Assembly: GCA_028283825.1 (NCBI GenBank)
Contig: JAPWJW010000003.1
Span: forward strand, 1,472,001-1,536,000
Source: Azospirillaceae bacterium
GTDB lineage: Bacteria; Pseudomonadota; Alphaproteobacteria; Azospirillales; Azospirillaceae
DNA: 64,000 bases
Reading direction: 5' to 3'
Position 1 is the stretch's first letter. Each line of letters begins with the position of its first letter. This document shows, piece after piece, positions 1-64,000 of the stretch. The position numbers and the translations under genes are program-made. Under the pieces are notes generated by a model. The model saw nothing but the letters and a program-made list of their open reading frames with translations. It had not been told where the DNA came from and made no database searches.

Positions 1-649
1 GCGAGGCGGCGGAGGGCAGGTTCAGGCACAGCACCAGCCGCACCGCGCCAGTGCCGGCGACGGGCGGGGAGCGGTGGACCACGCCGCCGCCATCGCATCC
101 ACCTGGCCCACAGCCCTTGAACAGGGCGACGGCGTGCCGGGGCATCTGGTACAGCGGGCCGCCGTAGCGCCGCTGTTCCGCCAGCGCCCGGTCGGCGTCG
201 ATGGGCGCCACCACCTGGGTGCCGGGGCCGCGATAGGTGGTGATCAGGCGCAAGGCGACATGGTCGCGGTGGAATTTCCAGCAGGCGTCACCGACCACCG
301 CCTCCAGCCGCACGTCCACCCATTCGCCACCGGCGACGGCCAGGAAACGGGCGCACAGATCCACCACGTCAACCATCAGGGCGGGCGGCGCGCCCGTCCC
401 CGCCAGCGACGGCGCCAGGGCGGCGGCGACATCGCCCAACCGCGCCAGGAAACGGGCCTGGGGCAGCCGGTCCGGCGGCAGGGCGTCCAGCCAGGGGTCC
501 AGGGCGGCCCCCGGCATCAGGTCGCGGCGCCACAACGCCAGGCCGACCGATGGATCGGCCACGCGGGCGAGGACCCGGGCCTCAGCCCCCTCCGCGATAC
601 CGCTGGCGGCGGGCGGCGCCCGGTCAAGGGTTGCAGCGGCGGCCCTCAT
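1..649 (-). CDS. DUF1826 family protein (3' end outside window)
   Basis: An open minus-strand frame starts with ATG at 649 and runs off the left edge, giving at least 216 residues. Its ATG overlaps the TGA of the upstream GTPase gene (ATGA, 646-649), so the two are translationally coupled. The middle has the pattern [19 protein letters not shown] followed by a GCGPGGC-type segment near the C-terminal part, which I recognise as DUF1826, a family of unknown biochemistry commonly found beside ZigA-type zinc GTPases. His and Cys residues in these segments would suit metal binding, but this is inference. No signal peptide or membrane segment is visible. Likely the last visible gene of the putative Zur-regulated operon that starts near 2168. 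Confidence 0.8.
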
Positions 650-1887
650 GCCCCGTCACCCCGCTTCCAGGTGGGAAAGGGGTCGGGCAGGCGGTGCCAG
701 CTGTCCAGATCCAGGCGGGTCGCATTCTCATCCCCCACCAGGCAGGCGTCCAGCTGGCGGCGCAGCGCCGCCTCATCCATGCCGCTGCCGATGAACACGA
801 TCTCCTGCCGGCGATCGCCGTAGACCGGATGCCAGCGGCGGCCCAGGGTCTGGCGCCACTGCGGATCATCCGGCCAGCTGCTATGCGGCACGTTGGCCCA
901 CCAGAAGCCCATGGCCTCATGCCGGACCAGGGCCCCGGCCTGGCTCAGCTCCCCCACCCATTGCGGGCGGGTGGCCAGCCAGAAATGCCCCTTGGCCCGC
1001 ACCACGCCGGGCCAGGATTGGTCGAGGAAGGCGTGGAAACGGGCGGGGTGGAAGGGCCGGCGGGCGCGATAGACGAAGCTGGCGATGCCATAGGCCTGCG
1101 TCTCCGGCACATGGCCCGCCGGGTCGTACAGTTCCTTGAACCACAGGGGATGTTCCTGGGCCTTCTGGAAATCGAAGCGGCCGGTATCCAGGATGCGGTC
1201 CAAATCCACCTGCCCCAGGGTGGTTTCCACCACATCGGCATCGGGGTTCAGCGACCGGATGATGGTGAGCGCCGCCTCCACCTGTTCCGGCGTGGCGGCG
1301 TCCAGCTTGTTCAGCACCACAACGTCGGCGAATTCGATCTGGTCCACCAGCAAATCCACCACCGCGCGGCCGTCGTCATCGCCCAGCGACTGGCCCCGGT
1401 CGCGCAGGAAATCGACGGAGGCGTAGTCGCGCAGCAGGTTGGCCGCGTCCACCACCGTGACCATGGTGTCCAGCCGGGCCACGTCGTTCAGGCTGTCGCC
1501 CGCCTCATCCCGGAAATCGAAGGTCGTCGCCACCGGCAAGGGTTCGGCGATGCCGGTGGATTCGATCAGCAGGTAGTCGAACCGCCCCTCGGCCGCCAGG
1601 CGCCGCACCTCCTGCAACAGGTCGTCGCGCAGGGTGCAGCAGATGCAGCCGTTGGTCATCTCCACCAGGGTCTCGTCGGTCTGGGACAGTTGGCCACCGC
1701 CGGCGCGGATGAGGTCGGCATCGATGTTCACCTCCCCCATGTCGTTGACGATGACGGCCACGCGGCGGCCCTGGCGGTTGTTCAGCACGTGGTTCAGCAG
1801 GGTGGTCTTGCCGGCCCCCAGGAAGCCGGACAGGACGGTGACGGGCAGGCGGCCCTTGGGCGCCCGCCTGGAAAGATCGGGGTTCAT
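646..1887 (-). CDS. zigA: CobW/ZigA-family zinc-responsive GTPase
   Basis: A 413-residue G3E-family P-loop GTPase. Visible motifs are Walker [10 protein letters not shown] (21-29), ESTG (109-112), the metal-binding GCICC motif (Cys 81, 83 and 84) and the guanine-specificity motif NKLD (193-196). The C-terminal CobW_C domain ends with a conserved [11 protein letters not shown] stretch. Members of this COG0523 subgroup act as zinc metallochaperones during zinc starvation. The gene lies between a small ORF and a DUF1826 gene, with overlapping stop/start on the DUF1826 side, and a Zur-like palindrome sits at the head of the operon. This supports a zinc role over cobalamin or nitrile hydratase roles of other CobW members, and no such enzyme genes are near. 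Confidence 0.9.
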
Positions 1888-1901
1888 GATCGGCGTCTCG
1901 G

Positions 1902-2168
1902 CTATTGGCGGGTGGCGGGCGTGTCGGTGTCGGCGACCTGGGCGGCCAGGGTGCGCAGCACATCGGCCAGGCCATCGCCGCCATAGGCGCTGATCAGGCG
2001 CGGCATCAGTTCGACCAAGGCCGCCGACAGGGCGCTATGGGCGGGAATGCCCGCCGCCTGGCACCGGCTCATGGCGTCGCGGAATACGGCCAGCGCCTCG
2101 GCGAACCGCGGTGGCACGGCGCCGACCGGCAGGCCCAGGGCCGAAATGGGGATGGACGGGGGGGACAT
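1902..2168 (-). CDS. small protein of unknown function, first gene of the zigA operon
   Basis: An 88-residue Ala/Leu-rich ORF with ATG at 2168, preceded by an AAGGGAG ribosome-binding site. It ends 14 bases before the zigA start and lies just downstream of the Zur-like palindrome at 2208-2227. Position and spacing argue that it is real and cotranscribed with zigA. No Cys, no His cluster, no signal peptide and no membrane segment is visible. The residues after about 25 look helical. I do not recognise a family. It may be a small zinc-stress protein or a mere leader ORF. Confidence 0.55.
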
Positions 2169-2207
2169 GGGACGAGGGGCTCCCTTGAAGGAAAGGCCCG
2201 GAGATTA

Positions 2208-2227
2208 TGTTATGTTATAACATAACA
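2208..2227. promoter_or_regulatory. Zur-box-like palindrome upstream of the zigA operon
   Basis: A perfect 20-bp palindrome, TGTTATGTTA followed by its reverse complement, lies 40 bases upstream of the first operon gene and 44 bases from the end of kup. It has the TGTTATA-TATAACA character of proteobacterial Zur operators. Its position in front of a ZigA-type GTPase supports that reading. No zur gene is in the window. Confidence 0.65.
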
Positions 2228-2270
2228 ATTCAAGCACAGAATGCGGCAGCGGAGCGCGGGCGCCCCAGCC

Positions 2271-4211
2271 TCAAACCTCCAGCCGGAAGCCCACTTCCAT
2301 CACCTGTTCCGGCGGCAGGTCGAAATAGTCGGACGCGCGCAGGCCCAGCCGCTGCATCAGGTGATAGGCCGTCCACAGCGGTGCCGACAGGGCGGAGCCT
2401 TTATCCTTCCGCACCAGGCTTTCGTGGGAGATGTAGTAGGTGACCTCTTCCCGGCAGAAGGCCAGGCCCATGCGGGCCAGGCCGCGCATGACGATGGGCA
2501 CGTCCGGCCGCTGCATGAAACCGATGCGCACCGTCACCCGCCAGAAACCGCCGCCCACCTGTTCCACCGACAGCCGCTCGCCCGCCGGCACGCGGGGGCG
2601 CTTGGTCGGCACCAGGGTCAGCAGGATGACGTTCTGATGCAGCACGCGGTTATGGGTGACGTGGTGCACCAGCATGGGGGAGACGCGGTCGGCCGTGCGG
2701 GTGACGAACACTGCCGTGCCCGGCAGGCGGTAGGGCACCGTCTCCTCCACCCGGCGCATGAAGTCGGAAAAGGCGATGCCGCCCTCGCTCAGCTTGATCT
2801 GCACGGTGGCGCTGCCCTTGCGCCAGGCCACCATGAGGAAGCCGATGAAACCGGCGATGGCCAGCGGCAGCCAGCCGCCCTCCAGGAACTTGGTGCTGTT
2901 GGCCACGAAGAAGGCCAGGTCCAGGGCGGCGAACAGGCCCATCATCAGGTTGGTGGGCCAGGCCGGCCAGTTCCACAGCTCCCGCATCACCCGACGCAGC
3001 AGCACGGTGGTGATCAGCATGGTGGCCGACACGGCGATGCCGTAGGCGGCGGCCAGCGCCTCGGAATGGCGGAAGCCCAGGACGATGGCCAGGGTCATGG
3101 TCATCAGCATCCAGTTGACGACGCCGACATAGATCTGGCCGTAGGACTTGCGCGAGGTGGGGGAGATGGTCATGCGCGGCAGCAGGCGCAGGGTGATGGC
3201 CTGCCGCGTCATGGAAAACACGCCCGAGATCAGCGCCTGGCTGGCGATGACGGTCGCCAGGGTCGCCAGGGCCACCAGCGGCACCAGCGCCCAGTCCGGC
3301 ACCAGGTGGAAGAAGGGGTTGTCCACATGCTGCGGGTTGTCCAGCAGCAGGGCGCCCTGGCCCAGATAGTTCAGGATCAGGGCGGGAAAGACGATGGCGA
3401 ACCAGGCGCGGCGGATGGCGGTCGCCCCGAAATGCCCCATGTCGGCGTACAAGGCCTCCGCCCCCGTCAGCGCCAGGAAGACGGCGCCGAACACGGCGAA
3501 GGCGATATGCGGCGCGTGGATCAGCAGATGTTCGGCCGACAGCGGATTGAAGGCCATCAGGATGTCCGGCCGCTGGACCACGTGATAGAGGCCGACACCG
3601 GCCAGCACCGCGAACCACAGCGCCATGACCGGCCCGAACAGCCGGCCGATGGCGCCCGTCCCCCGGTGCTGGATGGCGAACAGGCCCACCAGCACCGCGA
3701 TGGTCAGGGGCAGGACGAAATCGGCCAGGTTCTTGTCCGCCACCACCAGGCCCTCCATGGCCGACAGCACGGAAATGGCCGGCGTGATGGCGCCGTCGCC
3801 GAACAGCAGGGCGGATCCGCAGATGCCCAGGAACACCACCACGGGCACCATTTCCTTCGGATTGGGCGGATGCACCAGCGACAGCAGGGACAGGATACCG
3901 CCCTCGCCCTCGTTATCGGCGCGCAACACCAGGCCGACATACTTGACGGCCACGATCAGGATCAGCGCCCACAGGATCAGGCTGACCACGCCCAGCACGT
4001 CGCCCTCGCTGGGCAGGCGCCCATGGTGGGTGACAGCGCCCAGGGCCGTCTGCATGGCGTAAAGGGGCGACGTGCCGATGTCGCCGAACACGACACCCAA
4101 GGCGCCCACCACCAGCAGGGCCGCCCCCTTGCCGTGCGCCGGGTGATCGTGATGGCCGTCCTCGGCCACCGCACCGCCCTGCTTCTTCTCCACCTGCGCC
4201 GCCTGCGTCAT
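2271..4211 (-). CDS. kup: Kup-family low-affinity potassium transporter
   Basis: A K+ uptake permease of the KUP/HAK/KT family (K+/H+ symport), about 646 residues, the usual length. The signature GVVFGDIGTSPLYAMQ lies in the first membrane segment, followed by about twelve hydrophobic segments up to residue 440 and a soluble C-terminal domain of about 200 residues. The N-terminus is His/Lys-rich. I chose ATG 4211, preceded by GGCGGGA. An in-frame ATG at 4241 is possible but has no ribosome-binding site. It stands alone, convergent to nothing, with the zigA operon downstream on the same strand. Confidence 0.93.
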   Translation of the reverse strand: MTQAAQVEKKQGGAVAEDGHHDHPAHGKGAALLVVGALGVVFGDIGTSPLYAMQTALGAVTHHGRLPSEGDVLGVVSLILWALILIVAVKYVGLVLRADNEGEGGILSLLSLVHPPNPKEMVPVVVFLGICGSALLFGDGAITPAISVLSAMEGLVVADKNLADFVLPLTIAVLVGLFAIQHRGTGAIGRLFGPVMALWFAVLAGVGLYHVVQRPDILMAFNPLSAEHLLIHAPHIAFAVFGAVFLALTGAEALYADMGHFGATAIRRAWFAIVFPALILNYLGQGALLLDNPQHVDNPFFHLVPDWALVPLVALATLATVIASQALISGVFSMTRQAITLRLLPRMTISPTSRKSYGQIYVGVVNWMLMTMTLAIVLGFRHSEALAAAYGIAVSATMLITTVLLRRVMRELWNWPAWPTNLMMGLFAALDLAFFVANSTKFLEGGWLPLAIAGFIGFLMVAWRKGSATVQIKLSEGGIAFSDFMRRVEETVPYRLPGTAVFVTRTADRVSPMLVHHVTHNRVLHQNVILLTLVPTKRPRVPAGERLSVEQVGGGFWRVTVRIGFMQRPDVPIVMRGLARMGLAFCREEVTYYISHESLVRKDKGSALSAPLWTAYHLMQRLGLRASDYFDLPPEQVMEVGFRLEV

Positions 4212-4349
4212 GGTCCCGCCCCGCCGCTGCCGGGCAACCATCGCCCGGACGTAAGATCGTAGATAGGCCGTGGCCGTTCGACCTTCTACCGTCAGCGGGA
4301 TGGGGGCGGCAATGCGGCCAATGGGGGAAGACGCCTTTCAGACAAACCC

Positions 4350-6365
4350 TTAAGGCGCCGCCTTCACCAGGCGGGTGACCGCCGGCAGGATGGCGAACTC
4401 CAGTTCAGCGCCAGCATCGGCGGCATCGGCCAGGGCCTTTTCGGCCGCCGGACGGTCTGCCAGCGGCTTGGCTGCGGCGATGGCGTCCACCGCGTTGCCG
4501 CCCGCCGCCGCCAGGCGGGACAGCTTGGCCAGGGGGCCGGCCAGTTCCGCCAGCAGCGGCGTTTCGGCCAGATGGGGCGCCAGCGCGGCCTCGGCCCGCT
4601 GCCAGCGGTCCAGCAGGACCACCACATCGGCCCGCGCCGCCGCATCCTTGGGCGCCGCGATGAAGCGGTCCACCGCCTGGCCGAAGGCGCGGGCCACCGC
4701 ACTTTCGGCCGGCACCGTGTCCACCAGCCGGTTCAAGGCCGTGCCCTGCACCGCGTCCGGCCGCAGGGCGGAACGGCGATAGTCCTTCAGCGGTTCCACC
4801 ACCTCGGCCAGCGGCGCCAGCAATGCCACCGGCACTGGGCCGGCCACCCGGGCCATCATGGCGCGGGTGGCGCTTATCTGCCGGCCGCCGGCCCAGGCCA
4901 GGTCGGTCGAGACGGCGTCCAGGCGGGCGTACATGCCGGCGGCATCGCCGGTCATGGCTTTCGGCGACCACAGCTTTTCCGCCACGACGGCGGCGCGCGG
5001 CCACAGGCGGATGTCCAGGTTCTCGGGCGACAGCCGCTCGGCCCAGGCGCAAGCCTCGCCACCCAGGATCAGGGGTTCCAGATCCGGCGGCAGGTCCACC
5101 GGCATGGGATCGGCGGCGTAGTGGCGGGCGGCCGGCCAGTTCAGATCCAGGTAATAGGGCGCGGACAGGATGCCGGCATGACCCGCCTGCGCCGCCTTCC
5201 TCAGCGATTCGGCGTCGCGCCAGGACTGCACCACCACGTCCTTGGGCATGTCGCCGTCCATGATCTCATCCCAGCCGATGGCGTGCTTGCCATGGCGGGC
5301 GACGATGGCCTGGACCTTGGTGGTGAACAGGGCCTGCAAGGCGGCGGTGTCCTTCAGGCCGTGCGCCTTCATGAAGGCCTGGACGGCGGGCGACGCCTTC
5401 CACTGTTCGCCGTTCACCTCATCCCCACCGATGTGGAAGTAAGGGTCGGGGAATAGCGCGATCATTTCGCCAAGCAAACGATCCAGGAATTTGTACGTGC
5501 TGTCGCGGGTCGGGTCCAAGGCCGGGTCGAACACGCCCCAGTGACGCTCGATGGTGTAGGGGCCGGCGGCACTGCTCAGTTCCGGGTAGCCCACCAGCCA
5601 AGCGGTGGTGTGGCCCGGCATGTCGAATTCCGGCACCACGCGGATGCCCCGGTCGGCGGCATAGGCGATCAGGTGGCGGATCTGGTCCTGGGTGTAGAAA
5701 TGACCGTCGGAGCCCAGCAGGTGCAGCTTGGGGAAGGCCTTGCTTTCGACGCGGAAGCCCTGGTTGTCGCTGAGATGCAGGTGCAGGACGTTCAGCTTCA
5801 CCGTCTGCATCAGGTCGACGGTGCGTTCTACCGTGTCCATGGGCATGAAGTGGCGCGACACGTCCAGCATCAGGCCGCGCCAGGGGAAACGCGGCTGGTC
5901 ATGGATGGTGACGGCCGGCACGGCGTAGCCCTGGGGGCCATTGGCCACCAGTTGCACGAAGGTGGCGATGCCGCGGTTGATGCCGATGGACGTCGCCGCC
6001 GTGATGCTGGCACCGGTGGGTGTGACCGTCAGGGTGTAGGCCTCATCCTCCTTGGGCGCCGGCACGGCGGCGCTGGCCCGCGTCACCGTCAGGGTGAGGG
6101 TCGCCGCACCCGTGACGGGCGCTGCCGCCATGAACTGCCCCGTCTTGGCCGTCAGGTGCTGGATCAGGGTATGCGCCGCCGCTGCCAGGTGCGGATCCGC
6201 CGGCCCCGCCAGCGCCACGGTGAAACCGCCATCGATGGCCAACTGCCCCGTGCTGGTGGTCATGGCCGCCGGCAGGGGCATCAGTGCGGCCTCCTGCGCA
6301 TGGACCAAGGGGGCGAAGCTGGCCATCAGGGCGATGGCGGAAACCAGCAGGGGGATGACACGCAT
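4350..6365 (-). CDS. GH20 beta-N-acetylhexosaminidase, exported
   Basis: A 671-residue enzyme expected to release GlcNAc from the non-reducing end of chitooligosaccharides or muropeptides. Residues 1-23 form a signal peptide ending VHA-QE, so it should act in the periplasm or outside. An N-terminal GH20b-like domain (about 25-155) precedes the (beta/alpha)8 barrel. The catalytic Asp-Glu pair is in HIGGDEV (Asp315, Glu316). A long Ala-rich helical C-terminal region (about 530-671) follows. It is the last gene of a minus-strand run with the GlcNAc PTS, 27 bases after nagE, which indicates that its product GlcNAc is taken up by that PTS. Confidence 0.92.
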   Translation of the reverse strand: MRVIPLLVSAIALMASFAPLVHAQEAALMPLPAAMTTSTGQLAIDGGFTVALAGPADPHLAAAAHTLIQHLTAKTGQFMAAAPVTGAATLTLTVTRASAAVPAPKEDEAYTLTVTPTGASITAATSIGINRGIATFVQLVANGPQGYAVPAVTIHDQPRFPWRGLMLDVSRHFMPMDTVERTVDLMQTVKLNVLHLHLSDNQGFRVESKAFPKLHLLGSDGHFYTQDQIRHLIAYAADRGIRVVPEFDMPGHTTAWLVGYPELSSAAGPYTIERHWGVFDPALDPTRDSTYKFLDRLLGEMIALFPDPYFHIGGDEVNGEQWKASPAVQAFMKAHGLKDTAALQALFTTKVQAIVARHGKHAIGWDEIMDGDMPKDVVVQSWRDAESLRKAAQAGHAGILSAPYYLDLNWPAARHYAADPMPVDLPPDLEPLILGGEACAWAERLSPENLDIRLWPRAAVVAEKLWSPKAMTGDAAGMYARLDAVSTDLAWAGGRQISATRAMMARVAGPVPVALLAPLAEVVEPLKDYRRSALRPDAVQGTALNRLVDTVPAESAVARAFGQAVDRFIAAPKDAAARADVVVLLDRWQRAEAALAPHLAETPLLAELAGPLAKLSRLAAAGGNAVDAIAAAKPLADRPAAEKALADAADAGAELEFAILPAVTRLVKAAP

Positions 6366-6392
6366 GGGACAGGCGCCTTCGGGGAAACGGTC

Positions 6393-8138
6393 TCAGGAAA
6401 TGGCTTGGCTCAAGGCGTCGGCCAGCGGGGCGGCGGGGGTGGCCAGCAGCAGGTGCAGACGGGCGGGGCCGGGCCGGGCGACACCGCGCAGGCCCAGGGC
6501 CGCCAGCCGGCCCTCATCCACGCCGGCATCATCGGCCACGCCCAGCAGCAGGCGGGTGGCCCGCGCCTCCACCGCGCGCAGGTTGGCGGCACCACCCAGC
6601 GCCGCCAGGACGGCGGCCAAGTCGGGCAAGGGCGAAGACGGGGCCGCCACCAAGGGTTCGGTAATCGTCACCGCCACGGCGCTTCCGACCGGCGGAAGTT
6701 TCAGCGCCTGGCGTATCTCCCCCGCCACCTGGTCGGCGATGGGGCCCAGCACCACCTGCAAGGCGGTGGCGTTGGGACGCACCACGCCGCGCGACCCCAG
6801 GGCGGACAGCGTCCTCTCATCCACCGCGCGGTTGTCGGCCAGCACCAGACGCAAGCGGGTGGTGCAGGCATCCACCGTACGGATGTTGGCGACACCGCCC
6901 AGCGCCACGACGAAACCGCCGCCGCGCCCGCCCTGGACCACCGTTTGGGTGGAGACGACGGGCACCGCCGCATCCTCCCGCCCCAGTGTCTTCAGGTCGA
7001 AACGGCGGATGACCAAGGTGAAGACGCCGTAATAGACGGCGAAATAGACGGCCCCCACCGGCAGCAGCAGCCAGGGCCGTGTCGCCTTGCCGAAATTGAC
7101 GACGTAATCGACCAGACCGGCGGAGAAGGTGAAGCCCAGCTTCACGCCCAGCGCATCCATCACCACCATCGACAGGCCCGTCAGCACGGCGTGCAGGGCG
7201 TACAGCGGCGGCGCCAGGAACATGAAGCTGAACTCGATCGGTTCCGTCACCCCGGTCAGGAAGGCGGTCAGCGCCATGGACAGCAGCATGCCACCCACGG
7301 CAGCACGCCGTTCCGGCCGGGCCGCGCGGTACATGGCCAGGCACGCGGCCGGCAGGCCGAACATCATCACCGGGAAATAGCCCGCCATGAAGGCGCCGGC
7401 GGTGGGATCGCCGGCGAAGAAGCGCTTCAGGTCGCCGGTGGCGCCGTGATAGTCGCCCAGGATGAACCAGGCGACGTTGTTCAGGATGTGGTGCAGGCCG
7501 GTGATGACCAGCACCCGGTTAAGCAACCCATACAGGAACAGGCCGAAGGCACCGGACGACAGCACCGCCCGGCTGAGACCGTCCAGCCCCGCCTCCAGGA
7601 AGGGCCAGCCGAAACCGAACAGCAGGGCGAACCCTAAGCCGACGAAGCCGGTGGCGATGGGCACGAAGCGCCGCCCGCCGAAGAAGGACAGGAATTCCGG
7701 CAGCTTGATTTCGCTGTAGCGGTTATACAGCGCGCCCGCCGCCAGGCCGGACAGGATGCCGGCCGGCATGCCGATCTTGGCCACCGCCTTGATCTTGTAG
7801 CTGGACACGGCCGCGTCGGCCGCCGCACCGGTCAGCCCCGCTGCCACCTCGGGCGGCACCTGCAACAGGGCCTGCGCCCCTTGCGTCGCCACCAGGAAGC
7901 CGACCACGCCGGCCAGGCCGGCGGCACCGTTATTCTCCCGCGCCAGGCCGACGGCCACGCCGATGGCGAAGACCAGGCCCAGATTGGTGAAGATGGCCTC
8001 ACCCGCCGCGGCGATGAAGGGGATACCCAGCAAATCGGGCTGGCCCGCGCGCAGCAGCAGGCCCGCCACCGGCAGCACGGCGATGGGCAGCATCAGGGCG
8101 CGGCCCAGTTGCTGGATCAGGGCGAAACGGTCGCGCAT
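6393..8138 (-). CDS. nagE: PTS N-acetylglucosamine transporter IIC-IIB, with a second degenerate IIB domain
   Basis: A 581-residue inner-membrane glucose-superfamily PTS permease that imports and phosphorylates GlcNAc. The IIC domain (about 1-375) has the opening QLGRALMLPIAVLPVAGLLL and many hydrophobic segments. The first IIB domain carries the phosphorylated cysteine in DACTTRL (Cys425). A second IIB-like domain (about 495-581) aligns with the first but has EARATRL, with Arg526 where the cysteine should be, so it cannot be phosphorylated there. The ATG lies one base after the stop of the EI-HPr-IIA gene, so the pair is cotranscribed, and the fused partner supplies IIA. Specificity for GlcNAc is inferred from the cluster. 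Confidence 0.9.
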   Translation of the reverse strand: MRDRFALIQQLGRALMLPIAVLPVAGLLLRAGQPDLLGIPFIAAAGEAIFTNLGLVFAIGVAVGLARENNGAAGLAGVVGFLVATQGAQALLQVPPEVAAGLTGAAADAAVSSYKIKAVAKIGMPAGILSGLAAGALYNRYSEIKLPEFLSFFGGRRFVPIATGFVGLGFALLFGFGWPFLEAGLDGLSRAVLSSGAFGLFLYGLLNRVLVITGLHHILNNVAWFILGDYHGATGDLKRFFAGDPTAGAFMAGYFPVMMFGLPAACLAMYRAARPERRAAVGGMLLSMALTAFLTGVTEPIEFSFMFLAPPLYALHAVLTGLSMVVMDALGVKLGFTFSAGLVDYVVNFGKATRPWLLLPVGAVYFAVYYGVFTLVIRRFDLKTLGREDAAVPVVSTQTVVQGGRGGGFVVALGGVANIRTVDACTTRLRLVLADNRAVDERTLSALGSRGVVRPNATALQVVLGPIADQVAGEIRQALKLPPVGSAVAVTITEPLVAAPSSPLPDLAAVLAALGGAANLRAVEARATRLLLGVADDAGVDEGRLAALGLRGVARPGPARLHLLLATPAAPLADALSQAIS

Positions 8139-8139
8139 C

Positions 8140-10732
8140 TCAGGCGGCTCCCTCGGTAACGGCGGCCACCATGCCGGCGCGCGCCAGCAGGCTGCGCACG
8201 GCGGCGGCCGATTCTTGCGCCAACGCCTCGGTGGCCAGGGCCACGCAGGCGGCCTTGGTCAGGGGGCGCAGGGCCGCCTTGATGTCGGGAATGGTGGGCG
8301 GCGTCGCCGACAGCTCGGTGACGCCCAGGCCCACCAGCAGGGCCGCCGCCGCCGGGTCGGACGCCAGCGCGCCGCACACCCCCACCCAGCGCCCATGCTT
8401 GGCCGCCCCTTCCGCCGTCAGGCGGATCAGGCGCAGCACAGCGGGGTGCAGGGCGTCCAGCCGGGCGGCCAGGTCGGGGTTGCCCCGGTCCATGGCCAGC
8501 ACGTACTGTGTCAAATCGTTGGTGCCGATGGACAGGAAATCGGCCTCGGTCGCCAGCTGGTCGGCCGTCACCGCCGCCGCCGGGGTTTCCACCATGACAC
8601 CCAGCTGGTACCGGCGGGGCGTGGCCCAGGGCCTCACGCTCCTGGTCCAGCATGTCGCGCACGGCGCGCACCTCATCCAACGTCGCCACCATGGGCACCA
8701 TGATGCGGCACTGCCCAACGGGGCGGACGCGCAGGATGGCGCGCAACTGGGTGCGCAAAATCTCCGGCCAGCGCAGGCCGATGCGCACGCCGCGCAGGCC
8801 CAGGATGGGGTTCTCCTCACGCGGCAGCGGCAGGTAGGGCAAGGGCTTGTCGCCGCCCACATCCAGGGTGCGGACGATCAGCGGCCGGCCCTGAAGGGCG
8901 GTCGCCACCGCCTGGTACTGGGCGGCCTGTTCATCCTCGTCGGGGGCCGTCTGGCGGTCCAGGAACAGGAATTCGGTGCGCAGCAGGCCGCAGCCCTCCG
9001 CCCCCCAGGCGACACCCTTCACCGCGTCGGCCACCTTGCCGACATTGGTGTAGACCTCGATCCGGGTGCCGTCGGCCATGACGCACTCAGCCGCCGCCGC
9101 CGTCAGGTTGGCCGCCGCCCGGGCCCGGCGCTGGGCCGTTTCCCGTTCCAGCTTGGCCAAATCGTCGGCCGGCGGCTGCACGTGCAGCAGGCCCCGGTCG
9201 GCGTCCAGGATCAGCGGCGCATCATCCGGAATGCGCAAGATGGCGGAGCCGCCCGCCACCAGCGCCGGCACGCCCATGGAGGCCGCCAGGATGGCCACAT
9301 GGCTGGTGGGCCCGCCCCGCGCCGTGCAGAAGCCGGCCAGGCGGCCGGCATCCAGGTTGCTGAGTTGGCTGGGCATCAGTTCCTCCGCCACCAGGATGGC
9401 GCCCTGGGGCAGGACCACCGGCTGCGGCTCCCGCCCCGCCAGGGCCAGCATCACCTGGCGGCGCAGGTCGATCAGGTCGGCCGCGCGCTCCGCCATGCGG
9501 GCGTTGCCCAGGGCGCGCAGGGCCGCCACCGACCGGTCCGTGACGAGACGCCAGGCCTGGCCGGCGCCAGCACCGCCGGATATGGCGGCCTGGGCGTCCT
9601 CCAGCAGGTCGGGATCGTCCAGGATGGCCAGATGGGCCTGGAAGATGTCGCGGCGCTGGGTCTGGCGCGCCTCATCCGCGTGGGTGACGGCGGCCTGAAG
9701 ACGGGCGCGGACACGCGTGAGGGCGGCGGCCAGCGCCCTTTGCTCCGCCGCCACGCCCTGCCCGGTGGCCGGCACCTCCACCTCTTCCTCCTGCAGGCGG
9801 AAGGCGCGGCCCAGCGCCAGGCCCGGGGCGGCGGTGACGGCCCGGATGACGATGGATTCGTCCGAGGCGAAGGGGGGCTCAGGCTCCGCTGGCGCCGCCG
9901 GTTCGTCGGGCGGCGGGGCGGCAATGGTGGGCAGGGACGGCACGGGCAGAGTCACAGCCACCGGTACCGGCGTCTCACCCAGACCGGCGGCGATGGCGGC
10001 GGCGACGGCGGCGACGGCAGCGGCCGCGTCCGCGCCATCGGCCAGCACGGTCACGGCATCGCCATGACGCAGGCCCAGCGCCATGGCGGCCACGGCACTC
10101 TTGGCATTGGCGCGACGGCCCTGCGCCGCCAGGAAGACGGATGCCCCAAAGGGCTTGGCGGCGGCGGCCAGCATGGCCGACGGGCGCGCGTGCAGACCGT
10201 GCAGCAAGGGCACCACCACCGACTGTTCGGCCTGTTGCGCCGGTGCCGCATCGACGCCGGCATCCGCCCCACCCTCGACCACCAGGGTCAGGATGGGCTC
10301 GCCCGCGCGCACGGCCGTGCCGAACTTGAGTTCGGCCACGACGGCGGGCGGCCCGCCCGCCAGGATGATGGGGGTCAGCAGACTCTTGGCCTCACGGGCC
10401 AGCACATCCATGTCGAAATCCAGCAGGGCGTCGCCGGCGCGCACCCGGTCGCCTTCCGCCACATGGACAGTGAAGCCCCGGCCCCCCAGGGCCACGGTCT
10501 CCAGCCCGACGTGCATCAGGATTTCCACGCCGCAATCGGCGCGCAGGGTGACGGCATGCCGGGCGCGATGCACCGATATGATCTGGCCGTCACACGGCGC
10601 CTTCAGCGTGGAACCGGTGGGATCGATGGCCAGGCCCTCGCCCATCATGCGCTGGGCGAAGACGGGATCGGGCACCTCATCCAAGGGTGCCGCCCAACCG
10701 TCCACCGGCGCCAGCAAGGTCAGCCGCGTCAT
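8140..10732 (-). CDS. fused PTS IIA-HPr-EI phosphotransferase (frameshifted in this sequence)
   Basis: This multiphosphoryl-transfer protein moves phosphate from PEP to NagE. Order: IIA-Glc-like domain (about 1-150, with LMHVGLET around the active His), HPr domain (about 170-260, HGLHARPSAM), Ala/Pro linker, then enzyme I (about 290 onward) with the catalytic GGPTSHVAILA His. The reading frame is sound down to about 8625 and then changes. The C-terminal PEP-binding part (MVETPAAAV, FLSIGTNDLTQY) continues in another frame to the stop at 8140. One extra base, probably in the G4 run at 8616-8619, explains this and would give about 864 residues. I chose ATG 10732 because it starts at the IIA domain; 10756 is an alternative. 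A sequencing error or a real null mutation are both possible. Confidence 0.85.
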
Positions 10733-10832
10733 GTGAGCCCCAGAACCGCCTGCCATCGAACCACCCACGCCTTTTCCTCTTTTCCCGACGCCCGGCGGCG
10801 CCGTTCCATCCAACCGCAATTCCCGGAAAAGG

Positions 10833-10855
10833 GGCCCGGACAAGGTGTCCGGGCC
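10833..10855 (-). terminator. probable terminator of the TonB receptor gene
   Basis: A perfect 10-bp inverted repeat (GGCCCGGACA and its complement, 3-base loop) lies 145 bases past the receptor stop. On the minus strand it is followed by CCTTTT. It separates the receptor gene from the PTS genes. Confidence 0.5.
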
Positions 10856-10999
10856 GTCTTGAGTTCGGGGAGATTGAGGGCAAAAATCCAAAACGCCCTC
10901 ATGGGAAACCCGGTGCCCGCGTTGAGAAAGAACGCACCGGGGTACTGGTGGCGGCCGAACCAGCCGGCCGCCACACGCTCAGGAACAGGGAAACGCGAC

Positions 11000-13669
11000 T
11001 TAATACTTGAAGTGCGCACCGAAGTAATACTGACGGCCGTTGTCGTAGATGGCACGCGGCTGGTCTGTATTGTTGGCGTAGTACTTCATCAGCTCGTCGG
11101 TGATGTTCAACGCCGAGAAGGTCAGGCTGAGATAGTCGTTGACCGGCACGTTGATTGAGGCGTCCAGCGTTCCATAGTTGTCCTGGTTTTCCGCGGAGCT
11201 GCGGTCCAGGCCCACCAGGAAGTGCGCCCGGTAGGTGTAGGACAGGTGGGCGCTGATCCAGTCGTTCTCGTAATAGCCCGTCAGGTTGTAGGTGTGACGG
11301 GAGTTGCCGATCATCGGGCTGCCGTTTTCCTCGGTGCCATAGGCGTAGGTGTAGTTGGCCTGCACGCCGAAGCCGGCATAGATCGGCTGCTGGATGGCCA
11401 GTTCGAAGCCCCGGTTCTTGGCCGCGGTGTTCAGCGGCGTGGTGACCAGGTAGCTGTGGTTGGCCTTGTAGTAGTCGGAATAATAGGTCTGCGGCGCGAC
11501 GCCGTAGGTCACGTAGGAATTGTAATCCTCATAGAACACGGCGAACGACAGCAGGGCCTGGGGCCCGTAGTACCATTCGAGCGAGGCGTCGTAGTTGGTG
11601 GATTCGATGGGCTTCAGGTTGGGGTTTCCGCCCGAACCGGAAGAGGCCACGTCGTTCAGGCTGACGGAGCCGCCCAGCGCGCTGTAGTCCGGGCGCGCCA
11701 TGGTCTTGGCGACGGCCAGGTGGGCCACCAGATCGTCCTCGATCTCCAGCTTCAAATTGGCGCTGGGCAGGACGTTGACGTAGTCGTGGCTGATGCTGGT
11801 CGGCACGTACGGCCCGAACGCGGAGGTGGTGATGGCCCCCGGCGTGCTGGACGTGGCGCTGACGTAGACCAGGCTGTTCACGTTAGTATCGACGAAGCGG
11901 ACGCCGAAGTTGCCGGACCACCCCGCCCCACCGACATTGGCCATGACGTAGGCGGCGCTGTCCTGTTCCGTGACCTTGAACGAACCCGGCCAGTAGTAGC
12001 GCGACGAAGCGTCCTGTCCGGGAATGGGATCCGGGTTGTTGATGCCATAAGCGTTGTCGAAGGCGGCGATCTGCGCCTCGGACAGGGTCCAGATGTTGTT
12101 GAGGATGGGACCGCCCAGGTTGCTGGCGTAGCCGCTGGGGTAAGTGCCGCTCGCCGTGGGCGTGGCCACACCCCAGCCGCCGTTGGCGCAGCAGCCACCG
12201 TCCACCTTGAACTGGGTGTTGCGCTGGTGGCTGGCGAAACGGACACCGGCCTTGACCGAGTCGAAGATGCTGGACTTGATGGAATACAGGGCGTCCAGCT
12301 GCCCGTAATATTCCTGATCGACGGAGGTCAGCACGTCGTTCCAGGCCCAGCCGGTGGCGTAGTTGCCGTTCTGGGTGCCGGTCGGAATGCCGAAGTTGAC
12401 GGTGGCCGGCGACGACAGACCGTTCAGGGCGTAGCTGGCGGAAGAGGACGCCACCGCCTCGTACGCCGGCTCGCTGGGGGTGTCGCCCAGGCCGTAGGTG
12501 TAGCCGAACTTGCCGGTCAGGGTCAGGCGGTCGGTCGCCTGGTACTTCAGGTCCGTGTCGATGTAGGAGGTTTCGGACGCCGCCCCCGGACGGGAGATCT
12601 GGTCGTACACGATGGCGTTGGCGACCGACGGGGTGGTGGCCGAGACCAGCGTGTTGTTCTTCACGGTGTAGGCGGTGGGCACGGCCTGCTGCGTGGAGAA
12701 GATGCTGGAACCCCAGTACATGAAGTTGCGGTTCACGTTGTCGGCGTCCATGTGGGAATAGAAACCGTTGACGTCCACCGTCAGCTTGTCGGTGGGCTGG
12801 AACTCCACATCGAAGTCACCGCCCATGCGCTTGCGCTTCTGCTCGAAGATGGCGGAGCCGATCAGCGTGGGATAGTAAACGCCATTCAGTTCGGGATGCG
12901 CCGCCACGGCGGCGTCGGTGGGCGCGAACTGCGAATACCCTAAGATTTCCTGGCCGTCGCGGCGGACGTTGCGTTCCTCATAAAAGGCCTGCGCCATCAC
13001 GCCGAAGGTGTTGGACTTGTTCTTCCAGGCGAGCATGCCGTTGAACTGGGGCGAGGCCTTGTCGGCCATGTCGCTGTACACGCCCTCGATATCGGCGGCC
13101 GCGGTGAAGTCCTGCTTAAAGTCCAGCGGCTTGCGGGTGATGATGTCGACGGAGCCGGCGACGCCGCCCTCCACCAGGTCGGCTTGCTGCGTCTTGTACA
13201 CCAGGGCCTTGTCGACGATTTCCGACGGCAGCAGCGAATAGCTGACCGACCGGCCGACGGTGGAATACTGGTCCAGCAGGAACCAGTCGCCGGTGGCCAC
13301 ACCATGGCCGTTGATGGTGGTGTTGGTCAGTGAGGGGCTGGAGCCGCGGATGCTGACGCGGTCGGCCTCATCGAAGCCGCCCTCGCCCGAGGCGGCGGAC
13401 TGGATCATCACGCCGGGCAGGCGTTGCAGGGCGTCGGCCACGTTCTTGTCCGGCAGCTTGCCGATGTCCTCCGCGCTGACCACATCGACCACGGCGGTCT
13501 GGTCGCGCTTCACATCGATGCTGTCCTGGATCGACTTGCGAAAACCGGTGACGACGATTTCATCAAGGCCGTCCGCCGCCGGCGCGTCGGCCGCATAGGC
13601 GGTGGCCGATACGGCCAGCATCGCCATGACGCTGGCGGAGCCGCGCAGCATCTTTCTCCCAATAACCAT
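11000..13669 (-). CDS. TonB-dependent outer-membrane receptor, probably for chitooligosaccharides
   Basis: An 889-residue TonB-dependent receptor. The signal peptide ends around AYAADAP. A TonB-box-like segment DEIVVTGFRKS is followed by the plug domain (ADALQRLPGVMI, VSIRGSSPSLT, GVAGSVDIITRKPL). The rest is a beta-barrel of alternating strands, closing with the aromatic C-terminus YYFGAHFKY. The plug sequence is of the type seen in carbohydrate receptors of alpha- and gammaproteobacteria. I chose ATG 13669 because AGGAGG lies 7 bases before it; the longer frame to 13777 has no such site. The location between GlcNAc PTS genes and a chitooligosaccharide-binding protein suggests chitin oligomers or muropeptides as substrate (inference). 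Confidence 0.88.
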   Translation of the reverse strand: MVIGRKMLRGSASVMAMLAVSATAYAADAPAADGLDEIVVTGFRKSIQDSIDVKRDQTAVVDVVSAEDIGKLPDKNVADALQRLPGVMIQSAASGEGGFDEADRVSIRGSSPSLTNTTINGHGVATGDWFLLDQYSTVGRSVSYSLLPSEIVDKALVYKTQQADLVEGGVAGSVDIITRKPLDFKQDFTAAADIEGVYSDMADKASPQFNGMLAWKNKSNTFGVMAQAFYEERNVRRDGQEILGYSQFAPTDAAVAAHPELNGVYYPTLIGSAIFEQKRKRMGGDFDVEFQPTDKLTVDVNGFYSHMDADNVNRNFMYWGSSIFSTQQAVPTAYTVKNNTLVSATTPSVANAIVYDQISRPGAASETSYIDTDLKYQATDRLTLTGKFGYTYGLGDTPSEPAYEAVASSSASYALNGLSSPATVNFGIPTGTQNGNYATGWAWNDVLTSVDQEYYGQLDALYSIKSSIFDSVKAGVRFASHQRNTQFKVDGGCCANGGWGVATPTASGTYPSGYASNLGGPILNNIWTLSEAQIAAFDNAYGINNPDPIPGQDASSRYYWPGSFKVTEQDSAAYVMANVGGAGWSGNFGVRFVDTNVNSLVYVSATSSTPGAITTSAFGPYVPTSISHDYVNVLPSANLKLEIEDDLVAHLAVAKTMARPDYSALGGSVSLNDVASSGSGGNPNLKPIESTNYDASLEWYYGPQALLSFAVFYEDYNSYVTYGVAPQTYYSDYYKANHSYLVTTPLNTAAKNRGFELAIQQPIYAGFGVQANYTYAYGTEENGSPMIGNSRHTYNLTGYYENDWISAHLSYTYRAHFLVGLDRSSAENQDNYGTLDASINVPVNDYLSLTFSALNITDELMKYYANNTDQPRAIYDNGRQYYFGAHFKY

Positions 13670-13976
13670 CAAACCCTCCTGTGCCCATCTTTTGTGTTTA
13701 TCGGCGCCGCCCCTTGGCCGCCGGATCCCTACCCGAAGATCCGGCGCTGGCGGGCCTGTGCCCTTTGAAGCGGACATTGCCGCCCTGGGTTGCGGCCCGT
13801 CATGCGGGCTTCCAGGTTGGCCGTGCGTTCCGGCATATCAGGCATGAGAGGGGGGCGGGGGCGAAAGGCTGGTTCCGGCAGAATGTCGAAAATGACGGCA
13901 AAACCGGGGATTTTGACTGCAACAATCCCTGAAAACCGTAACATTACAGGACATTACTAAAGAACCGGCGCTGGGA
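13670..13976. other. intergenic region with the TonB receptor promoter
   Basis: About 300 bases without a convincing gene. The 13900-13965 part is AT-richer and probably holds the receptor promoter. CAAAA and TTTTG arms around 13900-13920 form a weak inverted repeat. I see no clear operator here that matches other promoters of the regulon. Confidence 0.4.
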
Positions 13977-15644
13977 TCAGATGCGCTCGGCATGGCGCAG
14001 GTGCTGTTTCAGCCGGCCCAGGGACTCCCGCACGCCATCCCGTTCCGCGCCGGGGTCGGGGCAGTGGCGCAGCACGAACTCCGCCGTGCGCACCACGTCG
14101 CGCCAGCGGGGGTTGCGGGGCAAGGTTTCCACCAGCAGGTATTTGTCCAGCGTGCGGGTCTGCAGGGAACTGCGGTCCATATAGACGCGCCACAGCCCGC
14201 TTTCCTCCGCCAGCTCGATCTTGCCCTTGCGTTTGGCGTGGTGCCAGAAGTCCAACGTCAGGGTCATGACATCGACGATGCAGCGGCGGAATTCCTCGTT
14301 CGCGTCCAGGTCGTTGGCCGGCTGGGGCGCCACGTCGGGCGCCGGCTCCGGCGGGGCCGGCAAGGCTGGCGGCACAGGCGCCGCGCTGGCCGGCGGCGGC
14401 GCGACGGGGAACGGGGACGCCACGGTGGCGGTCATGGGAATCGGTGCCGGTTCGGCCGCCAGGCGGGCGATCTTGGGCGCCACCCGCACCGGCCCGCGGG
14501 CCTGGCGCCAGGTCCAGCCGCCGGCGCCCAGGCTGACCAGGGCCAGCCCCCAGGTCCACCAGCCCAGCCAGCCCGACAGGGCCATGCCGCTGGCGTCCAC
14601 CTGGAATTGCCAGGGCGATCCCGGCACGGAATAGGTGCCCTGGGGCGACAGGCCGCGCGCGGCGGCGGGCTGGTCGGCCGGCTGGCCGGTGGCATCCGTC
14701 AGGATGAAACCGATGCCGGGCCGGGCCAAGGCCGCCAGGCGCCGGTCCACCGTGGCCAGCGGCAGGCGGAAGGCCACCACGCCCTCGACGGCGCCGTGGC
14801 GCACCACCGGCCGGGCCACCAGCATGCCGATGCCGGCGGCCTCGCCATTGCCGCCGGGTGTGCCGTCCAGCGCCTCGGGGTGCGTCACCACCAGCACCTG
14901 GGCGGGATCGTCCACCTTCTGCAGCCGGGCCATGATCTCGCGGAACACCTCGCCCAGCGGCGTGTCGCGGGCGCGGGCGTCGTTCAGATCCTGGCCGAAG
15001 GCGCCGTCCTTGCGCAGGCTATAGACCACGCGGCCCAAGCGGTCGATGAGGTAGAGGTCGTCGAACACAGACGACCCGATCATGTCCACGAAGCTGGCAT
15101 GGAAGCGGTCGTGCACCGCCATGTAGGGGGCCAGCGCCGACGTGGCGCCCTGCTGCTGCGCGTCGCCCTGGGCGAACGCCGTGCGCAGCATGGTGGCCGC
15201 CCGTTCCGGATTGGGGGAGATTTGCGCGAAGGCGGAGGCGAAGCCGTAATACCGCCCGACGCTGTAGCCGATGAAGCTGGTGCTGGAGAAGGCGGCACTC
15301 TGGTCGCGCGCCGATTCATAAAGGACGCTCAGGTCATGGGCGGCCATGTCGCGCGCGGTGGCCACGGCCGTGTCGGCCCGGTCCGTCACGGCGTACAGCG
15401 CCGTCAGCAGCGACAGCCCCAGCAACACCGCAAGCGTGACGAGGCCGGCCGGCGCCCTGATAGCCCACCTGTCAAACCCGACCACCCCAGCCACCCCCTG
15501 TTTCTTTGATGGGGACAGGATTACATCCAAATCCCCAAACTTTACTGTTTTTAAATCGGCTTTACCGGCGCACGACCGCGAGCATACCGTCAAAATCGTC
15601 AATCCGCAAAGCGGGCCTTGATCGCCGGGGAGCTTGACCGACAA
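13977..15644 (-). CDS. two-TM periplasmic-sensor-like membrane protein with unassigned cytoplasmic domain
   Basis: A 555-residue protein. A first membrane segment (LVTLAVLLGLSLLTALYAV, about 69-87) and a second (about 345-365) flank a periplasmic region of roughly 260 residues. This has the layout of a Cache/double-Cache sensor. A 70-residue Pro/Ala linker leads to a C-terminal domain (about 435-555) that starts NEEFRRCIVDVMTLTLDFWHH and is not a histidine kinase, GGDEF, EAL or methyl-accepting domain that I recognise. The gene is divergent from the chitooligosaccharide-binding protein gene, with about 130 bases between them. The first 65 residues are unusual and the true start may be internal (for example TTG in LDVILSP). 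Confidence 0.6.
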   Translation of the reverse strand: MSVKLPGDQGPLCGLTILTVCSRSCAGKADLKTVKFGDLDVILSPSKKQGVAGVVGFDRWAIRAPAGLVTLAVLLGLSLLTALYAVTDRADTAVATARDMAAHDLSVLYESARDQSAAFSSTSFIGYSVGRYYGFASAFAQISPNPERAATMLRTAFAQGDAQQQGATSALAPYMAVHDRFHASFVDMIGSSVFDDLYLIDRLGRVVYSLRKDGAFGQDLNDARARDTPLGEVFREIMARLQKVDDPAQVLVVTHPEALDGTPGGNGEAAGIGMLVARPVVRHGAVEGVVAFRLPLATVDRRLAALARPGIGFILTDATGQPADQPAAARGLSPQGTYSVPGSPWQFQVDASGMALSGWLGWWTWGLALVSLGAGGWTWRQARGPVRVAPKIARLAAEPAPIPMTATVASPFPVAPPPASAAPVPPALPAPPEPAPDVAPQPANDLDANEEFRRCIVDVMTLTLDFWHHAKRKGKIELAEESGLWRVYMDRSSLQTRTLDKYLLVETLPRNPRWRDVVRTAEFVLRHCPDPGAERDGVRESLGRLKQHLRHAERI

Positions 15645-15776
15645 TCAGAAGCCCCTGAAATTCCCCGTGGAATCGTCCTGGCGATCCCACAGATCCATCA
15701 CCGCCCCACCCGTTGGCGGTTGGGCAAGGGCGGGACGGCGCGCGCCGGACCCATTAGAATCCGGCGGCGCATCGTC

Positions 15777-17495
15777 ATGAGTTTCCAGTTCCGGGGACGG
15801 CCTTTGATCAGACGTTTCGTTACCAGCATCGCGACCGCGTTTGTAGCCCTGGGCCTGGCGGGAACGGCCATCGGCGCCGACGCCCCACCCACCACCCTGA
15901 CGGTGCTGGCCGCCATGTCCAGCGGCTGGGTGCGCAACTTCAACCCCTTCAGCGAGACCGGCCGCCTGCCCAGCGTGCGGGAGTTCATCTATGAGCCGCT
16001 GGTGGTGTTCAATTCCATGTATGGCGGCCGGCCGGAATGGCGCCTGGCCACCGACTACGCCTTTTCCCCCGACCTGCTGAAGCTGACCTTCAAGCTGCGC
16101 GACGGCGTGCTGTGGTCGGACGGCCAGCCCTTCACCGCCGCCGACGTCGCCTACACCTTCGACCTGCTGCGCCGCCACAAGGCGCTGGACACGCTGGACA
16201 TGGACAACCGCGTGGTGGGGGTGGAGGCGCCCGACGCCCACACCGTGGTGTTCACCCTGAAGAAGGTGAACACCAGCATCGTGTTCGAGATCGTGCGCGT
16301 GCCCATCGTGCCGCGCCACGTCTGGTCCAAGGTGGCGGACCCGGTGGCCTTCACCAACGACAATCCCGTGGGCACCGGCCCGATGACGGAGGTGCGGCGC
16401 TTCACCCCCCAAATCTACGTCCAGTGCCGCAACCCGGACTATTGGGACGCCACCGACCTGAAGGTCGATTGTTTGAGCTTCCCCCAGGTGCGCAACAACG
16501 AACAACTGTTGACCGCCGCTGCCGAGGGGAAGCTGGACTGGTTCGGCGCCTTCCTGCCGGATATCGAACGCACCTACGTCGCGGCCGATCCCAGGCATCA
16601 CCGCTATTGGTTCCCGCCCGGCGGCACCGTCGCCATCGACATCAATCTGGACAGTCCCTCGCGCGGCAACCGTACCGCCTTCCGCAACGTCAATTTCCGC
16701 CGCGCCGTCAGCATGGCCGTGGATCGGCGCGCCATCGTCGACATCGCCGGCTACGGCTATCCCGAGGTCAACGAGTACGCCAGCGGCATCGGCCGCGCCT
16801 ACCAGGACTGGGTGAACCCGGAGGCTGAGCGCCAGTACGGCCGCTACGCCCATTTCGACAAGAACGGCGCCCAGGCCCTGCTGGCCGAAAGCGGCTTCCG
16901 CGACGTCAACGGCGACGGCTATGTCGACAACGCCGACGGCAGCCTCATCGCCTTCGACATCCTGGTACCGGCCGGCTGGACCGACTGGGTCAACGCCACC
17001 CAGTTGGTGGCGGAAAGCCTGAACGCCCTGGGCCTGAACGTGCGCGTGTCCACGGTGGAGCCGGCGTCCTGGGCACAGAGGCTGATCAGCGGCGACTACG
17101 ACATGGCCATCAACGGCCTGTTCCCGGGGGAGACGCCGTATCGCAGCTTCGATACGGGTTTCCATTCCCGCTATAGCGGCAAGACGCGCTTCGCCCCCAC
17201 CCGCTTCACCGACCCCGACCTGGACAGCGCGCTGGACGCGTTTGTGGCCACCATCGACCCCAGCGAACAGCGCCGCGCCATGGACAGGGTGCAGATGATC
17301 ATCGCGGCCAACACGCCCTATGTGCCGCTGTTCAGCAACCCGACCTGGTACGAATACAACACCACCCGCTTCAAGGGCTGGTTCAACGCCGACAACCCCG
17401 TGGCCCGGCCCGACGTCTTCGACGGCACGCCTGAGCGCCTGCTGCACCTGCTGGCGCTGGAACCGGTGCGGGGGCAGGCGGCGACCGGCGGCTGA
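15777..17495 (+). CDS. CBP-like chitooligosaccharide-binding ABC substrate-binding protein
   Basis: A 572-residue periplasmic binding protein of SBP_bac_5 (peptide/oligosaccharide cluster C). The signal peptide ends near GTAIGADA. The sequence closely follows the Vibrio chitin-oligosaccharide-binding protein CBP as I know it: VRNFNPF, FIYEPLVVFN, VPRHVWSKV, FTPQIYVQC, NPDYWDA, FLPDIERTYVAADPRHH, YNTTRFKGW and ERLLHLL all have counterparts. In Vibrio, CBP both feeds an ABC importer and regulates the sensor kinase ChiS. Here no permease or ATPase gene is nearby, while a two-TM sensor-like protein is divergent. ATG 15777 starts directly at the signal peptide; the frame upstream to 15618 is not needed. 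Confidence 0.88.
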   Translation: MSFQFRGRPLIRRFVTSIATAFVALGLAGTAIGADAPPTTLTVLAAMSSGWVRNFNPFSETGRLPSVREFIYEPLVVFNSMYGGRPEWRLATDYAFSPDLLKLTFKLRDGVLWSDGQPFTAADVAYTFDLLRRHKALDTLDMDNRVVGVEAPDAHTVVFTLKKVNTSIVFEIVRVPIVPRHVWSKVADPVAFTNDNPVGTGPMTEVRRFTPQIYVQCRNPDYWDATDLKVDCLSFPQVRNNEQLLTAAAEGKLDWFGAFLPDIERTYVAADPRHHRYWFPPGGTVAIDINLDSPSRGNRTAFRNVNFRRAVSMAVDRRAIVDIAGYGYPEVNEYASGIGRAYQDWVNPEAERQYGRYAHFDKNGAQALLAESGFRDVNGDGYVDNADGSLIAFDILVPAGWTDWVNATQLVAESLNALGLNVRVSTVEPASWAQRLISGDYDMAINGLFPGETPYRSFDTGFHSRYSGKTRFAPTRFTDPDLDSALDAFVATIDPSEQRRAMDRVQMIIAANTPYVPLFSNPTWYEYNTTRFKGWFNADNPVARPDVFDGTPERLLHLLALEPVRGQAATGG

Positions 17496-17577
17496 GCGGC
17501 CTTGTCGCGGAAGGGGCCTCCCGTGTTATTCCAGGGCCCTATCGTGGAGTCGGGACGGCGGAAGAACGGGAAGCGGC

Positions 17578-18468
17578 ATGAGTGTTACGACCGAAAGCGT
17601 GGGGCAACGGTTCAAGGGGCTGGACACCTGGTCCACCGCCGACGTGCTGGAGGCCCTGTGGGCGGGGCAGGACCGGGCGGTGGCCGCCTGCCTGGCCGTG
17701 CTGCCCACCCTGGGGGCGGCGGTGGACGAGGCCATGGCGCGGCTGGAGCAAGGCGGCCGGCTGATTTATGTGGGTGCGGGCACCTCCGCCGTGCTGGCGG
17801 CGCTGGACGGGCTGGAACTGGGGCCCACCTTCGGCTGGCCACGCGAGCGGCTGAGCCTGATCCTGGCCGGCATCTCAGATCTGGCCACCGGGTTCGACGG
17901 GTCGGTGGAAGATGACGGGGATGAAGGCGCGCGGCGGGTGGCCGCCACCGGCTGTGGCCCCCTGGACGTGGTGGTCGCCATTTCCGCCGGCGGGCGCAGC
18001 GCCTTCACCATCGAGGCCCTGGCCGAGGGCGGGCGGCGCGGGGCGCTGACCATCGCCGTGGCCTGCACGCCCACGGCCCCGCTGTTCGCAGCGGCGGCGC
18101 ACCGCATCGCCGTGCTGACGGGGGATGAGGTGGTGGCAGGATCCACCCGCCTGGGCGCCGGCACGGCACAGAAGGCCGTGCTGAACCTATTCAGCACCAC
18201 GCTGATGGTCCGCATGGGTGCGACCTACGACAACCTGATGGTCAACGTCCGCATCGACAATGTGAAGCTGCGCCAGCGCGCCGCCGACATGCTGGTGCGC
18301 ATCACCGGGTCCAGTGAGGCCGACGCCCTGGCGGCATTGGACCAGGCGGGCGGCGGGGTCAAGACAGCGGCCCTGCTGCTGGCCGGCCACACGGCGGAGG
18401 GCGCCGCCCAGGCGCTGGAGACCACCGGCGGACGGCTGCGCGCCGCCCTGGCCTTGCCGCCCGCCTGA
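17578..18468 (+). CDS. murQ: N-acetylmuramic acid 6-phosphate etherase
   Basis: A 296-residue SIS-domain lyase that cleaves the lactyl ether of MurNAc-6-P, giving GlcNAc-6-P and D-lactate, which links cell-wall recycling to NagA. Motifs: VGAGTSAVLAALDGLELGPTFG (the family has GAGTSGRL...E..PTFG, and the catalytic Glu position is kept) and ISAGGRSAF. The usual SGR is SAV here, which is a departure from the family. The C-terminal helical part (ADALAALDQAGGGVKTA) is typical. ATG 17578 follows GGGAAGC. It lies 80 bases after the CBP-like gene and is probably cotranscribed with it. Confidence 0.92.
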   Translation: MSVTTESVGQRFKGLDTWSTADVLEALWAGQDRAVAACLAVLPTLGAAVDEAMARLEQGGRLIYVGAGTSAVLAALDGLELGPTFGWPRERLSLILAGISDLATGFDGSVEDDGDEGARRVAATGCGPLDVVVAISAGGRSAFTIEALAEGGRRGALTIAVACTPTAPLFAAAAHRIAVLTGDEVVAGSTRLGAGTAQKAVLNLFSTTLMVRMGATYDNLMVNVRIDNVKLRQRAADMLVRITGSSEADALAALDQAGGGVKTAALLLAGHTAEGAAQALETTGGRLRAALALPPA

Positions 18469-18473
18469 AGCGG

Positions 18474-18884
18474 TCAGGCGGCACGGCGCCAGGGATCGGC
18501 CGCCCGGCGCACGTAGGTATCCAGGACGTGGCGCCAGGGAATGAGGAAGGGGAAGATCACGGCGATCAGGCAGGCATCGACCGTGCCCATGAAACTGGGG
18601 TCCAGCCGGCCGTCCAGCGACAGCGGCACCGCGATGCGCAGCAGCCAGATGGCCTTCCACGCCATCTCGAACATCAGCAGGGGCAGCATCGCCAGGGGAT
18701 AGCGCAGGCCCAGCACCGCGAGCAGCCCGACCGCGCACAGCATGGACAGGGTGGCCCCCTGCATCAGTTCCAGGTCCGGCCCCTGGACCAGCAGCTGGGG
18801 GGCCATGGCGGCGCCGATGCCGGCGGCCAACAGCAGATAGCCGCCACGCAGCGCGTTCAGGCGGAAAACGGAAACGGTGGGCAT
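18474..18884 (-). CDS. four-TM membrane protein of unknown function
   Basis: A 136-residue hydrophobic protein with four predicted membrane segments (about 15-32, 44-62, 64-83 and 103-120). I do not recognise the family; the YPLAMLPLLMFEMAWKAIWL segment resembles small uncharacterised membrane proteins of alphaproteobacteria. ATG 18884 has a good AGGAG upstream and lies 15 bases after the XRE regulator stop, so it is the third gene of the DUF2975-XRE operon. It converges on murQ with 5 bases between stop codons. Confidence 0.7.
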   Translation of the reverse strand: MPTVSVFRLNALRGGYLLLAAGIGAAMAPQLLVQGPDLELMQGATLSMLCAVGLLAVLGLRYPLAMLPLLMFEMAWKAIWLLRIAVPLSLDGRLDPSFMGTVDACLIAVIFPFLIPWRHVLDTYVRRAADPWRRAA

Positions 18885-18899
18885 CTCGATACTCCTATT

Positions 18900-19106
18900 T
18901 CATTCCCGCTCGAACGACAGGATTTCGCCCGGCTGACAGTCCAGCACCTGGCAGATCGCCTCCAGGGTCGAGAAGCGGACGGCCTTGGCCTTGCCCGTCT
19001 TCAGGATGGAAAGGTTGGCGAGGGTGATGTCGATCGCCTCCGACAACTGGGTCAGGGTCATGCCCTTGCGCTCCAGCGCCGCGTCCAGCGTGACGATGAT
19101 GGGCAT
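18900..19106 (-). CDS. XRE/YozG-type transcriptional regulator
   Basis: A 68-residue single-domain Cro/CI-type repressor. The helix-turn-helix is in MTLTQLSEAIDITLANLSILKTG, followed by FSTLEAICQVLDCQPGEIL. This minimal type is typically paired with a DUF2975 membrane protein, and here it follows one by 3 bases. The likely operator is the duplicated TTATCG-A5-CGATAA repeat in front of the operon. The whole group of three small genes looks like a self-regulated unit inserted between murQ and the nag operon. Confidence 0.85.
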   Translation of the reverse strand: MPIIVTLDAALERKGMTLTQLSEAIDITLANLSILKTGKAKAVRFSTLEAICQVLDCQPGEILSFERE

Positions 19107-19109
19107 GGG

Positions 19110-19631
19110 TCAGACGGTCCCTTCCAGATCGTCCCGCATGGCCGTCCCCGCCGCGAAGATACGGACCAGCACGAAGACCATCAGGACGGCGATCCAACCG
19201 CCCGGTGAGACGCCGCCCTCGGGCGCCGCGGCCCCCAGGGCGGGGAAGGATTGGCGGATGAGGAAGCCCGGGATGTCCAGCAATTGCAGGACCAGCAGGG
19301 CCCAGCCGATGCACCGCAGCCGGTCGGTGTTGGCGGCGATGAAGGGGTCGCCGGCCGATACCGTGGCGACCATGGCCCCCAGGGTGCGCAGCAGGACGGC
19401 CGTGGACACCGCCATGGCGATGCCCAGCACCAGCAGCCAGCGCAGGCCCGCCGTCCGTTCGGCCAGGTCGATGGCCGCGCCGTCGCCCAGCAGCAGGGTG
19501 GTGAATTGCCCGGCCATCAGCCAGGACGCGGCCAGGCCGGCCACCAGCGCCAACAGGCAGACCAGGTTGGCGGCCGAGGCAAGCCGCACGGCCAGCGCCG
19601 ATGAGTGAATCAAGGTGGTGCGTTTGTTCAT
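19110..19631 (-). CDS. DUF2975 family membrane protein
   Basis: A 173-residue protein with four membrane segments (about 18-40, 58-80, 105-125 and 140-160), the usual size and layout of DUF2975. The function is unknown. ATG 19631 was chosen because AAGGAG lies 8 bases before it; the longer frame to 19682 would begin inside the operator repeats. The first operator-like repeat (19643-19659) touches its ribosome-binding site. First gene of the DUF2975-XRE-membrane protein operon. Confidence 0.85.
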   Translation of the reverse strand: MNKRTTLIHSSALAVRLASAANLVCLLALVAGLAASWLMAGQFTTLLLGDGAAIDLAERTAGLRWLLVLGIAMAVSTAVLLRTLGAMVATVSAGDPFIAANTDRLRCIGWALLVLQLLDIPGFLIRQSFPALGAAAPEGGVSPGGWIAVLMVFVLVRIFAAGTAMRDDLEGTV

Positions 19632-19642
19632 GATCGATCTCC

Positions 19643-19705
19643 TTATCGAAAAACGATAAACACTGAAGACCATCATCGTCAACTGGATTTATCGAAAAAC
19701 GATAA
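19643..19705. promoter_or_regulatory. pair of identical operator-like inverted repeats
   Basis: TTATCG-AAAAA-CGATAA occurs identically at 19643-19659 and 19689-19705, 46 bases apart. The first copy adjoins the AAGGAG of the DUF2975 gene. They are the obvious candidate binding sites of the XRE regulator encoded in the operon (inference). Confidence 0.75.
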
Positions 19706-20004
19706 GGCCATCAAGCTGCCGGGACAAGAGCGACAGGCCCGTTGGTCTGTTTCTGGCCTCGTCCTGGTCTGCCACTGGTTCCGTCAGCGGTGGCACCCTG
19801 GAATGCCATCTCACAAGGAAGTTAACTAATTGATATGTTTATTAAATATGAAATGACTTTGACGATTTCAGCGTTGTTTTCGGCACACTTCCCGCGCTCT
19901 GGCGAAATTTTCCCGCGTTGCCATCGCCCTCGCCCCTTCCCATCTGGTCTTCTTCTGGTATTGTCCCTACCTGAGAGAGGCGCAGGGATAAACGGACCAG
20001 CGGC
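19706..20004. promoter_or_regulatory. promoter region of the nag operon
   Basis: About 300 bases without a gene. 19820-19870 is strikingly AT-rich, unlike its surroundings. TGGTATTGTCC at 19956-19966, 39 bases before the kinase ATG, partly resembles the TGGTATAGACCA-type site of NagR/YvoA-family GntR regulators, but only one half is convincing. Confidence 0.35.
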
Positions 20005-20913
20005 ATGGACGAGATTCTTTTCATGGGTGTGGATGGCGGCGGCACCGGCTGCCGCGTGCGGCTGAGCAACGCCGACGGCGATCGCCTGGGCGAGGGCCAG
20101 GGCAGTGCCGCCAACATCCGCCTGGGCCTGGAGGTCAGCTGGGGCGCCATCCTGGTCGCCGCCGACCAGGCGCTGGCCCAGGCCAGCCTGACCCGTTCGG
20201 CATTCCCCCGCATCCATGTCGGCCTGGGCCTGGCCGGCATCTGCAAGCCGGCGGACGAACGCGCGGTGGAGGGGGCGGCGACGGCGTGCGCCGGCCAGCC
20301 CTTCGCCTCCACTTCCGCCCGCAACGACGCCCACACCGCCTGCCTGGGCGCCTTTGAGGGCGAGGACGGCGCCATCCTGATCGCCGGCACCGGCAGCATC
20401 GGCTACGCCCTGGTAGGCGGCGTCGGGCGGCCCATCGGCGGCTGGGGGTTCGAGGTGTCGGACGAAGGCAGCGGCGCCTATCTGGGGCGGGAGGCGGTGC
20501 GGGCAGCATTGCGCGGCCATGACGGCCTGGGGCCCGACAGCGCCTTCACCCGCCATGTGATGGAGCGGATAGGCGGCGACCCCGCCGCCGTGGTGGCGTG
20601 GGTGGGCGCCGCCAAGCCCGGCGACTACGGCACCTTCGCCCCCCTGACCCTGGATTTCGCCGCCGCTGGCGACGCCGTGGCGGCAAGCCTGGTGGCGGAA
20701 TCGGCCGACCGGCTGACGACCCACGTCCGCCGCCTGGTGGAACTGGGCGCGCCGCGCGTCTGCATGATGGGCGGCCTGGCGCCGGTGATCGAGCCATGGA
20801 TGGCGCCCTGGGCGCGCCGCCTGCTGGTGCCGGCCCGGGGCGACGCCCTGGACGGCGGCCTGTGGCTGGCCCGCCAGGCGGCCGGCGTGATGGCGCGGGA
20901 GCGCGCGGCATGA
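20005..20913 (+). CDS. BadF/BadG-family N-acetylglucosamine kinase
   Basis: A 302-residue sugar kinase of the BadF/BadG/BcrA/BcrD ATPase superfamily. Motifs: phosphate-1 GVDGGGTGCRVRL, RNDAHTACLGAF, phosphate-2 ILIAGTGSIGYAL, GGWGFEVSDEGSGAYLGREA and MMGGLAPVIEPW. It should phosphorylate GlcNAc or GlcN that enters without the PTS, for example GlcNAc released inside the cell. First gene of the operon kinase-gntR-nagB-II-nagA, whose genes overlap by 1-4 bases. GlcN versus GlcNAc preference cannot be read from the sequence. Confidence 0.88.
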   Translation: MDEILFMGVDGGGTGCRVRLSNADGDRLGEGQGSAANIRLGLEVSWGAILVAADQALAQASLTRSAFPRIHVGLGLAGICKPADERAVEGAATACAGQPFASTSARNDAHTACLGAFEGEDGAILIAGTGSIGYALVGGVGRPIGGWGFEVSDEGSGAYLGREAVRAALRGHDGLGPDSAFTRHVMERIGGDPAAVVAWVGAAKPGDYGTFAPLTLDFAAAGDAVAASLVAESADRLTTHVRRLVELGAPRVCMMGGLAPVIEPWMAPWARRLLVPARGDALDGGLWLARQAAGVMARERAA

Positions 20914-21686
20914 CCACGGCCGATCTCACCACCCTGTCCAGCGACGACCCCCTGCCCCTGTACCGGCAGTTGGCCCGCCATCTGCGCCGCATGATCGCCA
21001 ACGGCGCCTTGCAGGTGGAGGACGCGCTGCCGGGCGAACGCGACCTGGCGCGGCGCTTCGACGTCTCGCGCGTCACGGTGCGCAAGGCCCTGCAATCCCT
21101 GGCCGATGAGGGGCTGCTGCAACCCCGCGCCCGCGCCGGCACCTATGTCAGCCGCGCCATCCATGTGGAACAGCCGCTGTCCACCCTGACCGGCTTCAGC
21201 GAGGACATGGTGCGCCGGGGGCTGGAGCCCTCCTCCCGCTGGCTGGCGCGCGGCACCGGCCCGGCGGCACCGGATGAGGCCATGGCCCTGGGCCTGGCCC
21301 CCGGCGCCAAGGTCAGCCGACTGAAGCGCCTGCGCCTGGCCGACAACGTGCCGCTGGCGGTGGAAACCTCCGTCATCCCGCACGCCTACCTGCCCAACCC
21401 GGAACAGGTCACCGGCTCCCTCTATGAAACCCTGCGCCGCCAGGGCTATGCCCCCCACCGCGCGGTGCAGCGCCTGACCGCCGTGGTGCTGAGCGAGGGG
21501 GTGGCGCGATTGCTGGACACCCCCGCCGGTGCCGCCGCCCTGGCCATCGAGCGCCGCAGCTTCCTGGCCAGCGGGGCGCCCTTGGAACTCGTCCGCTCCC
21601 ACTACCGGGGCGACGCCTATGATTTCGTGGTGGAGCTGTCGCTGCCGCCGCACACCGATGCAACCGACCCACAGGATTTGTCATGA
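20910..21686 (+). CDS. GntR/HutC-family regulator of GlcNAc utilisation
   Basis: A 258-residue regulator. The N-terminal winged helix (about 15-80) contains LPGERDLARRFDVSRVTVRKALQSLADEGLL. The C-terminal UTRA effector domain (about 95-245) is of the HutC subgroup, which in NagR/NagQ members senses GlcN6P or GlcNAc6P. ATG 20910 overlaps the kinase stop (ATGA), and its stop overlaps the next gene. The location inside the nag operon makes it the likely local regulator. Its operator has not been firmly identified in the window. Confidence 0.9.
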   Translation: MTTADLTTLSSDDPLPLYRQLARHLRRMIANGALQVEDALPGERDLARRFDVSRVTVRKALQSLADEGLLQPRARAGTYVSRAIHVEQPLSTLTGFSEDMVRRGLEPSSRWLARGTGPAAPDEAMALGLAPGAKVSRLKRLRLADNVPLAVETSVIPHAYLPNPEQVTGSLYETLRRQGYAPHRAVQRLTAVVLSEGVARLLDTPAGAAALAIERRSFLASGAPLELVRSHYRGDAYDFVVELSLPPHTDATDPQDLS

Positions 21687-22720
21687 GCACGCTTAAGGCC
21701 ACCCCGCTGATGGCCCTTGAGGCCGCCGAGTCCGGCGCCGCCGCCGCCCGCCAGATCGACCGCGCCGCCCCCCTGTTCCGCGATTTGGGCGCCCGCCTGC
21801 GGGCCCTGAAGCCCAAGGTGGTGATCACCTGCGCGCGGGGCAGTTCCGACCACGCCAGCGCCTATGGCAAGTACCTGATCGAGACGCGCCTGGGCCTGCC
21901 CGTCGCCTCCGTCGGGCCGTCGGTCGTGTCATTGTACAACGCGCCTTTGCAGGTGGAGGGCGCCCTGTTCGTGGCGGTATCCCAGTCGGGCCGCAGCCCC
22001 GACCTGCTGCGCCTGGCGGAAGCGGCCAAGGCCGGCGGCGCCCTGGTGGTGGGCTTCGTCAATGACGAGGAATCGCCCCTGGCCCAGTTGGCCGACGTGT
22101 TCATCCCGCTGTGCGCCGGCCCGGAAAAGAGTGTGGCGGCCACCAAGTCCTACCTGACCGCCTGCGTCGCCTTCCTGCAACTGGTGGCCCATTGGCAGGA
22201 GGATGCGGCCCTGCTGGACACCGTGTCCAAGGTGCCGGGCTGGCTGGATGCCGCCGTGGGCCTGGACTGGTACCCCGCGCTGCGCCGCCTGGAACTGGCC
22301 ACCGGCCTGTACGTCCTGGGCCGGGGCATCGGCAGCGGGGCGGCGGCCGAGATCGCCCTGAAGTGCAAGGAAACCTCGCGCCTGCACGCCGAGGCGTTCA
22401 GCGCGGCGGAGGTGGTGCACGGCCCCTTCGCCCTGGTGGGTCCCGGCTTCCCCATCCTGGCGCTGACCCAGCACGACGTGACGGCGGAGGTGACGCGCGG
22501 CACGCTGGCCAAGGCGGCGTCCTTGGGCGCCCCCATCCTGGCGACCGAAGAGGGGATCGAGGGCGTCGAGGCCCTGCCCGTAGTGCCCGGCCTGCCGCCG
22601 GAGGTGGGCCCCCTGGCGGCGGTCGCCAGCTTCTACATGGCCATCCACAAGGTGGCGCGCATGCGGGGCCTGGACCCCGACGTGCCGCCCAACCTGCGCA
22701 AGGTGACGGAGACGGTGTGA
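21683..22720 (+). CDS. SIS-domain glucosamine-6-phosphate deaminase (NagB-II type)
   Basis: A 345-residue protein with two SIS domains resembling the isomerase half of GlmS but without the glutaminase domain. Motifs: CARGSSDHASAYGKYLIE, VSQSGRSPDLL, GRGIGSGAAAEIALKCKETSRLHAEAFSAAEVVHGP. This architecture in nag operons is the NagB-II deaminase, converting GlcN6P to fructose-6-P and ammonia. ATG 21683 overlaps the gntR stop. Neighbours gntR and nagA support the assignment over a GlmS remnant. Confidence 0.88.
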   Translation: MSTLKATPLMALEAAESGAAAARQIDRAAPLFRDLGARLRALKPKVVITCARGSSDHASAYGKYLIETRLGLPVASVGPSVVSLYNAPLQVEGALFVAVSQSGRSPDLLRLAEAAKAGGALVVGFVNDEESPLAQLADVFIPLCAGPEKSVAATKSYLTACVAFLQLVAHWQEDAALLDTVSKVPGWLDAAVGLDWYPALRRLELATGLYVLGRGIGSGAAAEIALKCKETSRLHAEAFSAAEVVHGPFALVGPGFPILALTQHDVTAEVTRGTLAKAASLGAPILATEEGIEGVEALPVVPGLPPEVGPLAAVASFYMAIHKVARMRGLDPDVPPNLRKVTETV

Positions 22721-23865
22721 TGCGCCAGTTCTTCCAGGGCTGCCCCGTCTTCACCGGTGAGGCCACGCTGACCGATGTCGGCGTGCTGGTGGAGGGCGGC
22801 CGGGTGCTGGACCTGCGCGCCCAAGCCCCCGCCGGCGTGCCGGTGGTGGCCCTGCCCGAGGACGGGCTGCTGGCCCCGGGCTTTGTCGACGCCCAGGTCA
22901 ACGGCGGCGGCGGCGTGCTGTTCAACGACACGCCCACGATTGCGGGCGCGCGGGCCATCGCCGCCGCCCACCGGCGTTTCGGCACCACCGCCCTGCTGCC
23001 CACCTTCATCACGGATGCCGCCGGCAAGTGGCGTCTGGCGGTGGACGCGGCGGCGGCGGCGTCCCAGGTTCCGGGCGGCGGCGTGGTCGGCATCCACCTG
23101 GAAGGGCCGTTCCTGAATTTGGAACGGCGCGGCGTGCATGAGGCTGCCTATGTCCGGGCCCCCACGGCCGAGGATATCGACTTCCTATTGGGCCTGCCGG
23201 CGCGCTTCCCCACGGGCCGCGTGCTGTTGACCCTGGCCCCCGAAGTGGTGGGCGACGACGTGCTGGAACGCCTGGCCCAGGCCGGCGTGATCCTGGCCGG
23301 CGGCCATTCGGCGGCCGGCTATGCCCGCACCCGTGCCGCGCTGAACCACGGCCTGACCGGCTTCACCCATTTGTTCAACGCCATGCCGCCGTTGATGAAC
23401 CGGGAACCGGGCATCGCCGGGGCGGCCCTGGCGGCGGGGCAACAGGGCTGGTGCGGCGTCATCGCCGACGGCGTGCATGTGCATGAGGCCATGCTGCGCC
23501 TGGCCCTGGGGGCCAAGGGGCCGGACCGCCTGTTCCTGGTGACCGACGCCATGTCGCCCACCGGCACGGATGCCCAGGAATTCGAGCTGTACGGCCACAC
23601 CATCTACCGCCGCGACGGCCGCCTGGTGACGGCCGACGGCGTCCTGGCCGGGGCCGACATCGACATGGCCGCCGCCGTGCGCGGGGCCGTGCGCCTGATG
23701 GGGGTGACGCCGGAGACCGCGCTGTCCATGGCGGGGCGCGTGCCGGCGGATTTCCTGGGCCTGGCCGATCTGGGCCGCATCGGCGCCGGCGCCCGCGCCG
23801 ACTTCGTCCTGCTGTCGCCGGAATTGGGGGTCCGCGACGTCTGGGTGGCCGGGATCAAGAACTAG
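22720..23865 (+). CDS. nagA: N-acetylglucosamine-6-phosphate deacetylase
   Basis: A 381-residue amidohydrolase that deacetylates GlcNAc-6-P to GlcN-6-P. Motifs: APGFVDAQVNGGGG, GIHLEGPFLN, GGHSAA, THLFNAMPP, IADGVHVH and LVTDAM (catalytic Asp). It ends with the usual GARADFVLLSPELGV. The ATG overlaps the nagB-II stop by one base (TGATG). It receives GlcNAc-6-P from NagE, the kinase and MurQ, and is the convergence point of the cluster. Confidence 0.95.
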   Translation: MRQFFQGCPVFTGEATLTDVGVLVEGGRVLDLRAQAPAGVPVVALPEDGLLAPGFVDAQVNGGGGVLFNDTPTIAGARAIAAAHRRFGTTALLPTFITDAAGKWRLAVDAAAAASQVPGGGVVGIHLEGPFLNLERRGVHEAAYVRAPTAEDIDFLLGLPARFPTGRVLLTLAPEVVGDDVLERLAQAGVILAGGHSAAGYARTRAALNHGLTGFTHLFNAMPPLMNREPGIAGAALAAGQQGWCGVIADGVHVHEAMLRLALGAKGPDRLFLVTDAMSPTGTDAQEFELYGHTIYRRDGRLVTADGVLAGADIDMAAAVRGAVRLMGVTPETALSMAGRVPADFLGLADLGRIGAGARADFVLLSPELGVRDVWVAGIKN

Positions 23866-23874
23866 GGGGATCAG

Positions 23875-24156
23875 ATGAAACGGAACCATTCCGCGGAAGA
23901 GATCGCGCAATGCCTGGCCCGCGCCGACAGCCTGATCGGGGACGGCGCCAAGGTGGTGGATGTGGCCCGCATCCTGGGCGTCAGCCGCATGACCTATTAT
24001 CGCTGGCGCCGCGACCAGACGGCAACACCGGTGGCCGACCTGCACAACCGGGTGCTGCGGCTGGAGGCGGAGAACGCCGCCCTGCGCCGCCAGTTGGCCC
24101 AGATCACCGGCCGCACGCCGGATGCCCAAGGTTTGGGCATCGGCGAATTCGCCTAA
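23875..24156 (+). CDS. orphan transposase-OrfA-like helix-turn-helix protein
   Basis: A 93-residue protein starting 9 bases after nagA, with GGGGGAT before the ATG. It has an IS3-type OrfA helix-turn-helix (VVDVARILGVSRMTYYRWRRDQ) followed by a coiled-coil-like leucine-rich segment (LHNRVLRLEAENAALRRQL). No OrfB, terminal repeats or target duplication are visible around it. It is either a relic of an IS or a domesticated OrfA cotranscribed with the nag operon. Confidence 0.65.
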   Translation: MKRNHSAEEIAQCLARADSLIGDGAKVVDVARILGVSRMTYYRWRRDQTATPVADLHNRVLRLEAENAALRRQLAQITGRTPDAQGLGIGEFA

Positions 24157-24238
24157 ACCTTGCGCATTTTCCCCTGCGCGCCCCGACCGTCGCAGGCATA
24201 CTGGCGGCTTGGGGACGGGCTGACGGGGTGATGGGGAC

Positions 24239-26050
24239 ATGGCGGAAGGGCTGACCAAAAGCCTGGGCGGGCTGCATCTGTGGGGCATCGCCGTCGGCCT
24301 GGTGATCTCGGGCGAGTATTTCGGGTGGAGCTACGGCTGGGCCCAGGCGGGCACCCTGGGGTTCCTGGCCACCACCGTGCTGGTGGCGGTGCTGTACACC
24401 ACCTTCATCTTCAGCTTCACGGAGCTGACCACCGCCATTCCGCATGCCGGCGGGCCCTTCGCCTACAGCCACCGCGCCTTCGGGCCGCTGGGCGGCTTCA
24501 TCGCCGGCACCGCGACGCTGATCGAGTTCGTCTTCGCCCCGCCAGCCATAGCGCTGGCCATCGGCGCCTATCTCAACGTCCAGTTCCCCGGGCTGTCCCC
24601 CAAGATCGCCGCCGTCGGCGCCTATGTCGTGTTCATGGGCCTGAACATCGCCGGCGTCACCATCGCCGCCACGTTCGAACTGTGCGTCACCCTGCTGGCC
24701 ATCGGCGAACTGCTGGTGTTCATGGGCGTGGTGTCGCCGGGCTTCACCTGGGGCCACTTCACCGCCCACGGCTGGGCTGGCGACGGCCCCTTGGCCGCGA
24801 CATCCCTGGGCGGCATCTTCGCCGCCATCCCCTTCGCCATCTGGTTCTTCCTGGCGATCGAGGGGGCGGCCATGGCGGCGGAGGAGGCCAAGGACCCCGC
24901 CCGCACCATCCCCCGCGCCTATATCGCCGGCATCCTGACCCTGGTGGCGCTGGCCTTCGGCACCATGGTGCTGGCCGGCGGGGTGGGCGACTGGCGCGAT
25001 CTGGCCAACATCAACGATCCCCTGCCCCAGGCCATGAAGGCGGTGGTGGGGTCGGACAGCGGCTGGCTGCACATGCTGGTGTGGATCGGGCTGTTCGGCC
25101 TGGTGGCCAGTTTCCACGGCATCATCATGGGGTATTCCCGCCAGATCTTCGCCCTGGCCCGCGCCGGCTTCCTGCCCGTGGCCTTGAGCCGCCTGCACCC
25201 GCGCCGCCGCACGCCGCACTGGGCCATCCTGGCCGGCGGGGCGGTCGGCATCGCCGCCATCTTCTCCGACGACGTGCTGGCCTTCGGCGGCCAGCCGCTG
25301 ACCGCCAACATCGTCACGCTGTCGGTGTTCGGCGCCATCGTCATGTACATCATCAGCATGGCCAGCCTGTTCCGCCTGCGCCGGCTGGCGCCGGGCCTGG
25401 ACCGCCCCTTCCTGGCACCGGGATACCCGCTGGTGCCGGCCATCGCCCTGGGCCTGGCCGTCCTGTGCCTGGTCGCCATGGTCTATTACAACCTGCTGGT
25501 CTTCGGCGTGTTCGTCGCCCTGTTCGCGGCGGCGTGGGCGTATTACCGCCTGACCGCCCACCAGCGGGATGAGGCGCCGGTGGCCGAGGTGGTGACGGAA
25601 ACGGCCGTTCTGAACAACAAACGGCCCAGACCTGAGGTCCGGGCCGTTTTCGAATTCCGTACAGGGCAAAACCGACCTCAGCGCACCAGCATGCTGTTGG
25701 TGATGCCGGGCAGGTGCTCCTCCAAATCGGGGCGGCCCAGGCGGCCGGCCATCTCGGCGCGGATTACCTTCAGGCGTTCCAGGTACTGTTCGGCCTCATC
25801 GCCGGCGGTGTCGTTCAGGATCAGGCTGTCGCTGCTCCACCGCTCGATCAGCGGGTCGAGATCGGCGATGCGTTCCTGCAGGATACGGGTGTACGCGGCG
25901 TTCTGGCTCATGACTTCCTCCGGCGTTGATACCCTTCAAGGCTTTCAAAAACAGGGCGGATCGGCAACAGGGCATTGGTTAATGCCCCTAAGCCGAAAGC
26001 CCGTAAGCGACAATGCGCCCTATGCGGTCCGACTAGGTTGCCTCGGCTAG
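24239..26050 (+). CDS. ethanolamine/amino-acid permease (APC superfamily) with suspicious C-terminal read-through
   Basis: The first 450 residues form an APC-superfamily permease close to ethanolamine permeases: GLVISGEYFGWSYGW, ELTTAIPHAGGPFAYSHRAFGP and FLAIEGAAMAAEEAKDPART, with about twelve membrane segments. The frame continues to 603 residues, but the last 150 or so read through a strong terminator (25620-25650) and run antisense to the next gene, so they are unlikely to be real. Stops at 25593 and 25611 in the +1 frame would end a normal-length protein if one base were removed upstream. No ethanolamine ammonia-lyase genes are near, so the substrate is uncertain. Confidence 0.8.
   Translation: MAEGLTKSLGGLHLWGIAVGLVISGEYFGWSYGWAQAGTLGFLATTVLVAVLYTTFIFSFTELTTAIPHAGGPFAYSHRAFGPLGGFIAGTATLIEFVFAPPAIALAIGAYLNVQFPGLSPKIAAVGAYVVFMGLNIAGVTIAATFELCVTLLAIGELLVFMGVVSPGFTWGHFTAHGWAGDGPLAATSLGGIFAAIPFAIWFFLAIEGAAMAAEEAKDPARTIPRAYIAGILTLVALAFGTMVLAGGVGDWRDLANINDPLPQAMKAVVGSDSGWLHMLVWIGLFGLVASFHGIIMGYSRQIFALARAGFLPVALSRLHPRRRTPHWAILAGGAVGIAAIFSDDVLAFGGQPLTANIVTLSVFGAIVMYIISMASLFRLRRLAPGLDRPFLAPGYPLVPAIALGLAVLCLVAMVYYNLLVFGVFVALFAAAWAYYRLTAHQRDEAPVAEVVTETAVLNNKRPRPEVRAVFEFRTGQNRPQRTSMLLVMPGRCSSKSGRPRRPAISARITFRRSRYCSASSPAVSFRIRLSLLHRSISGSRSAMRSCRIRVYAAFWLMTSSGVDTLQGFQKQGGSATGHWLMPLSRKPVSDNAPYAVRLGCLG
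25620..25650 (+). terminator. rho-independent terminator after the permease gene
   Basis: A 13-bp inverted repeat with one mismatch (AACGGCCCAGACC / GGTCCGGGCCGTT, loop TGA) is followed by TTTT. It may serve both strands, since the 77-aa gene on the minus strand also ends beside it. Confidence 0.75.
25678..25911 (-). CDS. 77-aa protein of unknown function (paralogue A)
   Basis: A 77-residue acidic, mostly helical protein (MSQNAAYTRILQERI...). ATG 25911 is preceded by GGAGGAAG. It is clearly homologous over its full length to another 77-residue protein at 27595-27828; both share IADLDPLI, ERL, IR-EM-GR-GRPDL and a basic C-terminus. No signal peptide or cysteine. I do not recognise the family. 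It converges on the permease gene, whose frame overlaps it antisense. Confidence 0.7.
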   Translation of the reverse strand: MSQNAAYTRILQERIADLDPLIERWSSDSLILNDTAGDEAEQYLERLKVIRAEMAGRLGRPDLEEHLPGITNSMLVR

Positions 26051-26184
26051 GTCCCAATTATGGACCCAACCCAGATCCGCAGTATGGACAAGGCGCGGGG
26101 CACACCTATGAAATAAAGTCGTTTCGCACTGCACAATAATAAATTTATGCTGATAACAGCGGATTTCAAATACGGCGGCGAATT

Positions 26185-26835
26185 ATGCGATCACAAAATC
26201 AAATCCACCACAGATTGCATGAAGACTTCGCCGCCATGTTCATCGGTACATTGTTTGTCTCGCTGGGCACCACGCTGTATGCGAAGTCGACGTTGCTGGT
26301 GGGCAGTGTCGCTGGTGCGGCGCTGCTTTTGCAATATGTGACCGGCACGGGGTTCTGGCTGATCTTCTTCGTGCTGAACCTGCCCTTCTATGTCCTGGCG
26401 TGGAAACGCATGGGCTGGCGCTTCACCATGCGCACCTTCATCGCCGTTTGCCTGGTGACGGTGGAAACGCGGCTGACACCCGGCTGGATGGATTTCGCCG
26501 TGCTGAATCCCATCTATGCGGCCTTGGCCGGCGGCGGCCTGATCGGCACCGGGCTGCTGATCCTGTTCCGCCACCGCATCGGCATCGGCGGCATCAACAT
26601 CCTGGCCCTGTATCTTCAGGAACGGTTCGGCCTACGCGCCGGCTATGTCCAACTGGGCCTGGACGCCATAATCATGACGGCGGCGTGCTTCGTGCTGACG
26701 CCGGACCGGCTGGCCCTGTCGGTGATGGGCGCCTTCATCGCCAACATGATCGTGGCCATCAACCACCGCGGCGACCGCTATCTGGCGCTCAGCAGCGACC
26801 TGGCCCGCCGCGAAAGGCCGCCGGCCGCGGCCTAA
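26185..26835 (+). CDS. YitT-family membrane protein
   Basis: A 216-residue integral membrane protein with about five to six hydrophobic segments, of the YitT/YczE type (DUF161-like). Motifs: LNLPFYVLAWKRMGWRFT, GTGLLILFRHRIGIGGINILALYLQERFG. The function of the family is unknown; transport is assumed. ATG 26185 follows an AT-rich leader. The stop directly abuts a 158-bp palindromic element. Single gene, convergent with a GNAT gene. Confidence 0.82.
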   Translation: MRSQNQIHHRLHEDFAAMFIGTLFVSLGTTLYAKSTLLVGSVAGAALLLQYVTGTGFWLIFFVLNLPFYVLAWKRMGWRFTMRTFIAVCLVTVETRLTPGWMDFAVLNPIYAALAGGGLIGTGLLILFRHRIGIGGINILALYLQERFGLRAGYVQLGLDAIIMTAACFVLTPDRLALSVMGAFIANMIVAINHRGDRYLALSSDLARRERPPAAA

Positions 26836-26993
26836 CAGGGTGCGGAAAAAGGCTTGTGCGTGGCGAGCGACGGGAAAATTCGGTCAGATTAGGAAAAGCC
26901 GAGGCGAGATAGCGGCGCTATCTAACGAGGGTTTGACGCGAGATGACCGAAAGTTTCCCGAGCGCAGCAGCACAATGATTTTTCCGCACCCTG
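26836..26993. repeat. 158-bp long imperfect palindrome (MITE-like)
   Basis: The outer arms are perfect 15-bp inverted repeats, CAGGGTGCGGAAAAA (26836-26850) and its complement (26979-26993). Nested inner arms follow: GGGAAAATTCGGTCA near 26872 against TGACCGAAAGTTTCCC near 26944, and AGATAGC/GCTATCT (26907-26923) at the centre. It fills exactly the space between two convergent stop codons. Probably a miniature inverted-repeat element; it may also act as a bidirectional terminator. Confidence 0.75.
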
Positions 26994-27548
26994 CTAAAGG
27001 CCGGCCGCGTCCGTACGGGCGAAGATACAGGTGTCCTGCGGCTGGCCGGCGGCGTTCAGGCGCTCATGGCGCAACCGCCCCTCCAGGACGAAGCCCAGCC
27101 GCCGGGCCACCGCCACGCTGGCCCCGTTCGCCACATCGGTCCAGATCGCGACCCGGCGGGCAGCCAGCACTTCAAAGGCGGCGCGCGTCAGCGCCCGCGC
27201 GGCGGCGGTGGCGTGCCCCCGGCCCAGGGCCGACGTCCGGACCCAGTATCCCAGCTGAAAGGTGCGCGCCGGCCAGTCGATATGTTCCAGCGCGCAACCG
27301 CCCAGCACCGCGTCATCGGCGCTGATCAGGGCATATTGCAGGCGGGTTCGCCCATCGAACGCGGCCGACCATTGCGCGATGCGCGCCCGGACCAGATCCA
27401 CCGACCCGTCCATGTCACCGATGCCCACCCAGCGCCGCAGGGCGGGCCGGCTCTCCTCCAGCGCGCCCCACAGGGACGGCGCATCGTCAGGATGAAAGGG
27501 CCGCAAGGAAAACCCGTCGGCCTGGATCAGCAATGGAGGTTCGGTCAT
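26994..27548 (-). CDS. GNAT N-acetyltransferase, RimJ/RimL type
   Basis: A 184-residue acetyltransferase. It opens with the RimL-like FSLRPFHPDDAPSLW, has a beta strand LGYWVR, the acetyl-CoA-binding loop ALGRGHATAAARAL (the Q/RxxGxG/A region) and the NGASVAVARRLGFVLEG segment. It could acetylate a ribosomal protein N-terminus or a small amine; the substrate is not readable. The stop codon adjoins the palindromic element. No operon partner is evident; the 77-aa gene lies upstream on the same strand, 46 bases away. Confidence 0.85.
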   Translation of the reverse strand: MTEPPLLIQADGFSLRPFHPDDAPSLWGALEESRPALRRWVGIGDMDGSVDLVRARIAQWSAAFDGRTRLQYALISADDAVLGGCALEHIDWPARTFQLGYWVRTSALGRGHATAAARALTRAAFEVLAARRVAIWTDVANGASVAVARRLGFVLEGRLRHERLNAAGQPQDTCIFARTDAAGL

Positions 27549-27594
27549 GCCTTATCTTACGCCGGCTGCATGGGCGCCGCCGCCATTCCGGCCC

Positions 27595-27828
27595 TCAGCG
27601 CGCCATCAGGCCGTCGGCCACCCGGGGCAGGCGGGCATCCAGGTCCGGCCGGCCCATGCGGCCCACCATTTCCGACCGTATGGCCCGCAAGCGCTCCACG
27701 AATTCCGCCGCCTCGTCCCGGGCCATGCCGCTCAGGATGAAATGGCCACTGGTCCAACGGGCGATCAGGGGATCGAGATCGGCGATATGTTCTCTTAAAA
27801 CAAGAGCGTAGGTGCTGTTCTGGTCCAT
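27595..27828 (-). CDS. 77-aa protein of unknown function (paralogue B)
   Basis: A 77-residue protein (MDQNSTYALVLREHI...) homologous over its full length to the protein at 25678-25911, with the same length and no gaps. Shared: IADLDPLIARW-like segment, DEA, VERLRAIRSEM, GRMGRPDLDARLP. Family unknown. Its ATG and GGGAGG ribosome-binding site lie inside one arm of a 12-bp perfect inverted repeat, suggesting translational control; paralogue A lacks this. Confidence 0.7.
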   Translation of the reverse strand: MDQNSTYALVLREHIADLDPLIARWTSGHFILSGMARDEAAEFVERLRAIRSEMVGRMGRPDLDARLPRVADGLMAR

Positions 27829-27876
27829 GAAAACCTCCCACCTTGGATCTCCATGGAAATCCCGGGGAGGTTTTCA
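27828..27876 (-). promoter_or_regulatory. hairpin sequestering the ribosome-binding site of paralogue B
   Basis: TGAAAACCTCCC (plus strand, 27828-27839) is perfectly complementary to 27865-27876. In the minus-strand mRNA the second arm contains GGGAGG and reaches the A of the start codon; the loop is about 25 nt. This would hide the start site when folded. Confidence 0.6.
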
Positions 27877-27954
27877 GGCAACTGAGCAATAGTATTGGGT
27901 GGCGTTATTGACATGGGTCAAGTATTTGGACCCATTCCAATGTTAGCGCCACCA

Positions 27955-28896
27955 TCAAGAGTGCGCCGTCCCTTTGCCGCCCAGCACCTGGTTCAACAGC
28001 CAGGCCAGGCGCACGCCGGCCATTTCCAGGCGCATGCGGGCCAGCGGCCACGCCGACGTCTCATAACCGCCCGCCAGGCCTTCCTTGCCGTCCGATTCCG
28101 GCGCCGGCAGGAAGCCATAGACCACGTCACGGGCCAGGCCGTGGCTTTCCTCGCCCCAGGCCTGGACGTCCTGGTCCAGTCCGCCCAGCCCAGCCTTCAG
28201 CGGCGTGTGCGGCGCCCAGGCCTTGGCGTCGGCGAGCGAGATGCCCTGTTCCAGCGTGCCGGCGGCCGCCTTGGCCTGGGCCAGGTCGATGGAATAGTCC
28301 TTGTTGACGCTGAGGCCCAGCTTGCGATCGACGATGCCCTCATCCCACAGGGAATGCAGGTTCAGGCGGCCGTTCCGGTCCTCGCCGAAATAGCGGACCT
28401 TGACGTCGTTGCCGCCCTTGTCGTGGTCGCGCTCGCTGGCATGCAGGGGCTGATGCAGGTCACCCACCAGGTGCACCACCCATTTCAGCGCAGCCAGGCG
28501 GGCCTCGGGCGTGGCGTGGGCGTCGGCCAGGATGCGGGCCTGTTCCGGCAGACGGGCGATGACGCAATTGTCGCCGGCGCAGTCGCGCGCGGCGTCATAG
28601 CCCGGCGCCTCCACCGGCACATCGACATAGTGCCAGGGCAGGGTCTTGGGCAGGCCGCCCTTGTCCTCCGGAATGTGGCCCACGGTGTCCGGCCAGGACG
28701 CCACCTCATCCAGGGTGTGATGGCCTTCCAGGGCCAGCAGCTGTTCCACCACCGCCTTGGCCTTCGGGCTCAGCCGATCCTGCGCGATGTCGCCGACGAT
28801 GGCGTGCCCGTTGGGGCCCCAGGCCAGGGCCGGGCCGGCGCTCAGGACGGTGGCGGACAGGAAGGCGGCGGCAAGCAGGCGGCGCGTGGCGGTCAT
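27955..28896 (-). CDS. S1/P1 family secreted nuclease
   Basis: A 313-residue zinc-dependent single-strand nuclease of the S1/P1 type. The signal peptide ends GPALA, so the mature N-terminus is Trp of WGPNGHAIVGDIA, as in P1 nuclease, where that Trp binds zinc. Further zinc-ligand segments: SWPDTV, WHYVDVP, VVHLVGDLHQPLHA and NLHSLWDEGIV. Cys pair around RDCAGDNC. ATG 28896 starts at the signal peptide; the frame upstream to 29007 is not needed. It probably supplies nucleotides or phosphate from outside DNA/RNA. It lies just outside the left edge of the island. Confidence 0.92.
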   Translation of the reverse strand: MTATRRLLAAAFLSATVLSAGPALAWGPNGHAIVGDIAQDRLSPKAKAVVEQLLALEGHHTLDEVASWPDTVGHIPEDKGGLPKTLPWHYVDVPVEAPGYDAARDCAGDNCVIARLPEQARILADAHATPEARLAALKWVVHLVGDLHQPLHASERDHDKGGNDVKVRYFGEDRNGRLNLHSLWDEGIVDRKLGLSVNKDYSIDLAQAKAAAGTLEQGISLADAKAWAPHTPLKAGLGGLDQDVQAWGEESHGLARDVVYGFLPAPESDGKEGLAGGYETSAWPLARMRLEMAGVRLAWLLNQVLGGKGTAHS

Positions 28897-29028
28897 CTGG
28901 GGTTCCCGGTCTGGCTGAAGAGCGCCCAAGGTAACCGGCGAACGTTGCGCTGTCATGTCAGAGAAGTTGACCGCATGGTCAAAAAAAATGGCCCGCAAAG
29001 GGGCCACTTTTCAAACTGATGCGGAATT

Positions 29029-29086
29029 TGGTGCCCCCGGTCGGACTCGAACCAACACGACCTTGCGGCCAACAGATTTTGAGTCT
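29029..29086 (-). tRNA. 3' half of a split tRNA-Leu(CAA)
   Basis: On the minus strand this holds the anticodon loop CTCAAAA, variable arm, T-arm (GTTGG-TTCGAGT-CCGAC), acceptor strand CGGGGGC and CCA. No 5' half precedes it. The matching 5' half (acceptor GCCTCCG, which pairs with CGGGGGC including one G-T) is at 46746-46784. Together they make an 86-nt tRNA. The gene was split by the island. Confidence 0.88.
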
Positions 29087-29212
29087 CGTCCAACAGAATT
29101 TTCCCGGATTGGGGGAATTTTCCGCCCATATGTCATTGCCTTGATTTAACACGCATTATAGGCTTTCCCAGTTTTCCGATAACGGGGCGAAAACCCCTGG
29201 ATTGCCGCTACG

Positions 29213-29245
29213 GTGAGTCCTGGGTGAGTCCAAAACCGTGAGTCC
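29213..29245 (+). repeat. three GTGAGTCC direct repeats beside the left att core
   Basis: GTGAGTCC occurs at 29213, 29224 and 29238 (spacing 11 and 14 bases), just before Int1. Such iterated short repeats between core and integrase gene resemble arm-type integrase binding sites. Confidence 0.5.
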
Positions 29246-29256
29246 TGGGGGTTTTG

Positions 29257-30375
29257 ATGCAGGCGAAAATCACCAAAAAACTGGTCGACCAGATGCAGCC
29301 CGGACCGACCGATATCCTGGTGTTCGACACCCTCCTGAAGGGCTTCATCCTGAAAGTCACGCCGCTGGGCGCCAAGACATACCTGGTGCGCTATCGCATG
29401 GGCGGCCGGGCCACTCCCCTGCGCAAATACACCATCGGGCGCCACGGCTCCCCCTGGACGCCGGACAGCGCCCGTACGGAGGCGGAGAAGCTGCTGGCCA
29501 AGGTGCGGCAGGGCACCGACCCGGCGGTGGAGAAAAAGGAACGCCTGGCCCAGGGCTTCACGGTCACCGAACTGGCGGACCGCTACCTCTCCCAGCACGT
29601 CGATATGAAGAACAAGGCGACCACGCAGAAGGAGTTCCGGCGCCTCGTCGAAACGATCATCAAGCCCGAGCTGGGCACCCGCGCGACGGCATCCATCACC
29701 CGGGGCGACATCTCCGCCCTGCACCACCGGCTAAGGGCGACGCCCCGCCAAGCCAACCACGTCCTGTCCGTGCTGTCCAAGATGTTCAGCCTATCGGAGG
29801 TGTGGGGCTTCCGCCCCGACAACACCAACCCGTGCCGGCTGATCGAGCGCTATCGGGAAACCGCCCGCGAGCGCTTCCTGTCCGACGACGAAGTGGTGGA
29901 GGTGGGCAAGGCGGTGGCCGCCGCGGAACATGACCGGACGGCGCACGACTCGGTCCTGAACGCCATTCGCCTTCTGCTTCTGACCGGCTGCCGCGTGGGT
30001 GAGCTTCTGGCCTTGCGCTGGACAGACATCGACCTGGAGGCGGCCCTCCTCCTCATCCGCGATGCCAAGGCCGGCGCCCGGGCCCACCCCATCGGCGCCG
30101 TCGCGGTAGCCTTCCTGACGGAGATGGGGCGGACATCGCCATGGGTACTGCCCGGCATCCAGGACGCCAACAAGCCGCTGGCGGCGAACTCGCTGAGCCA
30201 CACCTGGGGCCGCATCCGCACCAAGGCCAAGCTGGAGGACGTCCGCCTGCACGACCTCCGCCACACCGTCGGGACCTACGCCGGCCAGACGGGTGCCAAC
30301 GCCTTCCTGGTACGCGACAAGCTGGGACACAAGACCCTGAACCGCGCCGGGATTGTCGGAGGCTTTCACTCCTGA
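29257..30375 (+). pseudogene. tyrosine integrase (DUF4102 type), truncated by IS insertion
   Basis: Phage/ICE-type integrase with an N-terminal DUF4102-like arm-binding domain (KLVDQMQPGPTDILVFDTLLKGF), SAM-like core-binding domain and catalytic domain. Catalytic residues visible: Arg in TGCRVGELLALRW, HDLRHT (HxxR) and the second His in KLGHKTL. The catalytic Tyr segment is missing because the IS3 element begins at 30338, inside the codons after KTL; the last 12 residues of the open frame are IS sequence. No remainder of the gene is found beyond the IS, so the 3' end was deleted. ATG 29257 (TTG 29254 adjacent). Located 170 bases from the left att core, as expected for the island integrase. 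Confidence 0.88.
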
Positions 30376-30390
30376 GAGACTGAAGCCACG

Positions 30391-30717
30391 ATGAGCAAGA
30401 CGACGAACAAGTTTTCCCCCGAAGTTCGTGCCCGCGCGGTGCGGCTGGTGTTGGATCACGAGAAGGATCATCCGTCCCGTTGGGCGGCGGTGATGTCGAT
30501 CGCGGCGAAGATCGGCTGTTCCGGACAGACGCTGAACGAATGGGTGAAGAAGGCCGAGGTTGAAGCAGGCACGCGGGCCGGTGTTCCCAGCGATGTCGCG
30601 GAACGGCTGAAGGCGCTGGAACGGGAGAACCGGGAACTGCGCCAAGCGAATGACATCCTGCGCAAGGCGAGCGCGTATTTTGCGGCGGCGGAGCTCGACC
30701 GCCGGTTCAAGCCATGA
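30391..30717 (+). CDS. IS3-family transposase OrfA
   Basis: A 108-residue DNA-binding protein of the IS3 element. The helix-turn-helix region is [20 protein letters not shown], followed by the leucine-zipper-like [32 protein letters not shown] typical of OrfA, which mediates dimerisation. Its stop overlaps the OrfB start (ATGA at 30714-30717), where OrfAB fusion by programmed frameshifting is known for the family. Intact. Confidence 0.92.
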
Positions 30718-31619
30718 TTGCCTTCATCGATGAGCATCGGGGTGCGCACGGGGTCGAGCCGATCTGCCAGGTGTTGCCGATCGCCCCGTCGACCTATCAC
30801 CGGCATGCGTCGCGGCGTTCCAACCCGGACCGCCTGCCGGCGCGGGCCAAGCGGGACACACGGTTGAAGGTCGCAATACGGCGGGTGTTCGACGAGAACT
30901 TCGCCGTCTATGGCGTGCGCAAGGTCTGGCACCAGCTCAAGCGGGAGGGCCAAGCCATCGCGCGTTGCACGGTCGCCCGGCTGATGCGGGACCTGGGCCT
31001 GCGAGGTGTGATCCGGGGCAAGCCGGTGAGGACGACGGTGAGCGACAAGGCGGCACCCTGTCCGCTGGACCATGTCAATCGGCAATTCCATGCGCCCCGG
31101 CCGAACATGCTGTGGCTGTCGGACTTCACCTACGTTGCCACCTGGCAGGGCTTCGTCTACGTGGCCTTCGTCATCGACGCCTACGCCCGGCGCATCGTCG
31201 GCTGGCGGGTATCGCGGACGGCCCATGCCGCCTTCGTGCTCGACGCACTGGAGCAAGCCCTGCATGAACGGCAACCGGCCAAGCACGGCGGCCTGGTTCA
31301 TCATTCGGACAGGGGCGTTCAATACGTCAGCATCAAGTACACCGAGCGCCTGGCGGACGCCGGGATCGAGCCCTCGGTCGGCAGTGTCGGCGACAGCTAC
31401 GACAACGCCCTGGCGGAAACCATCAACGGCCTCTACAAGGCCGAGGTGATCCACCGGCGTGGGCCATGGCGATCCTTCGAGGCCGTCGAATACGCCACCC
31501 TGGAATGGGTCGATTGGTTCAACCACCGGCGGATCCTGGGCCCCATCGGCAACATCCCACCCGCCGAAGCTGAGGCTCGCTTCCACGCCATGACGGACAC
31601 CCCGGCGATGGCCGCCTGA
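30714..31619 (+). CDS. IS3-family transposase OrfB (DDE)
   Basis: A 301-residue catalytic subunit with an HTH_21-like N-terminus ([23 protein letters not shown]) and the rve integrase core. The DDE triad is visible in WLSDFTYV (Asp), HHSDRGVQY (Asp) and [14 protein letters not shown] (Glu), with the IS3-typical spacing. It should cut and join IS ends as the OrfAB fusion. Intact, suggesting recent activity. Confidence 0.93.
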
Positions 31620-31822
31620 CTCAAACCAAACGGCCTCCGACAATCCCGGCGCGGTTCATGGCTTCGCCATAGAATGGCCAAGAGCATCACACCCGGCGCA
31701 CAACTATGGCCTGTGAGCATGGATAAAAACCCTTGCCGGGTTACGCTCACAGTGGGACAATACGGAGAACTAGAATATTTACTTTACGTTACCGTCGCCG
31801 TCAATCAGTCCGATAGCCGGGC

Positions 31823-31885
31823 GGCACCAAGCAAGGTTTCTGGCGCTGCCCATCGCCATCACCGCTTCTAGGATCGCTTGGTGCC
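31823..31885 (+). promoter_or_regulatory. 10-bp inverted repeat ending exactly at the radical SAM start codon
   Basis: GGCACCAAGC (31823-31832) is perfectly complementary to GCTTGGTGCC (31876-31885), and the ATG follows at 31886. The 43-nt loop includes the only ribosome-binding-site-like AGGAT. A leader structure controlling translation is plausible. Confidence 0.5.
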
Positions 31886-33196
31886 ATGTCTAAGCAGCAG
31901 TCGCCCTTCGCCGTCTTTTTCGCTCTACGCAATGCGTTGGAGCATAATCCGGCGACCGTCTACAAGGCGGTCTACCTGGGTGAGATGGTCGATGCCGTTC
32001 GGCGTTTCGGTTGGGGCGTCGAGTGCCATGATCTTGATGTCGATACCCCAAGCCTCACGAAATATATTGAAGTTTTCCTCAAATCACCGAGCCTAATTTT
32101 AATTTGGTGCGACGTACATCAGGCACGACTTGCCAAACAAATCGCAGAACTAGCAAAGAAAGTTTCGCCCGAAACTCCCGTATTAGTCTACGGCAGAGCG
32201 ACGGCTTTTATGCCTCAATATTTTGAGCGGCCTCCATTTGATGCCATTCATGTGAGCGGCGACCGCGAGGCTGCCATCATTGATTATATTGAGACAATAG
32301 GAACTTCCCGCCCGCCAGCCGGATGGTCAATATTCTCCCCAGAAGAAAAGCGTTATGTGCGCCATCAAGGGCAGCGACTTGCACCTGCCAACTGGCCAGT
32401 GCCAAGCCTCGTTGATCTTCCATTAGATAAGTACGCGGAATTTACGCGGAACACCCATGGAAAAGATTATCGGACACGGTTAGCAATAACCGTGTCCAAA
32501 GGATGCGACTTTGGCTGTGCGTATTGTGGCGCCCCTCAGGAAGAGGGAGCCATAGACAGGCGCCGCCCTATAAGTCATGTCTTCAAATGGATTGACGAAT
32601 CTGGCTTTAAAAAGCGCAGCGAAACTCTTCACCTATTTGCATCGACACTTTTTGCCAATCGCACCTGGATGAGGGATTTCTGCAACGAATATATTCGGCG
32701 CGGCGATACCTTCACCTGGCGTGGCGTAACGACGATCAAATCTCTGCTCAATGAAGAGATCATTCATCTTGCAGGAAAGGCTCGCTGTATTGAGTTGGCG
32801 GTAGGCATTGAAACACTCTCGCGTTCCCACGACAGAACGGCAAAATCATCGATCTCAGAGCTTGAATCTGTCATTAAGATGGCACGTAATAGCGGCATCC
32901 GCCTAAAGGGCTTGGTGATGCTAGGGTATCCTGGACAAAATGAGGACGATGTCCTTCGTCTCGAGGAGTTTGCTCAAGAATGGGGCATTATGCTTCGCTA
33001 CACTGGATATACCCCGCTACATCAGCTTCGCTCTAAAACAGCGGTGGAATTGGATGCCATCACCATTGAGTCTTATGATCGGCGAACTTATTTTGACGCT
33101 GAGGCAACTGATCTTTCAGCCGATTTCTTCTTTGAAAGAATTGTACGGAATGGGGGATATTATGTTCCATCCGACATGAATGCGCTCTCTGTGTAA
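31886..33196 (+). CDS. radical SAM protein with N-terminal Rossmann-like (B12-binding-type) domain
   Basis: A 436-residue protein. Residues about 1-145 look like a flavodoxin/B12-binding-like fold (YLGEMVDAVRRFGWGVECHDLD ... VLVYGRATAFMPQYF), but I do not see the DxHxxG cobalamin motif. The radical SAM core begins at SKGCDFGCAYCGAP, giving the CxxxCxxC 4Fe-4S cluster motif (C207, C211 and C214 approximately). ELAVGIETLS and LKGLVMLGYPGQ are typical later strands. The substrate is unknown; no peptide precursor or methyl acceptor is evident. The gene is much AT-richer than the chromosome, a sign of transfer. It is followed 31 bases later by a two-TM SLATT-like protein. Confidence 0.8.
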   Translation: MSKQQSPFAVFFALRNALEHNPATVYKAVYLGEMVDAVRRFGWGVECHDLDVDTPSLTKYIEVFLKSPSLILIWCDVHQARLAKQIAELAKKVSPETPVLVYGRATAFMPQYFERPPFDAIHVSGDREAAIIDYIETIGTSRPPAGWSIFSPEEKRYVRHQGQRLAPANWPVPSLVDLPLDKYAEFTRNTHGKDYRTRLAITVSKGCDFGCAYCGAPQEEGAIDRRRPISHVFKWIDESGFKKRSETLHLFASTLFANRTWMRDFCNEYIRRGDTFTWRGVTTIKSLLNEEIIHLAGKARCIELAVGIETLSRSHDRTAKSSISELESVIKMARNSGIRLKGLVMLGYPGQNEDDVLRLEEFAQEWGIMLRYTGYTPLHQLRSKTAVELDAITIESYDRRTYFDAEATDLSADFFFERIVRNGGYYVPSDMNALSV

Positions 33197-33227
33197 GAAT
33201 CTGCAAAAAGGTAGGACAACTACATGA

Positions 33228-34019
33228 TTGGCCCAAGACATGAACGAAAATACGGATGAGCGATTAGATTGCCCCGAAGATCCATCTTTATACATAATAT
33301 GGTACCGCGCTCGCGCAAAAGCATTTGGTCATGATTTTGCTGTATCGAGAATAGAAAAAGAAGAAAGAACGGAATATAGAAAAGAAATGCGTTATGCCAT
33401 TTCTGGGATAGGTGTTCTAGTGGCCGGCCTCTCAATATCAGATGTCGGAATCTCTGATTCTCTTGGAAAGTTACTGTCCGATTTATTTCATTTAGAATTC
33501 GAAAAATATGTTGGAGAAACACTTTCTTTTTTATCGAAATTTTTCATCGCCGCGTCGGCATTAATTTCCGTGTACTCCTTATATCTCTCAGTAATGTCTA
33601 AGAGGTCGACGCTAATATCATCACAAGATCGCCACAGGACAATGAACTCTTTGTGCCTATCAATCGCTCAGAAAACAAGACAGCCGGAATCTGGACTATT
33701 TGACGAAGAATACAAGAAGCATCTGGTTCACTTTTTAAATGACCAACTCAGAGATATTCTAACCATCGGAGAATCCCCGGCAGACTGCGATTACGCACGT
33801 GCTCATAATATGATGGCTAAAATTATGAGAGAAAAGACAACAGGGGTTGCGCAAACATTCACACCAAATGTACAGGGGAAACACCCTGATATTCCGCCAA
33901 ATGATCCCTCCCCCGCCCAGGCCGGGAACGAAAATTCAGAATGCCATAAGAAGAATCAAAATAAAAGCATTCTTGGATTAGCTATCTCTCGCTTTCGCAA
34001 GATTTTCGAACGCCATTAA
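33228..34019 (+). CDS. two-TM SLATT-like membrane protein
   Basis: A 263-residue AT-rich gene. An N-terminal helical part (LYIIWYRARAKAFGHDFAVSRIEKEE) leads to two membrane segments (about 51-70 and 105-125) and a soluble Lys-rich C-terminus. This is the shape of SLATT domains, pore-like effectors often tied to nucleotide-signalling or other defence genes. The match is by layout and not by a decisive motif. Start TTG 33228 has AGGTAGGA 10 bases before; ATG 33240 is the alternative. It follows the radical SAM gene by 31 bases and is likely cotranscribed. Confidence 0.6.
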   Translation: MAQDMNENTDERLDCPEDPSLYIIWYRARAKAFGHDFAVSRIEKEERTEYRKEMRYAISGIGVLVAGLSISDVGISDSLGKLLSDLFHLEFEKYVGETLSFLSKFFIAASALISVYSLYLSVMSKRSTLISSQDRHRTMNSLCLSIAQKTRQPESGLFDEEYKKHLVHFLNDQLRDILTIGESPADCDYARAHNMMAKIMREKTTGVAQTFTPNVQGKHPDIPPNDPSPAQAGNENSECHKKNQNKSILGLAISRFRKIFERH

Positions 34020-34305
34020 AATGGTTACGGGCCAATCTCTTTAATCCAGGGTCAATTCTTCCTAATGCACCACGAAGTACGTCTCCCCACATTATGTAAT
34101 TCCCATCATGGTCTTTAGATGGCTCCACCCCTAAAACCCTGAAAGATAATTCAGGCATAGAATTAACCGTTTCAAGGAAACGCTTCTCATCAGAATTCGC
34201 CTGATCAACACATTTTTTTATTTTTTCATGATCTGCGCGAGCAAGCGCTTCTGCCGGAGCCATTGATTCGGGTACGCTCTTTTTATCACCCATACACATC
34301 TCCAT
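33982..34305 (-). CDS. 107-aa protein of unknown function
   Basis: A 107-residue charged protein (MEMCMGDKKSVPESMAPAEALAR...) on the minus strand, convergent with and overlapping the SLATT-like gene end by 38 bases. It contains a mostly helical N-terminal half and FRVLGVEPSKDHDGNY. ATG 34305 and an in-frame ATG at 34293 are both possible. No recognised family. AT-rich like its neighbours. Confidence 0.5.
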   Translation of the reverse strand: MEMCMGDKKSVPESMAPAEALARADHEKIKKCVDQANSDEKRFLETVNSMPELSFRVLGVEPSKDHDGNYIMWGDVLRGALGRIDPGLKRLARNHFNGVRKSCESER

Positions 34306-34464
34306 TATGGAATAATCTATCTCACATTATTCAAATATTTGCAATTGATATATTATATCATAAATTCGCATTGAGATTGGCCGAAGCTAATTGGATATTA
34401 GCCGCAAGCTCCTGCCTGTCCCAACTTGATATCGCCCAACCCGAATGGACCAGCAGCCCCAGCG
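34306..34464. other. AT-rich intergenic region
   Basis: A strongly AT-rich stretch (34310-34400) between two minus-strand genes. It probably holds the promoter of the 107-aa gene. I see no RNA gene or clear repeat. Confidence 0.4.
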
Positions 34465-34791
34465 CTAAACGTGCTGGCCGTTATGTTCGAGGGCACCGGC
34501 GAGTAGCCCGTCCAGCCATAGCAGGTAGTCGTGCGCCGTGGTTCCCGGCAAGCGGGCCCAGTCGCCGCGCACAAACACTTCCATCGCCGCATCAAGGTTG
34601 CCGGGGAACGTGACGAGGAACCGCGCGATATCCTCGCGGGCGGCCTGAATCACCTCCGGCACAGAATCCTCAATGAAGGCGTATACCGAGTCCTCAAGCT
34701 CCGGGCCGTTGATCGTGTAGTCCTGATTCAGGTAGGCCCGGATGAGCTGGTACAGTTCCGGAAAATCCTGCTCCGTCGCGTGCTCCATCAT
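34465..34791 (-). CDS. CdiI-family immunity protein
   Basis: A 108-residue acidic protein (FPELYQLIRAYLNQDYTINGPELEDSVYAFI ... WLDGLLAGAL) resembling the CdiI_2 immunity family of contact-dependent inhibition systems. It starts 8 bases after the stop of an RNase-toxin gene, the normal toxin-immunity order. It should bind and block the C-terminal nuclease of that toxin. GC content is near the chromosomal level, unlike the radical SAM cargo. Confidence 0.75.
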   Translation of the reverse strand: MMEHATEQDFPELYQLIRAYLNQDYTINGPELEDSVYAFIEDSVPEVIQAAREDIARFLVTFPGNLDAAMEVFVRGDWARLPGTTAHDYLLWLDGLLAGALEHNGQHV

Positions 34792-34798
34792 GCTTCCC

Positions 34799-35725
34799 TC
34801 AGATGGATGGATAGGCGGTGAGAATATAGTACGTCTTGCTGGTCCCGGCAGGCGTCACGCGCCGCAGCACCACCAGCACTTCGCTGGTGCGGGTCATCAC
34901 GCCGCTGGCGCGGGGAATGACCCACCCCACCGTCTGGCCCGCCTGATGCGTGAAGGCAAGTTTGCCCTTCGTGCCCGCCGCCGCCCACTGCTGTATCCGC
35001 TGGCTGTTGGCCTGCACCGCCTGACTGATGAACTTCTCCGCCTCGAACCGCGTGGTGAAGGTGCCGGCGGCCGGGATACCCGGCTCGTCGATCAGCCGCT
35101 GGCGCAGGTAGCGTTCGTCCTTGCTGATATGCTTGAGGATGGTGTGCCCGCCGGCGGCATCCTCGACGGCGAGGTTAAACCAGCCGTTACGGATGGAGAT
35201 GATGCGCAGGGCCGCCCATTTGGCGGCGATGCCAAGCGGCACGGCGATTTCCACCGCCACGCCTACCTTGTCCGCCGACTCCGGCGATAGGCCAAGGCTT
35301 TCGGCGGCGGCCCGCACGGCGCGATAGCTCAGCGTGTTGTGGGGATTGCCGGTCCACAGGTCATGCAGGCCGGTGTTCACGTTGTCGGCCCCATCGAAGG
35401 CCAGCACCACGCCGCCGACCTTGGTCGCCATGGTGGGCTCGGGGGTGATGAGCAGCGCGCCCGCCGCGACGAACTCAATGGCACCGCCCACGATCTCCAG
35501 CGCCCCGAAGGCGCGGGTCATGAACCGGCCGGTGTCCGTCTCGGTCGCCTCGATGGACATGCCCTTGAGGATGGCCGCAAGCTGCACCGGGGAGAGGATG
35601 ATGGACAGGCCGCTTTCCTTCTCCTGATCGTCGGCCAGGTCATAGGGGGCAGCGGACCACCACTGAGCGCCTTGCACCGTCTGTGCCTGTTGCATCCACC
35701 CCTCCATGTGCTGCCGTCCGGCCAT
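34799..35725 (-). CDS. polymorphic toxin with C-terminal RNase-A-like (CdiA-CT) domain
   Basis: A 308-residue protein. Residues about 75-155 are Gly/Ala-rich and hydrophobic, like pre-toxin regions of polymorphic toxins. The C-terminal domain (about 190-308) follows the bacterial CdiA-CT RNase A pattern: GGHTILKHISKDERYLRQRL (catalytic-type His), RFEAEKFISQAV, TVGWVIPR and the ending VVLRR...YYILTAYP. No signal peptide, PAAR, VgrG, LXG or filamentous repeats are present, so the delivery route is unknown. The immunity gene follows directly. Start ATG 35725; 35707 and 35695 are in-frame alternatives. Confidence 0.78.
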   Translation of the reverse strand: MAGRQHMEGWMQQAQTVQGAQWWSAAPYDLADDQEKESGLSIILSPVQLAAILKGMSIEATETDTGRFMTRAFGALEIVGGAIEFVAAGALLITPEPTMATKVGGVVLAFDGADNVNTGLHDLWTGNPHNTLSYRAVRAAAESLGLSPESADKVGVAVEIAVPLGIAAKWAALRIISIRNGWFNLAVEDAAGGHTILKHISKDERYLRQRLIDEPGIPAAGTFTTRFEAEKFISQAVQANSQRIQQWAAAGTKGKLAFTHQAGQTVGWVIPRASGVMTRTSEVLVVLRRVTPAGTSKTYYILTAYPSI

Positions 35726-35928
35726 GCAGCGAGGTTGGTGGTGCGGTGCATTTCTTCAACGTAGGGGAAGGCAGTACGCCAAAGGGGGAAGCGCGCTCCC
35801 CGTATCGGCCAGTGGTCCGCATGCGCACAGGCGGGCGGGGCCGCGTGCCTTGGCACCGGCGGCGCGGGCCGGATACGCAAACCGCCCCCGCCCCGTAAGG
35901 GCGGAGGCGGTGCCGTACGTGCCGTCCC

Positions 35929-37626
35929 TCACGCCGCCATGGCCTCGACCTGCAGCACCTCCGGCGAGCGCAACGGCACGGGCAACCAGCCGGTGGGGGC
36001 CATCGCCCCGGCAACCCGGCGCACGGCATCGGCCTTCTTCATGGCGCTGAGATTGCCGCAGGCTGCGACCACCCCGGCCTCCTGTGCCGCCTGCGCAAGC
36101 TGGGCACGGGAGAGACGGGCATAGAACCCATCGGCACCGGGCGCCCAATGGGCCGCCATATCGAGGGACAGGGCGCGGGCAAGCCGGTCAGCATGGGCAA
36201 GCTGGCTGCGTTCCTGTCCGCCATGCTGCACGGCATCGACGGTGCTGGCGGCAAGGTAGGCCAGCAGGTCAAGCAACACCTCCTGCGGCTGGGCTACGCA
36301 CCAGCCGAACAGGTCGGCGGCATCGCCGGGCAAGCGGTCGCCTCAGCGTTCACCTTCCGCCTCCATGGCGGCATGGGCCGGGCACTCGCCCGGTGCCTTG
36401 GCATGGCGGGCGAGGTTGGCGCTCTGGCTGCGGATAGCGAGGCAGGTGCCGCGCTCCTGTCCGTAGCAAAGCGGCAGGGCCAGCGCATGCACCGTGGCGG
36501 CCAAGGCAACGGCGGGGTTACGGGCCAGCTCCAAACGCAGCGCGGCGGTGCGGTGGGCGGTCAGCTCCGCCACCAGCGTTGCCGGAAGGTCGGTGTTGGC
36601 GGGGCGGGCACCGGCGGGCTTGGTGTCGGCGGACGCGTCGTCGGGATGCACCAGCCCGCGTTCCACCCGCAAGCTGCCGTCATGTTCCAGCCGCACCCGT
36701 GCCCCCGCCCGCGCCTTGTCCTCGGCGGCGTAGGCCATCCCTTCCCCATCGGCCTGCGGATAGACGCGGCTATAGCGCGTGCTGTAGTCCGGCTCGATCT
36801 CGGGAATGACCCATTTCCAGCCTTCGGCCTGCACGGCGGTGACGGTATCGGCCATGGCCACAGCGGCAAGGCGCAGCACCAGCGCCCGGTCGGCCATGTA
36901 GCCTTCGTCCTCGGCGTCGAACAGGTCGCGGATGATGACGCCGCCCGCCGCCTCGTAAGCGGCAACGCCGACCAGCACGGCCAGCTTGTCAGTGAGCGGC
37001 ACGGCCTCGTAGGTCAGGGCCTGTTTGAGGAGGTGGGGGGAACGGTTCCAGTCCGGCAGGTTTTCCCACGCCTGTTCCTGCGCGGCATGGTCATCGCTGA
37101 TGGCGAGCGCTTCCATATGGGCAAGGGTCAGCTCGCCCTTGCGGAAGCGGGCCCGCAGCGCCGGGGACACCCGCGCCAGTTTCAGGCGCTGGCGCACGAT
37201 GGCGGGGCTGGTGCCGAAGCGGGCGGCGATGTCGTCAATGGTCATGCCCTTGCCCTCGGCCAGTTCGAGGAAGGCACGGCATGCGTCATCCGGATGCATG
37301 GCGTTGCGCATGACGTTTTCGGCGAGGCTGATTTCGGTGGGGTCGTCGTTGTCGCCCAGCACATGGCAGGGAATGGGGGCGTCCAGTGCCAGCCGCTTCC
37401 GCTTGGCCAGCCATTTGAGGGCGGCGAGGCGGCGCGCGCCCGCCACCACTTCATAGCGCCCGCTGGGGGCCTGCCGGACATTGAGGTTCTGGCGCAGCCC
37501 GTGGGCGGCGATGGATGCGGCCAATTCTTTGATGCCGTCCATGCGCCCGGTACGCCGCGCATTGGCGGCGGAGGGCACCAGATCGTTGAGGGGGATGGGG
37601 GTGATAATGAGGGTCGTCATGGTCAA
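35929..37626 (-). pseudogene. ParB-like DNA-binding protein interrupted by an in-frame TGA
   Basis: The first 427 residues form a large ICE/plasmid-type ParB: ParB/Srx nuclease-like domain (LRQNLNVRQAPSGRYEVVAGARRLAALKWL, ISLAENVMRNAMHPDDAC) and KorB-like HTH (TIDDIAARFGTSPAIVRQRLKLARVSP). A TGA at 36343-36345 ends it, but the same frame continues to 35929 with a further 134 residues (LPGDAADLFGWCVAQPQEVLLDLLAYLAA...) that match the usual C-terminal end of this family. A Trp-to-stop change is the simplest cause. Full length would be 565 residues. The long N-terminal part may still be made. It belongs with ArdC as plasmid/ICE-derived maintenance genes. Confidence 0.82.
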
Positions 37627-37663
37627 ACTCCTTAAAAAGTGAGGTTAAAAAAAACGGGGGAGG

Positions 37664-38554
37664 TCAGGCGGCCACGGCCTGCGACTGGCGCGCATGCATC
37701 CAGTCGGCGGCGGCCTGTGCTTTGGCGGCGGCGGTGAAGATGGCGCGCGGATCGCCCCGCAACACCGTGAGCCATGACGCGATGTAGGCGGCGTGGTCGG
37801 GCCGGGGTTCCGGCGTCAGCGCGAGGTCGCTGCACAGGAAGGCAGCCCCCAGCTCAGCCACCAGTTCCTCGGCGGCGTAGCTCTCGGAACCGAAGCGGCC
37901 CTTGAGGTCACGGGCACACCGGCTGGCATGGGCGGTCCAGTGGGTCGCCTCATGGGCCAAGGTGGCATAGTAGGCCACGGCATCGCGGAAGACGGCGAAG
38001 GGCGGCAGGTGGATTTCGTCGCGGCTGGGGATGTAGCAGGCGCGGGGGCCGCCTTTCCGGATGGTCGCGCCAAGGGCGGCAAAGAACTGCTCGGCATGGG
38101 CGATGCGTTCGGCCTGCGGCAGGACCGGCATCGCCGGCGCTTCCCACCCCTCCACCTGCGCGGCGTTGAACACGCTGTAGGCGCGGGCGAACACGCGGGC
38201 GTGGGGCTGGCCTTCTTCCTCAGCCTGACTGCCCACATCGTCGGCGCCGGTGTCGCTCACCTTCCAGAACACGACGGTGGAGGACTTCTCACCCTTGCGA
38301 ACCTGCGCGCCGCGTTCCTGCCACTGCTTGTAGGTACCCCACACCGGGGAGCCGAAGCCGGTGGCATGCGCCGCCACCCACAAGGCCACAGTGTTGATGC
38401 CGCGATAGGGCTTGCTGCTGGCCACGTTCACGGGTCGGGCAAGGTCGCCCTGACTGTGCCACGGCATCCGGCAATCCCCGGCCCCCGCCTCGATGGCGGC
38501 AATGATGCTGTCAGTGACCCGGCTATAGACGTTCTGGCGGTGATCGGCGGTCAT
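37664..38554 (-). CDS. ArdC-like antirestriction protein with zincin domain
   Basis: A 296-residue protein of the ArdC/DUF1738 family. The N-terminal ssDNA-binding-type domain (about 1-125) has NPYRGIN-like SKPYRGINTVALW, GTYKQWQERGAQVRKGEKS and VFWK; the C-terminal zincin-like metallopeptidase domain has LAHEATHW (HExxH) and YAAEELVAELGAAF. These proteins protect incoming conjugative DNA from restriction. ATG 38554 follows GGGAGAAGGA; the upstream extension to 38791 is not supported. Upstream of the ParB-like gene on the same strand with 37 bases between them. Confidence 0.85.
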   Translation of the reverse strand: MTADHRQNVYSRVTDSIIAAIEAGAGDCRMPWHSQGDLARPVNVASSKPYRGINTVALWVAAHATGFGSPVWGTYKQWQERGAQVRKGEKSSTVVFWKVSDTGADDVGSQAEEEGQPHARVFARAYSVFNAAQVEGWEAPAMPVLPQAERIAHAEQFFAALGATIRKGGPRACYIPSRDEIHLPPFAVFRDAVAYYATLAHEATHWTAHASRCARDLKGRFGSESYAAEELVAELGAAFLCSDLALTPEPRPDHAAYIASWLTVLRGDPRAIFTAAAKAQAAADWMHARQSQAVAA

Positions 38555-38922
38555 GGTTCCTTCTCCCTTTGGAATTGAGGTGCGCAGCGCTGCTGCTGCA
38601 CCTCTGCCGCGTGGCGAACGCGGGGTTGGGAGGGGGAGAAGGGAAATCGATGTGGGTGGTGCGGGCGCAGCCGCAGGCGAGCCTCGGCCACGTCGATTTT
38701 GCTTCGGGGGAGAGAAGGGGCAGCGTCCCCGCACTCCCCCCTGAGTCCGCGTCTGCGGACGGCATGACTGCATCAGGGATGGAAGCCGCATGGCCGAAAC
38801 CGCCCTGGGCGGGTTCGGTTCACGACAGCCCGACCCGCCCGCATGGGCGGGGGGTGCCGCTTGCTCCTAAAGGTTGTGAGTGTTACTGACGGTAAAGTCT
38901 TGCAAGTGCCCGAGGTATAAAC
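38555..38922. other. non-coding region upstream of ardC
   Basis: 368 bases with no convincing gene. It contains GC-rich inverted repeats, such as GACCCGCCC/GGGCGGG near 38830-38855 and GCGTCTGCGGACG near 38748. It may hold the ardC promoter or a transfer/replication origin, but nothing decides this. Confidence 0.35.
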
Positions 38923-39336
38923 ATGCCATTAGAAATTAAAGACTGGATATCGGCCGCCGCCATATTTGCTTCGGCCATTGTGGCATCTGTTGGCTGGGTA
39001 ATGGCGGCACGAAAAGATAGAAAACATCACATATTTCAGAAAAGACTGGAGCGACGCTTGTCCATGCTGGATGATGTCATCCAAGCTGTCGTGCCTCTTA
39101 TGAACTATCGGGTTCCTTTTGAGCAGGACAAGGACTTGCCGGAAAAATTGGCCAAAGCACGGCTTTCTGTTCAACTATATGGCTACATGGCGGAGCGAAC
39201 AAGATACGAAGCACTTGTAGAAGCTCTTGAGAGCGCTGACTGGCCAAAGACAAAAGATGCCCTCAACGAACTTGTGCCGATTATTCGCCGCAATCTACGG
39301 GAAGAAATGGGCTATAGTTACAGCGATTTTGAGTGA
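38923..39336 (+). CDS. single-TM small protein of unknown function
   Basis: A 137-residue protein with one N-terminal membrane segment (ISAAAIFASAIVASVGWVMAA, about 9-29), then a basic stretch and a helical cytoplasmic domain (VIQAVVPLMNYRVPF, ALVEALESADWPKTKDALNELVPIIRRNLREEMG). ATG 38923. AT-richer than the chromosome, as cargo. No family recognised. Two CAA-loop hairpins lie just after its stop. Confidence 0.55.
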   Translation: MPLEIKDWISAAAIFASAIVASVGWVMAARKDRKHHIFQKRLERRLSMLDDVIQAVVPLMNYRVPFEQDKDLPEKLAKARLSVQLYGYMAERTRYEALVEALESADWPKTKDALNELVPIIRRNLREEMGYSYSDFE

Positions 39337-39355
39337 AAGCGCTTAGGCATAAAAA

Positions 39356-39394
39356 GGCAGGCCAAGCCTACCCGGATGCCGGGCCAAGCCCGGC
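39356..39394. repeat. hairpins with CAA loops (left group)
   Basis: AGGC-CAA-GCCT (39359-39369) and GCCGGGC-CAA-GCCCGGC (39378-39394). They share the GCCAAGC centre with hairpins at 40269-40311. Confidence 0.55.
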
Positions 39395-39497
39395 AAAGGC
39401 GCACTACCAAGCGGCACGTCACCAGCCGTCTGGTAACGACTGGAAAGAGGATGGTGCGAACAGACAGGCCTCATACCCACATTCCCGTCCTCCTACC

Positions 39498-40118
39498 CTA
39501 GGGGGCTCTATGCCCCAAAGCGATGGCCTTCTTTTTTTGGCTTGCCGACAACGCATGCCAGAAGAAATGAACCCGCGATGTTTCCATCTTTCTCAGATCG
39601 GCGACGTATTTTCCCTTACTGAGATTTATCTTGAAGAATGATGGGTTATGATCGATGCGATTCTTTTGCAGTCGCCAAAAAACTACGAACGCAAAATTCG
39701 GCGTAAGCTTCTTATTCAACTCATAATAATGAAGAGCATTGGTAAGTATATCCGAATCTTCCGCTTCAGCCAGCTTACGAAGCGCCCTAATACAAGCCTC
39801 CTGTCGCATCTGCGTTGTCAGCTTGTCGAGCTTTCTCTTTGCCTCTTCCGGCGACAGACGCCTATCCTCCTCAAAAACAGAAACATCAAACTGTAAAATG
39901 CAATGAGAGCCAGCCCAAAGAGTATTTTTTGTAAATAAATTGGCAATCTCGAAGTGATACCGAATTTGTTCTTTATCGCATAGCCCACAGGTTTCTACGG
40001 GCTCTTCATGGTCATGAACAGACTCAGTGAAATACCACTCCTCAAAAGCTTTCGGCAAAGTATCTGCAACGGATAGAGGGAGAATATTTTCTCTTACCCG
40101 CAGCGAATAAGTGTCCAT
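39498..40118 (-). CDS. unknown protein with zinc-binding-like CxxC segment
   Basis: A 206-residue AT-rich gene. The region ETCGLCDKEQIRYHFEIANLFTKNTLWAGSHCILQF (about 43-78) resembles a zinc-binding motif in phage and mobile-element proteins (C-x2-C ... I-N ... VGS-C-I-F pattern). A helical middle region and a basic C-terminus follow. No enzyme motif is visible. ATG 40118 is preceded by a weak GGAG-like site. Stands alone between the two hairpin groups, so it may be cargo acquired with them. Confidence 0.6.
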   Translation of the reverse strand: MDTYSLRVRENILPLSVADTLPKAFEEWYFTESVHDHEEPVETCGLCDKEQIRYHFEIANLFTKNTLWAGSHCILQFDVSVFEEDRRLSPEEAKRKLDKLTTQMRQEACIRALRKLAEAEDSDILTNALHYYELNKKLTPNFAFVVFWRLQKNRIDHNPSFFKINLSKGKYVADLRKMETSRVHFFWHALSASQKKKAIALGHRAP

Positions 40119-40268
40119 CGGAACTCTCCGTTCAGTGAGCGAAACAGATTACTCTGTAACGCTTTCATTTATGGAGTCAGGCAGCAACCTTAAAGTGCGA
40201 AGCCGGAAAGTAGTTTAGGATATAGAGCGATCAGATCAAATTTGGAAAACGCCCTTCGGCGGGAAAAG

Positions 40269-40383
40269 GCGGGCCAAGCCCGCAGAAGGGTGCACCGCCA
40301 AGCGGTGCACCTCAACGCCCGCACAAGGCGGGCTCAAAGGCTTGAATGGGCGAGCCCTTCGGCTTCCCAAAACCCATTCAAGC
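40269..40383. repeat. array of four hairpins next to the intact tRNA-Leu
   Basis: GCGGGC-CAA-GCCCGC (40269-40283), GGTGCACCGC-CAA-GCGGTGCACC (40289-40311), GCCCGC-ACAAG-GCGGGC (40317-40333) and an 11-bp stem GCTTGAATGGG/CCCATTCAAGC with a 22-nt loop (40340-40383). The array ends 14 bases before the tRNA 3' end. Confidence 0.7.
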
Positions 40384-40397
40384 TTAAATTTAGAAGG

Positions 40398-40482
40398 TGG
40401 TGCGGGCGGTCGGAATCGAACCGACACTCCTTTCGGAACCGGATTTTGAGTCCGGCGCGTCTACCAGTTCCACCACGCCCGC
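40398..40482 (-). tRNA. complete tRNA-Leu(CAA) carried on the island
   Basis: An 85-nt tRNA with encoded CCA. The acceptor GCGGGCG pairs perfectly with CGCCCGC. D-arm GGTAGACGC, anticodon loop CTCAAAA (anticodon CAA, reads UUG), long variable arm and T-loop GGTTCGATTCC are all in place. The sequence differs from the split host tRNA-Leu(CAA), for example in the acceptor stem. Confidence 0.95.
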
Positions 40483-40522
40483 GCGCCCCCCTTCTAGCCT
40501 ACCAATTCGGAAACTGGAAGCC

Positions 40523-41042
40523 TTAATTCGGCGCGGCATCTTGGGTGTCGGCCGGTGCCTTTGCCGTCCGTCTGGGTCGGGAACGCCGCACGTTGATGGC
40601 AGCGGCGTTGAGGGTATTCTTGAGATGCGCCGCGTAGTGCTTCTCGATCATCTCCACCGACGTGCGGCAGTTTTTGGCGATCTGGTAGATGTCCGCCCCG
40701 TCCATCAGGCGGAAGCAGATGTAGGTGTGACGTAAGCTGTACGCGGTACGGATGTTGCCGTCCCGGTCATGCTTGAGCCCTTCATCATCAAGGATCGTAT
40801 TGAGCAAGTCCCGGCAACTGCCGGGGAATATCAGGTCGGTCGGTGCGGGTGGTTTGCCACGGCGGCTCTCGTCCTCGACTCGAAGATTTCGGCCGATGGC
40901 CTCCGGCCTCGGGCGTGCCTTCAAACGCTCGAAAGGCACAACGGCCGCAGGGGTGGATTTGCAAAAGCCGACCCCCCGTTTCCCACGCACCTCGATTTCA
41001 AGAATGGTCTTGCCGCTGTCGTGATCCTTGTAAATGGCGAAG
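40523..41042 (-). pseudogene. C-terminal fragment of a second tyrosine integrase (Int2)
   Basis: Open from the IS21 remnant end at 41042 to the stop at 40523. It has the integrase strand GKTILEIEVRGKRGVGF and the catalytic RTAYSLRHTYICFRLMDG (HxxR-type) and NCRTSVEMIEKHYAAHL (Tyr nucleophile). The N-terminal fragment of the same gene is at 46372-46603 on the same strand; the middle, including the first catalytic Arg, is missing. The stop is 41 bases from the 5' end of the intact tRNA-Leu. Confidence 0.88.
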
Positions 41043-41265
41043 TGATTTTCCCCAGAAGTGGCGACTTAAAAATCCCCAGATGGTTTGTTTGGCTAATTGA
41101 TTGGGTGGGTGTCGGCGGGCCTCACTTTCGGCGGTCTTCCACGTTTTCGGATGGCTTGGAGCGGCGCGGTGTCGGGTCTTCGCCGCACGTTCTCGGGGAT
41201 GAGGTCGGCATGCTGGCGTAGCCTGTAGCTGGCGCCTTCGATCTGCACGACGATGGCGTGGTGGA
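41043..41265 (-). mobile_element. remnant of an older IS21-family element
   Basis: It begins TGATTTTCCCC at 41043, with the internal repeated GTGGCGAC and TCCCCAG segments seen at IS21-type ends. On the minus strand it encodes the last residues of an IstB-like protein (VVQIEGASYRLRQHADLIPE ... RGRPPK, stop near 41090). It broke Int2 and was itself cut by the second IS21 element at 41266. Confidence 0.65.
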
Positions 41266-41379
41266 TGTGAATCGGCGTGGAATAAGGACCCCGTATGAGG
41301 GGTGATCGGCGTCCAATCGGGACCCCTTTTGTGCGGGTCCATACTGGCTCCCATGGCAATGGCGGGAGCCTTGATTGGG

Positions 41380-42879
41380 ATGCTGATAGTGGAGACGATC
41401 GCGAAGATCCGGCGCGCCTACTTTGTTCAGCAGAAGCCGATCAAGGCGATCTGCCGTGAACTGGGTTTGTCGCGGAAGGTAGTCCGCAAGGTGCTTCGTT
41501 CGGAGGCGACGGAGTTCCGGTACGAGCGAACGGCGCAGCCCCAGCCGAAGATCGGCCCGTGGCGTGATCGGCTGGACGCGCTGCTGTTGGCCAACGAGAC
41601 CAAGGCGGCGCGTGAGCGGCTGACGCTGGTGCGGATTTACGAGGAACTGCGGGGTGCCGGGTACGACGGCAGCTATGACGCCGTGCGGCGCTACGCCCGT
41701 TCCTGGCAGAAGGCGCGGGGGGCGTCGCAGGCGGCGGCCTACGTGCCGTTGAGCTTCGCGCCGGGGGAGGCCTACCAGTTCGACTGGAGCCACGAGGTGG
41801 TGCTGATCGGCGGGGTGACGGTCACGGTGAAGGTGGCGCATGTCCGGCTGTGCCACAGCCGGATGCTGTTCGCGCGCGCATATCCGCGCGAGACGCAGGA
41901 GATGGTGTTCGACGCCCACGACCGGGCGTTCGCCTTCTTCAAGGGCACGTGCACGCGCGGGATCTACGACAACATGAAGACGGCGGTGGAGACGATCTTC
42001 GTGGGCAAGGAGCGAGCCTACAACCGGCGCTTCCAGCAGATGTGCAGCCATTACCTGGTGGAGCCGGTGGCCTGCACCCCGGCGGCGGGATGGGAGAAGG
42101 GCCAGGTTGAGAACCAGGTGGGCCTGGTGCGGGAACGGTTCTTCACGCCGCGCCTGCGGGTGGCGAGCTACGAGGAACTGAACGGCTGGCTGCTGGACCA
42201 GTGCGTCGCCTACGCCAGGGCGCACCGGCATCCCGAGCAGCGGGACCGCACCGTCTGGGAGATGTTCGAGGCGGAGCGACCCAGCCTGGTGGGCTACGTG
42301 GGGCGGTTCGATGGCTTCCACGCCACCCCGGCGTCGGTGTCCAAGACCTGCCTGGTGCGGTTCGACCACAACAAGTACTCGGTGGCGGCCAAGGCGGTGG
42401 GGCGCCCGGTGGAGGTGCGGGCCTATGCCGACCGGATCGAACTGCGCCAGGACGGCCAGGTGGTGGGGACGCACGCGCGTTGCTTCGGCCGCGACCGCAC
42501 CGTCTACGATCCCTGGCACTATGTGCCGGTGCTGGCGCGCAAGCCGGGGGCCCTGCGCAACGGCGCGCCCTTCAAGGATTGGGTGCTGCCCACGGCGCTG
42601 GACCGGGTGCGGCGCAAGCTGGCGGGCAGCGACGATGGCGACCGGCAGATGGTCGACATCCTGACGGCGGTGCTGAGCGACGGCCTCCCGGCGGTGGAGG
42701 CGGCCTGTGCCGAGGCGCTGCGCGAGAACGTCCATTCCGCCGCCGTCATCCTCAACATCTTGGCCCGGCGGCGGGAAGCGGCGGCGCCGGCGCCCATTCA
42801 AACGCCCGAGACGCTGCGGTTGCACCAAGCCCCCATGGCCGATTGCGCCCGGTACGACACCTTGGGGAGGGTACAGTGA
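41380..42879 (+). CDS. istA: IS21-family transposase IstA
   Basis: A 499-residue DDE transposase. N-terminal HTH: IVETIAKIRRAYFVQQKPIKAICRELGLSRKVVRKVLRS. Core: YQFDWSHEVV (Asp), RGIYDNMKTAV (Asp region) and GWEKGQVENQVG (Glu). ATG 41380 corresponds to the usual MLIVETIAKIRR start; upstream residues to 41302 lie in the IS end. The stop overlaps the istB start (TGATG). Confidence 0.92.
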   Translation: MLIVETIAKIRRAYFVQQKPIKAICRELGLSRKVVRKVLRSEATEFRYERTAQPQPKIGPWRDRLDALLLANETKAARERLTLVRIYEELRGAGYDGSYDAVRRYARSWQKARGASQAAAYVPLSFAPGEAYQFDWSHEVVLIGGVTVTVKVAHVRLCHSRMLFARAYPRETQEMVFDAHDRAFAFFKGTCTRGIYDNMKTAVETIFVGKERAYNRRFQQMCSHYLVEPVACTPAAGWEKGQVENQVGLVRERFFTPRLRVASYEELNGWLLDQCVAYARAHRHPEQRDRTVWEMFEAERPSLVGYVGRFDGFHATPASVSKTCLVRFDHNKYSVAAKAVGRPVEVRAYADRIELRQDGQVVGTHARCFGRDRTVYDPWHYVPVLARKPGALRNGAPFKDWVLPTALDRVRRKLAGSDDGDRQMVDILTAVLSDGLPAVEAACAEALRENVHSAAVILNILARRREAAAPAPIQTPETLRLHQAPMADCARYDTLGRVQ

Positions 42880-43230
42880 TGGAGCGCCCGGAAATCCTGG
42901 CCGCCATGGCCGAGCTGAAGCTCTACGGCATGAAGGCGGCGTATGACGAGATCATCACCACGGCCGTCAAGCGCCAGCACGAACCCCAGCGCATCGTCGG
43001 CGACCTGCTGGGTGCAGAGATCAGCGAGAAGCAGGCTCGTTCCATCCGCTACCAGATCACCCTGGCCAAGCTGCCCCTGGCCAAGGACGTCGATGACTTC
43101 GCGTTCGAGGGCACACCCATCAACCAGACCCTGGTCCGTGACCTGGCGGGCGGCGACTTCCTGGCCCATCAGCGTAACGTCGTCCTGGTCGGCGGAACCG
43201 CTCTCGCGTCATGATGCCCACCTCGCTACG

Positions 43231-45279
43231 TTATTGGAAATCAAAGGTCTTCTGATCCGGATTTTTTGTTACCGGACGGTAAGCCGGATTGAGCCCGGAT
43301 AGCTGGGCTTCAGGAATCGCCCAAGGCGCTCCCTTACACGCCTGGTTTGCCTGGATGGCACCACCGGCGATCAGACGCAACACCGTCATCTTGCTGACCT
43401 GTAGGCGTGTGGCCGCTTCCTCCAAGGTCAGTTCCCCTCGTTCAGCGATCTCGCCCTCCCTGTAGACGGCTATGCCATGGGCGCTGCGGAAGCTGCGCAC
43501 CCGCGCTTCGGTCCAACTATTACCCTTGCCGGTACGTTTACCGGCCCGGTTCAGGATCGCGGCGATACCCCCGTCCGGCTGCTGCCGTGCCAGGGTCCGA
43601 ATGAGGTCACCGGTGTCGGCGTCGGTTCGCCAACGGTGTTTGCCGGTTTGGTTCTTCGGCACGGTCAGACTGGTGTGATCGCCTCCCTGCCAGTGAATGG
43701 TGAGGTGGATCGTGTCGGCGGCGACCCTCGCGACAATCTCGATGATGACCGTGCGCAGGATACGCTTGCGCGTCTCCGCCGTCGCGCCAGCATGATGCCA
43801 GAGCGTATGGATGTCGGCGCCCAGCGCCATCAGGCGGGCACGGTCCTGGGCCTTGAAACTGGCCCGTGGGTTGGCGTCAAACGCCCCTATGCGTTCCTCC
43901 AGCCGGTGGACCTCTACCAGCCGGTCATTCCACCGACGCTCAAGCTCGGCCGCCACGAGACGGTTGCCGGGATCAACCGCATCATACTGGCGGCGTGCCA
44001 ACTCGGCCTCATAGCGGGCCTGGGTCAAAGCGAGTTCCGTCTGTCGGCGCGCCTCGGACCCCTCGGCCTCGCGGGCTTCGATCGCCTGCAAGGCCGCCTC
44101 GATGCCCAATGGGGCCAGAAACCTGAGGACCTCTGTCGCAACGGCACCATCGACCCGCAAGCCGCCAAACGAGATGCAGCGTTCGCTTCCATGATTGATG
44201 TGTGCGCCACGGCAGTTGTAACGCACACAATAGCCGCCCGTGCCGCTGTAGGAGACGTGCAGTCGTCGACCACAGTGCCCGCAGCGCAGCAGCCCAGCCA
44301 ACAGCGCGTCACCGCGGCGCACCGAACCGCGGGCCATAAGCCCTTTGCCGTTGGCGTTATCGGCGATCAGTGCCTGGTTCCTTCCGAACTCCGCCCACGA
44401 GATGTAGCCCTCGTGATGCTCGGGGATCAACACCTCCCATTCCGACTGGGCGCGACGGAAGCCGCGCACGACATGTTTGCGCCCATCCCGCACGCTGACC
44501 CGGCTGCCGGTCCGACCAAACACGTAGGCGCCGCCATAGACGGGATTGGTCAGCAGATGGTGGATGGTGTTGTAGACAGGCAGCTTCCACGCGATGCGGG
44601 GGCCGTCGGCGGTCTGTTCGACAGCCGGTAGCCTGATCTGCTCCTGACGAAGCCAGAGGTGGACCTGCCGGATACTCTGGAACTCGGCGAACTTGCGAAA
44701 CACCAAGGCGAGCGCCTCGCGCACCCGTTGGTCCGGATTCAGGGCGATCCGGTCATGGCGGGTTTTGACGTAGCCGACCGCCACGGTCAAAAACAGCTCG
44801 CCCCGGCGGGCCTTCTGCCGCAGAGCTTCCAGCGATCGCTGGCGCAGGATGGAAAGCTCCATCTCGCTCATGGTGCCCTTCATGCCCAAGACGAGACGGT
44901 CGTTCGGAAGCCGCGCGTCGTAGACCCCGTCCTCGTCCGCCAGCAGGCAGTCAACGAGGCCGCAGAACTCCAACAGCGTGTGCCAGTCCCGGCCGTTGCG
45001 GGCGAGCCGCGACGCTTCGATCGCCAGGACAATGCCGACCCGCCCTTCGCAGATCGCCCCCAGCAGCCGCTCGAACCCGGGACGCGCGATGCCACCACCT
45101 GATCGCCCGAGGTCATCGTCAATCACCACCACATCCGTCCAACCGAGTTGGCGGGCACGATCCGCCAGTCCGTATTGGCGCCGTCGGCTCTCATGGTTGT
45201 GCAGGAGCTGGTCGGCACTGGATTGACGGACGTAGATGTAGGCGCGACGGGCCAGGTGGTCAGGGGTGATCTTGTTCAT
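43231..45279 (-). CDS. large serine recombinase
   Basis: A 682-residue site-specific recombinase. The N-terminal resolvase domain has AYIYVRQSSADQLLHN with the nucleophilic Ser near residue 20, followed by ASRLARNGRDWHTLLEFC. The recombinase domain (NTIHHLLTNPVYGGAYVFGR), a zinc ribbon (LLRCGHCGRRLHVSYSG ... YNCRG) and coiled-coil region follow. The C-terminus adds a MerR/excisionase-like helix-turn-helix (LTLEEAATRLQVSKMTVLRLIAGG), not usual in phage-type serine integrases. Intact, so the element may be mobile. Confidence 0.93.
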   Translation of the reverse strand: MNKITPDHLARRAYIYVRQSSADQLLHNHESRRRQYGLADRARQLGWTDVVVIDDDLGRSGGGIARPGFERLLGAICEGRVGIVLAIEASRLARNGRDWHTLLEFCGLVDCLLADEDGVYDARLPNDRLVLGMKGTMSEMELSILRQRSLEALRQKARRGELFLTVAVGYVKTRHDRIALNPDQRVREALALVFRKFAEFQSIRQVHLWLRQEQIRLPAVEQTADGPRIAWKLPVYNTIHHLLTNPVYGGAYVFGRTGSRVSVRDGRKHVVRGFRRAQSEWEVLIPEHHEGYISWAEFGRNQALIADNANGKGLMARGSVRRGDALLAGLLRCGHCGRRLHVSYSGTGGYCVRYNCRGAHINHGSERCISFGGLRVDGAVATEVLRFLAPLGIEAALQAIEAREAEGSEARRQTELALTQARYEAELARRQYDAVDPGNRLVAAELERRWNDRLVEVHRLEERIGAFDANPRASFKAQDRARLMALGADIHTLWHHAGATAETRKRILRTVIIEIVARVAADTIHLTIHWQGGDHTSLTVPKNQTGKHRWRTDADTGDLIRTLARQQPDGGIAAILNRAGKRTGKGNSWTEARVRSFRSAHGIAVYREGEIAERGELTLEEAATRLQVSKMTVLRLIAGGAIQANQACKGAPWAIPEAQLSGLNPAYRPVTKNPDQKTFDFQ

Positions 45280-45460
45280 CGTTCCCCTCCAGCGTCACGG
45301 CCTCGCTCGCCAGGACTTCCAGCAAAAGTTGTTCCAGAAGCGGCAAGACTCGGCGCGCAACCTCCTGCGGAAGAGCTGCCAGTGGCCGGGTCGCCGTGAA
45401 CAGATCCGTCTGCACCATCATTCCGCGATGCCTCATGCCGCCCTCCGTTGCGTCGTTCAC
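45260..45460 (-). CDS. small accessory protein of the recombinase element
   Basis: A 66-residue ORF (MVQTDLFTATRPLAALPQEVARRVLPLLEQLLLEVL...) ending in an acidic DEQDHP tail. Its end overlaps the recombinase start by 20 bases and its body overlaps the end of the DUF5372-type gene in another frame. Similar short Leu-rich ORFs lie before recombinases of this type. ATG may be one of several (45460, 45436, 45421). Function unknown. Confidence 0.55.
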   Translation of the reverse strand: MNDATEGGMRHRGMMVQTDLFTATRPLAALPQEVARRVLPLLEQLLLEVLASEAVTLEGNDEQDHP

Positions 45461-45620
45461 ACAGCAACGATAGGGCCGCGTCAGCGGTCAGACGCAGAGC
45501 CTGCAATACCTCCATGGGAAAGCGGGGAGCGTCACGGATGGCGGCGTCACGGGCTGCAGGGGCGGTCATCCATTCCGGCACATGGGTCAGCGTGCCGTCC
45601 GGTTGCTCGACCACCAGCAT
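45276..45620 (-). CDS. DUF5372-type protein of the recombinase element (5' end uncertain)
   Basis: The frame reads LVVEQPDGTLTHVPEWMTAPAARDAA ... FPMEVLQALRLTADAALSLL, typical of the DUF5372 gene found ahead of these recombinases. It is open further upstream (to about 45700), where [20 protein letters not shown] also fits the family, but no ATG, GTG or TTG is seen at the expected start. So the true start is unclear or non-standard. ATG at 45620 is the first normal start codon. Function unknown. Confidence 0.55.
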   Translation of the reverse strand: MLVVEQPDGTLTHVPEWMTAPAARDAAIRDAPRFPMEVLQALRLTADAALSLLCERRNGGRHEASRNDGADGSVHGDPATGSSSAGGCAPSLAASGTTFAGSPGERGRDAGGER

Positions 45621-46371
45621 GACGCTACCGCCAAGGCAATGGCGCCGGATGATGCCTACGCGTTCACCGCATCGCGGATGAAACGGATAATGGATCGTCG
45701 CGTCCTGCCCCTGATATCGGGCAGTATGCCGCTGCCTCGACTGGCACCGGCAAGAGCCACCTGGCCATCGCCATCGCGCGTGCCTGCATCCGGGGCGGCA
45801 GGCGCGGCCGCTTCTTCAACGTCGTCGACCTGGTCAACAAGCTGGAGGCCGAGAGCCGCCTGGGGCGCCAGGGGCGGTTGGCCGATCACCTCAGCCGCCT
45901 GGACTTCATCATCCTGGACGAACTGGGCTACCTGCCGTTCCCCCAGGCGGGTGGCCAGCTCCTGTTCCACCTCATCAGCCGCCTCTATGAACAGACCTCG
46001 GTCATCGTCACCACCAACCTCGCCTTCGGCGAATGGCCGTCCGTCTTCGGCGACGCCAAGATGACCACCGCCCTGCTCGACCGCCTGACCCATCACTGCG
46101 AGATCGTCGAGACCGGCAACGAGAGCTGGCGCTTCAAGAACCGCGCCTGACCGCCCTCCCATCACCGCCCCCCGCCCCGGACCCCACCCCCGCGGGTTCC
46201 CCCGGTGGGCGCACAGGCACCTCCCGTCCCCTCCGCTCCGCGCATCGCCGGAGGCGCTGCGCTCCGGGGACAGGGCCCTCCTATGCGCTACCGGGACAAC
46301 CCGATTGCCAGCACATCACTGGGGTCCCTATTGGGCGCCGATACGGGGTCCCGTTACGCTGCCGATTGACA

Positions 46372-46603
46372 CTGGGGCGGCTTCGCTGCCCTCGACCTTG
46401 ATGGCATTGGTGCCTTTGCGCAGGGAGGCCCGCAGCTCGAAATACCAGTCCTCCGCGATTTCCTTCGCGTGGGAGAGGCTTTCTTCCTTCGTGCTGCGCC
46501 GATGGTTTTTTCCGTTGAGGAATGCCGAGCACTGCCAATGGCGGCTTTCACCTCGTTGATAGAGGTGAACCTTGCCTTCAAGGATCGTGTGTTGCTCAGC
46601 CAT
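46372..46603 (-). pseudogene. N-terminal fragment of the second tyrosine integrase (Int2)
   Basis: ATG 46603 starts MAEQHTILEGKVHLYQRGESRHWQCSAFLNG ... STKEESLSHAKEIAEDWYFELRASL, the N-terminal arm-binding region of a family of about 500-residue integrases. It is cut at 46371 by the IS21 element. The C-terminal part lies at 40523-41042 on the same strand. About half of the gene is gone. It starts 143 bases from the right att core. Confidence 0.85.
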
Positions 46604-46640
46604 GGTGCACCCCACTCACAACCGCCTTGGACGCGATTTT

Positions 46641-46660
46641 GTGTAAGTGATGTGTAAGTG
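46641..46660. repeat. two GTGTAAGTG repeats beside the right att core
   Basis: GTGTAAGTG at 46641 and 46652, spacing 11 bases, between the Int2 start and the right core. Candidate integrase arm sites, by analogy with the 11-base spacing of repeats at the left end. Confidence 0.45.
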
Positions 46661-46745
46661 TACCGTAGGTTGTTTTAGAAATCGTTAACGCCGTAAGACG
46701 CTGATTTTGTTCAGCTATTTTCAGCGTTTTGGTAGTGGCGAAAAT

Positions 46746-46784
46746 ATTTTGAGTCTGCCGCGTCTACCATTTCGCCACGGAGGC
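46746..46784 (-). tRNA. 5' half of the split tRNA-Leu(CAA)
   Basis: On the minus strand this reads acceptor GCCTCCG, D-arm GGTAGACGC and anticodon stem/loop up to ACTCAAAAT, then departs into non-tRNA sequence. It complements the 3' half at 29029-29086, which lies 17.7 kb away. Confidence 0.88.
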
Positions 46785-46976
46785 ACCGGGCGCTTTCAGC
46801 GTGCGGGGGATCATAGCGATAGAAAGCCGGGGGTCAAGCGCCACATCGCACCCGGGAGTCACCGCGTTGACACGCACGCGGCCTCGGGGCGCGGTTGCGG
46901 GCGGGGGGCGCACCTGATAGACGGGTAGCGCCCGGCCCCGCCCTGTAAGCGGGGGCCCCGCTGTCGGAGACGCCCG

Positions 46977-47564
46977 TTGCTTAAAAGCCTTTATGACTGG
47001 ACCCTGCGCCTTTCCGGGCACCGCCATGCCGTATGGGCCCTGGCCGCCGTCTCCTTCATCGAAAGCTCGGTCTTCCCCATTCCGCCGGACCTGCTGCTGA
47101 TCCCGCTGGTGCTGGCGGATCGGCGCAAGGCCTTTTGGTACGCCACCGTCTGCACCGTCGCCTCGGTCCTGGGCGGCTTCCTGGGCTACGCCATCGGCTT
47201 CTACCTGTGGGACACCATCGGTCACCGCATCATCGAGGCCTATGGCCTGATCGATGCCTATAACGGTTTCAAGGCCGACTTCGACCGGTACGGGGCGGAG
47301 ATCATCATCCTGAAAGGGATGACGCCCATCCCCTACAAGCTGGTGACCATCGCCAGCGGCGCCTTCAAGTTCGATCTTCTGACCTTCGCCGGTGCCTCGA
47401 TCATTTCCCGCGCCCTGCGCTTCTTCCTTGTTGCCGCACTGCTCTGGAAATTCGGCGAGCCTATCCGCACATTCGTGGAGAAGCGCCTGACGCTGGTCAC
47501 CACCCTGTTTTTGGTGTTGCTGGTCGGCGGCTTCATCCTGGTGAAATACGTGCACCTGCACTGA
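46977..47564 (+). CDS. YqaA/DedA-family membrane protein
   Basis: A 195-residue integral membrane protein of the VTT/SNARE-associated (DedA-like, YqaA subgroup) type. Motifs: SFIESSVFPIPPDLLLIPLVL, GGFLGYAIGFYLWDTIG and KGMTPIPYKLVTIASGAF (the conserved re-entrant loop). Four or five membrane segments. Family members are linked to lipid flipping and membrane homeostasis. Start TTG 46977; no better ATG in frame nearby. Followed by dsbB with 30 bases between, probably one operon. Confidence 0.85.
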   Translation: MLKSLYDWTLRLSGHRHAVWALAAVSFIESSVFPIPPDLLLIPLVLADRRKAFWYATVCTVASVLGGFLGYAIGFYLWDTIGHRIIEAYGLIDAYNGFKADFDRYGAEIIILKGMTPIPYKLVTIASGAFKFDLLTFAGASIISRALRFFLVAALLWKFGEPIRTFVEKRLTLVTTLFLVLLVGGFILVKYVHLH

Positions 47565-47594
47565 CGCCATCCATCCGAAGGTCCCCACGCCCCG

Positions 47595-48119
47595 ATGACC
47601 GCCGTCCCCAGCGCCCCCGTCACCCCGTCCGCCGCTCAGACCTTCCTGGCCCATTCGCGCCTGCCGCAGGCGGCACTGGCCCTGGCATCGGCCGGCGCGC
47701 TGGCCATGGCGCTGCTGTCGCAATATGTCGGCGGCCTGCACCCGTGCGAGTTCTGCATGTGGCAGCGCTGGGCCTATGTCGCGGCCCTGATCGCGCTGGT
47801 GCCCGCCATCGTGCTGCCCCGCTACCGCACCCTGGCCCTGGCGCTGGGCGGCCTGGCCTTCCTGGCGGGCGGACTGATCGCCGGTTTCCACACCGGGGTG
47901 GAACAGCATTGGTGGGAAGGCTTCACCACCTGCAGCAGTTCAGCGCCCAAACACCTGACGCTGGACCAGATGCGGGAGATGCTGATGGCCGCCCCCCTGG
48001 TGCGCTGCGACCAGGCGCAGTGGACCTGGCATGGCATCTCCATGGCCGGGTTCAACACCCCCGCCTCGCTGCTGCTGGCCCTGGTGGCGGTGCTGGCCAT
48101 CCGTGCCCGTAAGGCTTGA
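47595..48119 (+). CDS. dsbB: disulfide bond formation protein DsbB
   Basis: A 174-residue inner-membrane protein that reoxidises DsbA and passes electrons to quinone. Four membrane segments. The first Cys pair is in HPCEFCMWQRW (CxxC next to the quinone-binding region), the second is C in FTTCSSSAP and VRCDQ in the second periplasmic loop. Shorter second loop than in E. coli, as usual for alphaproteobacteria. Ten bases before coq7, so a shared transcript is likely; both products deal with quinones. Confidence 0.93.
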   Translation: MTAVPSAPVTPSAAQTFLAHSRLPQAALALASAGALAMALLSQYVGGLHPCEFCMWQRWAYVAALIALVPAIVLPRYRTLALALGGLAFLAGGLIAGFHTGVEQHWWEGFTTCSSSAPKHLTLDQMREMLMAAPLVRCDQAQWTWHGISMAGFNTPASLLLALVAVLAIRARKA

Positions 48120-48129
48120 GGACAGACCC

Positions 48130-48702
48130 ATGACGCAGACCACCCCGCAAGCCGAACGCCTGGCCCGCCGCCCCCTGCCGGGCGATTTAGGCACGGAGGC
48201 GCAGTTGCGCCGCGTCATCCGCGTGGACCAGGCGGGCGAGTACGGGGCGGCCCGCATCTATGCCGGCCAGTTGTCGGTGCTGGGCAAAACCCCCATCGGC
48301 CCCACCATCCGCCACATGGAGGAGCAGGAGCAGGTGCACCTGGACACCTTCAACCAGCTGATGGTGGAACGCCGGGTGCGCCCGACGGCGCTGCAGCCAT
48401 TGTGGAAGGTGCTGGGCTACGCCCTGGGGGCCGGCACCGCCCTGATGGGCGAGCGCGCGGCCATGGCCTGCACCGTGGCGGTGGAAGAGGTGATCGACGC
48501 CCACTACGCCGCCCAGGCCGAACGCCTGGGTCCCGGCGAGGCCGACCTGAAGGCCACCATCGAGAAATTCCGCGCGGAAGAAGTGGAACACCGCGACATC
48601 GGCATCGCCAACGAGGCCGAACTGACCACCGGCTATCCCGTGCTGTACACCCTCATCAAAGCCGGCACCCGCGCCGTCATCTGGGTGGCCGAGCGGATCT
48701 GA
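48130..48702 (+). CDS. coq7: demethoxyubiquinone hydroxylase Coq7
   Basis: A 190-residue di-iron monooxygenase for the penultimate hydroxylation of ubiquinone. The ligand motifs are RVDQAGEYGAARIYAGQL, HMEEQEQVHLDTFN (ExxH), AVEEVIDAHYAAQ and EEVEHRDIG (ExxH). ATG 48130 was chosen at the family start; the frame upstream overlaps dsbB. Coq7 instead of UbiF is normal in alphaproteobacteria. Confidence 0.95.
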   Translation: MTQTTPQAERLARRPLPGDLGTEAQLRRVIRVDQAGEYGAARIYAGQLSVLGKTPIGPTIRHMEEQEQVHLDTFNQLMVERRVRPTALQPLWKVLGYALGAGTALMGERAAMACTVAVEEVIDAHYAAQAERLGPGEADLKATIEKFRAEEVEHRDIGIANEAELTTGYPVLYTLIKAGTRAVIWVAERI

Positions 48703-48866
48703 GGCCGGGCCCAAGCCACCCCCGCATCCGCCGGCCCCGGCACCGGCGGAGGAGTGCCACGACGACAAGGCCGCGACCGCGGCCGCCGGACCTTTCCCGG
48801 GAACGAAGTGGACTGGAAAGGGAGGATAGCCAAAGGCCCGGACGGGCCTGCCGGCGCCTGAGGAAC

Positions 48867-49436
48867 TCAGAACGGATCCAGTTCCGTGTCCCAGTAGAGA
48901 AAATCCCGCCAGCTTTCGTGCAGGAAGTTGGGCGGGAAGGCGCGGCCGTTTTCCTGCAACTGGAAGACCGTGGGCTGAAACGGCGGGCTCAAGGGGATCA
49001 TGCCGCAGACATGCGGCAACCGATTGCCCTTGGCGAGATTGCAGGCGGAGCAGGAGGTGACGACGTTGTCCCAGGTGGTGCGTCCGCCGCGGGAGCGTGG
49101 GATCACGTGGTCGAAGGTCAGTTCCTGGGTGGGGAAAGGCTCACCGCAATACTGACAACAGAAATGGTCGCGCAGGAAAACATTGAAGCGGGTGAAGGCC
49201 GGCCTTCGCGTCGCCGGTATGTATTCCTTCAGACTGATGACGCTAGGTATTCGGATTTCCGCCGTGGGTGACCGAACGACGCGGTCGTAAACGGAGATGA
49301 TGTTCACCCTGTCCAGGAAGACCGCCTTGATGGTGTCTTGCCAGGACCACAGGGACAAGGGGAAGTAACTGAGCGGCCGGAAATCGGCGTTCAGCACCAA
49401 GGCCGGACAACTGTCTAGTGGTGGAGACAATACCAC
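48867..49436 (-). CDS. HNH endonuclease
   Basis: A 189-residue HNH nuclease. The zinc-binding and catalytic region is FCCQYCGEPFPTQELTFDHVIPRSRGGRTTWDNVVTSCSACNLAKGNR (C-x2-C, DHV, N-V, C-x2-C), about residues 92-138. The N-terminal segment LVLNADFRPLSYFPLSLWSWQDTIKAVF is highly conserved in alphaproteobacterial homologues. Start GTG 49436. These chromosomal single genes are probably housekeeping and not part of a restriction system; no methylase is near. Confidence 0.9.
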   Translation of the reverse strand: MVLSPPLDSCPALVLNADFRPLSYFPLSLWSWQDTIKAVFLDRVNIISVYDRVVRSPTAEIRIPSVISLKEYIPATRRPAFTRFNVFLRDHFCCQYCGEPFPTQELTFDHVIPRSRGGRTTWDNVVTSCSACNLAKGNRLPHVCGMIPLSPPFQPTVFQLQENGRAFPPNFLHESWRDFLYWDTELDPF

Positions 49437-49673
49437 CCCCGCGCCGTTCCCGAGAACAGCCGAGGGCCGGACCCTCGGCCAGAAAGCACATTCCTCTTAC
49501 CTGATTCCAGCCCCTCTCGGCAATCCTCCCTGGCGCGGGGGTATCGCGATTTCACGATAACGTCACACCCCTGGCCACAAGATATGGGGGCAGCATCCGG
49601 CACCGCCCCTTTTAATGGGGCCGTTCAGCGGTCGCTATTTCGCGACTCCAGGCCGTCCATGCTATCAGGGGGC

Positions 49674-50549
49674 ATGGACCATGCCGTCACCCGTTTCGCC
49701 CCCAGCCCCACCGGCCTGCCCCATCTGGGCCACGCCTATTCCGCCCTGTTCGGCTGGCACGCGGCCCAAAGGGGAAACAGGGCGGCCGGCGGCACCTTCC
49801 TGCTGCGCTTCGAGGACATCGACCCCAACCGCTGCCGGCCGGAGTTCGAGGAGGCGTTCATCCGCGATCTCACCTGGCTGGGCCTGTCATGGCCGGAACC
49901 GGTCCGCCGCCAGTCGGAACACATGGCCGACTATCGCGCGGCATTGGACCGGCTGGCAGGTCTGGGTGTGATCTATCCCTGCTTCTGTTCGCGCAAGGAC
50001 ATCCAGGAGGAGATCGCGCGGGCCGGCGCGGCGCCACACGGGCCGGAGGGCCCCCTGTACCCCGGAACCTGCCGCCACATGGATGCGGGCCGGCGGGCGG
50101 AGATGCTGGCGGCCGGCACCCCGCACGCCTGGCGGCTGGACGCGGCGAAGGCGGCGGATGTTGCCGGCCCGCTGACCTGGACCGACCGCGCGGCCGGCAC
50201 CATCACGGCGCAGCCCGGCATCCTGGGCGACGTGGTGCTGGCGCGCCGTGACGTCGCCACCAGTTATCACCTGGCGGTGACGGTGGACGACCATCTGCAG
50301 GGTGTGACGCTGGTGACCCGGGGTCGCGACCTGATGGAGGCGACGCACATCCATCGCCTGCTGCAGGCCTTGCTGGGCCTGTCCGTCCCCACCTGGCACC
50401 ACCACCCGCTGCTGACCAATGAACGGGGGGAACGGCTGGCCAAACGCGACGGTGCGGCGGCCCTGGCAACCTTGCGTGAGGCGGGCGTGACCCCGGCTGA
50501 GGTCTGCGCCCGCCTGGGCCTGTTCCCACCCGTGATCAAGGCGCCGTGA
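49674..50549 (+). CDS. gluQ: glutamyl-Q tRNA(Asp) synthetase
   Basis: A 291-residue paralogue of GluRS that attaches glutamate to queuosine-34 of tRNA-Asp. It has the HIGH-type motif (FAPSPTGLPHLGHAYSAL), CFCSRKDI, YPGTCRH with zinc-ligand Cys residues and the KMSKS equivalent RLAKRDGA. The anticodon-binding domain of GluRS is absent, which defines GluQ. ATG 49674 is preceded by GGGGG; the longer frame to 49584 is not needed. Confidence 0.93.
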   Translation: MDHAVTRFAPSPTGLPHLGHAYSALFGWHAAQRGNRAAGGTFLLRFEDIDPNRCRPEFEEAFIRDLTWLGLSWPEPVRRQSEHMADYRAALDRLAGLGVIYPCFCSRKDIQEEIARAGAAPHGPEGPLYPGTCRHMDAGRRAEMLAAGTPHAWRLDAAKAADVAGPLTWTDRAAGTITAQPGILGDVVLARRDVATSYHLAVTVDDHLQGVTLVTRGRDLMEATHIHRLLQALLGLSVPTWHHHPLLTNERGERLAKRDGAAALATLREAGVTPAEVCARLGLFPPVIKAP

Positions 50550-50644
50550 TCGACCTGCGAGTAACGCGTCCCGCGCAGGCCCCACTTCGATTTTTAGCGA
50601 ATTTTTCGGCACCAAGACGGAAGAGGTCATGGTAAGAACGGCTT

Positions 50645-51124
50645 ATGCCTGATGCCGATACCCTTGCCCAGTACCGCGACCTCGTCAAAGACACGACGAT
50701 AGACAGCAACACGCTGCTGTCGACGGACTACTTCAATCACTTCAATGAAGTGATCATGCTGTTGTCCATGCTGGGCGACATGCCGGACATGCTGGACGAG
50801 ATCCGGGCCTGGCAGCCCAAGACCTATACGCAGCATTTCGAGGGCAGCGGCCTGGGCTTCGCCGCCTTGGCCATCGAGGCGTACGACCATGTGCCCCCCC
50901 AGTTCCGGGAACCGTTCGACATGACGGTCATGGAGTTGGAAGCCACCATCGCCGAGGCGGTGGAAACCCTATCGGCCCAGACCGACTCGCCGGAAATGCT
51001 GGGTTTCCTGGCCACCGATTATTGGCAACGGCTGCAGAAGCTGGTGGATAGGGGCAGCGCCATCGTCCATGGCGCCACCGAGCATGCCACCCTGGACCAG
51101 AGCGCCATCGACGACATGTTTTAG
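50645..51124 (+). CDS. conserved-looking protein of unknown function
   Basis: A 159-residue acidic, helical, soluble protein (MPDADTLAQYRDLVKDTTIDSNTLLSTDYFNHFNEVIMLL...). No signal peptide, cysteines or membrane segments. Good codon use and an isolated position between gluQ and the DoxX/VOC pair. I suspect a lineage-specific protein of Rhodospirillales but cannot name the family. A purine-rich GGTAAGAACGG precedes ATG 50645. Confidence 0.65.
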   Translation: MPDADTLAQYRDLVKDTTIDSNTLLSTDYFNHFNEVIMLLSMLGDMPDMLDEIRAWQPKTYTQHFEGSGLGFAALAIEAYDHVPPQFREPFDMTVMELEATIAEAVETLSAQTDSPEMLGFLATDYWQRLQKLVDRGSAIVHGATEHATLDQSAIDDMF

Positions 51125-51270
51125 GGTTCCCTCAAGCGCCGGGCGCCAGCATCCGCTGGCTTGGCTTCCTCGTTTTGCAGTCCACTTCGTTCCCCGCAAA
51201 ACTCCGGCGGCCCCAGTTGGGGCCTACACCGGCATGAGTCAAATCTCATGCCGGTGATGGTCAGCGCATG

Positions 51271-51717
51271 TCAGGCCGAGAGCGCCACGGTTTTGGGCCG
51301 CACGCGCAAGCCATCCAGGCTCCACGCCCCCGGGCCCGCCACCCAGATGAATAGGAAGATGAAGCAGAACAGCACGGCGGCATCGCCGTTGTTGACCGCC
51401 GGGAAGAAGCCGTTGTGCAGGGCCAGGCCCACGCGGAAATGCACGGTCCAATAGGCGACCGCCATTTCCCCGCACAGCAGGAAGGCCACCGGCCGCGTGA
51501 ACAGACCCAGCACCAGCGACAAGCCGCCGAAGGTTTCCAGGATGCCGGCCACACCGGGCATGCTGAACAGCACGAAGGGGCCGGGAAAGTGCCCCGCCGC
51601 CGGGAAATGGAACAGCTTTTCCAAGCCATGCTGCATGAAGACCAGGGCCGCCACGATGCGCAGGGCCGCCTGGGCCTGGGGCGTGAAACGCCCGATCCCG
51701 CCGTTGAAGATCATCAT
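51271..51717 (-). CDS. DoxX-family membrane protein
   Basis: A 148-residue membrane protein with four segments. DoxX signature regions: ALRIVAALVFMQHGLEKLFHFP, GILETFGGLSLVLGLFTRPVAFLLCGEMAVAYW and a C-terminal GPGAWSLDGL. Members are linked to redox balance and terminal oxidases, without a firm activity. ATG 51717, 11 bases after the VOC gene stop; likely cotranscribed. Confidence 0.88.
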   Translation of the reverse strand: MMIFNGGIGRFTPQAQAALRIVAALVFMQHGLEKLFHFPAAGHFPGPFVLFSMPGVAGILETFGGLSLVLGLFTRPVAFLLCGEMAVAYWTVHFRVGLALHNGFFPAVNNGDAAVLFCFIFLFIWVAGPGAWSLDGLRVRPKTVALSA

Positions 51718-51728
51718 CACCGCCCCGC

Positions 51729-52217
51729 TTATTCCTTCGCCGAACCGGCGGGGACCGCCGTGGCCTTGTCGGCGGTGAAGCCGCCCTGCTGCCAGCCGCC
51801 CTGGCTGGCCTGGCGGCGCCAATCCGGATTCTCCCAATAGAATTCCAGGCGGTTGCCGTCGGGATCGAAGAAGTAGACGCTTTTGTGCCGGCCACCGTTG
51901 TGGCCCTCGACATTGTCGATCCTGGCGCCCTTTTCCTTCAGGCGCTCATGCAGGCCATCCAGGATTTCGGGGCCGCCCTCATATTCCATGGCCAGATGGT
52001 TGAAGCCGTGCCACTGCCGGTCATGCTCCGCCGTGCCGCCAACCTCGAACAGGCCGATGTCGTGGTGGCGTCCGCCGAAGGAGAGGAAGGCCATGCGCCG
52101 GTCGTCGAACTTCAGCACCAGCTGCATGCCGACCACCTCGGTATAAAAGCGCACGGCCTTGTCCAGGTCTTCCACGTTGAAGACAAGGTGGTTGATGGAC
52201 ATTTTCGGCTGATCCAT
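51729..52217 (-). CDS. VOC-family (glyoxalase/dioxygenase-like) protein
   Basis: A 162-residue protein with two betaalphabetabetabeta modules. The metal-ligand positions appear in INHLVFNVEDLDKAVRFY (His), WHGFNHLAMEY (His) and FFDPDGNRLEFYWENP (Glu), as in type I extradiol dioxygenases and glyoxalases. Substrate unknown. The C-terminal 30 residues are extra and Gln/Gly-rich. ATG 52217; followed by doxX. Confidence 0.85.
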   Translation of the reverse strand: MDQPKMSINHLVFNVEDLDKAVRFYTEVVGMQLVLKFDDRRMAFLSFGGRHHDIGLFEVGGTAEHDRQWHGFNHLAMEYEGGPEILDGLHERLKEKGARIDNVEGHNGGRHKSVYFFDPDGNRLEFYWENPDWRRQASQGGWQQGGFTADKATAVPAGSAKE

Positions 52218-52380
52218 GGGTCCCGCTCCCGGTCATGCGCTGGCGGCGCTTGTTGTTGTTCCGCCCCGGCCCCAAGGCCGGAGATCGGCACAACACCTTA
52301 GCGCCCGGGCGCCAAGGCGCTCCATCCCGTGCCGCCTGAACTTAAGTTTGCGGGAAAATCACCAATGATCGCGCAGGGTT

Positions 52381-53244
52381 TCAGGCGCCGGCGCGCAGGC
52401 CCGTGACCAGATCCATGTAGTCGGGCTCCGCATCCGGCATCAGCTGGCCGTGGCGGATGAGGAAGTCGATGATCACCAGGTTGACGTTGAACTTCCAATC
52501 GTCGCTGTCGCGCACGCTGGCGGCCACGCGGTCCAGGGGCCACAGTTCGAACGCCTCGACCTCGCCATCGGTGTTGCGCGGGATGATGTCGCGGCTGAGC
52601 GCCAGGTCATAGCAGAACAGGGTATCGCGGCGCAGGCCGGCGGTGGTGTCGAAGACATAGGTGATGGCGCCCACCGGCACCGCGCGCCGGACCAGGCTGG
52701 GGTCCAGCCCCGCCTCCTCATGCGCCTCCTTCACCAGGTTTTCCGCCAGGCTGAGGCCGGCAGGCTGGCCGCCCGCCACGATGTTGTCCAGCTTGCCGGG
52801 GGCCACACCCCGGTCGCGAGCGCGCCGGCCCACCCACATCTCGACCTGGCCGCCGGTTCCGGGGACATAGCCGTTCACATGCAGGCCGAAACCGCGCACG
52901 CCGAAGCCCGGCACCGCCGCGCGATCGACGCGCAGCAGTTCCGGCTGGCCCCATTGGCCGACGACGGGGAAATCCTCCCCCCGCAAGGGCGGCACCAGGC
53001 CGTCATCCGCCAGGACGGCCACCACCGCAGCCATGGCGCGGGTGCGGGCCTCGGGCCCCGGCGCCACCAGGTCCAGCGTCGGCGTCGGGTGTCCCGGGAC
53101 CAGGCGGAAGGCGGCGTTCAGGCCGGCGACGCGGTCGGCGAAGCCGGGACGCACCCATCCCAGCGCATGGCCATCGACCGCGAAGGGCCAGAAGGCGGAG
53201 GGGTCGTAGGCATTGCACGCCTGGATGTGCCGCAGGTAAGTCAT
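52381..53244 (-). CDS. NUDIX hydrolase with N-terminal DUF4743
   Basis: A 287-residue protein. The N-terminal DUF4743 region (YLRHIQACNAYDPSAFWPFAVDGHALGWVRP) precedes a NUDIX domain with the box G-x5-E-x7-REUxEExGU as NIVAGGQPAGLSLAENLVKEAHEEAGLD. The first Gly region is GG-QPAG. This architecture resembles yeast Tnr3-type enzymes that remove damaged thiamine diphosphates; the exact substrate is unproven. Start ATG 53244 chosen, with ATG 53262 as alternative. Confidence 0.85.
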   Translation of the reverse strand: MTYLRHIQACNAYDPSAFWPFAVDGHALGWVRPGFADRVAGLNAAFRLVPGHPTPTLDLVAPGPEARTRAMAAVVAVLADDGLVPPLRGEDFPVVGQWGQPELLRVDRAAVPGFGVRGFGLHVNGYVPGTGGQVEMWVGRRARDRGVAPGKLDNIVAGGQPAGLSLAENLVKEAHEEAGLDPSLVRRAVPVGAITYVFDTTAGLRRDTLFCYDLALSRDIIPRNTDGEVEAFELWPLDRVAASVRDSDDWKFNVNLVIIDFLIRHGQLMPDAEPDYMDLVTGLRAGA

Positions 53245-53408
53245 GAACCTTCTCTTATCCATCGCGCCGTGGCGCGCCCTGGGCGCAGTCCCGGGCGGCC
53301 CGATCCAGTGGTACGCGCGGCCGGGCCCAATTCCTACAACCATCGTCCAAGCTGGCGCCGACCACCAGCCGTGGGCAAAGGTGCCGCGGCGCGTTATAGT
53401 CCCTGTCC

Positions 53409-53612
53409 ATGGGCAACTTCCTGTTCTTCTGCCTGGGCGCCACCGTGGTGGCCGTGCTGGGTGTACTGATCCTGGGCCTGCTGACGATGGCGCGGGGCGG
53501 GGACGCCGCCGCCCGCCTGGGCAACCGGCTGATGTGGTGGCGCATCCGCCTGCAAATCCTGGCCGTGGTGCTGTTCATCCTGACGGCCCTGGCGCTCAAC
53601 CACCATGCCTGA
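53409..53612 (+). CDS. HIG1-domain twin transmembrane protein
   Basis: A 67-residue protein with two membrane segments (about 3-26 and 45-63) separated by a basic loop containing RLGNRLMWWRIRLQ, the HIG1 signature. Such proteins associate with cytochrome oxidase in mitochondria and alphaproteobacteria. Just ahead of the PduO-type adenosyltransferase gene (24 bases), an arrangement common in this class. Confidence 0.88.
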   Translation: MGNFLFFCLGATVVAVLGVLILGLLTMARGGDAAARLGNRLMWWRIRLQILAVVLFILTALALNHHA

Positions 53613-53636
53613 AGCCCCGACATCGAAGGAAACGCC

Positions 53637-54203
53637 ATGGTCACGCTGACCCGCATCTACACAAGGGGCGGCGACAAGGGGCAGACCTCGCTGGGCGACG
53701 GCAGCCGCGTGGCCAAGGGCGACCTGCGGGTGGAGGCCTACGGCACGGTGGATGAGGCCAACGCCGCCATCGGCCTGGCGCGCCTGCACACCCGGGGAAC
53801 GCCGGCGGACGCCTATCTGGCCCGCATCCAGAACGACCTGTTCGATCTGGGTGCCGATCTGTGCACGCCGGAGCAGGAAACCCCCAAATACCCGCCGCTG
53901 CGCATCGTGGACGCCCAGGTGACGCGGCTGGAACAGGAGATCGACGCGGTGAACGCCGATCTGGCGCCGCTGTCGTCCTTCGTCCTGCCGGGTGGGACGC
54001 CGGCCGCCGCCTTCCTGCACCAGGCCCGCACCATCACCCGCCGCGCCGAACGCCTGGTCGCGGCCCTGGCGGAGCGGGAAACGGTGACCCCGGCGGCCTT
54101 CAAGTACCTGAACCGGCTTTCAGATTTCCTGTTCGTGCTGTCGCGCCATGTGAATGACAGGGGGGCCGGCGACGTCCTGTGGGTCCCGGGGGCCAACCGA
54201 TGA
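53637..54203 (+). CDS. cob(I)alamin adenosyltransferase, PduO type
   Basis: A 188-residue enzyme making adenosylcobalamin from cob(I)alamin and ATP. Motifs: IYTRGGDKGQTSLGDGSRV (ATP-binding N-terminus), VEAYGTVDEANAAIGLAR, FVLPGGTPAAAFLHQARTITRRAER (with the conserved RxxxRRAER) and LNRLSDFLFVLSR. Complete. ATG 53637 after a GGAAACGCC leader. Could serve B12-dependent enzymes such as methylmalonyl-CoA mutase elsewhere. Confidence 0.93.
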   Translation: MVTLTRIYTRGGDKGQTSLGDGSRVAKGDLRVEAYGTVDEANAAIGLARLHTRGTPADAYLARIQNDLFDLGADLCTPEQETPKYPPLRIVDAQVTRLEQEIDAVNADLAPLSSFVLPGGTPAAAFLHQARTITRRAERLVAALAERETVTPAAFKYLNRLSDFLFVLSRHVNDRGAGDVLWVPGANR

Positions 54204-54303
54204 CGCCGGCGGGATCTCGCCTGGCGGTCATCCGTCGCCTGGCGATGAAGCCCTTGATTTCATGGCATATATTGCAGTGCAAAATTCATGTTGCGGGGCA
54301 GCG

Positions 54304-54332
54304 TTGACAGCCCCGTGGGACAATCCTATTTT
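54304..54332 (+). promoter_or_regulatory. sigma-70-type promoter of etfBA
   Basis: TTGACA (54304-54309) and TATTTT (54327-54332) with a 17-base spacer, 120 bases before etfB. It is the clearest -35/-10 pair in the window and suits a highly expressed operon. Confidence 0.6.
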
Positions 54333-54451
54333 TGCCGACCACGTCCGGCGGCTCGATCCGCCGGGCTGGATAATAACCAGAACCCGCCAGATCGAGGGTG
54401 GAGCGTCACACCGGGCGGGCGCCCTCCAAGAAGTGCCAAAGGATCGCTAGG

Positions 54452-55201
54452 ATGAAGATACTGGTCGCGGTCAAGCGGGTCGTTGACTACAACGTGAAGG
54501 TCCGTGTGAAGTCGGACGGCACGGGTGTTGAGACGGCCAACGTCAAGATGTCGATGAACCCGTTCGACGAGATCGCGGTTGAGGAGGCGGTCCGCCTGAA
54601 AGAGGCGGGCAAGGCCACCGAGATCGTGGTGGTGAGCGTGGGCCCGACACAGGCGCAGGAGACCTTGCGCACGGCGTTGGCCATGGGTGCGGATCGCGCC
54701 ATCCTGGTGCAGACCGATGCCGAGACGCAGCCGCTGGGTGTCGCCAAGGCGCTGAAGGCGCTGGCGGAGAAGGAACAGCCGGGCCTGGTGATCCTGGGCA
54801 AGCAGGCGATCGACGACGACGCCAACCAGACCGGCCAGATGCTGGCGGCCCTTTTGGGCTGGGCCCAGGGCACCTTCGCCAGCAAGGTGGTGCCGGCTGA
54901 AGGCACCGTGGCCGTGACCCGCGAGATCGACGGCGGCCTGGAGACGGTGGAGCTGAAGCTGCCGGCGGTGGTGACCACCGACCTGCGCCTGAATGAGCCG
55001 CGCTACGCCTCCCTGCCCAACATCATGAAGGCGAAGAAGAAGCCGCTTGAGGTGGTGGACGCGGGTTCCCTGGGTGTGGACCTGGCCCCCCGCCTGAAGA
55101 CGCTGAAGGTGGTTGAGCCGCCCAAGCGTGCCGGTGGGGTGAAGGTGGGTTCCGTTGCGGAACTGGTGGCCAAGCTGAAGACCGAAGCGCGGGTGATCTG
55201 A
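54452..55201 (+). CDS. etfB: electron transfer flavoprotein beta subunit
   Basis: A 249-residue FAD/AMP-binding subunit that accepts electrons from acyl-CoA dehydrogenases. Motifs: [37 protein letters not shown], the signature [25 protein letters not shown], and [19 protein letters not shown] 54452 follows AAAGGATCGCTAGG. The etfA gene starts 2 bases after its stop; the pair forms a heterodimer passing electrons to ETF-ubiquinone oxidoreductase. Confidence 0.96.
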
Positions 55202-55203
55202 CC

Positions 55204-56139
55204 ATGACCATTCTTGTTATCGCGGAGCCGTCGACGGACGGCGTGAAGGCCCCGACGCTGACCACCCTGGGGGCGGCGGCCAAGATCGGCGGCGACGTGC
55301 ATGTGCTGGTGCTGGGCAAGGACGGTGCTGCCACGGCCCAGGTGGCCGGTGTTGCCAAGGTGCTGGTGGCCGATGGGGCGGAATACGCCCACGGCCTGGC
55401 GGAGAACGTGGCCCCGCTGGTGGTCAGCCTGACCCAGGCCGGCGGCTACGGCCACGTGCTGGCGCCCTCCACCACCTTCGGCAAGAACGTGGCACCGCGC
55501 GTGGCCGCATTGCTGGACGTGGCGCAGATCAGCGACATCATCGGCGTTGAGGGTCCCGACACCTTCAACCGGCCGATCTACGCCGGCAACGCCATCGCCA
55601 CGGTGCAGTCCATCGACCCCGTGAAGGTGGCCACCGTGCGCGGCACGGCGTTCGAGCCGGTGGCGGCCACGGGCGGCAGTGCATCGGTGGAGGCCGCCAG
55701 CGGGACCGGTGATGCCGGCCTGTCCAAGTTCGTCAGCCAGGAAGTGTCGAAGTCGGAGCGGCCGGAGCTGACCTCGGCCCGGGTGATCGTCTCCGGCGGT
55801 CGCGGCATGCAGTCGGGCGACAACTTCCCCCTGCTGGAAGCCCTGGCCGACAAGCTGGGCGCGGCGGTGGGGGCATCCCGTGCGGCGGTGGATGCGGGTT
55901 TCGTGCCCAACGACTACCAGGTCGGCCAGACCGGCAAGATCGTGGCGCCGGAACTGTACATCGCGGTCGGCATCTCGGGCGCCATCCAGCACCTGGCCGG
56001 CATGAAGGACAGCAAGGTCATCGTCGCCATCAACAAAGATGAAGAGGCGCCGATCTTCCAGATCGCCGACTACGGCCTGGTCGCCGACCTGTTCAAGGCC
56101 GTGCCGGAACTGACTGAAGAACTGGGCAAGGCGGGCTAA
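55204..56139 (+). CDS. etfA: electron transfer flavoprotein alpha subunit
   Basis: A 311-residue FAD-binding partner of EtfB. The C-terminal FAD signature is [47 protein letters not shown], and [13 protein letters not shown] precedes it. Cotranscribed with etfB. A strong hairpin (56176-56202) lies between it and the following dehydrogenase gene. Confidence 0.96.
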
Positions 56140-56175
56140 CAAAGCCCGTTTAACACCCTATTCTACCTTAACTAC

Positions 56176-56202
56176 GGGGCCCTTCGACGGTCGAAGGGCC
56201 CC
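56176..56202 (+). terminator. hairpin between etfA and the dehydrogenase gene
   Basis: A perfect 12-bp stem, GGGGCCCTTCGA and its complement, with a CGG loop. No T-run follows, so it could be an attenuating or mRNA-stabilising hairpin and not a full terminator. Confidence 0.55.
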
Positions 56203-56232
56203 CGCCAGGGTGGCCTTGCAAGGACAGACGCC

Positions 56233-57105
56233 ATGATACGCACGATCGGCATCATCGGTTCCGGGCAGATGGGCACGGGCATCGCCCATGTGACATCGCT
56301 GTCGGGCCACACGGTCCGGCTGATGGATACCAGCCCGGAGTCGCTTTCCCGGGCCATGCAGACGGCCGAGAAGAACCTGGAACGGTGGGTCGCCAAGGGC
56401 AAGGTCACCGAGCAGGAGAAGGACGAGGCCCTGGCCCGCATCTCCACCGGCACGGACATGGCGACCCTGGGCGATTGCGACCTGGTGATCGAGGCCGCGA
56501 CCGAGAACGAGGAAATCAAGCGCACCATCTTCAAATCGCTGGTGCCGCACCTGAAGGCCGACGCCATCGTCGCCACCAACACCTCCTCCATCTCCATCAC
56601 CCGGCTGGCGGCCTGCACCGACCGGCCGCACAAGTTCATCGGCATGCACTTCATGAACCCGGTGCCGGTGATGCAGCTGGTGGAGATCATCCGGGGCATC
56701 GCCACGGATGAGGAAACCTACCAGGCCATCCGCGAGCTGACGTTCAAGCTGGGCAAGATCCCCGCCGTGTCGGAGGATTTCCCCGCCTTCATCGTCAACC
56801 GCGTGCTGCAACCGATGATCAACGAGGCGGTCTACACCCTGTATGAGGGCGTGGGCTCGGTCGAGGCCATCGACACCGCCATGAAGCTGGGCGCCAACCA
56901 CCCGATGGGGCCGCTGGAGCTGGCGGACTTCATCGGCCTAGACACCTGCCTGTCGGTGATGCAGGTGCTGTACGAGGGCCTGGCCGACAGCAAGTACCGG
57001 CCCTGCCCCCTGCTGGTGAAATATGTCGAGGCCGGCTGGCTGGGCCGCAAGGTCGGCCGCGGCTTCTACGACTATTCCGGCGACACCCCGCGCCCGACGC
57101 GGTAA
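56233..57105 (+). CDS. 3-hydroxybutyryl-CoA dehydrogenase
   Basis: A 290-residue NAD(P)-dependent 3-hydroxyacyl-CoA dehydrogenase. The Rossmann motif is IGIIGSGQMGTGIAHV, the catalytic region is KFIGMHFMNPVPVMQLVEIIRG (His), and TNTSSISITRLA and DFPAFIVNRVLQPMINEA are typical. The size fits the single-domain short-chain (Hbd) type. Downstream of etfBA, it fits fatty-acid or polyhydroxybutyrate metabolism. Confidence 0.93.
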   Translation: MIRTIGIIGSGQMGTGIAHVTSLSGHTVRLMDTSPESLSRAMQTAEKNLERWVAKGKVTEQEKDEALARISTGTDMATLGDCDLVIEAATENEEIKRTIFKSLVPHLKADAIVATNTSSISITRLAACTDRPHKFIGMHFMNPVPVMQLVEIIRGIATDEETYQAIRELTFKLGKIPAVSEDFPAFIVNRVLQPMINEAVYTLYEGVGSVEAIDTAMKLGANHPMGPLELADFIGLDTCLSVMQVLYEGLADSKYRPCPLLVKYVEAGWLGRKVGRGFYDYSGDTPRPTR

Positions 57106-57121
57106 GCGGCGCCCCCGCATG

Positions 57122-57161
57122 AAAGCCCGGCACCGGACGATCCCGGCGCCGGGCTTTTTTT
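57122..57161 (+). terminator. rho-independent terminator after the dehydrogenase gene
   Basis: AAAGCCCGGC...GCCGGGCTTT stem followed by a T7 run and TATTT. Typical strong terminator 17 bases after the stop. Confidence 0.85.
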
Positions 57162-57307
57162 ATTTCCGGTAATGTCAGTGGCACGAGATTCCGACTCGTG
57201 CCGCTGTAGGACGCGACGGCGTCCGCCGGAGCATTTTGGGGAGCGTCAGCGGACTGAAATGCGAGGATCAACCAAGGCCACGGATGTGGCCGCCCGGCGC
57301 TTGAGGG

Positions 57308-57335
57308 GGCCTTTGATCAATCAAGATCAAAGGCC
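57308..57335 (-). terminator. hairpin overlapping the tlpA stop codon
   Basis: An 11-bp perfect stem, GGCCTTTGATC and its complement, loop AATCAA, covers the last codons of tlpA. It may end transcription on the minus strand. A second hairpin (GGCACGAG/CTCGTGCC) at about 57180-57202 is nearby. Confidence 0.45.
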
Positions 57336-57896
57336 GCGAGCATAGTGCTTGATCAGCGCCTGGGCCTCAGGCGAGTTCCAGTCGGCGTCGCCCTCCAGCC
57401 GGCCGATCTCCCGGCCTTGGGCGTCGATCAGCAGGGTGGTGGGCAGGCCGCGGGGCTTCAGCACCGACATGGCGGTGCTGCGCGGGTCCAGCCACATGGC
57501 CAGATGGCTGATGCCGTGGTTCTGGAGGAAGGGTTCCACCACGTGCGCCCCGCCCCGGTCCATCGACAGGGCCACGACCTCGAACGACTTATCCCCCAGG
57601 TCACCCTGCAGCTTATCCAGCGAAGGCAGTTCCTGGACACACGGTGCGCACCAGGTGGCCCACAGGTTCAGCAGCACCACGCGGCCCTTCAGTTCCGACA
57701 GGTGGATGCCGCTGCCGTCGGCGCGGGTCAGCGCCAGGTCGGGCACGACGGGATGATCCGCCGTCTCCGTGAACGGAGAGATGCTTCCTTTCAAAACCGG
57801 CGCGCCACCGGCGGCGCATGCCGCCCCAGCGCAGAAAACGACCGACGCGACCACGCCAATCCTTGCGAGAAACCGCAAAATCGCCATTCTTGCCAT
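57327..57896 (-). CDS. TlpA-family thiol-disulfide reductase
   Basis: A 189-residue periplasmic thioredoxin-like protein. Signal peptide or anchor: [25 protein letters not shown]. The active site is [17 protein letters not shown] (WCAPC). A cis-Pro loop is in [14 protein letters not shown]. Family members keep cytochrome c haem-binding or oxidase copper-site cysteines reduced. Start ATG 57896 (57887 also possible); the longer frame to 57965 overlaps argH. Divergent from argH. Confidence 0.9.
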
Positions 57897-57952
57897 CACT
57901 CTTCGTGCCACCGGGCCTATTGGCCCCCGATGAAATTGGTCCCCCGCCCCCG

Positions 57953-59383
57953 ATGACGTCAACACCCACCACCCCGGAAAACGCCTCGACCGCCGATAAT
58001 GCCGCAGTGAACGAACTGTGGGGCGGCCGATTCAGCCGGGGCCCGTCGGAGATCATGGAGCGCATCAACGTCTCCATCGGCTTCGACAAGAAGCTGTGGG
58101 CGGAGGATATCGCCGGGTCCAAGGCGCACGCCACCATGCTGGCGGCCCAGGGCATCATCGATCAGGCCGACGCCGACGCCATCCTGAAGGGCCTGGACCA
58201 GGTGGCCGAGGAAATCCGTTCCGGTTCCTTCGTCTTCCGGAACGAGCATGAGGACATCCACATGAACGTGGAGTCCCGCCTGAAGGAACTGATCGGCGAG
58301 CCGGCCGGCCGCCTGCACACCGCCCGCTCGCGCAACGACCAGGTGGCGACCGACTTCAAGCTGTGGGTGCGCGGCGCCCTGACCCGCCTGGACGGCGACA
58401 TGAAGGCGCTGCAGGCAGCCTTGATCGACCAGGCGGCCCAGCACGCCGATACCATCATGCCCGGCTTCACCCATCTGCAGACGGCCCAGCCGGTGACCTT
58501 CGGCCACCATCTGCTGGCCTATGTGGAGATGCTGGGCCGCGACCGCGCCCGGGTGCGCGACGCCATCGGCCGCCTGAACGAGTGCCCGCTGGGCAGTGCG
58601 GCCCTGGCCGGCACGCCCTATCCCATCGACCGCGTGGCCACGGCCACCGCCCTGGGCTTCGACCGGCCGACCGCCAATTCGCTGGACGCCGTGTCCGATC
58701 GCGACTTCGCGCTGGACTACCTGGCCACGGCCAGCATCTGCGCCATGCACCTGTCGCGCCTGGCGGAGGAGATCGTGCTGTGGTGCACGACCCAGTTCCG
58801 CTTCATCCGCCTGTCCGACGCCTTCACCAGCGGCAGTTCCATCATGCCGCAGAAAAAGAACCCGGACGCGGCCGAACTGGTGCGCGCCAAGTGCGGCCGC
58901 GTCATCGGCGCCCTGTCGGGCCTGCTGGTCGTCATGAAGGGCCTGCCGCTGGCCTATTCCAAGGACATGCAGGAAGACAAGGAACCGGTGTTCGAGGCCG
59001 ACGACACGCTGGCGCTGTGCCTGGCGGCCACCACCGGCATGATCCAGGACATGACCCCCGATCCGGCCGCCATGCGCCGCGCGGTGGAGGCGGGCTTCCC
59101 CACCGCCACCGACCTGGCCGACTGGCTGGTCCGCCGGCTTGGCCTGCCGTTCCGCGAGGCGCATCATGTCACCGGCCGCATCGTCCGCCTGGCGGAGGAG
59201 CGGTCCTGCGGCCTGTCCGACCTGCCGTTGGACGCCATGAAGGGCGTCGACGCCCGCATCACCGAGGAGGTTTACGCCGTGCTGAGCCTGGAGGCCTCCG
59301 TCGCCAGCCGCACCAGTTTCGGCGGCACCGCGCCCGACCGGGTGCGGGCATCCATCGACGCCGCGCGCAAGCGGTTCCTGTGA
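57953..59383 (+). CDS. argH: argininosuccinate lyase
   Basis: A 476-residue enzyme of the fumarase/aspartase superfamily cleaving argininosuccinate to arginine and fumarate, the last step of arginine synthesis. Motifs: [36 protein letters not shown], and the superfamily signature [20 protein letters not shown] with the catalytic Ser. ATG 57953 chosen; upstream frame unsupported. First gene of argH-lptM-lysA. Confidence 0.96.
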
Positions 59384-59394
59384 AAGCGCCCGCC

Positions 59395-59712
59395 ATGACA
59401 AAGAACCGCCTTCTGGCCATCGCCGCCCTGACCGCCGCCGCCCTGGCGCTGTCGGGTTGCGGCAAGATCGCCCGCAGCCTGGACACGCCGGATGGCGAAG
59501 ACCATCCCTTCAACCCCTATCCCAATCCCAAGCTGGATCCCCAGCCGGGCGCGCAGGTGGCGCTACCCAGCTCGGCCGACCAGCCGGGTGAGACCCCGCC
59601 GGCCAAGGCCGCCATCCAGCCGGCCCAACCCTACGGCATCCTGCCGGACACCCCGTATGAGACCCATAGCGGCCCGATGATGGGCGGCGGCAGCAGCACC
59701 ACGCCGCAGTAA
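59395..59712 (+). CDS. lptM: LptM-like lipoprotein
   Basis: A 105-residue lipoprotein. Signal peptide MTKNRLLAIAALTAAALALSGC with lipobox LSGC (Cys22), followed by a short Pro-rich mature part. In many proteobacteria a small lipoprotein (LptM/YifL) lies directly before lysA and supports assembly of the LPS translocon LptDE. Here it sits between argH and lysA (11 and 36 bases), the same order. The Pro/Ala/Gly-rich tail is longer than in E. coli. Confidence 0.85.
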   Translation: MTKNRLLAIAALTAAALALSGCGKIARSLDTPDGEDHPFNPYPNPKLDPQPGAQVALPSSADQPGETPPAKAAIQPAQPYGILPDTPYETHSGPMMGGGSSTTPQ

Positions 59713-59748
59713 CCCCCCCTGATATTTCCAGCGACGGTTCGGATTTCG

Positions 59749-61011
59749 ATGGCCTTCTCTTATGTTTCCGGCGTGCTGACCGCCGACGGCGTGCCCCTGG
59801 ACCGGTTGGCCGAGGCCGTCGGCACCCCTGTCTACGTCTACGCCGCCAGCCGCCTGCGGGCGAATTACCAGGCCTACGCCCAGGCCTTCGCCCGCGACCC
59901 GGTGGATGTCTGCTTCGCCCTGAAGGCCAATTCCAACCAGTCCATCATCAGCCTGTTCGCCAACCTGGGCGCCGGCGCCGACGTGGTGTCGGAAGGGGAA
60001 ATGCGGCGCGCGCTGGCCGCCGGCGTGCCGCCGGAAAAGGTGGTGTTCTCCGGCGTGGGCAAGACCCGGGACGAACTGGCGGCGGCCCTGACCGCCGGCA
60101 TCCACCAGATCAACGTGGAAAGCCTGCCGGAGCTGGAAGCCCTGTCGCAGGTCGCCACCAGCCTGGGCCGCACCGCCCCGGTGGCGCTGCGCATCAACCC
60201 GGACGTGGACGCCGGGACCCACGGCAAGATCGCCACCGGGCGCAAGGAGGACAAGTTCGGCATCGACCTGGGCCACGCCGTGGCGGCCTACGCCAAGGCC
60301 ACCGAACTGCCAGGCCTGGCGCCCAAGGGCTACGCCGTCCACATCGGGTCCCAGTTGCTGAACATCAGCCCGTACGACGACGCCTACGGCCACCTGTCGG
60401 ACCTGGTTATCGCCACGCGCGAGGCCGGGCTGAAGGTGGAGCGGCTGGATCTGGGCGGCGGCCTGGGCGTGCCTTACCAAGGCGAGACCGCCCCCGACCA
60501 TGGCGCCTATGCCGCCATCGTGCGCAAGCGCCTAGGCAACCTGGGCTGCCGCCTGACGCTGGAGCCCGGCCGGTCGCTGGTGGGTGACGCCGGCGTGCTG
60601 CTGGCCCGCGTGGTCTACGTCAAGGAAGGGCTGCACCGCCGCTTCCTGATCGTGGACGCGGCCATGAACGACCTGATGCGCCCCACCCTCTACGACGCCT
60701 ACCACGGCATCCGCCCGGTATATGAGCCGGCGGCGGGCGCCCCGCTCGCCCCCATGGACGTGGTCGGCCCCATCTGCGAGACTGGCGACACCTTCGCCCG
60801 CCAGCGCGAGCTGCCGGCCGTGGCGCAGGGTGAACTGGTGGCCTTCATGACGGCCGGCGCCTATGGTGCCGCCATGTCATCCACCTACAATTCCCGGCCC
60901 CTGGTGGCCGAGGTGCTGGCCGATGGCGGCAAATGGGCGGTCATCCGCCGCCGCCAGACCTTCGAGGAGATGCTGGCCCTGGACGTGACGCCGCAATGGC
61001 GCGACGCTTGA
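59749..61011 (+). CDS. lysA: diaminopimelate decarboxylase
   Basis: A 420-residue PLP enzyme of fold III making L-lysine from meso-diaminopimelate. PLP-lysine region: CFALKANSNQSIISLFANLGAGADVVSEGEMRRAL. Others: HIGSQLLNISPY, LDLGGGLGVPY, EPGRSLVGDAG, ICETGDTFARQRELP (active-site Cys) and AGAYGAAMSSTYNSRP. Complete with the family length. Confidence 0.97.
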   Translation: MAFSYVSGVLTADGVPLDRLAEAVGTPVYVYAASRLRANYQAYAQAFARDPVDVCFALKANSNQSIISLFANLGAGADVVSEGEMRRALAAGVPPEKVVFSGVGKTRDELAAALTAGIHQINVESLPELEALSQVATSLGRTAPVALRINPDVDAGTHGKIATGRKEDKFGIDLGHAVAAYAKATELPGLAPKGYAVHIGSQLLNISPYDDAYGHLSDLVIATREAGLKVERLDLGGGLGVPYQGETAPDHGAYAAIVRKRLGNLGCRLTLEPGRSLVGDAGVLLARVVYVKEGLHRRFLIVDAAMNDLMRPTLYDAYHGIRPVYEPAAGAPLAPMDVVGPICETGDTFARQRELPAVAQGELVAFMTAGAYGAAMSSTYNSRPLVAEVLADGGKWAVIRRRQTFEEMLALDVTPQWRDA

Positions 61012-61055
61012 GCCGGAACGGAACCCCATAAGCGGAAGGGCACGGGAAAAGCGGC

Positions 61056-63803
61056 ATGGCGCGCAGGGCACTGAAACCCCGGACGAACCCGCAAACGGCG
61101 ACGCCCCGTAAGGCCGACGCCGTGGTCGTGCCGCTTTCGCCCCGCCCCGCAGCCCCCCTGGTGCCCACCATCCTGAAACCCTGGGGCCGGTGGCTGCGCG
61201 CCGCCTGGCTGGTGCTGGCGGCGGAGCGGGTGGGCCTGCGGCTATGGCCGCTGCCGCCCCTGCTGCTGCTGGGCCTGGCCATCGCCTGGTCCGGCCTTCT
61301 GCCCCAGTTGCCGCCCTGGGCCCATGGCCTGGTGTTGGCCGCCTATGCCGTCGCCTTTGCCGGCCTGCTGGTCCGCCGGTTGCCGGGCCTGCGCCTGCCG
61401 GACCGGGAGGCGGTGTTCCGCCGCCTGGAACAGGACGGCGGCCTGCGCCACCGCCCCTTCAACCTGCTGATCGACCTGCCGGCGGTACAGTCCGACGGCC
61501 CCGCCGCGGCGCTGTGGGCTGCCGCCCAGCAGCGGGCGCGCCAGGGCCTGGGGCACCTGCGCCTGGCCGGCCCCCGGCTGGATCTGGCCGACCGTGATCC
61601 CTGGGCCCTGCGCCATGTCGCGGTGCTGCTGGCCGCTATCGCCGCCGTCATGGCCTGGGGCGACTGGGGCCCCCGCCTGATCGAGGCGGCGGATTTCGGC
61701 TATGAGGCGCCGCCGCCGGGCATGCAGGCCGACCTGGACGTCTGGATCACCCCACCGGAATCGACCGGCCTGCCGCCCCAGTTCCTGACCCGTCGCGGCA
61801 AGGTGGCGGACGCGGCCAATACCGACCCCGTCGCGGTGCCGGTGGGATCCACCCTCACCGCCCGCCTGGGCGCCCACCACCGCGCGCCGCGCCTGGCGGT
61901 CGACGACGACCGCATGGCCCTGGACGCGGTGCCCAACGGTGGCTTCCAGGCCAGCCGCACGGTCACCCAGGGCGCCCGTATCACCGTCACCGACCGCGCC
62001 CGTACCCTGGGCAGCTGGCCCATCCAGCTGGTGGCGGACGAGCCGCCGGCCATCGCCTTCCGCGACAAGCCCAGCGCCACCGAACGCTATGCCCTGAAGC
62101 TGGACTATACCGCCGCCGACGATTACGGCATCGCCACCGTCACGGCGACGGTCACGCCCACCACCCGGGCGGAAGGGACGGCGGTGGAACCGCTGGTGCT
62201 GACCCTGCCGGTGCCGGCGCGACCCACGCGGGATCCGGCCACCGCCGGCACACCCGTCGTCGCCAACGCCACCGGCTATTTCGACCTGACAGCCAGCCGC
62301 TGGGCGGGCCAGCCCGTCACCATCCAGCTGACCGCCACCGACACCGCCGGCCAGACGGCCACCAGCGCCACTGAAACCACCACCCTGCCGGAGCGCGTGT
62401 TCAACAACCCCACCGCCAAGGCCGTCATCGCCCAGCGCCGCGCCCTGATCGACAAGGGGGAGGATGCGCGCAAGCCCGCCATCCCGGCACTGCTGGACCT
62501 GGCCAGCGCGCTGGACGGTTATGCCGGCGACCCCACGGTGTTCATGGCCCTGTATGCCGCCGCCCGGGAGCTGGCCCTGGATGAGGAGGCGGGGTCGCTG
62601 GACGACGTCGCCGACCTGCTGTGGGACACGGCCCTGAAGATCGAGGACGGCAGCCTGGCGTCGGCCGAGACCGAACTGCGCGACGCCCGCCAGCGCCTGA
62701 GCGACGCCCTGGACCGCAACGCGCCCGAAGCCGAGATCCGCCGCGACCTGGAGGCGATGAAGGCGGCGCTGGGCCGCTACATGCAGGCGCTGGCCGAGAA
62801 AAGCGACCAGCAGCAGGGGCAGAACGGCGACGACGCCACGCTGGAGGACCAGGACGGCCAGACCATCGACATGGGCCAGATGATGCAGCAGCTGGAACAG
62901 ATGGCGCAGACCGGCTCCCGCGATGCCGCGCGCAAGATGCTGGACCAGATGCAGGACCTGATGGAAAGCGTCCAGACCAACCCGCAGCAGCCGACGCCGG
63001 GCCAGCAACAGCAGATGCGCCAGGCCATGCAGGCGCTGGAGAAGCTGCAGCAGCTGACGGCCAAGCAGCGCGAACTGCTGGACGAAACCTTCCGCCAGAG
63101 CGACCGGTCGGGCGACGACAACCTGCCCCAGCCGCCCAGCACCCGGGGCGACAACCCCAGTTCCGCCCCCAACCGCCAGGGTGCCGCCCCGCGCCGGCCC
63201 CAGCCCAACCAGGGTGCCCAGGACGGCAAGGACCAGGGCCGGGATTTGGCCCAGCGCCAGAACGGCCTGCGCCAGGACCTGCTGGCCCTGATGCAGGAGT
63301 TGCAGCAAGGCCAACAGGGCCAGCAGCAGGGTGAGGAGGACGGCCAGCAGCCGGGTGGCCAGCAGGATAGCCAGGAAAGCGGCCAGGGGGCCACTGGTGC
63401 GGGCAAATCGCCGCTGGACCAGGCCCTGCGCTCCATGGGCCAGGCCGGCCGGGCGCTTTCCGATGGCGAGGCCGACGACGCGGTGGAGGCCCAGACCCAG
63501 GCCCTGCAGTCCCTGCAGGACGGCATCAAGGGCATGGCGCAGCAGATGGCCCGCCAGATGGGCGGCCGCGGCACCCGCATCGCCCCGCGCAGCGCCGGCA
63601 ACGGCCGGGGCCGCGGCGCCGACCCGCTGGGCCGCCAGATGAATGGCCAGGGGGCCGCCAGCACCGACAGCGTCAAGATCCCCGACCACGGCGACCTGCA
63701 GCGCGCCCGCGAAATCCTGGAAGAACTGCGCCGCCGCGCCGGCGAAGCCGGCCGGCCAAAGGAAGAGCTGGATTACATCGACCGCCTGCTGAAGCGGTTC
63801 TGA
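61056..63803 (+). CDS. TIGR02302/DUF4175 family membrane protein
   Basis: A 915-residue protein typical of alphaproteobacteria, usually found just after lysA. Two or three membrane segments near the N-terminus (about 65-110 and 185-205), a large periplasmic beta-rich region (LDVWITPPESTGLPPQFL, VADEPPAIAF) and a Gln/Gly-rich low-complexity C-terminal half with many QQ runs (about 585-870). The function is unknown; cell-envelope structure is suspected. The low-complexity region has imperfect repeats at DNA level. Confidence 0.88.
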   Translation: MARRALKPRTNPQTATPRKADAVVVPLSPRPAAPLVPTILKPWGRWLRAAWLVLAAERVGLRLWPLPPLLLLGLAIAWSGLLPQLPPWAHGLVLAAYAVAFAGLLVRRLPGLRLPDREAVFRRLEQDGGLRHRPFNLLIDLPAVQSDGPAAALWAAAQQRARQGLGHLRLAGPRLDLADRDPWALRHVAVLLAAIAAVMAWGDWGPRLIEAADFGYEAPPPGMQADLDVWITPPESTGLPPQFLTRRGKVADAANTDPVAVPVGSTLTARLGAHHRAPRLAVDDDRMALDAVPNGGFQASRTVTQGARITVTDRARTLGSWPIQLVADEPPAIAFRDKPSATERYALKLDYTAADDYGIATVTATVTPTTRAEGTAVEPLVLTLPVPARPTRDPATAGTPVVANATGYFDLTASRWAGQPVTIQLTATDTAGQTATSATETTTLPERVFNNPTAKAVIAQRRALIDKGEDARKPAIPALLDLASALDGYAGDPTVFMALYAAARELALDEEAGSLDDVADLLWDTALKIEDGSLASAETELRDARQRLSDALDRNAPEAEIRRDLEAMKAALGRYMQALAEKSDQQQGQNGDDATLEDQDGQTIDMGQMMQQLEQMAQTGSRDAARKMLDQMQDLMESVQTNPQQPTPGQQQQMRQAMQALEKLQQLTAKQRELLDETFRQSDRSGDDNLPQPPSTRGDNPSSAPNRQGAAPRRPQPNQGAQDGKDQGRDLAQRQNGLRQDLLALMQELQQGQQGQQQGEEDGQQPGGQQDSQESGQGATGAGKSPLDQALRSMGQAGRALSDGEADDAVEAQTQALQSLQDGIKGMAQQMARQMGGRGTRIAPRSAGNGRGRGADPLGRQMNGQGAASTDSVKIPDHGDLQRAREILEELRRRAGEAGRPKEELDYIDRLLKRF

Positions 63804-63904
63804 GGGCGGGAGCCGACCGGAAGGCGTGCCGCTGGCCCGCCTTAACACACCTGCCGGAACATGATATCAACCGATCCGTCGCCTATCATTTCCGGATCTG
63901 AGAA

Positions 63905-64000
63905 ATGCCGATCACGGGTTTAGTTGATAAATCCCCGGCCCCACAGGCGACGTCCCTGGATCGCAACAAGGCTTTTGATGGCGTGCGTGGATACGCGGCC
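63905..64000 (+). CDS. acyltransferase-3 family protein (5' end only)
   Basis: An open frame from ATG 63905 to the window end. The last visible residues LDRNKAFDGVRGYAA match the conserved opening of acyltransferase-3/OafA-type membrane proteins (LDGLRGIAALxVxxxH), which O-acetylate polysaccharides. Only 32 residues are visible, so the call rests on this motif. A second ATG at 63860 is out of frame and stops at once. Confidence 0.55.
   Translation, partial: MPITGLVDKSPAPQATSLDRNKAFDGVRGYAA

Follow-up and report, generated by a model that had tools for sequence, protein, structure and literature searches.

A probably fused genomic island carrying a complete tRNA-Leu(CAA) gene between the halves of the native one

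A native tRNA-Leu(CAA) gene is split in two in the window (the whole stretch of 64,000 nucleotides that was analysed), and the only complete tRNA-Leu(CAA) gene found in the host genome lies on the island between the halves. Our data suggest, with a probability of roughly 0.85, that an element Y split the native gene and carries a spare for it, that a second element X shares the site and became fused to Y, and that transposons broke the integrases of both. The tRNA genes concerned are as follows.

46746..46784, minus strand: 5' half of the native tRNA-Leu(CAA), which stops within the anticodon loop (positions 1-39 of an 86-mer)
40398..40482, minus strand: carried complete tRNA-Leu(CAA), 85 nt (ARAGORN), identical in five other genomes of the family
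29029..29086, minus strand: 3' half of the native tRNA-Leu(CAA) (positions 29-86 of the same 86-mer, 100% identity)

The two halves have an 11-bp core in common (29076-29086 and 46746-46756) and, when joined, give an 86-nt tRNA-Leu(CAA). An earlier note on this DNA had placed the halves, the core and the internal tRNA at these coordinates, which are correct, the internal tRNA by ARAGORN. The joined 86-mer, which the note expected in relatives, is intact and 100% identical in six of six congeners, where the surrounding DNA matches both flanks of the window except in G005, whose nearest 1.1 kb on the 3' side is unmatched. By this comparison both flanks belong to one locus, and the join of unrelated contigs that the note had considered can be set aside. 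Neither junction of the island is a whole tRNA, so that the Islander-type layout of an intact tRNA at one end and a fragment at the other is not seen. A search of the own genome (completeness 99.99%) with the 86-mer found the two halves and the carried tRNA (80%), the remaining 13 matches being 14-28 nt long with E >= 1.86, and thus no intact copy elsewhere. The Rfam tRNA search of the same genome gave 49 matches above the cut-off, and ARAGORN was run on these 49 stretches, the island's own one being taken from the window. No second tRNA-Leu(CAA) is among the 49 genes typed in this way, a list that is incomplete because tRNA-Ile and tRNA-Ala(UGC) are absent from it. The genome does have a tRNA-Leu(UAA) (locus L059).

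The earlier note had described one single island. We correct this to two fused elements with different integrases, and reject a single island with one integrase, as the two ends differ in both their arm repeats and their integrases. By sequence comparison the 5'-half end is assigned to element Y, with the following features.

46638..46660, minus strand: Y-type arm repeats, ACTTACAC twice, between the 5' half and the Y integrase
46379..46603, minus strand: N-terminal piece of the Y tyrosine integrase, aligned to relatives
43231..45279, minus strand: large serine recombinase within the Y integrase gene (Pfam, PHROGs)
41302..42879, plus strand: IS21 family transposase within the Y integrase gene (Pfam, NCBIfam)
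40523..41038, minus strand: C-terminal piece of the Y integrase, closing with a stop codon 40 bp ahead of the carried tRNA
39498..40118, minus strand: ORF behind the carried tRNA, function not assigned, with a 65% match to one ORF of Y-type locus L222
37664..38791, minus strand: ArdC-like antirestriction protein (Pfam)

Similar repeats stand between the 5' half and the integrase in the relatives of Y. G021 and G003 have intact integrases, whose N-termini the N-terminal piece of the Y integrase matches at 63% and 50%, respectively; the Y protein lacks its middle. The ORF behind the carried tRNA is probably cargo of Y, and so probably is the ArdC-like protein, which matches at 88% an ORF that neighbours the Y-family integrase in G003 (L148). 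A PHROGs search of 10 island ORFs matched integrase, transposase and recombinase families and no virion gene, and PADLOC gave no match on nine ORFs.

The 3'-half end is likewise assigned to element X.

29213..29246, minus strand: X-type arm repeats, GGACTCAC three times, adjoining the 3' half
29254..30375, plus strand: X tyrosine integrase, C-terminal end lost (Pfam)
30391..31619, plus strand: IS3-type transposase genes immediately following the X integrase (Pfam, PHROGs, reading frame)

The X integrase is cut by the IS3 unit: its homology to the orthologs in G028 and G019 stops at LGHKTL, and the lost end presumably includes the catalytic tyrosine region. Repeats similar to the X-type ones adjoin the X integrase of both G003 and G028. 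Five orthologs of this integrase (60-68% identity) occur in the sister genus, all five beside a 3' fragment of tRNA-Leu(UAA), and hence X at tRNA-Leu(CAA) in that genus is rejected. In G028 and G032 an intact tRNA-Leu(UAA) gene also stands at the far end of the X-type element, and the congener G003 has an X remnant at the same tRNA-Leu(CAA) gene with the tRNA restored. To judge from these loci, X-type elements restore their tRNA. A different restoring element, its integrase merely 29% alike, occupies the tRNA-Leu(CAA) gene of G004.

We propose that the Y integrase recombined at the anticodon loop of the host tRNA-Leu(CAA). Because the Y attachment site shares only ~11 bp, no working tRNA would be rebuilt at either end, and Y would bring a whole tRNA-Leu(CAA) directly behind its integrase in place of rebuilding. 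Y would thus work in the manner of tRNA-dependent lysogeny, whose marks it appears to bear: pieces of a tyrosine integrase at a split host tRNA gene, a short common core (11 bp) from which no functional tRNA is rebuilt, and a carried tRNA of the same isotype as the disrupted gene. X, being of the restoring kind, would share the site, and the two elements would have fused after losing their inner ends; against this inferred fusion counts that the far ends of Y and X were not found within the window. In the presumed order of events, transposons would then have broken both integrases, leaving an island, probably immobile, with the only complete tRNA-Leu(CAA) found, which would be expressed and may be necessary to the cell. 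The sequence itself shows that the native gene is split, that a tRNA is carried, how the relatives are arranged, and that both integrases are broken.

The same arrangement recurs in the relatives of the Y integrase. We used the best 80 of the 231 relatives obtained in a scan of named genomes; one viral contig has a relative, and sampling 387 genomes evenly across the class yielded 13 matches in 12 genomes. The Y integrase of the window (G000) falls in a clade that was read post hoc from the tree (FastTree branch support 91); in a further tree, drawn without the long-branched L292 and L293, a branch of SH-aLRT 90 has this clade as one of its sides. A tRNA-Leu lies at most 150 nt behind the integrase in 27 of the 37 other clade loci, versus 0 of 59 loci outside the clade, where a tRNA-Met follows the integrase at 216 nt in L291 and at 256 nt in L296. 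The 27 comprise 12 CAA, 14 UAA and one UAG; four of the 14 UAA tRNAs were labelled Phe or Ser by ARAGORN because the intron border is ambiguous, and are taken as Leu(UAA). Ten of the 37 clade loci have no tRNA directly behind the integrase, three of them having little room for it. The sequences of L162 and L292 end inside the tRNA and that of L233 ends 154 nt behind the integrase; L206 has its carried copy cut at its own loop. An intron-bearing tRNA stands ~2 kb behind the integrase in L286, and L217 and L221 have a complete CAA gene at coordinates fitting ~6.4 kb behind it, provided that both lie on the same contig as they seem to. No tRNA was seen near the integrase in L213 and L234; in L287 an intact tRNA-Arg precedes it. 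Records with a tRNA behind the integrase include Sphingomonas, Pontixanthobacter, Bradyrhizobium, Afipia and Granulicella, and also MAGs called Phycisphaerae and Gammaproteobacteria. The integrase of L209 has no match in phage records, and 15 plasmid records match that of L284, 14 of them below 60% identity.

Searching two sets of 17 and 13 genomes with exact patterns for tRNA-Leu 3' ends turned up 3' halves that lack a 5' half, most with arm-like repeats on the island side (not evident in L260). These displaced native 3' halves reject the possibility that element Y ends at the complete tRNA. In a table of 11 hand-picked genomes the native halves pair 7/7 and 5/5 in all 11, and the native 5' half pairs worse with the carried 3' half in 10 of 10 genomes. 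G095, G098, G102 and G107, which stand outside this table, also have a displaced 3' half. Among 12 CAA-type genomes that keep the carried copy, exact patterns detected no displaced 3' half in 10, and the carried copy is the sole complete CAA seen in 11; G090 has a second, odd CAA copy and G084 one further match. Nine of 10 UAA-type genomes have no complete UAA seen besides the carried one, and G098 has one. All these counts of halves and complete copies are limited by draft genomes and exact patterns.

That the island makes up for the split tRNA by supplying a replacement, as the earlier note suggested, is therefore strongly supported by sequence comparison, since the arrangement recurs within one integrase clade in many genomes. 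Its further suggestion of addiction is unproven for the host genome because the tRNA-Leu(UAA) present there may read UUG by wobble. The dependence should be stricter in the UAA-type relatives, as UUA needs the UAA anticodon. An alternative hypothesis could be that the carried tRNA serves translation of the element or escape from an anticodon nuclease, and that loss of the native gene is tolerated with tRNA-Leu(UAA) reading UUG. The presence of tRNA-Leu(UAA) in the host genome fits this, as does the fact that phages often carry tRNAs. However, the carried isoacceptor is that of the split gene wherever both could be read, and in the UAA carriers the tRNA replaced is the one expected to be the sole reader of UUA; we hence consider such another purpose unlikely. 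We rate still lower, and disfavour, the view that an ordinary restoring island of the X type lost its restoring 3' half and that the internal tRNA is unrelated cargo which saved the cell by chance. X-type elements at tRNA-Leu(CAA) or tRNA-Leu(UAA) do restore, as G003, G028 and G032 indicate, but at the 5'-half end both the integrase and the arm repeats are different, and the Y clade repeats the unrestored junction with a tRNA behind the integrase many times. It is scarcely credible that the complete tRNA is a hybrid, Y ending there and supplying the promoter and 5' half while the host supplies the 3' half: 5'-half restoration is known from passages of PMC8371274 and 159 islands with a 5' fragment are counted in PMC4383910, yet the native 3' half at 29029-29086 fits the native 5' half alone, as is the case wherever both halves were found, and a hybrid is refuted for the 10 genomes with comparable native and carried sequences.

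The trick of tRNA replacement is itself already known from phages. As described in passages of PMC10865867 (Guerrero-Bustamante and Hatfull, mBio 2024), tRNA-dependent lysogeny has been proven by genetics in mycobacteriophages, and phage Gaia, with an 8-bp core, is listed at tRNA-Leu-CAA and encodes a tRNA of this kind downstream of Int. The likeness to the actinobacteriophage systems of those passages covers the tyrosine integrase, the short core in the anticodon region of a tRNA and the tRNA that is not rebuilt. Unlike them, our cases are islands of other bacteria, mostly Alphaproteobacteria, and involve tRNA-Leu with CAA, UAA and UAG anticodons; the carried UAA copies mostly have an intron in the loop, and the window holds a fused island with both integrases broken. 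The same source names prophage Lj965 of Lactobacillus johnsonii, in which the tRNA is not rebuilt and a cognate tRNA lies in the prophage; host and element are other than ours, and the likeness is by that description. Two Sinorhizobium meliloti prophages at tRNA-Leu(UAG) have inactivated the host tRNA-Leu and carry a foreign one, and the authors link them to tRNA-dependent lysogeny (passages of PMC11476347); these passages concern one isoacceptor in two strains and name no integrase clade, intron or pairing of displaced halves. Among the matches listed in the open-access literature, we found no paper on the Y-type island family, none describing the intron in 14 of 16 carried tRNA-Leu(UAA) genes, and none joining tRNA-dependent lysogeny with a group I intron. 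Our reading would extend the swapping of host tRNAs beyond phages of Actinobacteria and make it an enduring trait of one clade of island integrases. It also suggests that the swap can turn permanent, the replacement tRNA staying after the integrase is broken or gone, as in the host genome and in the apparent remnants G009 and L319.

The loop of the carried tRNA often differs from the native one. In 14 of 16 carried tRNA-Leu(UAA) genes the anticodon loop, which is the crossover site, contains a group I-like intron; the group I family RF00028 of Rfam scores over its gathering score in four of eight loci searched (L155, L162, L222 and L230), with L188, L191, L194 and L218 not among the matches. 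The loop of L207, one of the two intron-less carried UAA genes, differs and that of the other, L204, does not. Ten of 13 carried CAA genes (G000 included) differ from the native loop, nine of the 10 being close sphingomonad relatives and hence reflecting few events. In L209, L156 and G000 the loop is the native one and the differences lie in the stem. Randau and Soll proposed that tRNA introns protect against integration, as told in passages of PMC4390854 and PMC3293823, the latter suggesting that a mobile element which brings in an intron thereby excludes others, and the authors of PMC10865867 speculate, in the passages cited, on a second integration into the carried tRNA. What the proposal and our loci have in common is a tRNA gene with an intron inside its attachment site; their case is archaeal, and in ours a bacterial, group I-like intron sits in the complete spare tRNA that the mobile element itself carries. 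The putative introns may shield the spare tRNA from the integrase. We tentatively speculate, at slightly under even odds, that an intron or a changed loop base blocks the element's own and related integrases and that the islands spread group I introns through bacterial tRNA-Leu(UAA). Against such immunity count the carried copy of L206, itself cut at the loop (on a 6-kb contig), and introns of the class that stand without an element. A class-wide search gave 34 intron matches in 32 of 387 genomes; 30 loci were read, the other four matches being left out, and a clade integrase lies in the 1.5-kb flanks of four of the 30, so that the intron as a mark of the element is unsupported. If the shielding holds, it would give tRNA introns a job inside mobile elements.

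The carried tRNA of the window has close relatives elsewhere in the family. The five genomes with an identical 85-nt gene belong to other genera, and its flank there resembles 47.7-49.0 kb of the window, so the tRNA in these genomes is the native gene of the same locus. In the six congeners no full-length match to it exceeds 81%, G005 having one 38-nt piece that matches at 97%. Replacement by such a copy would show one way in which foreign tRNA genes can take the place of a genome's own. Matches at 95-99% identity to the carried tRNA occur at at least 22 further places.

The replacement tRNA could persist in the host after the integrase is lost, as two loci in our comparison suggest. L135 (17197-17478, genome G009) and L319 (1270-1790, genome G226) each carry a tRNA-Leu 5' half followed, after a spacer of 160-190 bp, by a complete tRNA-Leu, which in L319 bears an intron. 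No integrase lies between the 5' half and the complete tRNA-Leu in either locus. Judging from this arrangement, both are apparently remnants in which the replacement tRNA persisted after integrase loss.

The anticodon loop of the carried tRNA-Leu(CAA) is itself interrupted in L206, a locus on a 6-kb contig. Ahead of the integrase, on its other side, no tRNA 5' half is present. The cut copy may represent a second integration with a carried tRNA as its target; alternatively, it may be an artefact of assembly on so short a contig.

In G096, the Phenylobacterium MAG of L207 (a UAA-type clade locus without intron), L238 and L252 show a CAA 3' half that has been displaced and is accompanied by arm-like repeats, together with a complete CAA tRNA at another place; the genome has these in addition to its UAA element. 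It is perhaps one genome with two such elements. At L291 and L296, whose integrases both fall outside the Leu clade, tRNA-Met flanks the integrase on either side.

Two other features were observed in the window:

18122-18202 (-), an odd tRNA-Arg(UCT) called by ARAGORN
31886-33196, a radical SAM gene, also weakly matched to B12-binding, within an AT-rich segment of the island

The former is not among the matches of the Rfam search of the window's own genome and is probably spurious. No relative of the latter was found among the comparison loci.

A 38-nt stretch of a congener (G005:C495:23303-23340) has 97% identity to the carried tRNA of the window island, and might be a vestige of a different element. 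In L129 (4147-5266), from the sister-genus genome G028, the segment separating tRNA-Leu(CAA) from tRNA-Leu(UAA) is inverted relative to G018, possibly through recombination between the two tRNA genes, which face each other.
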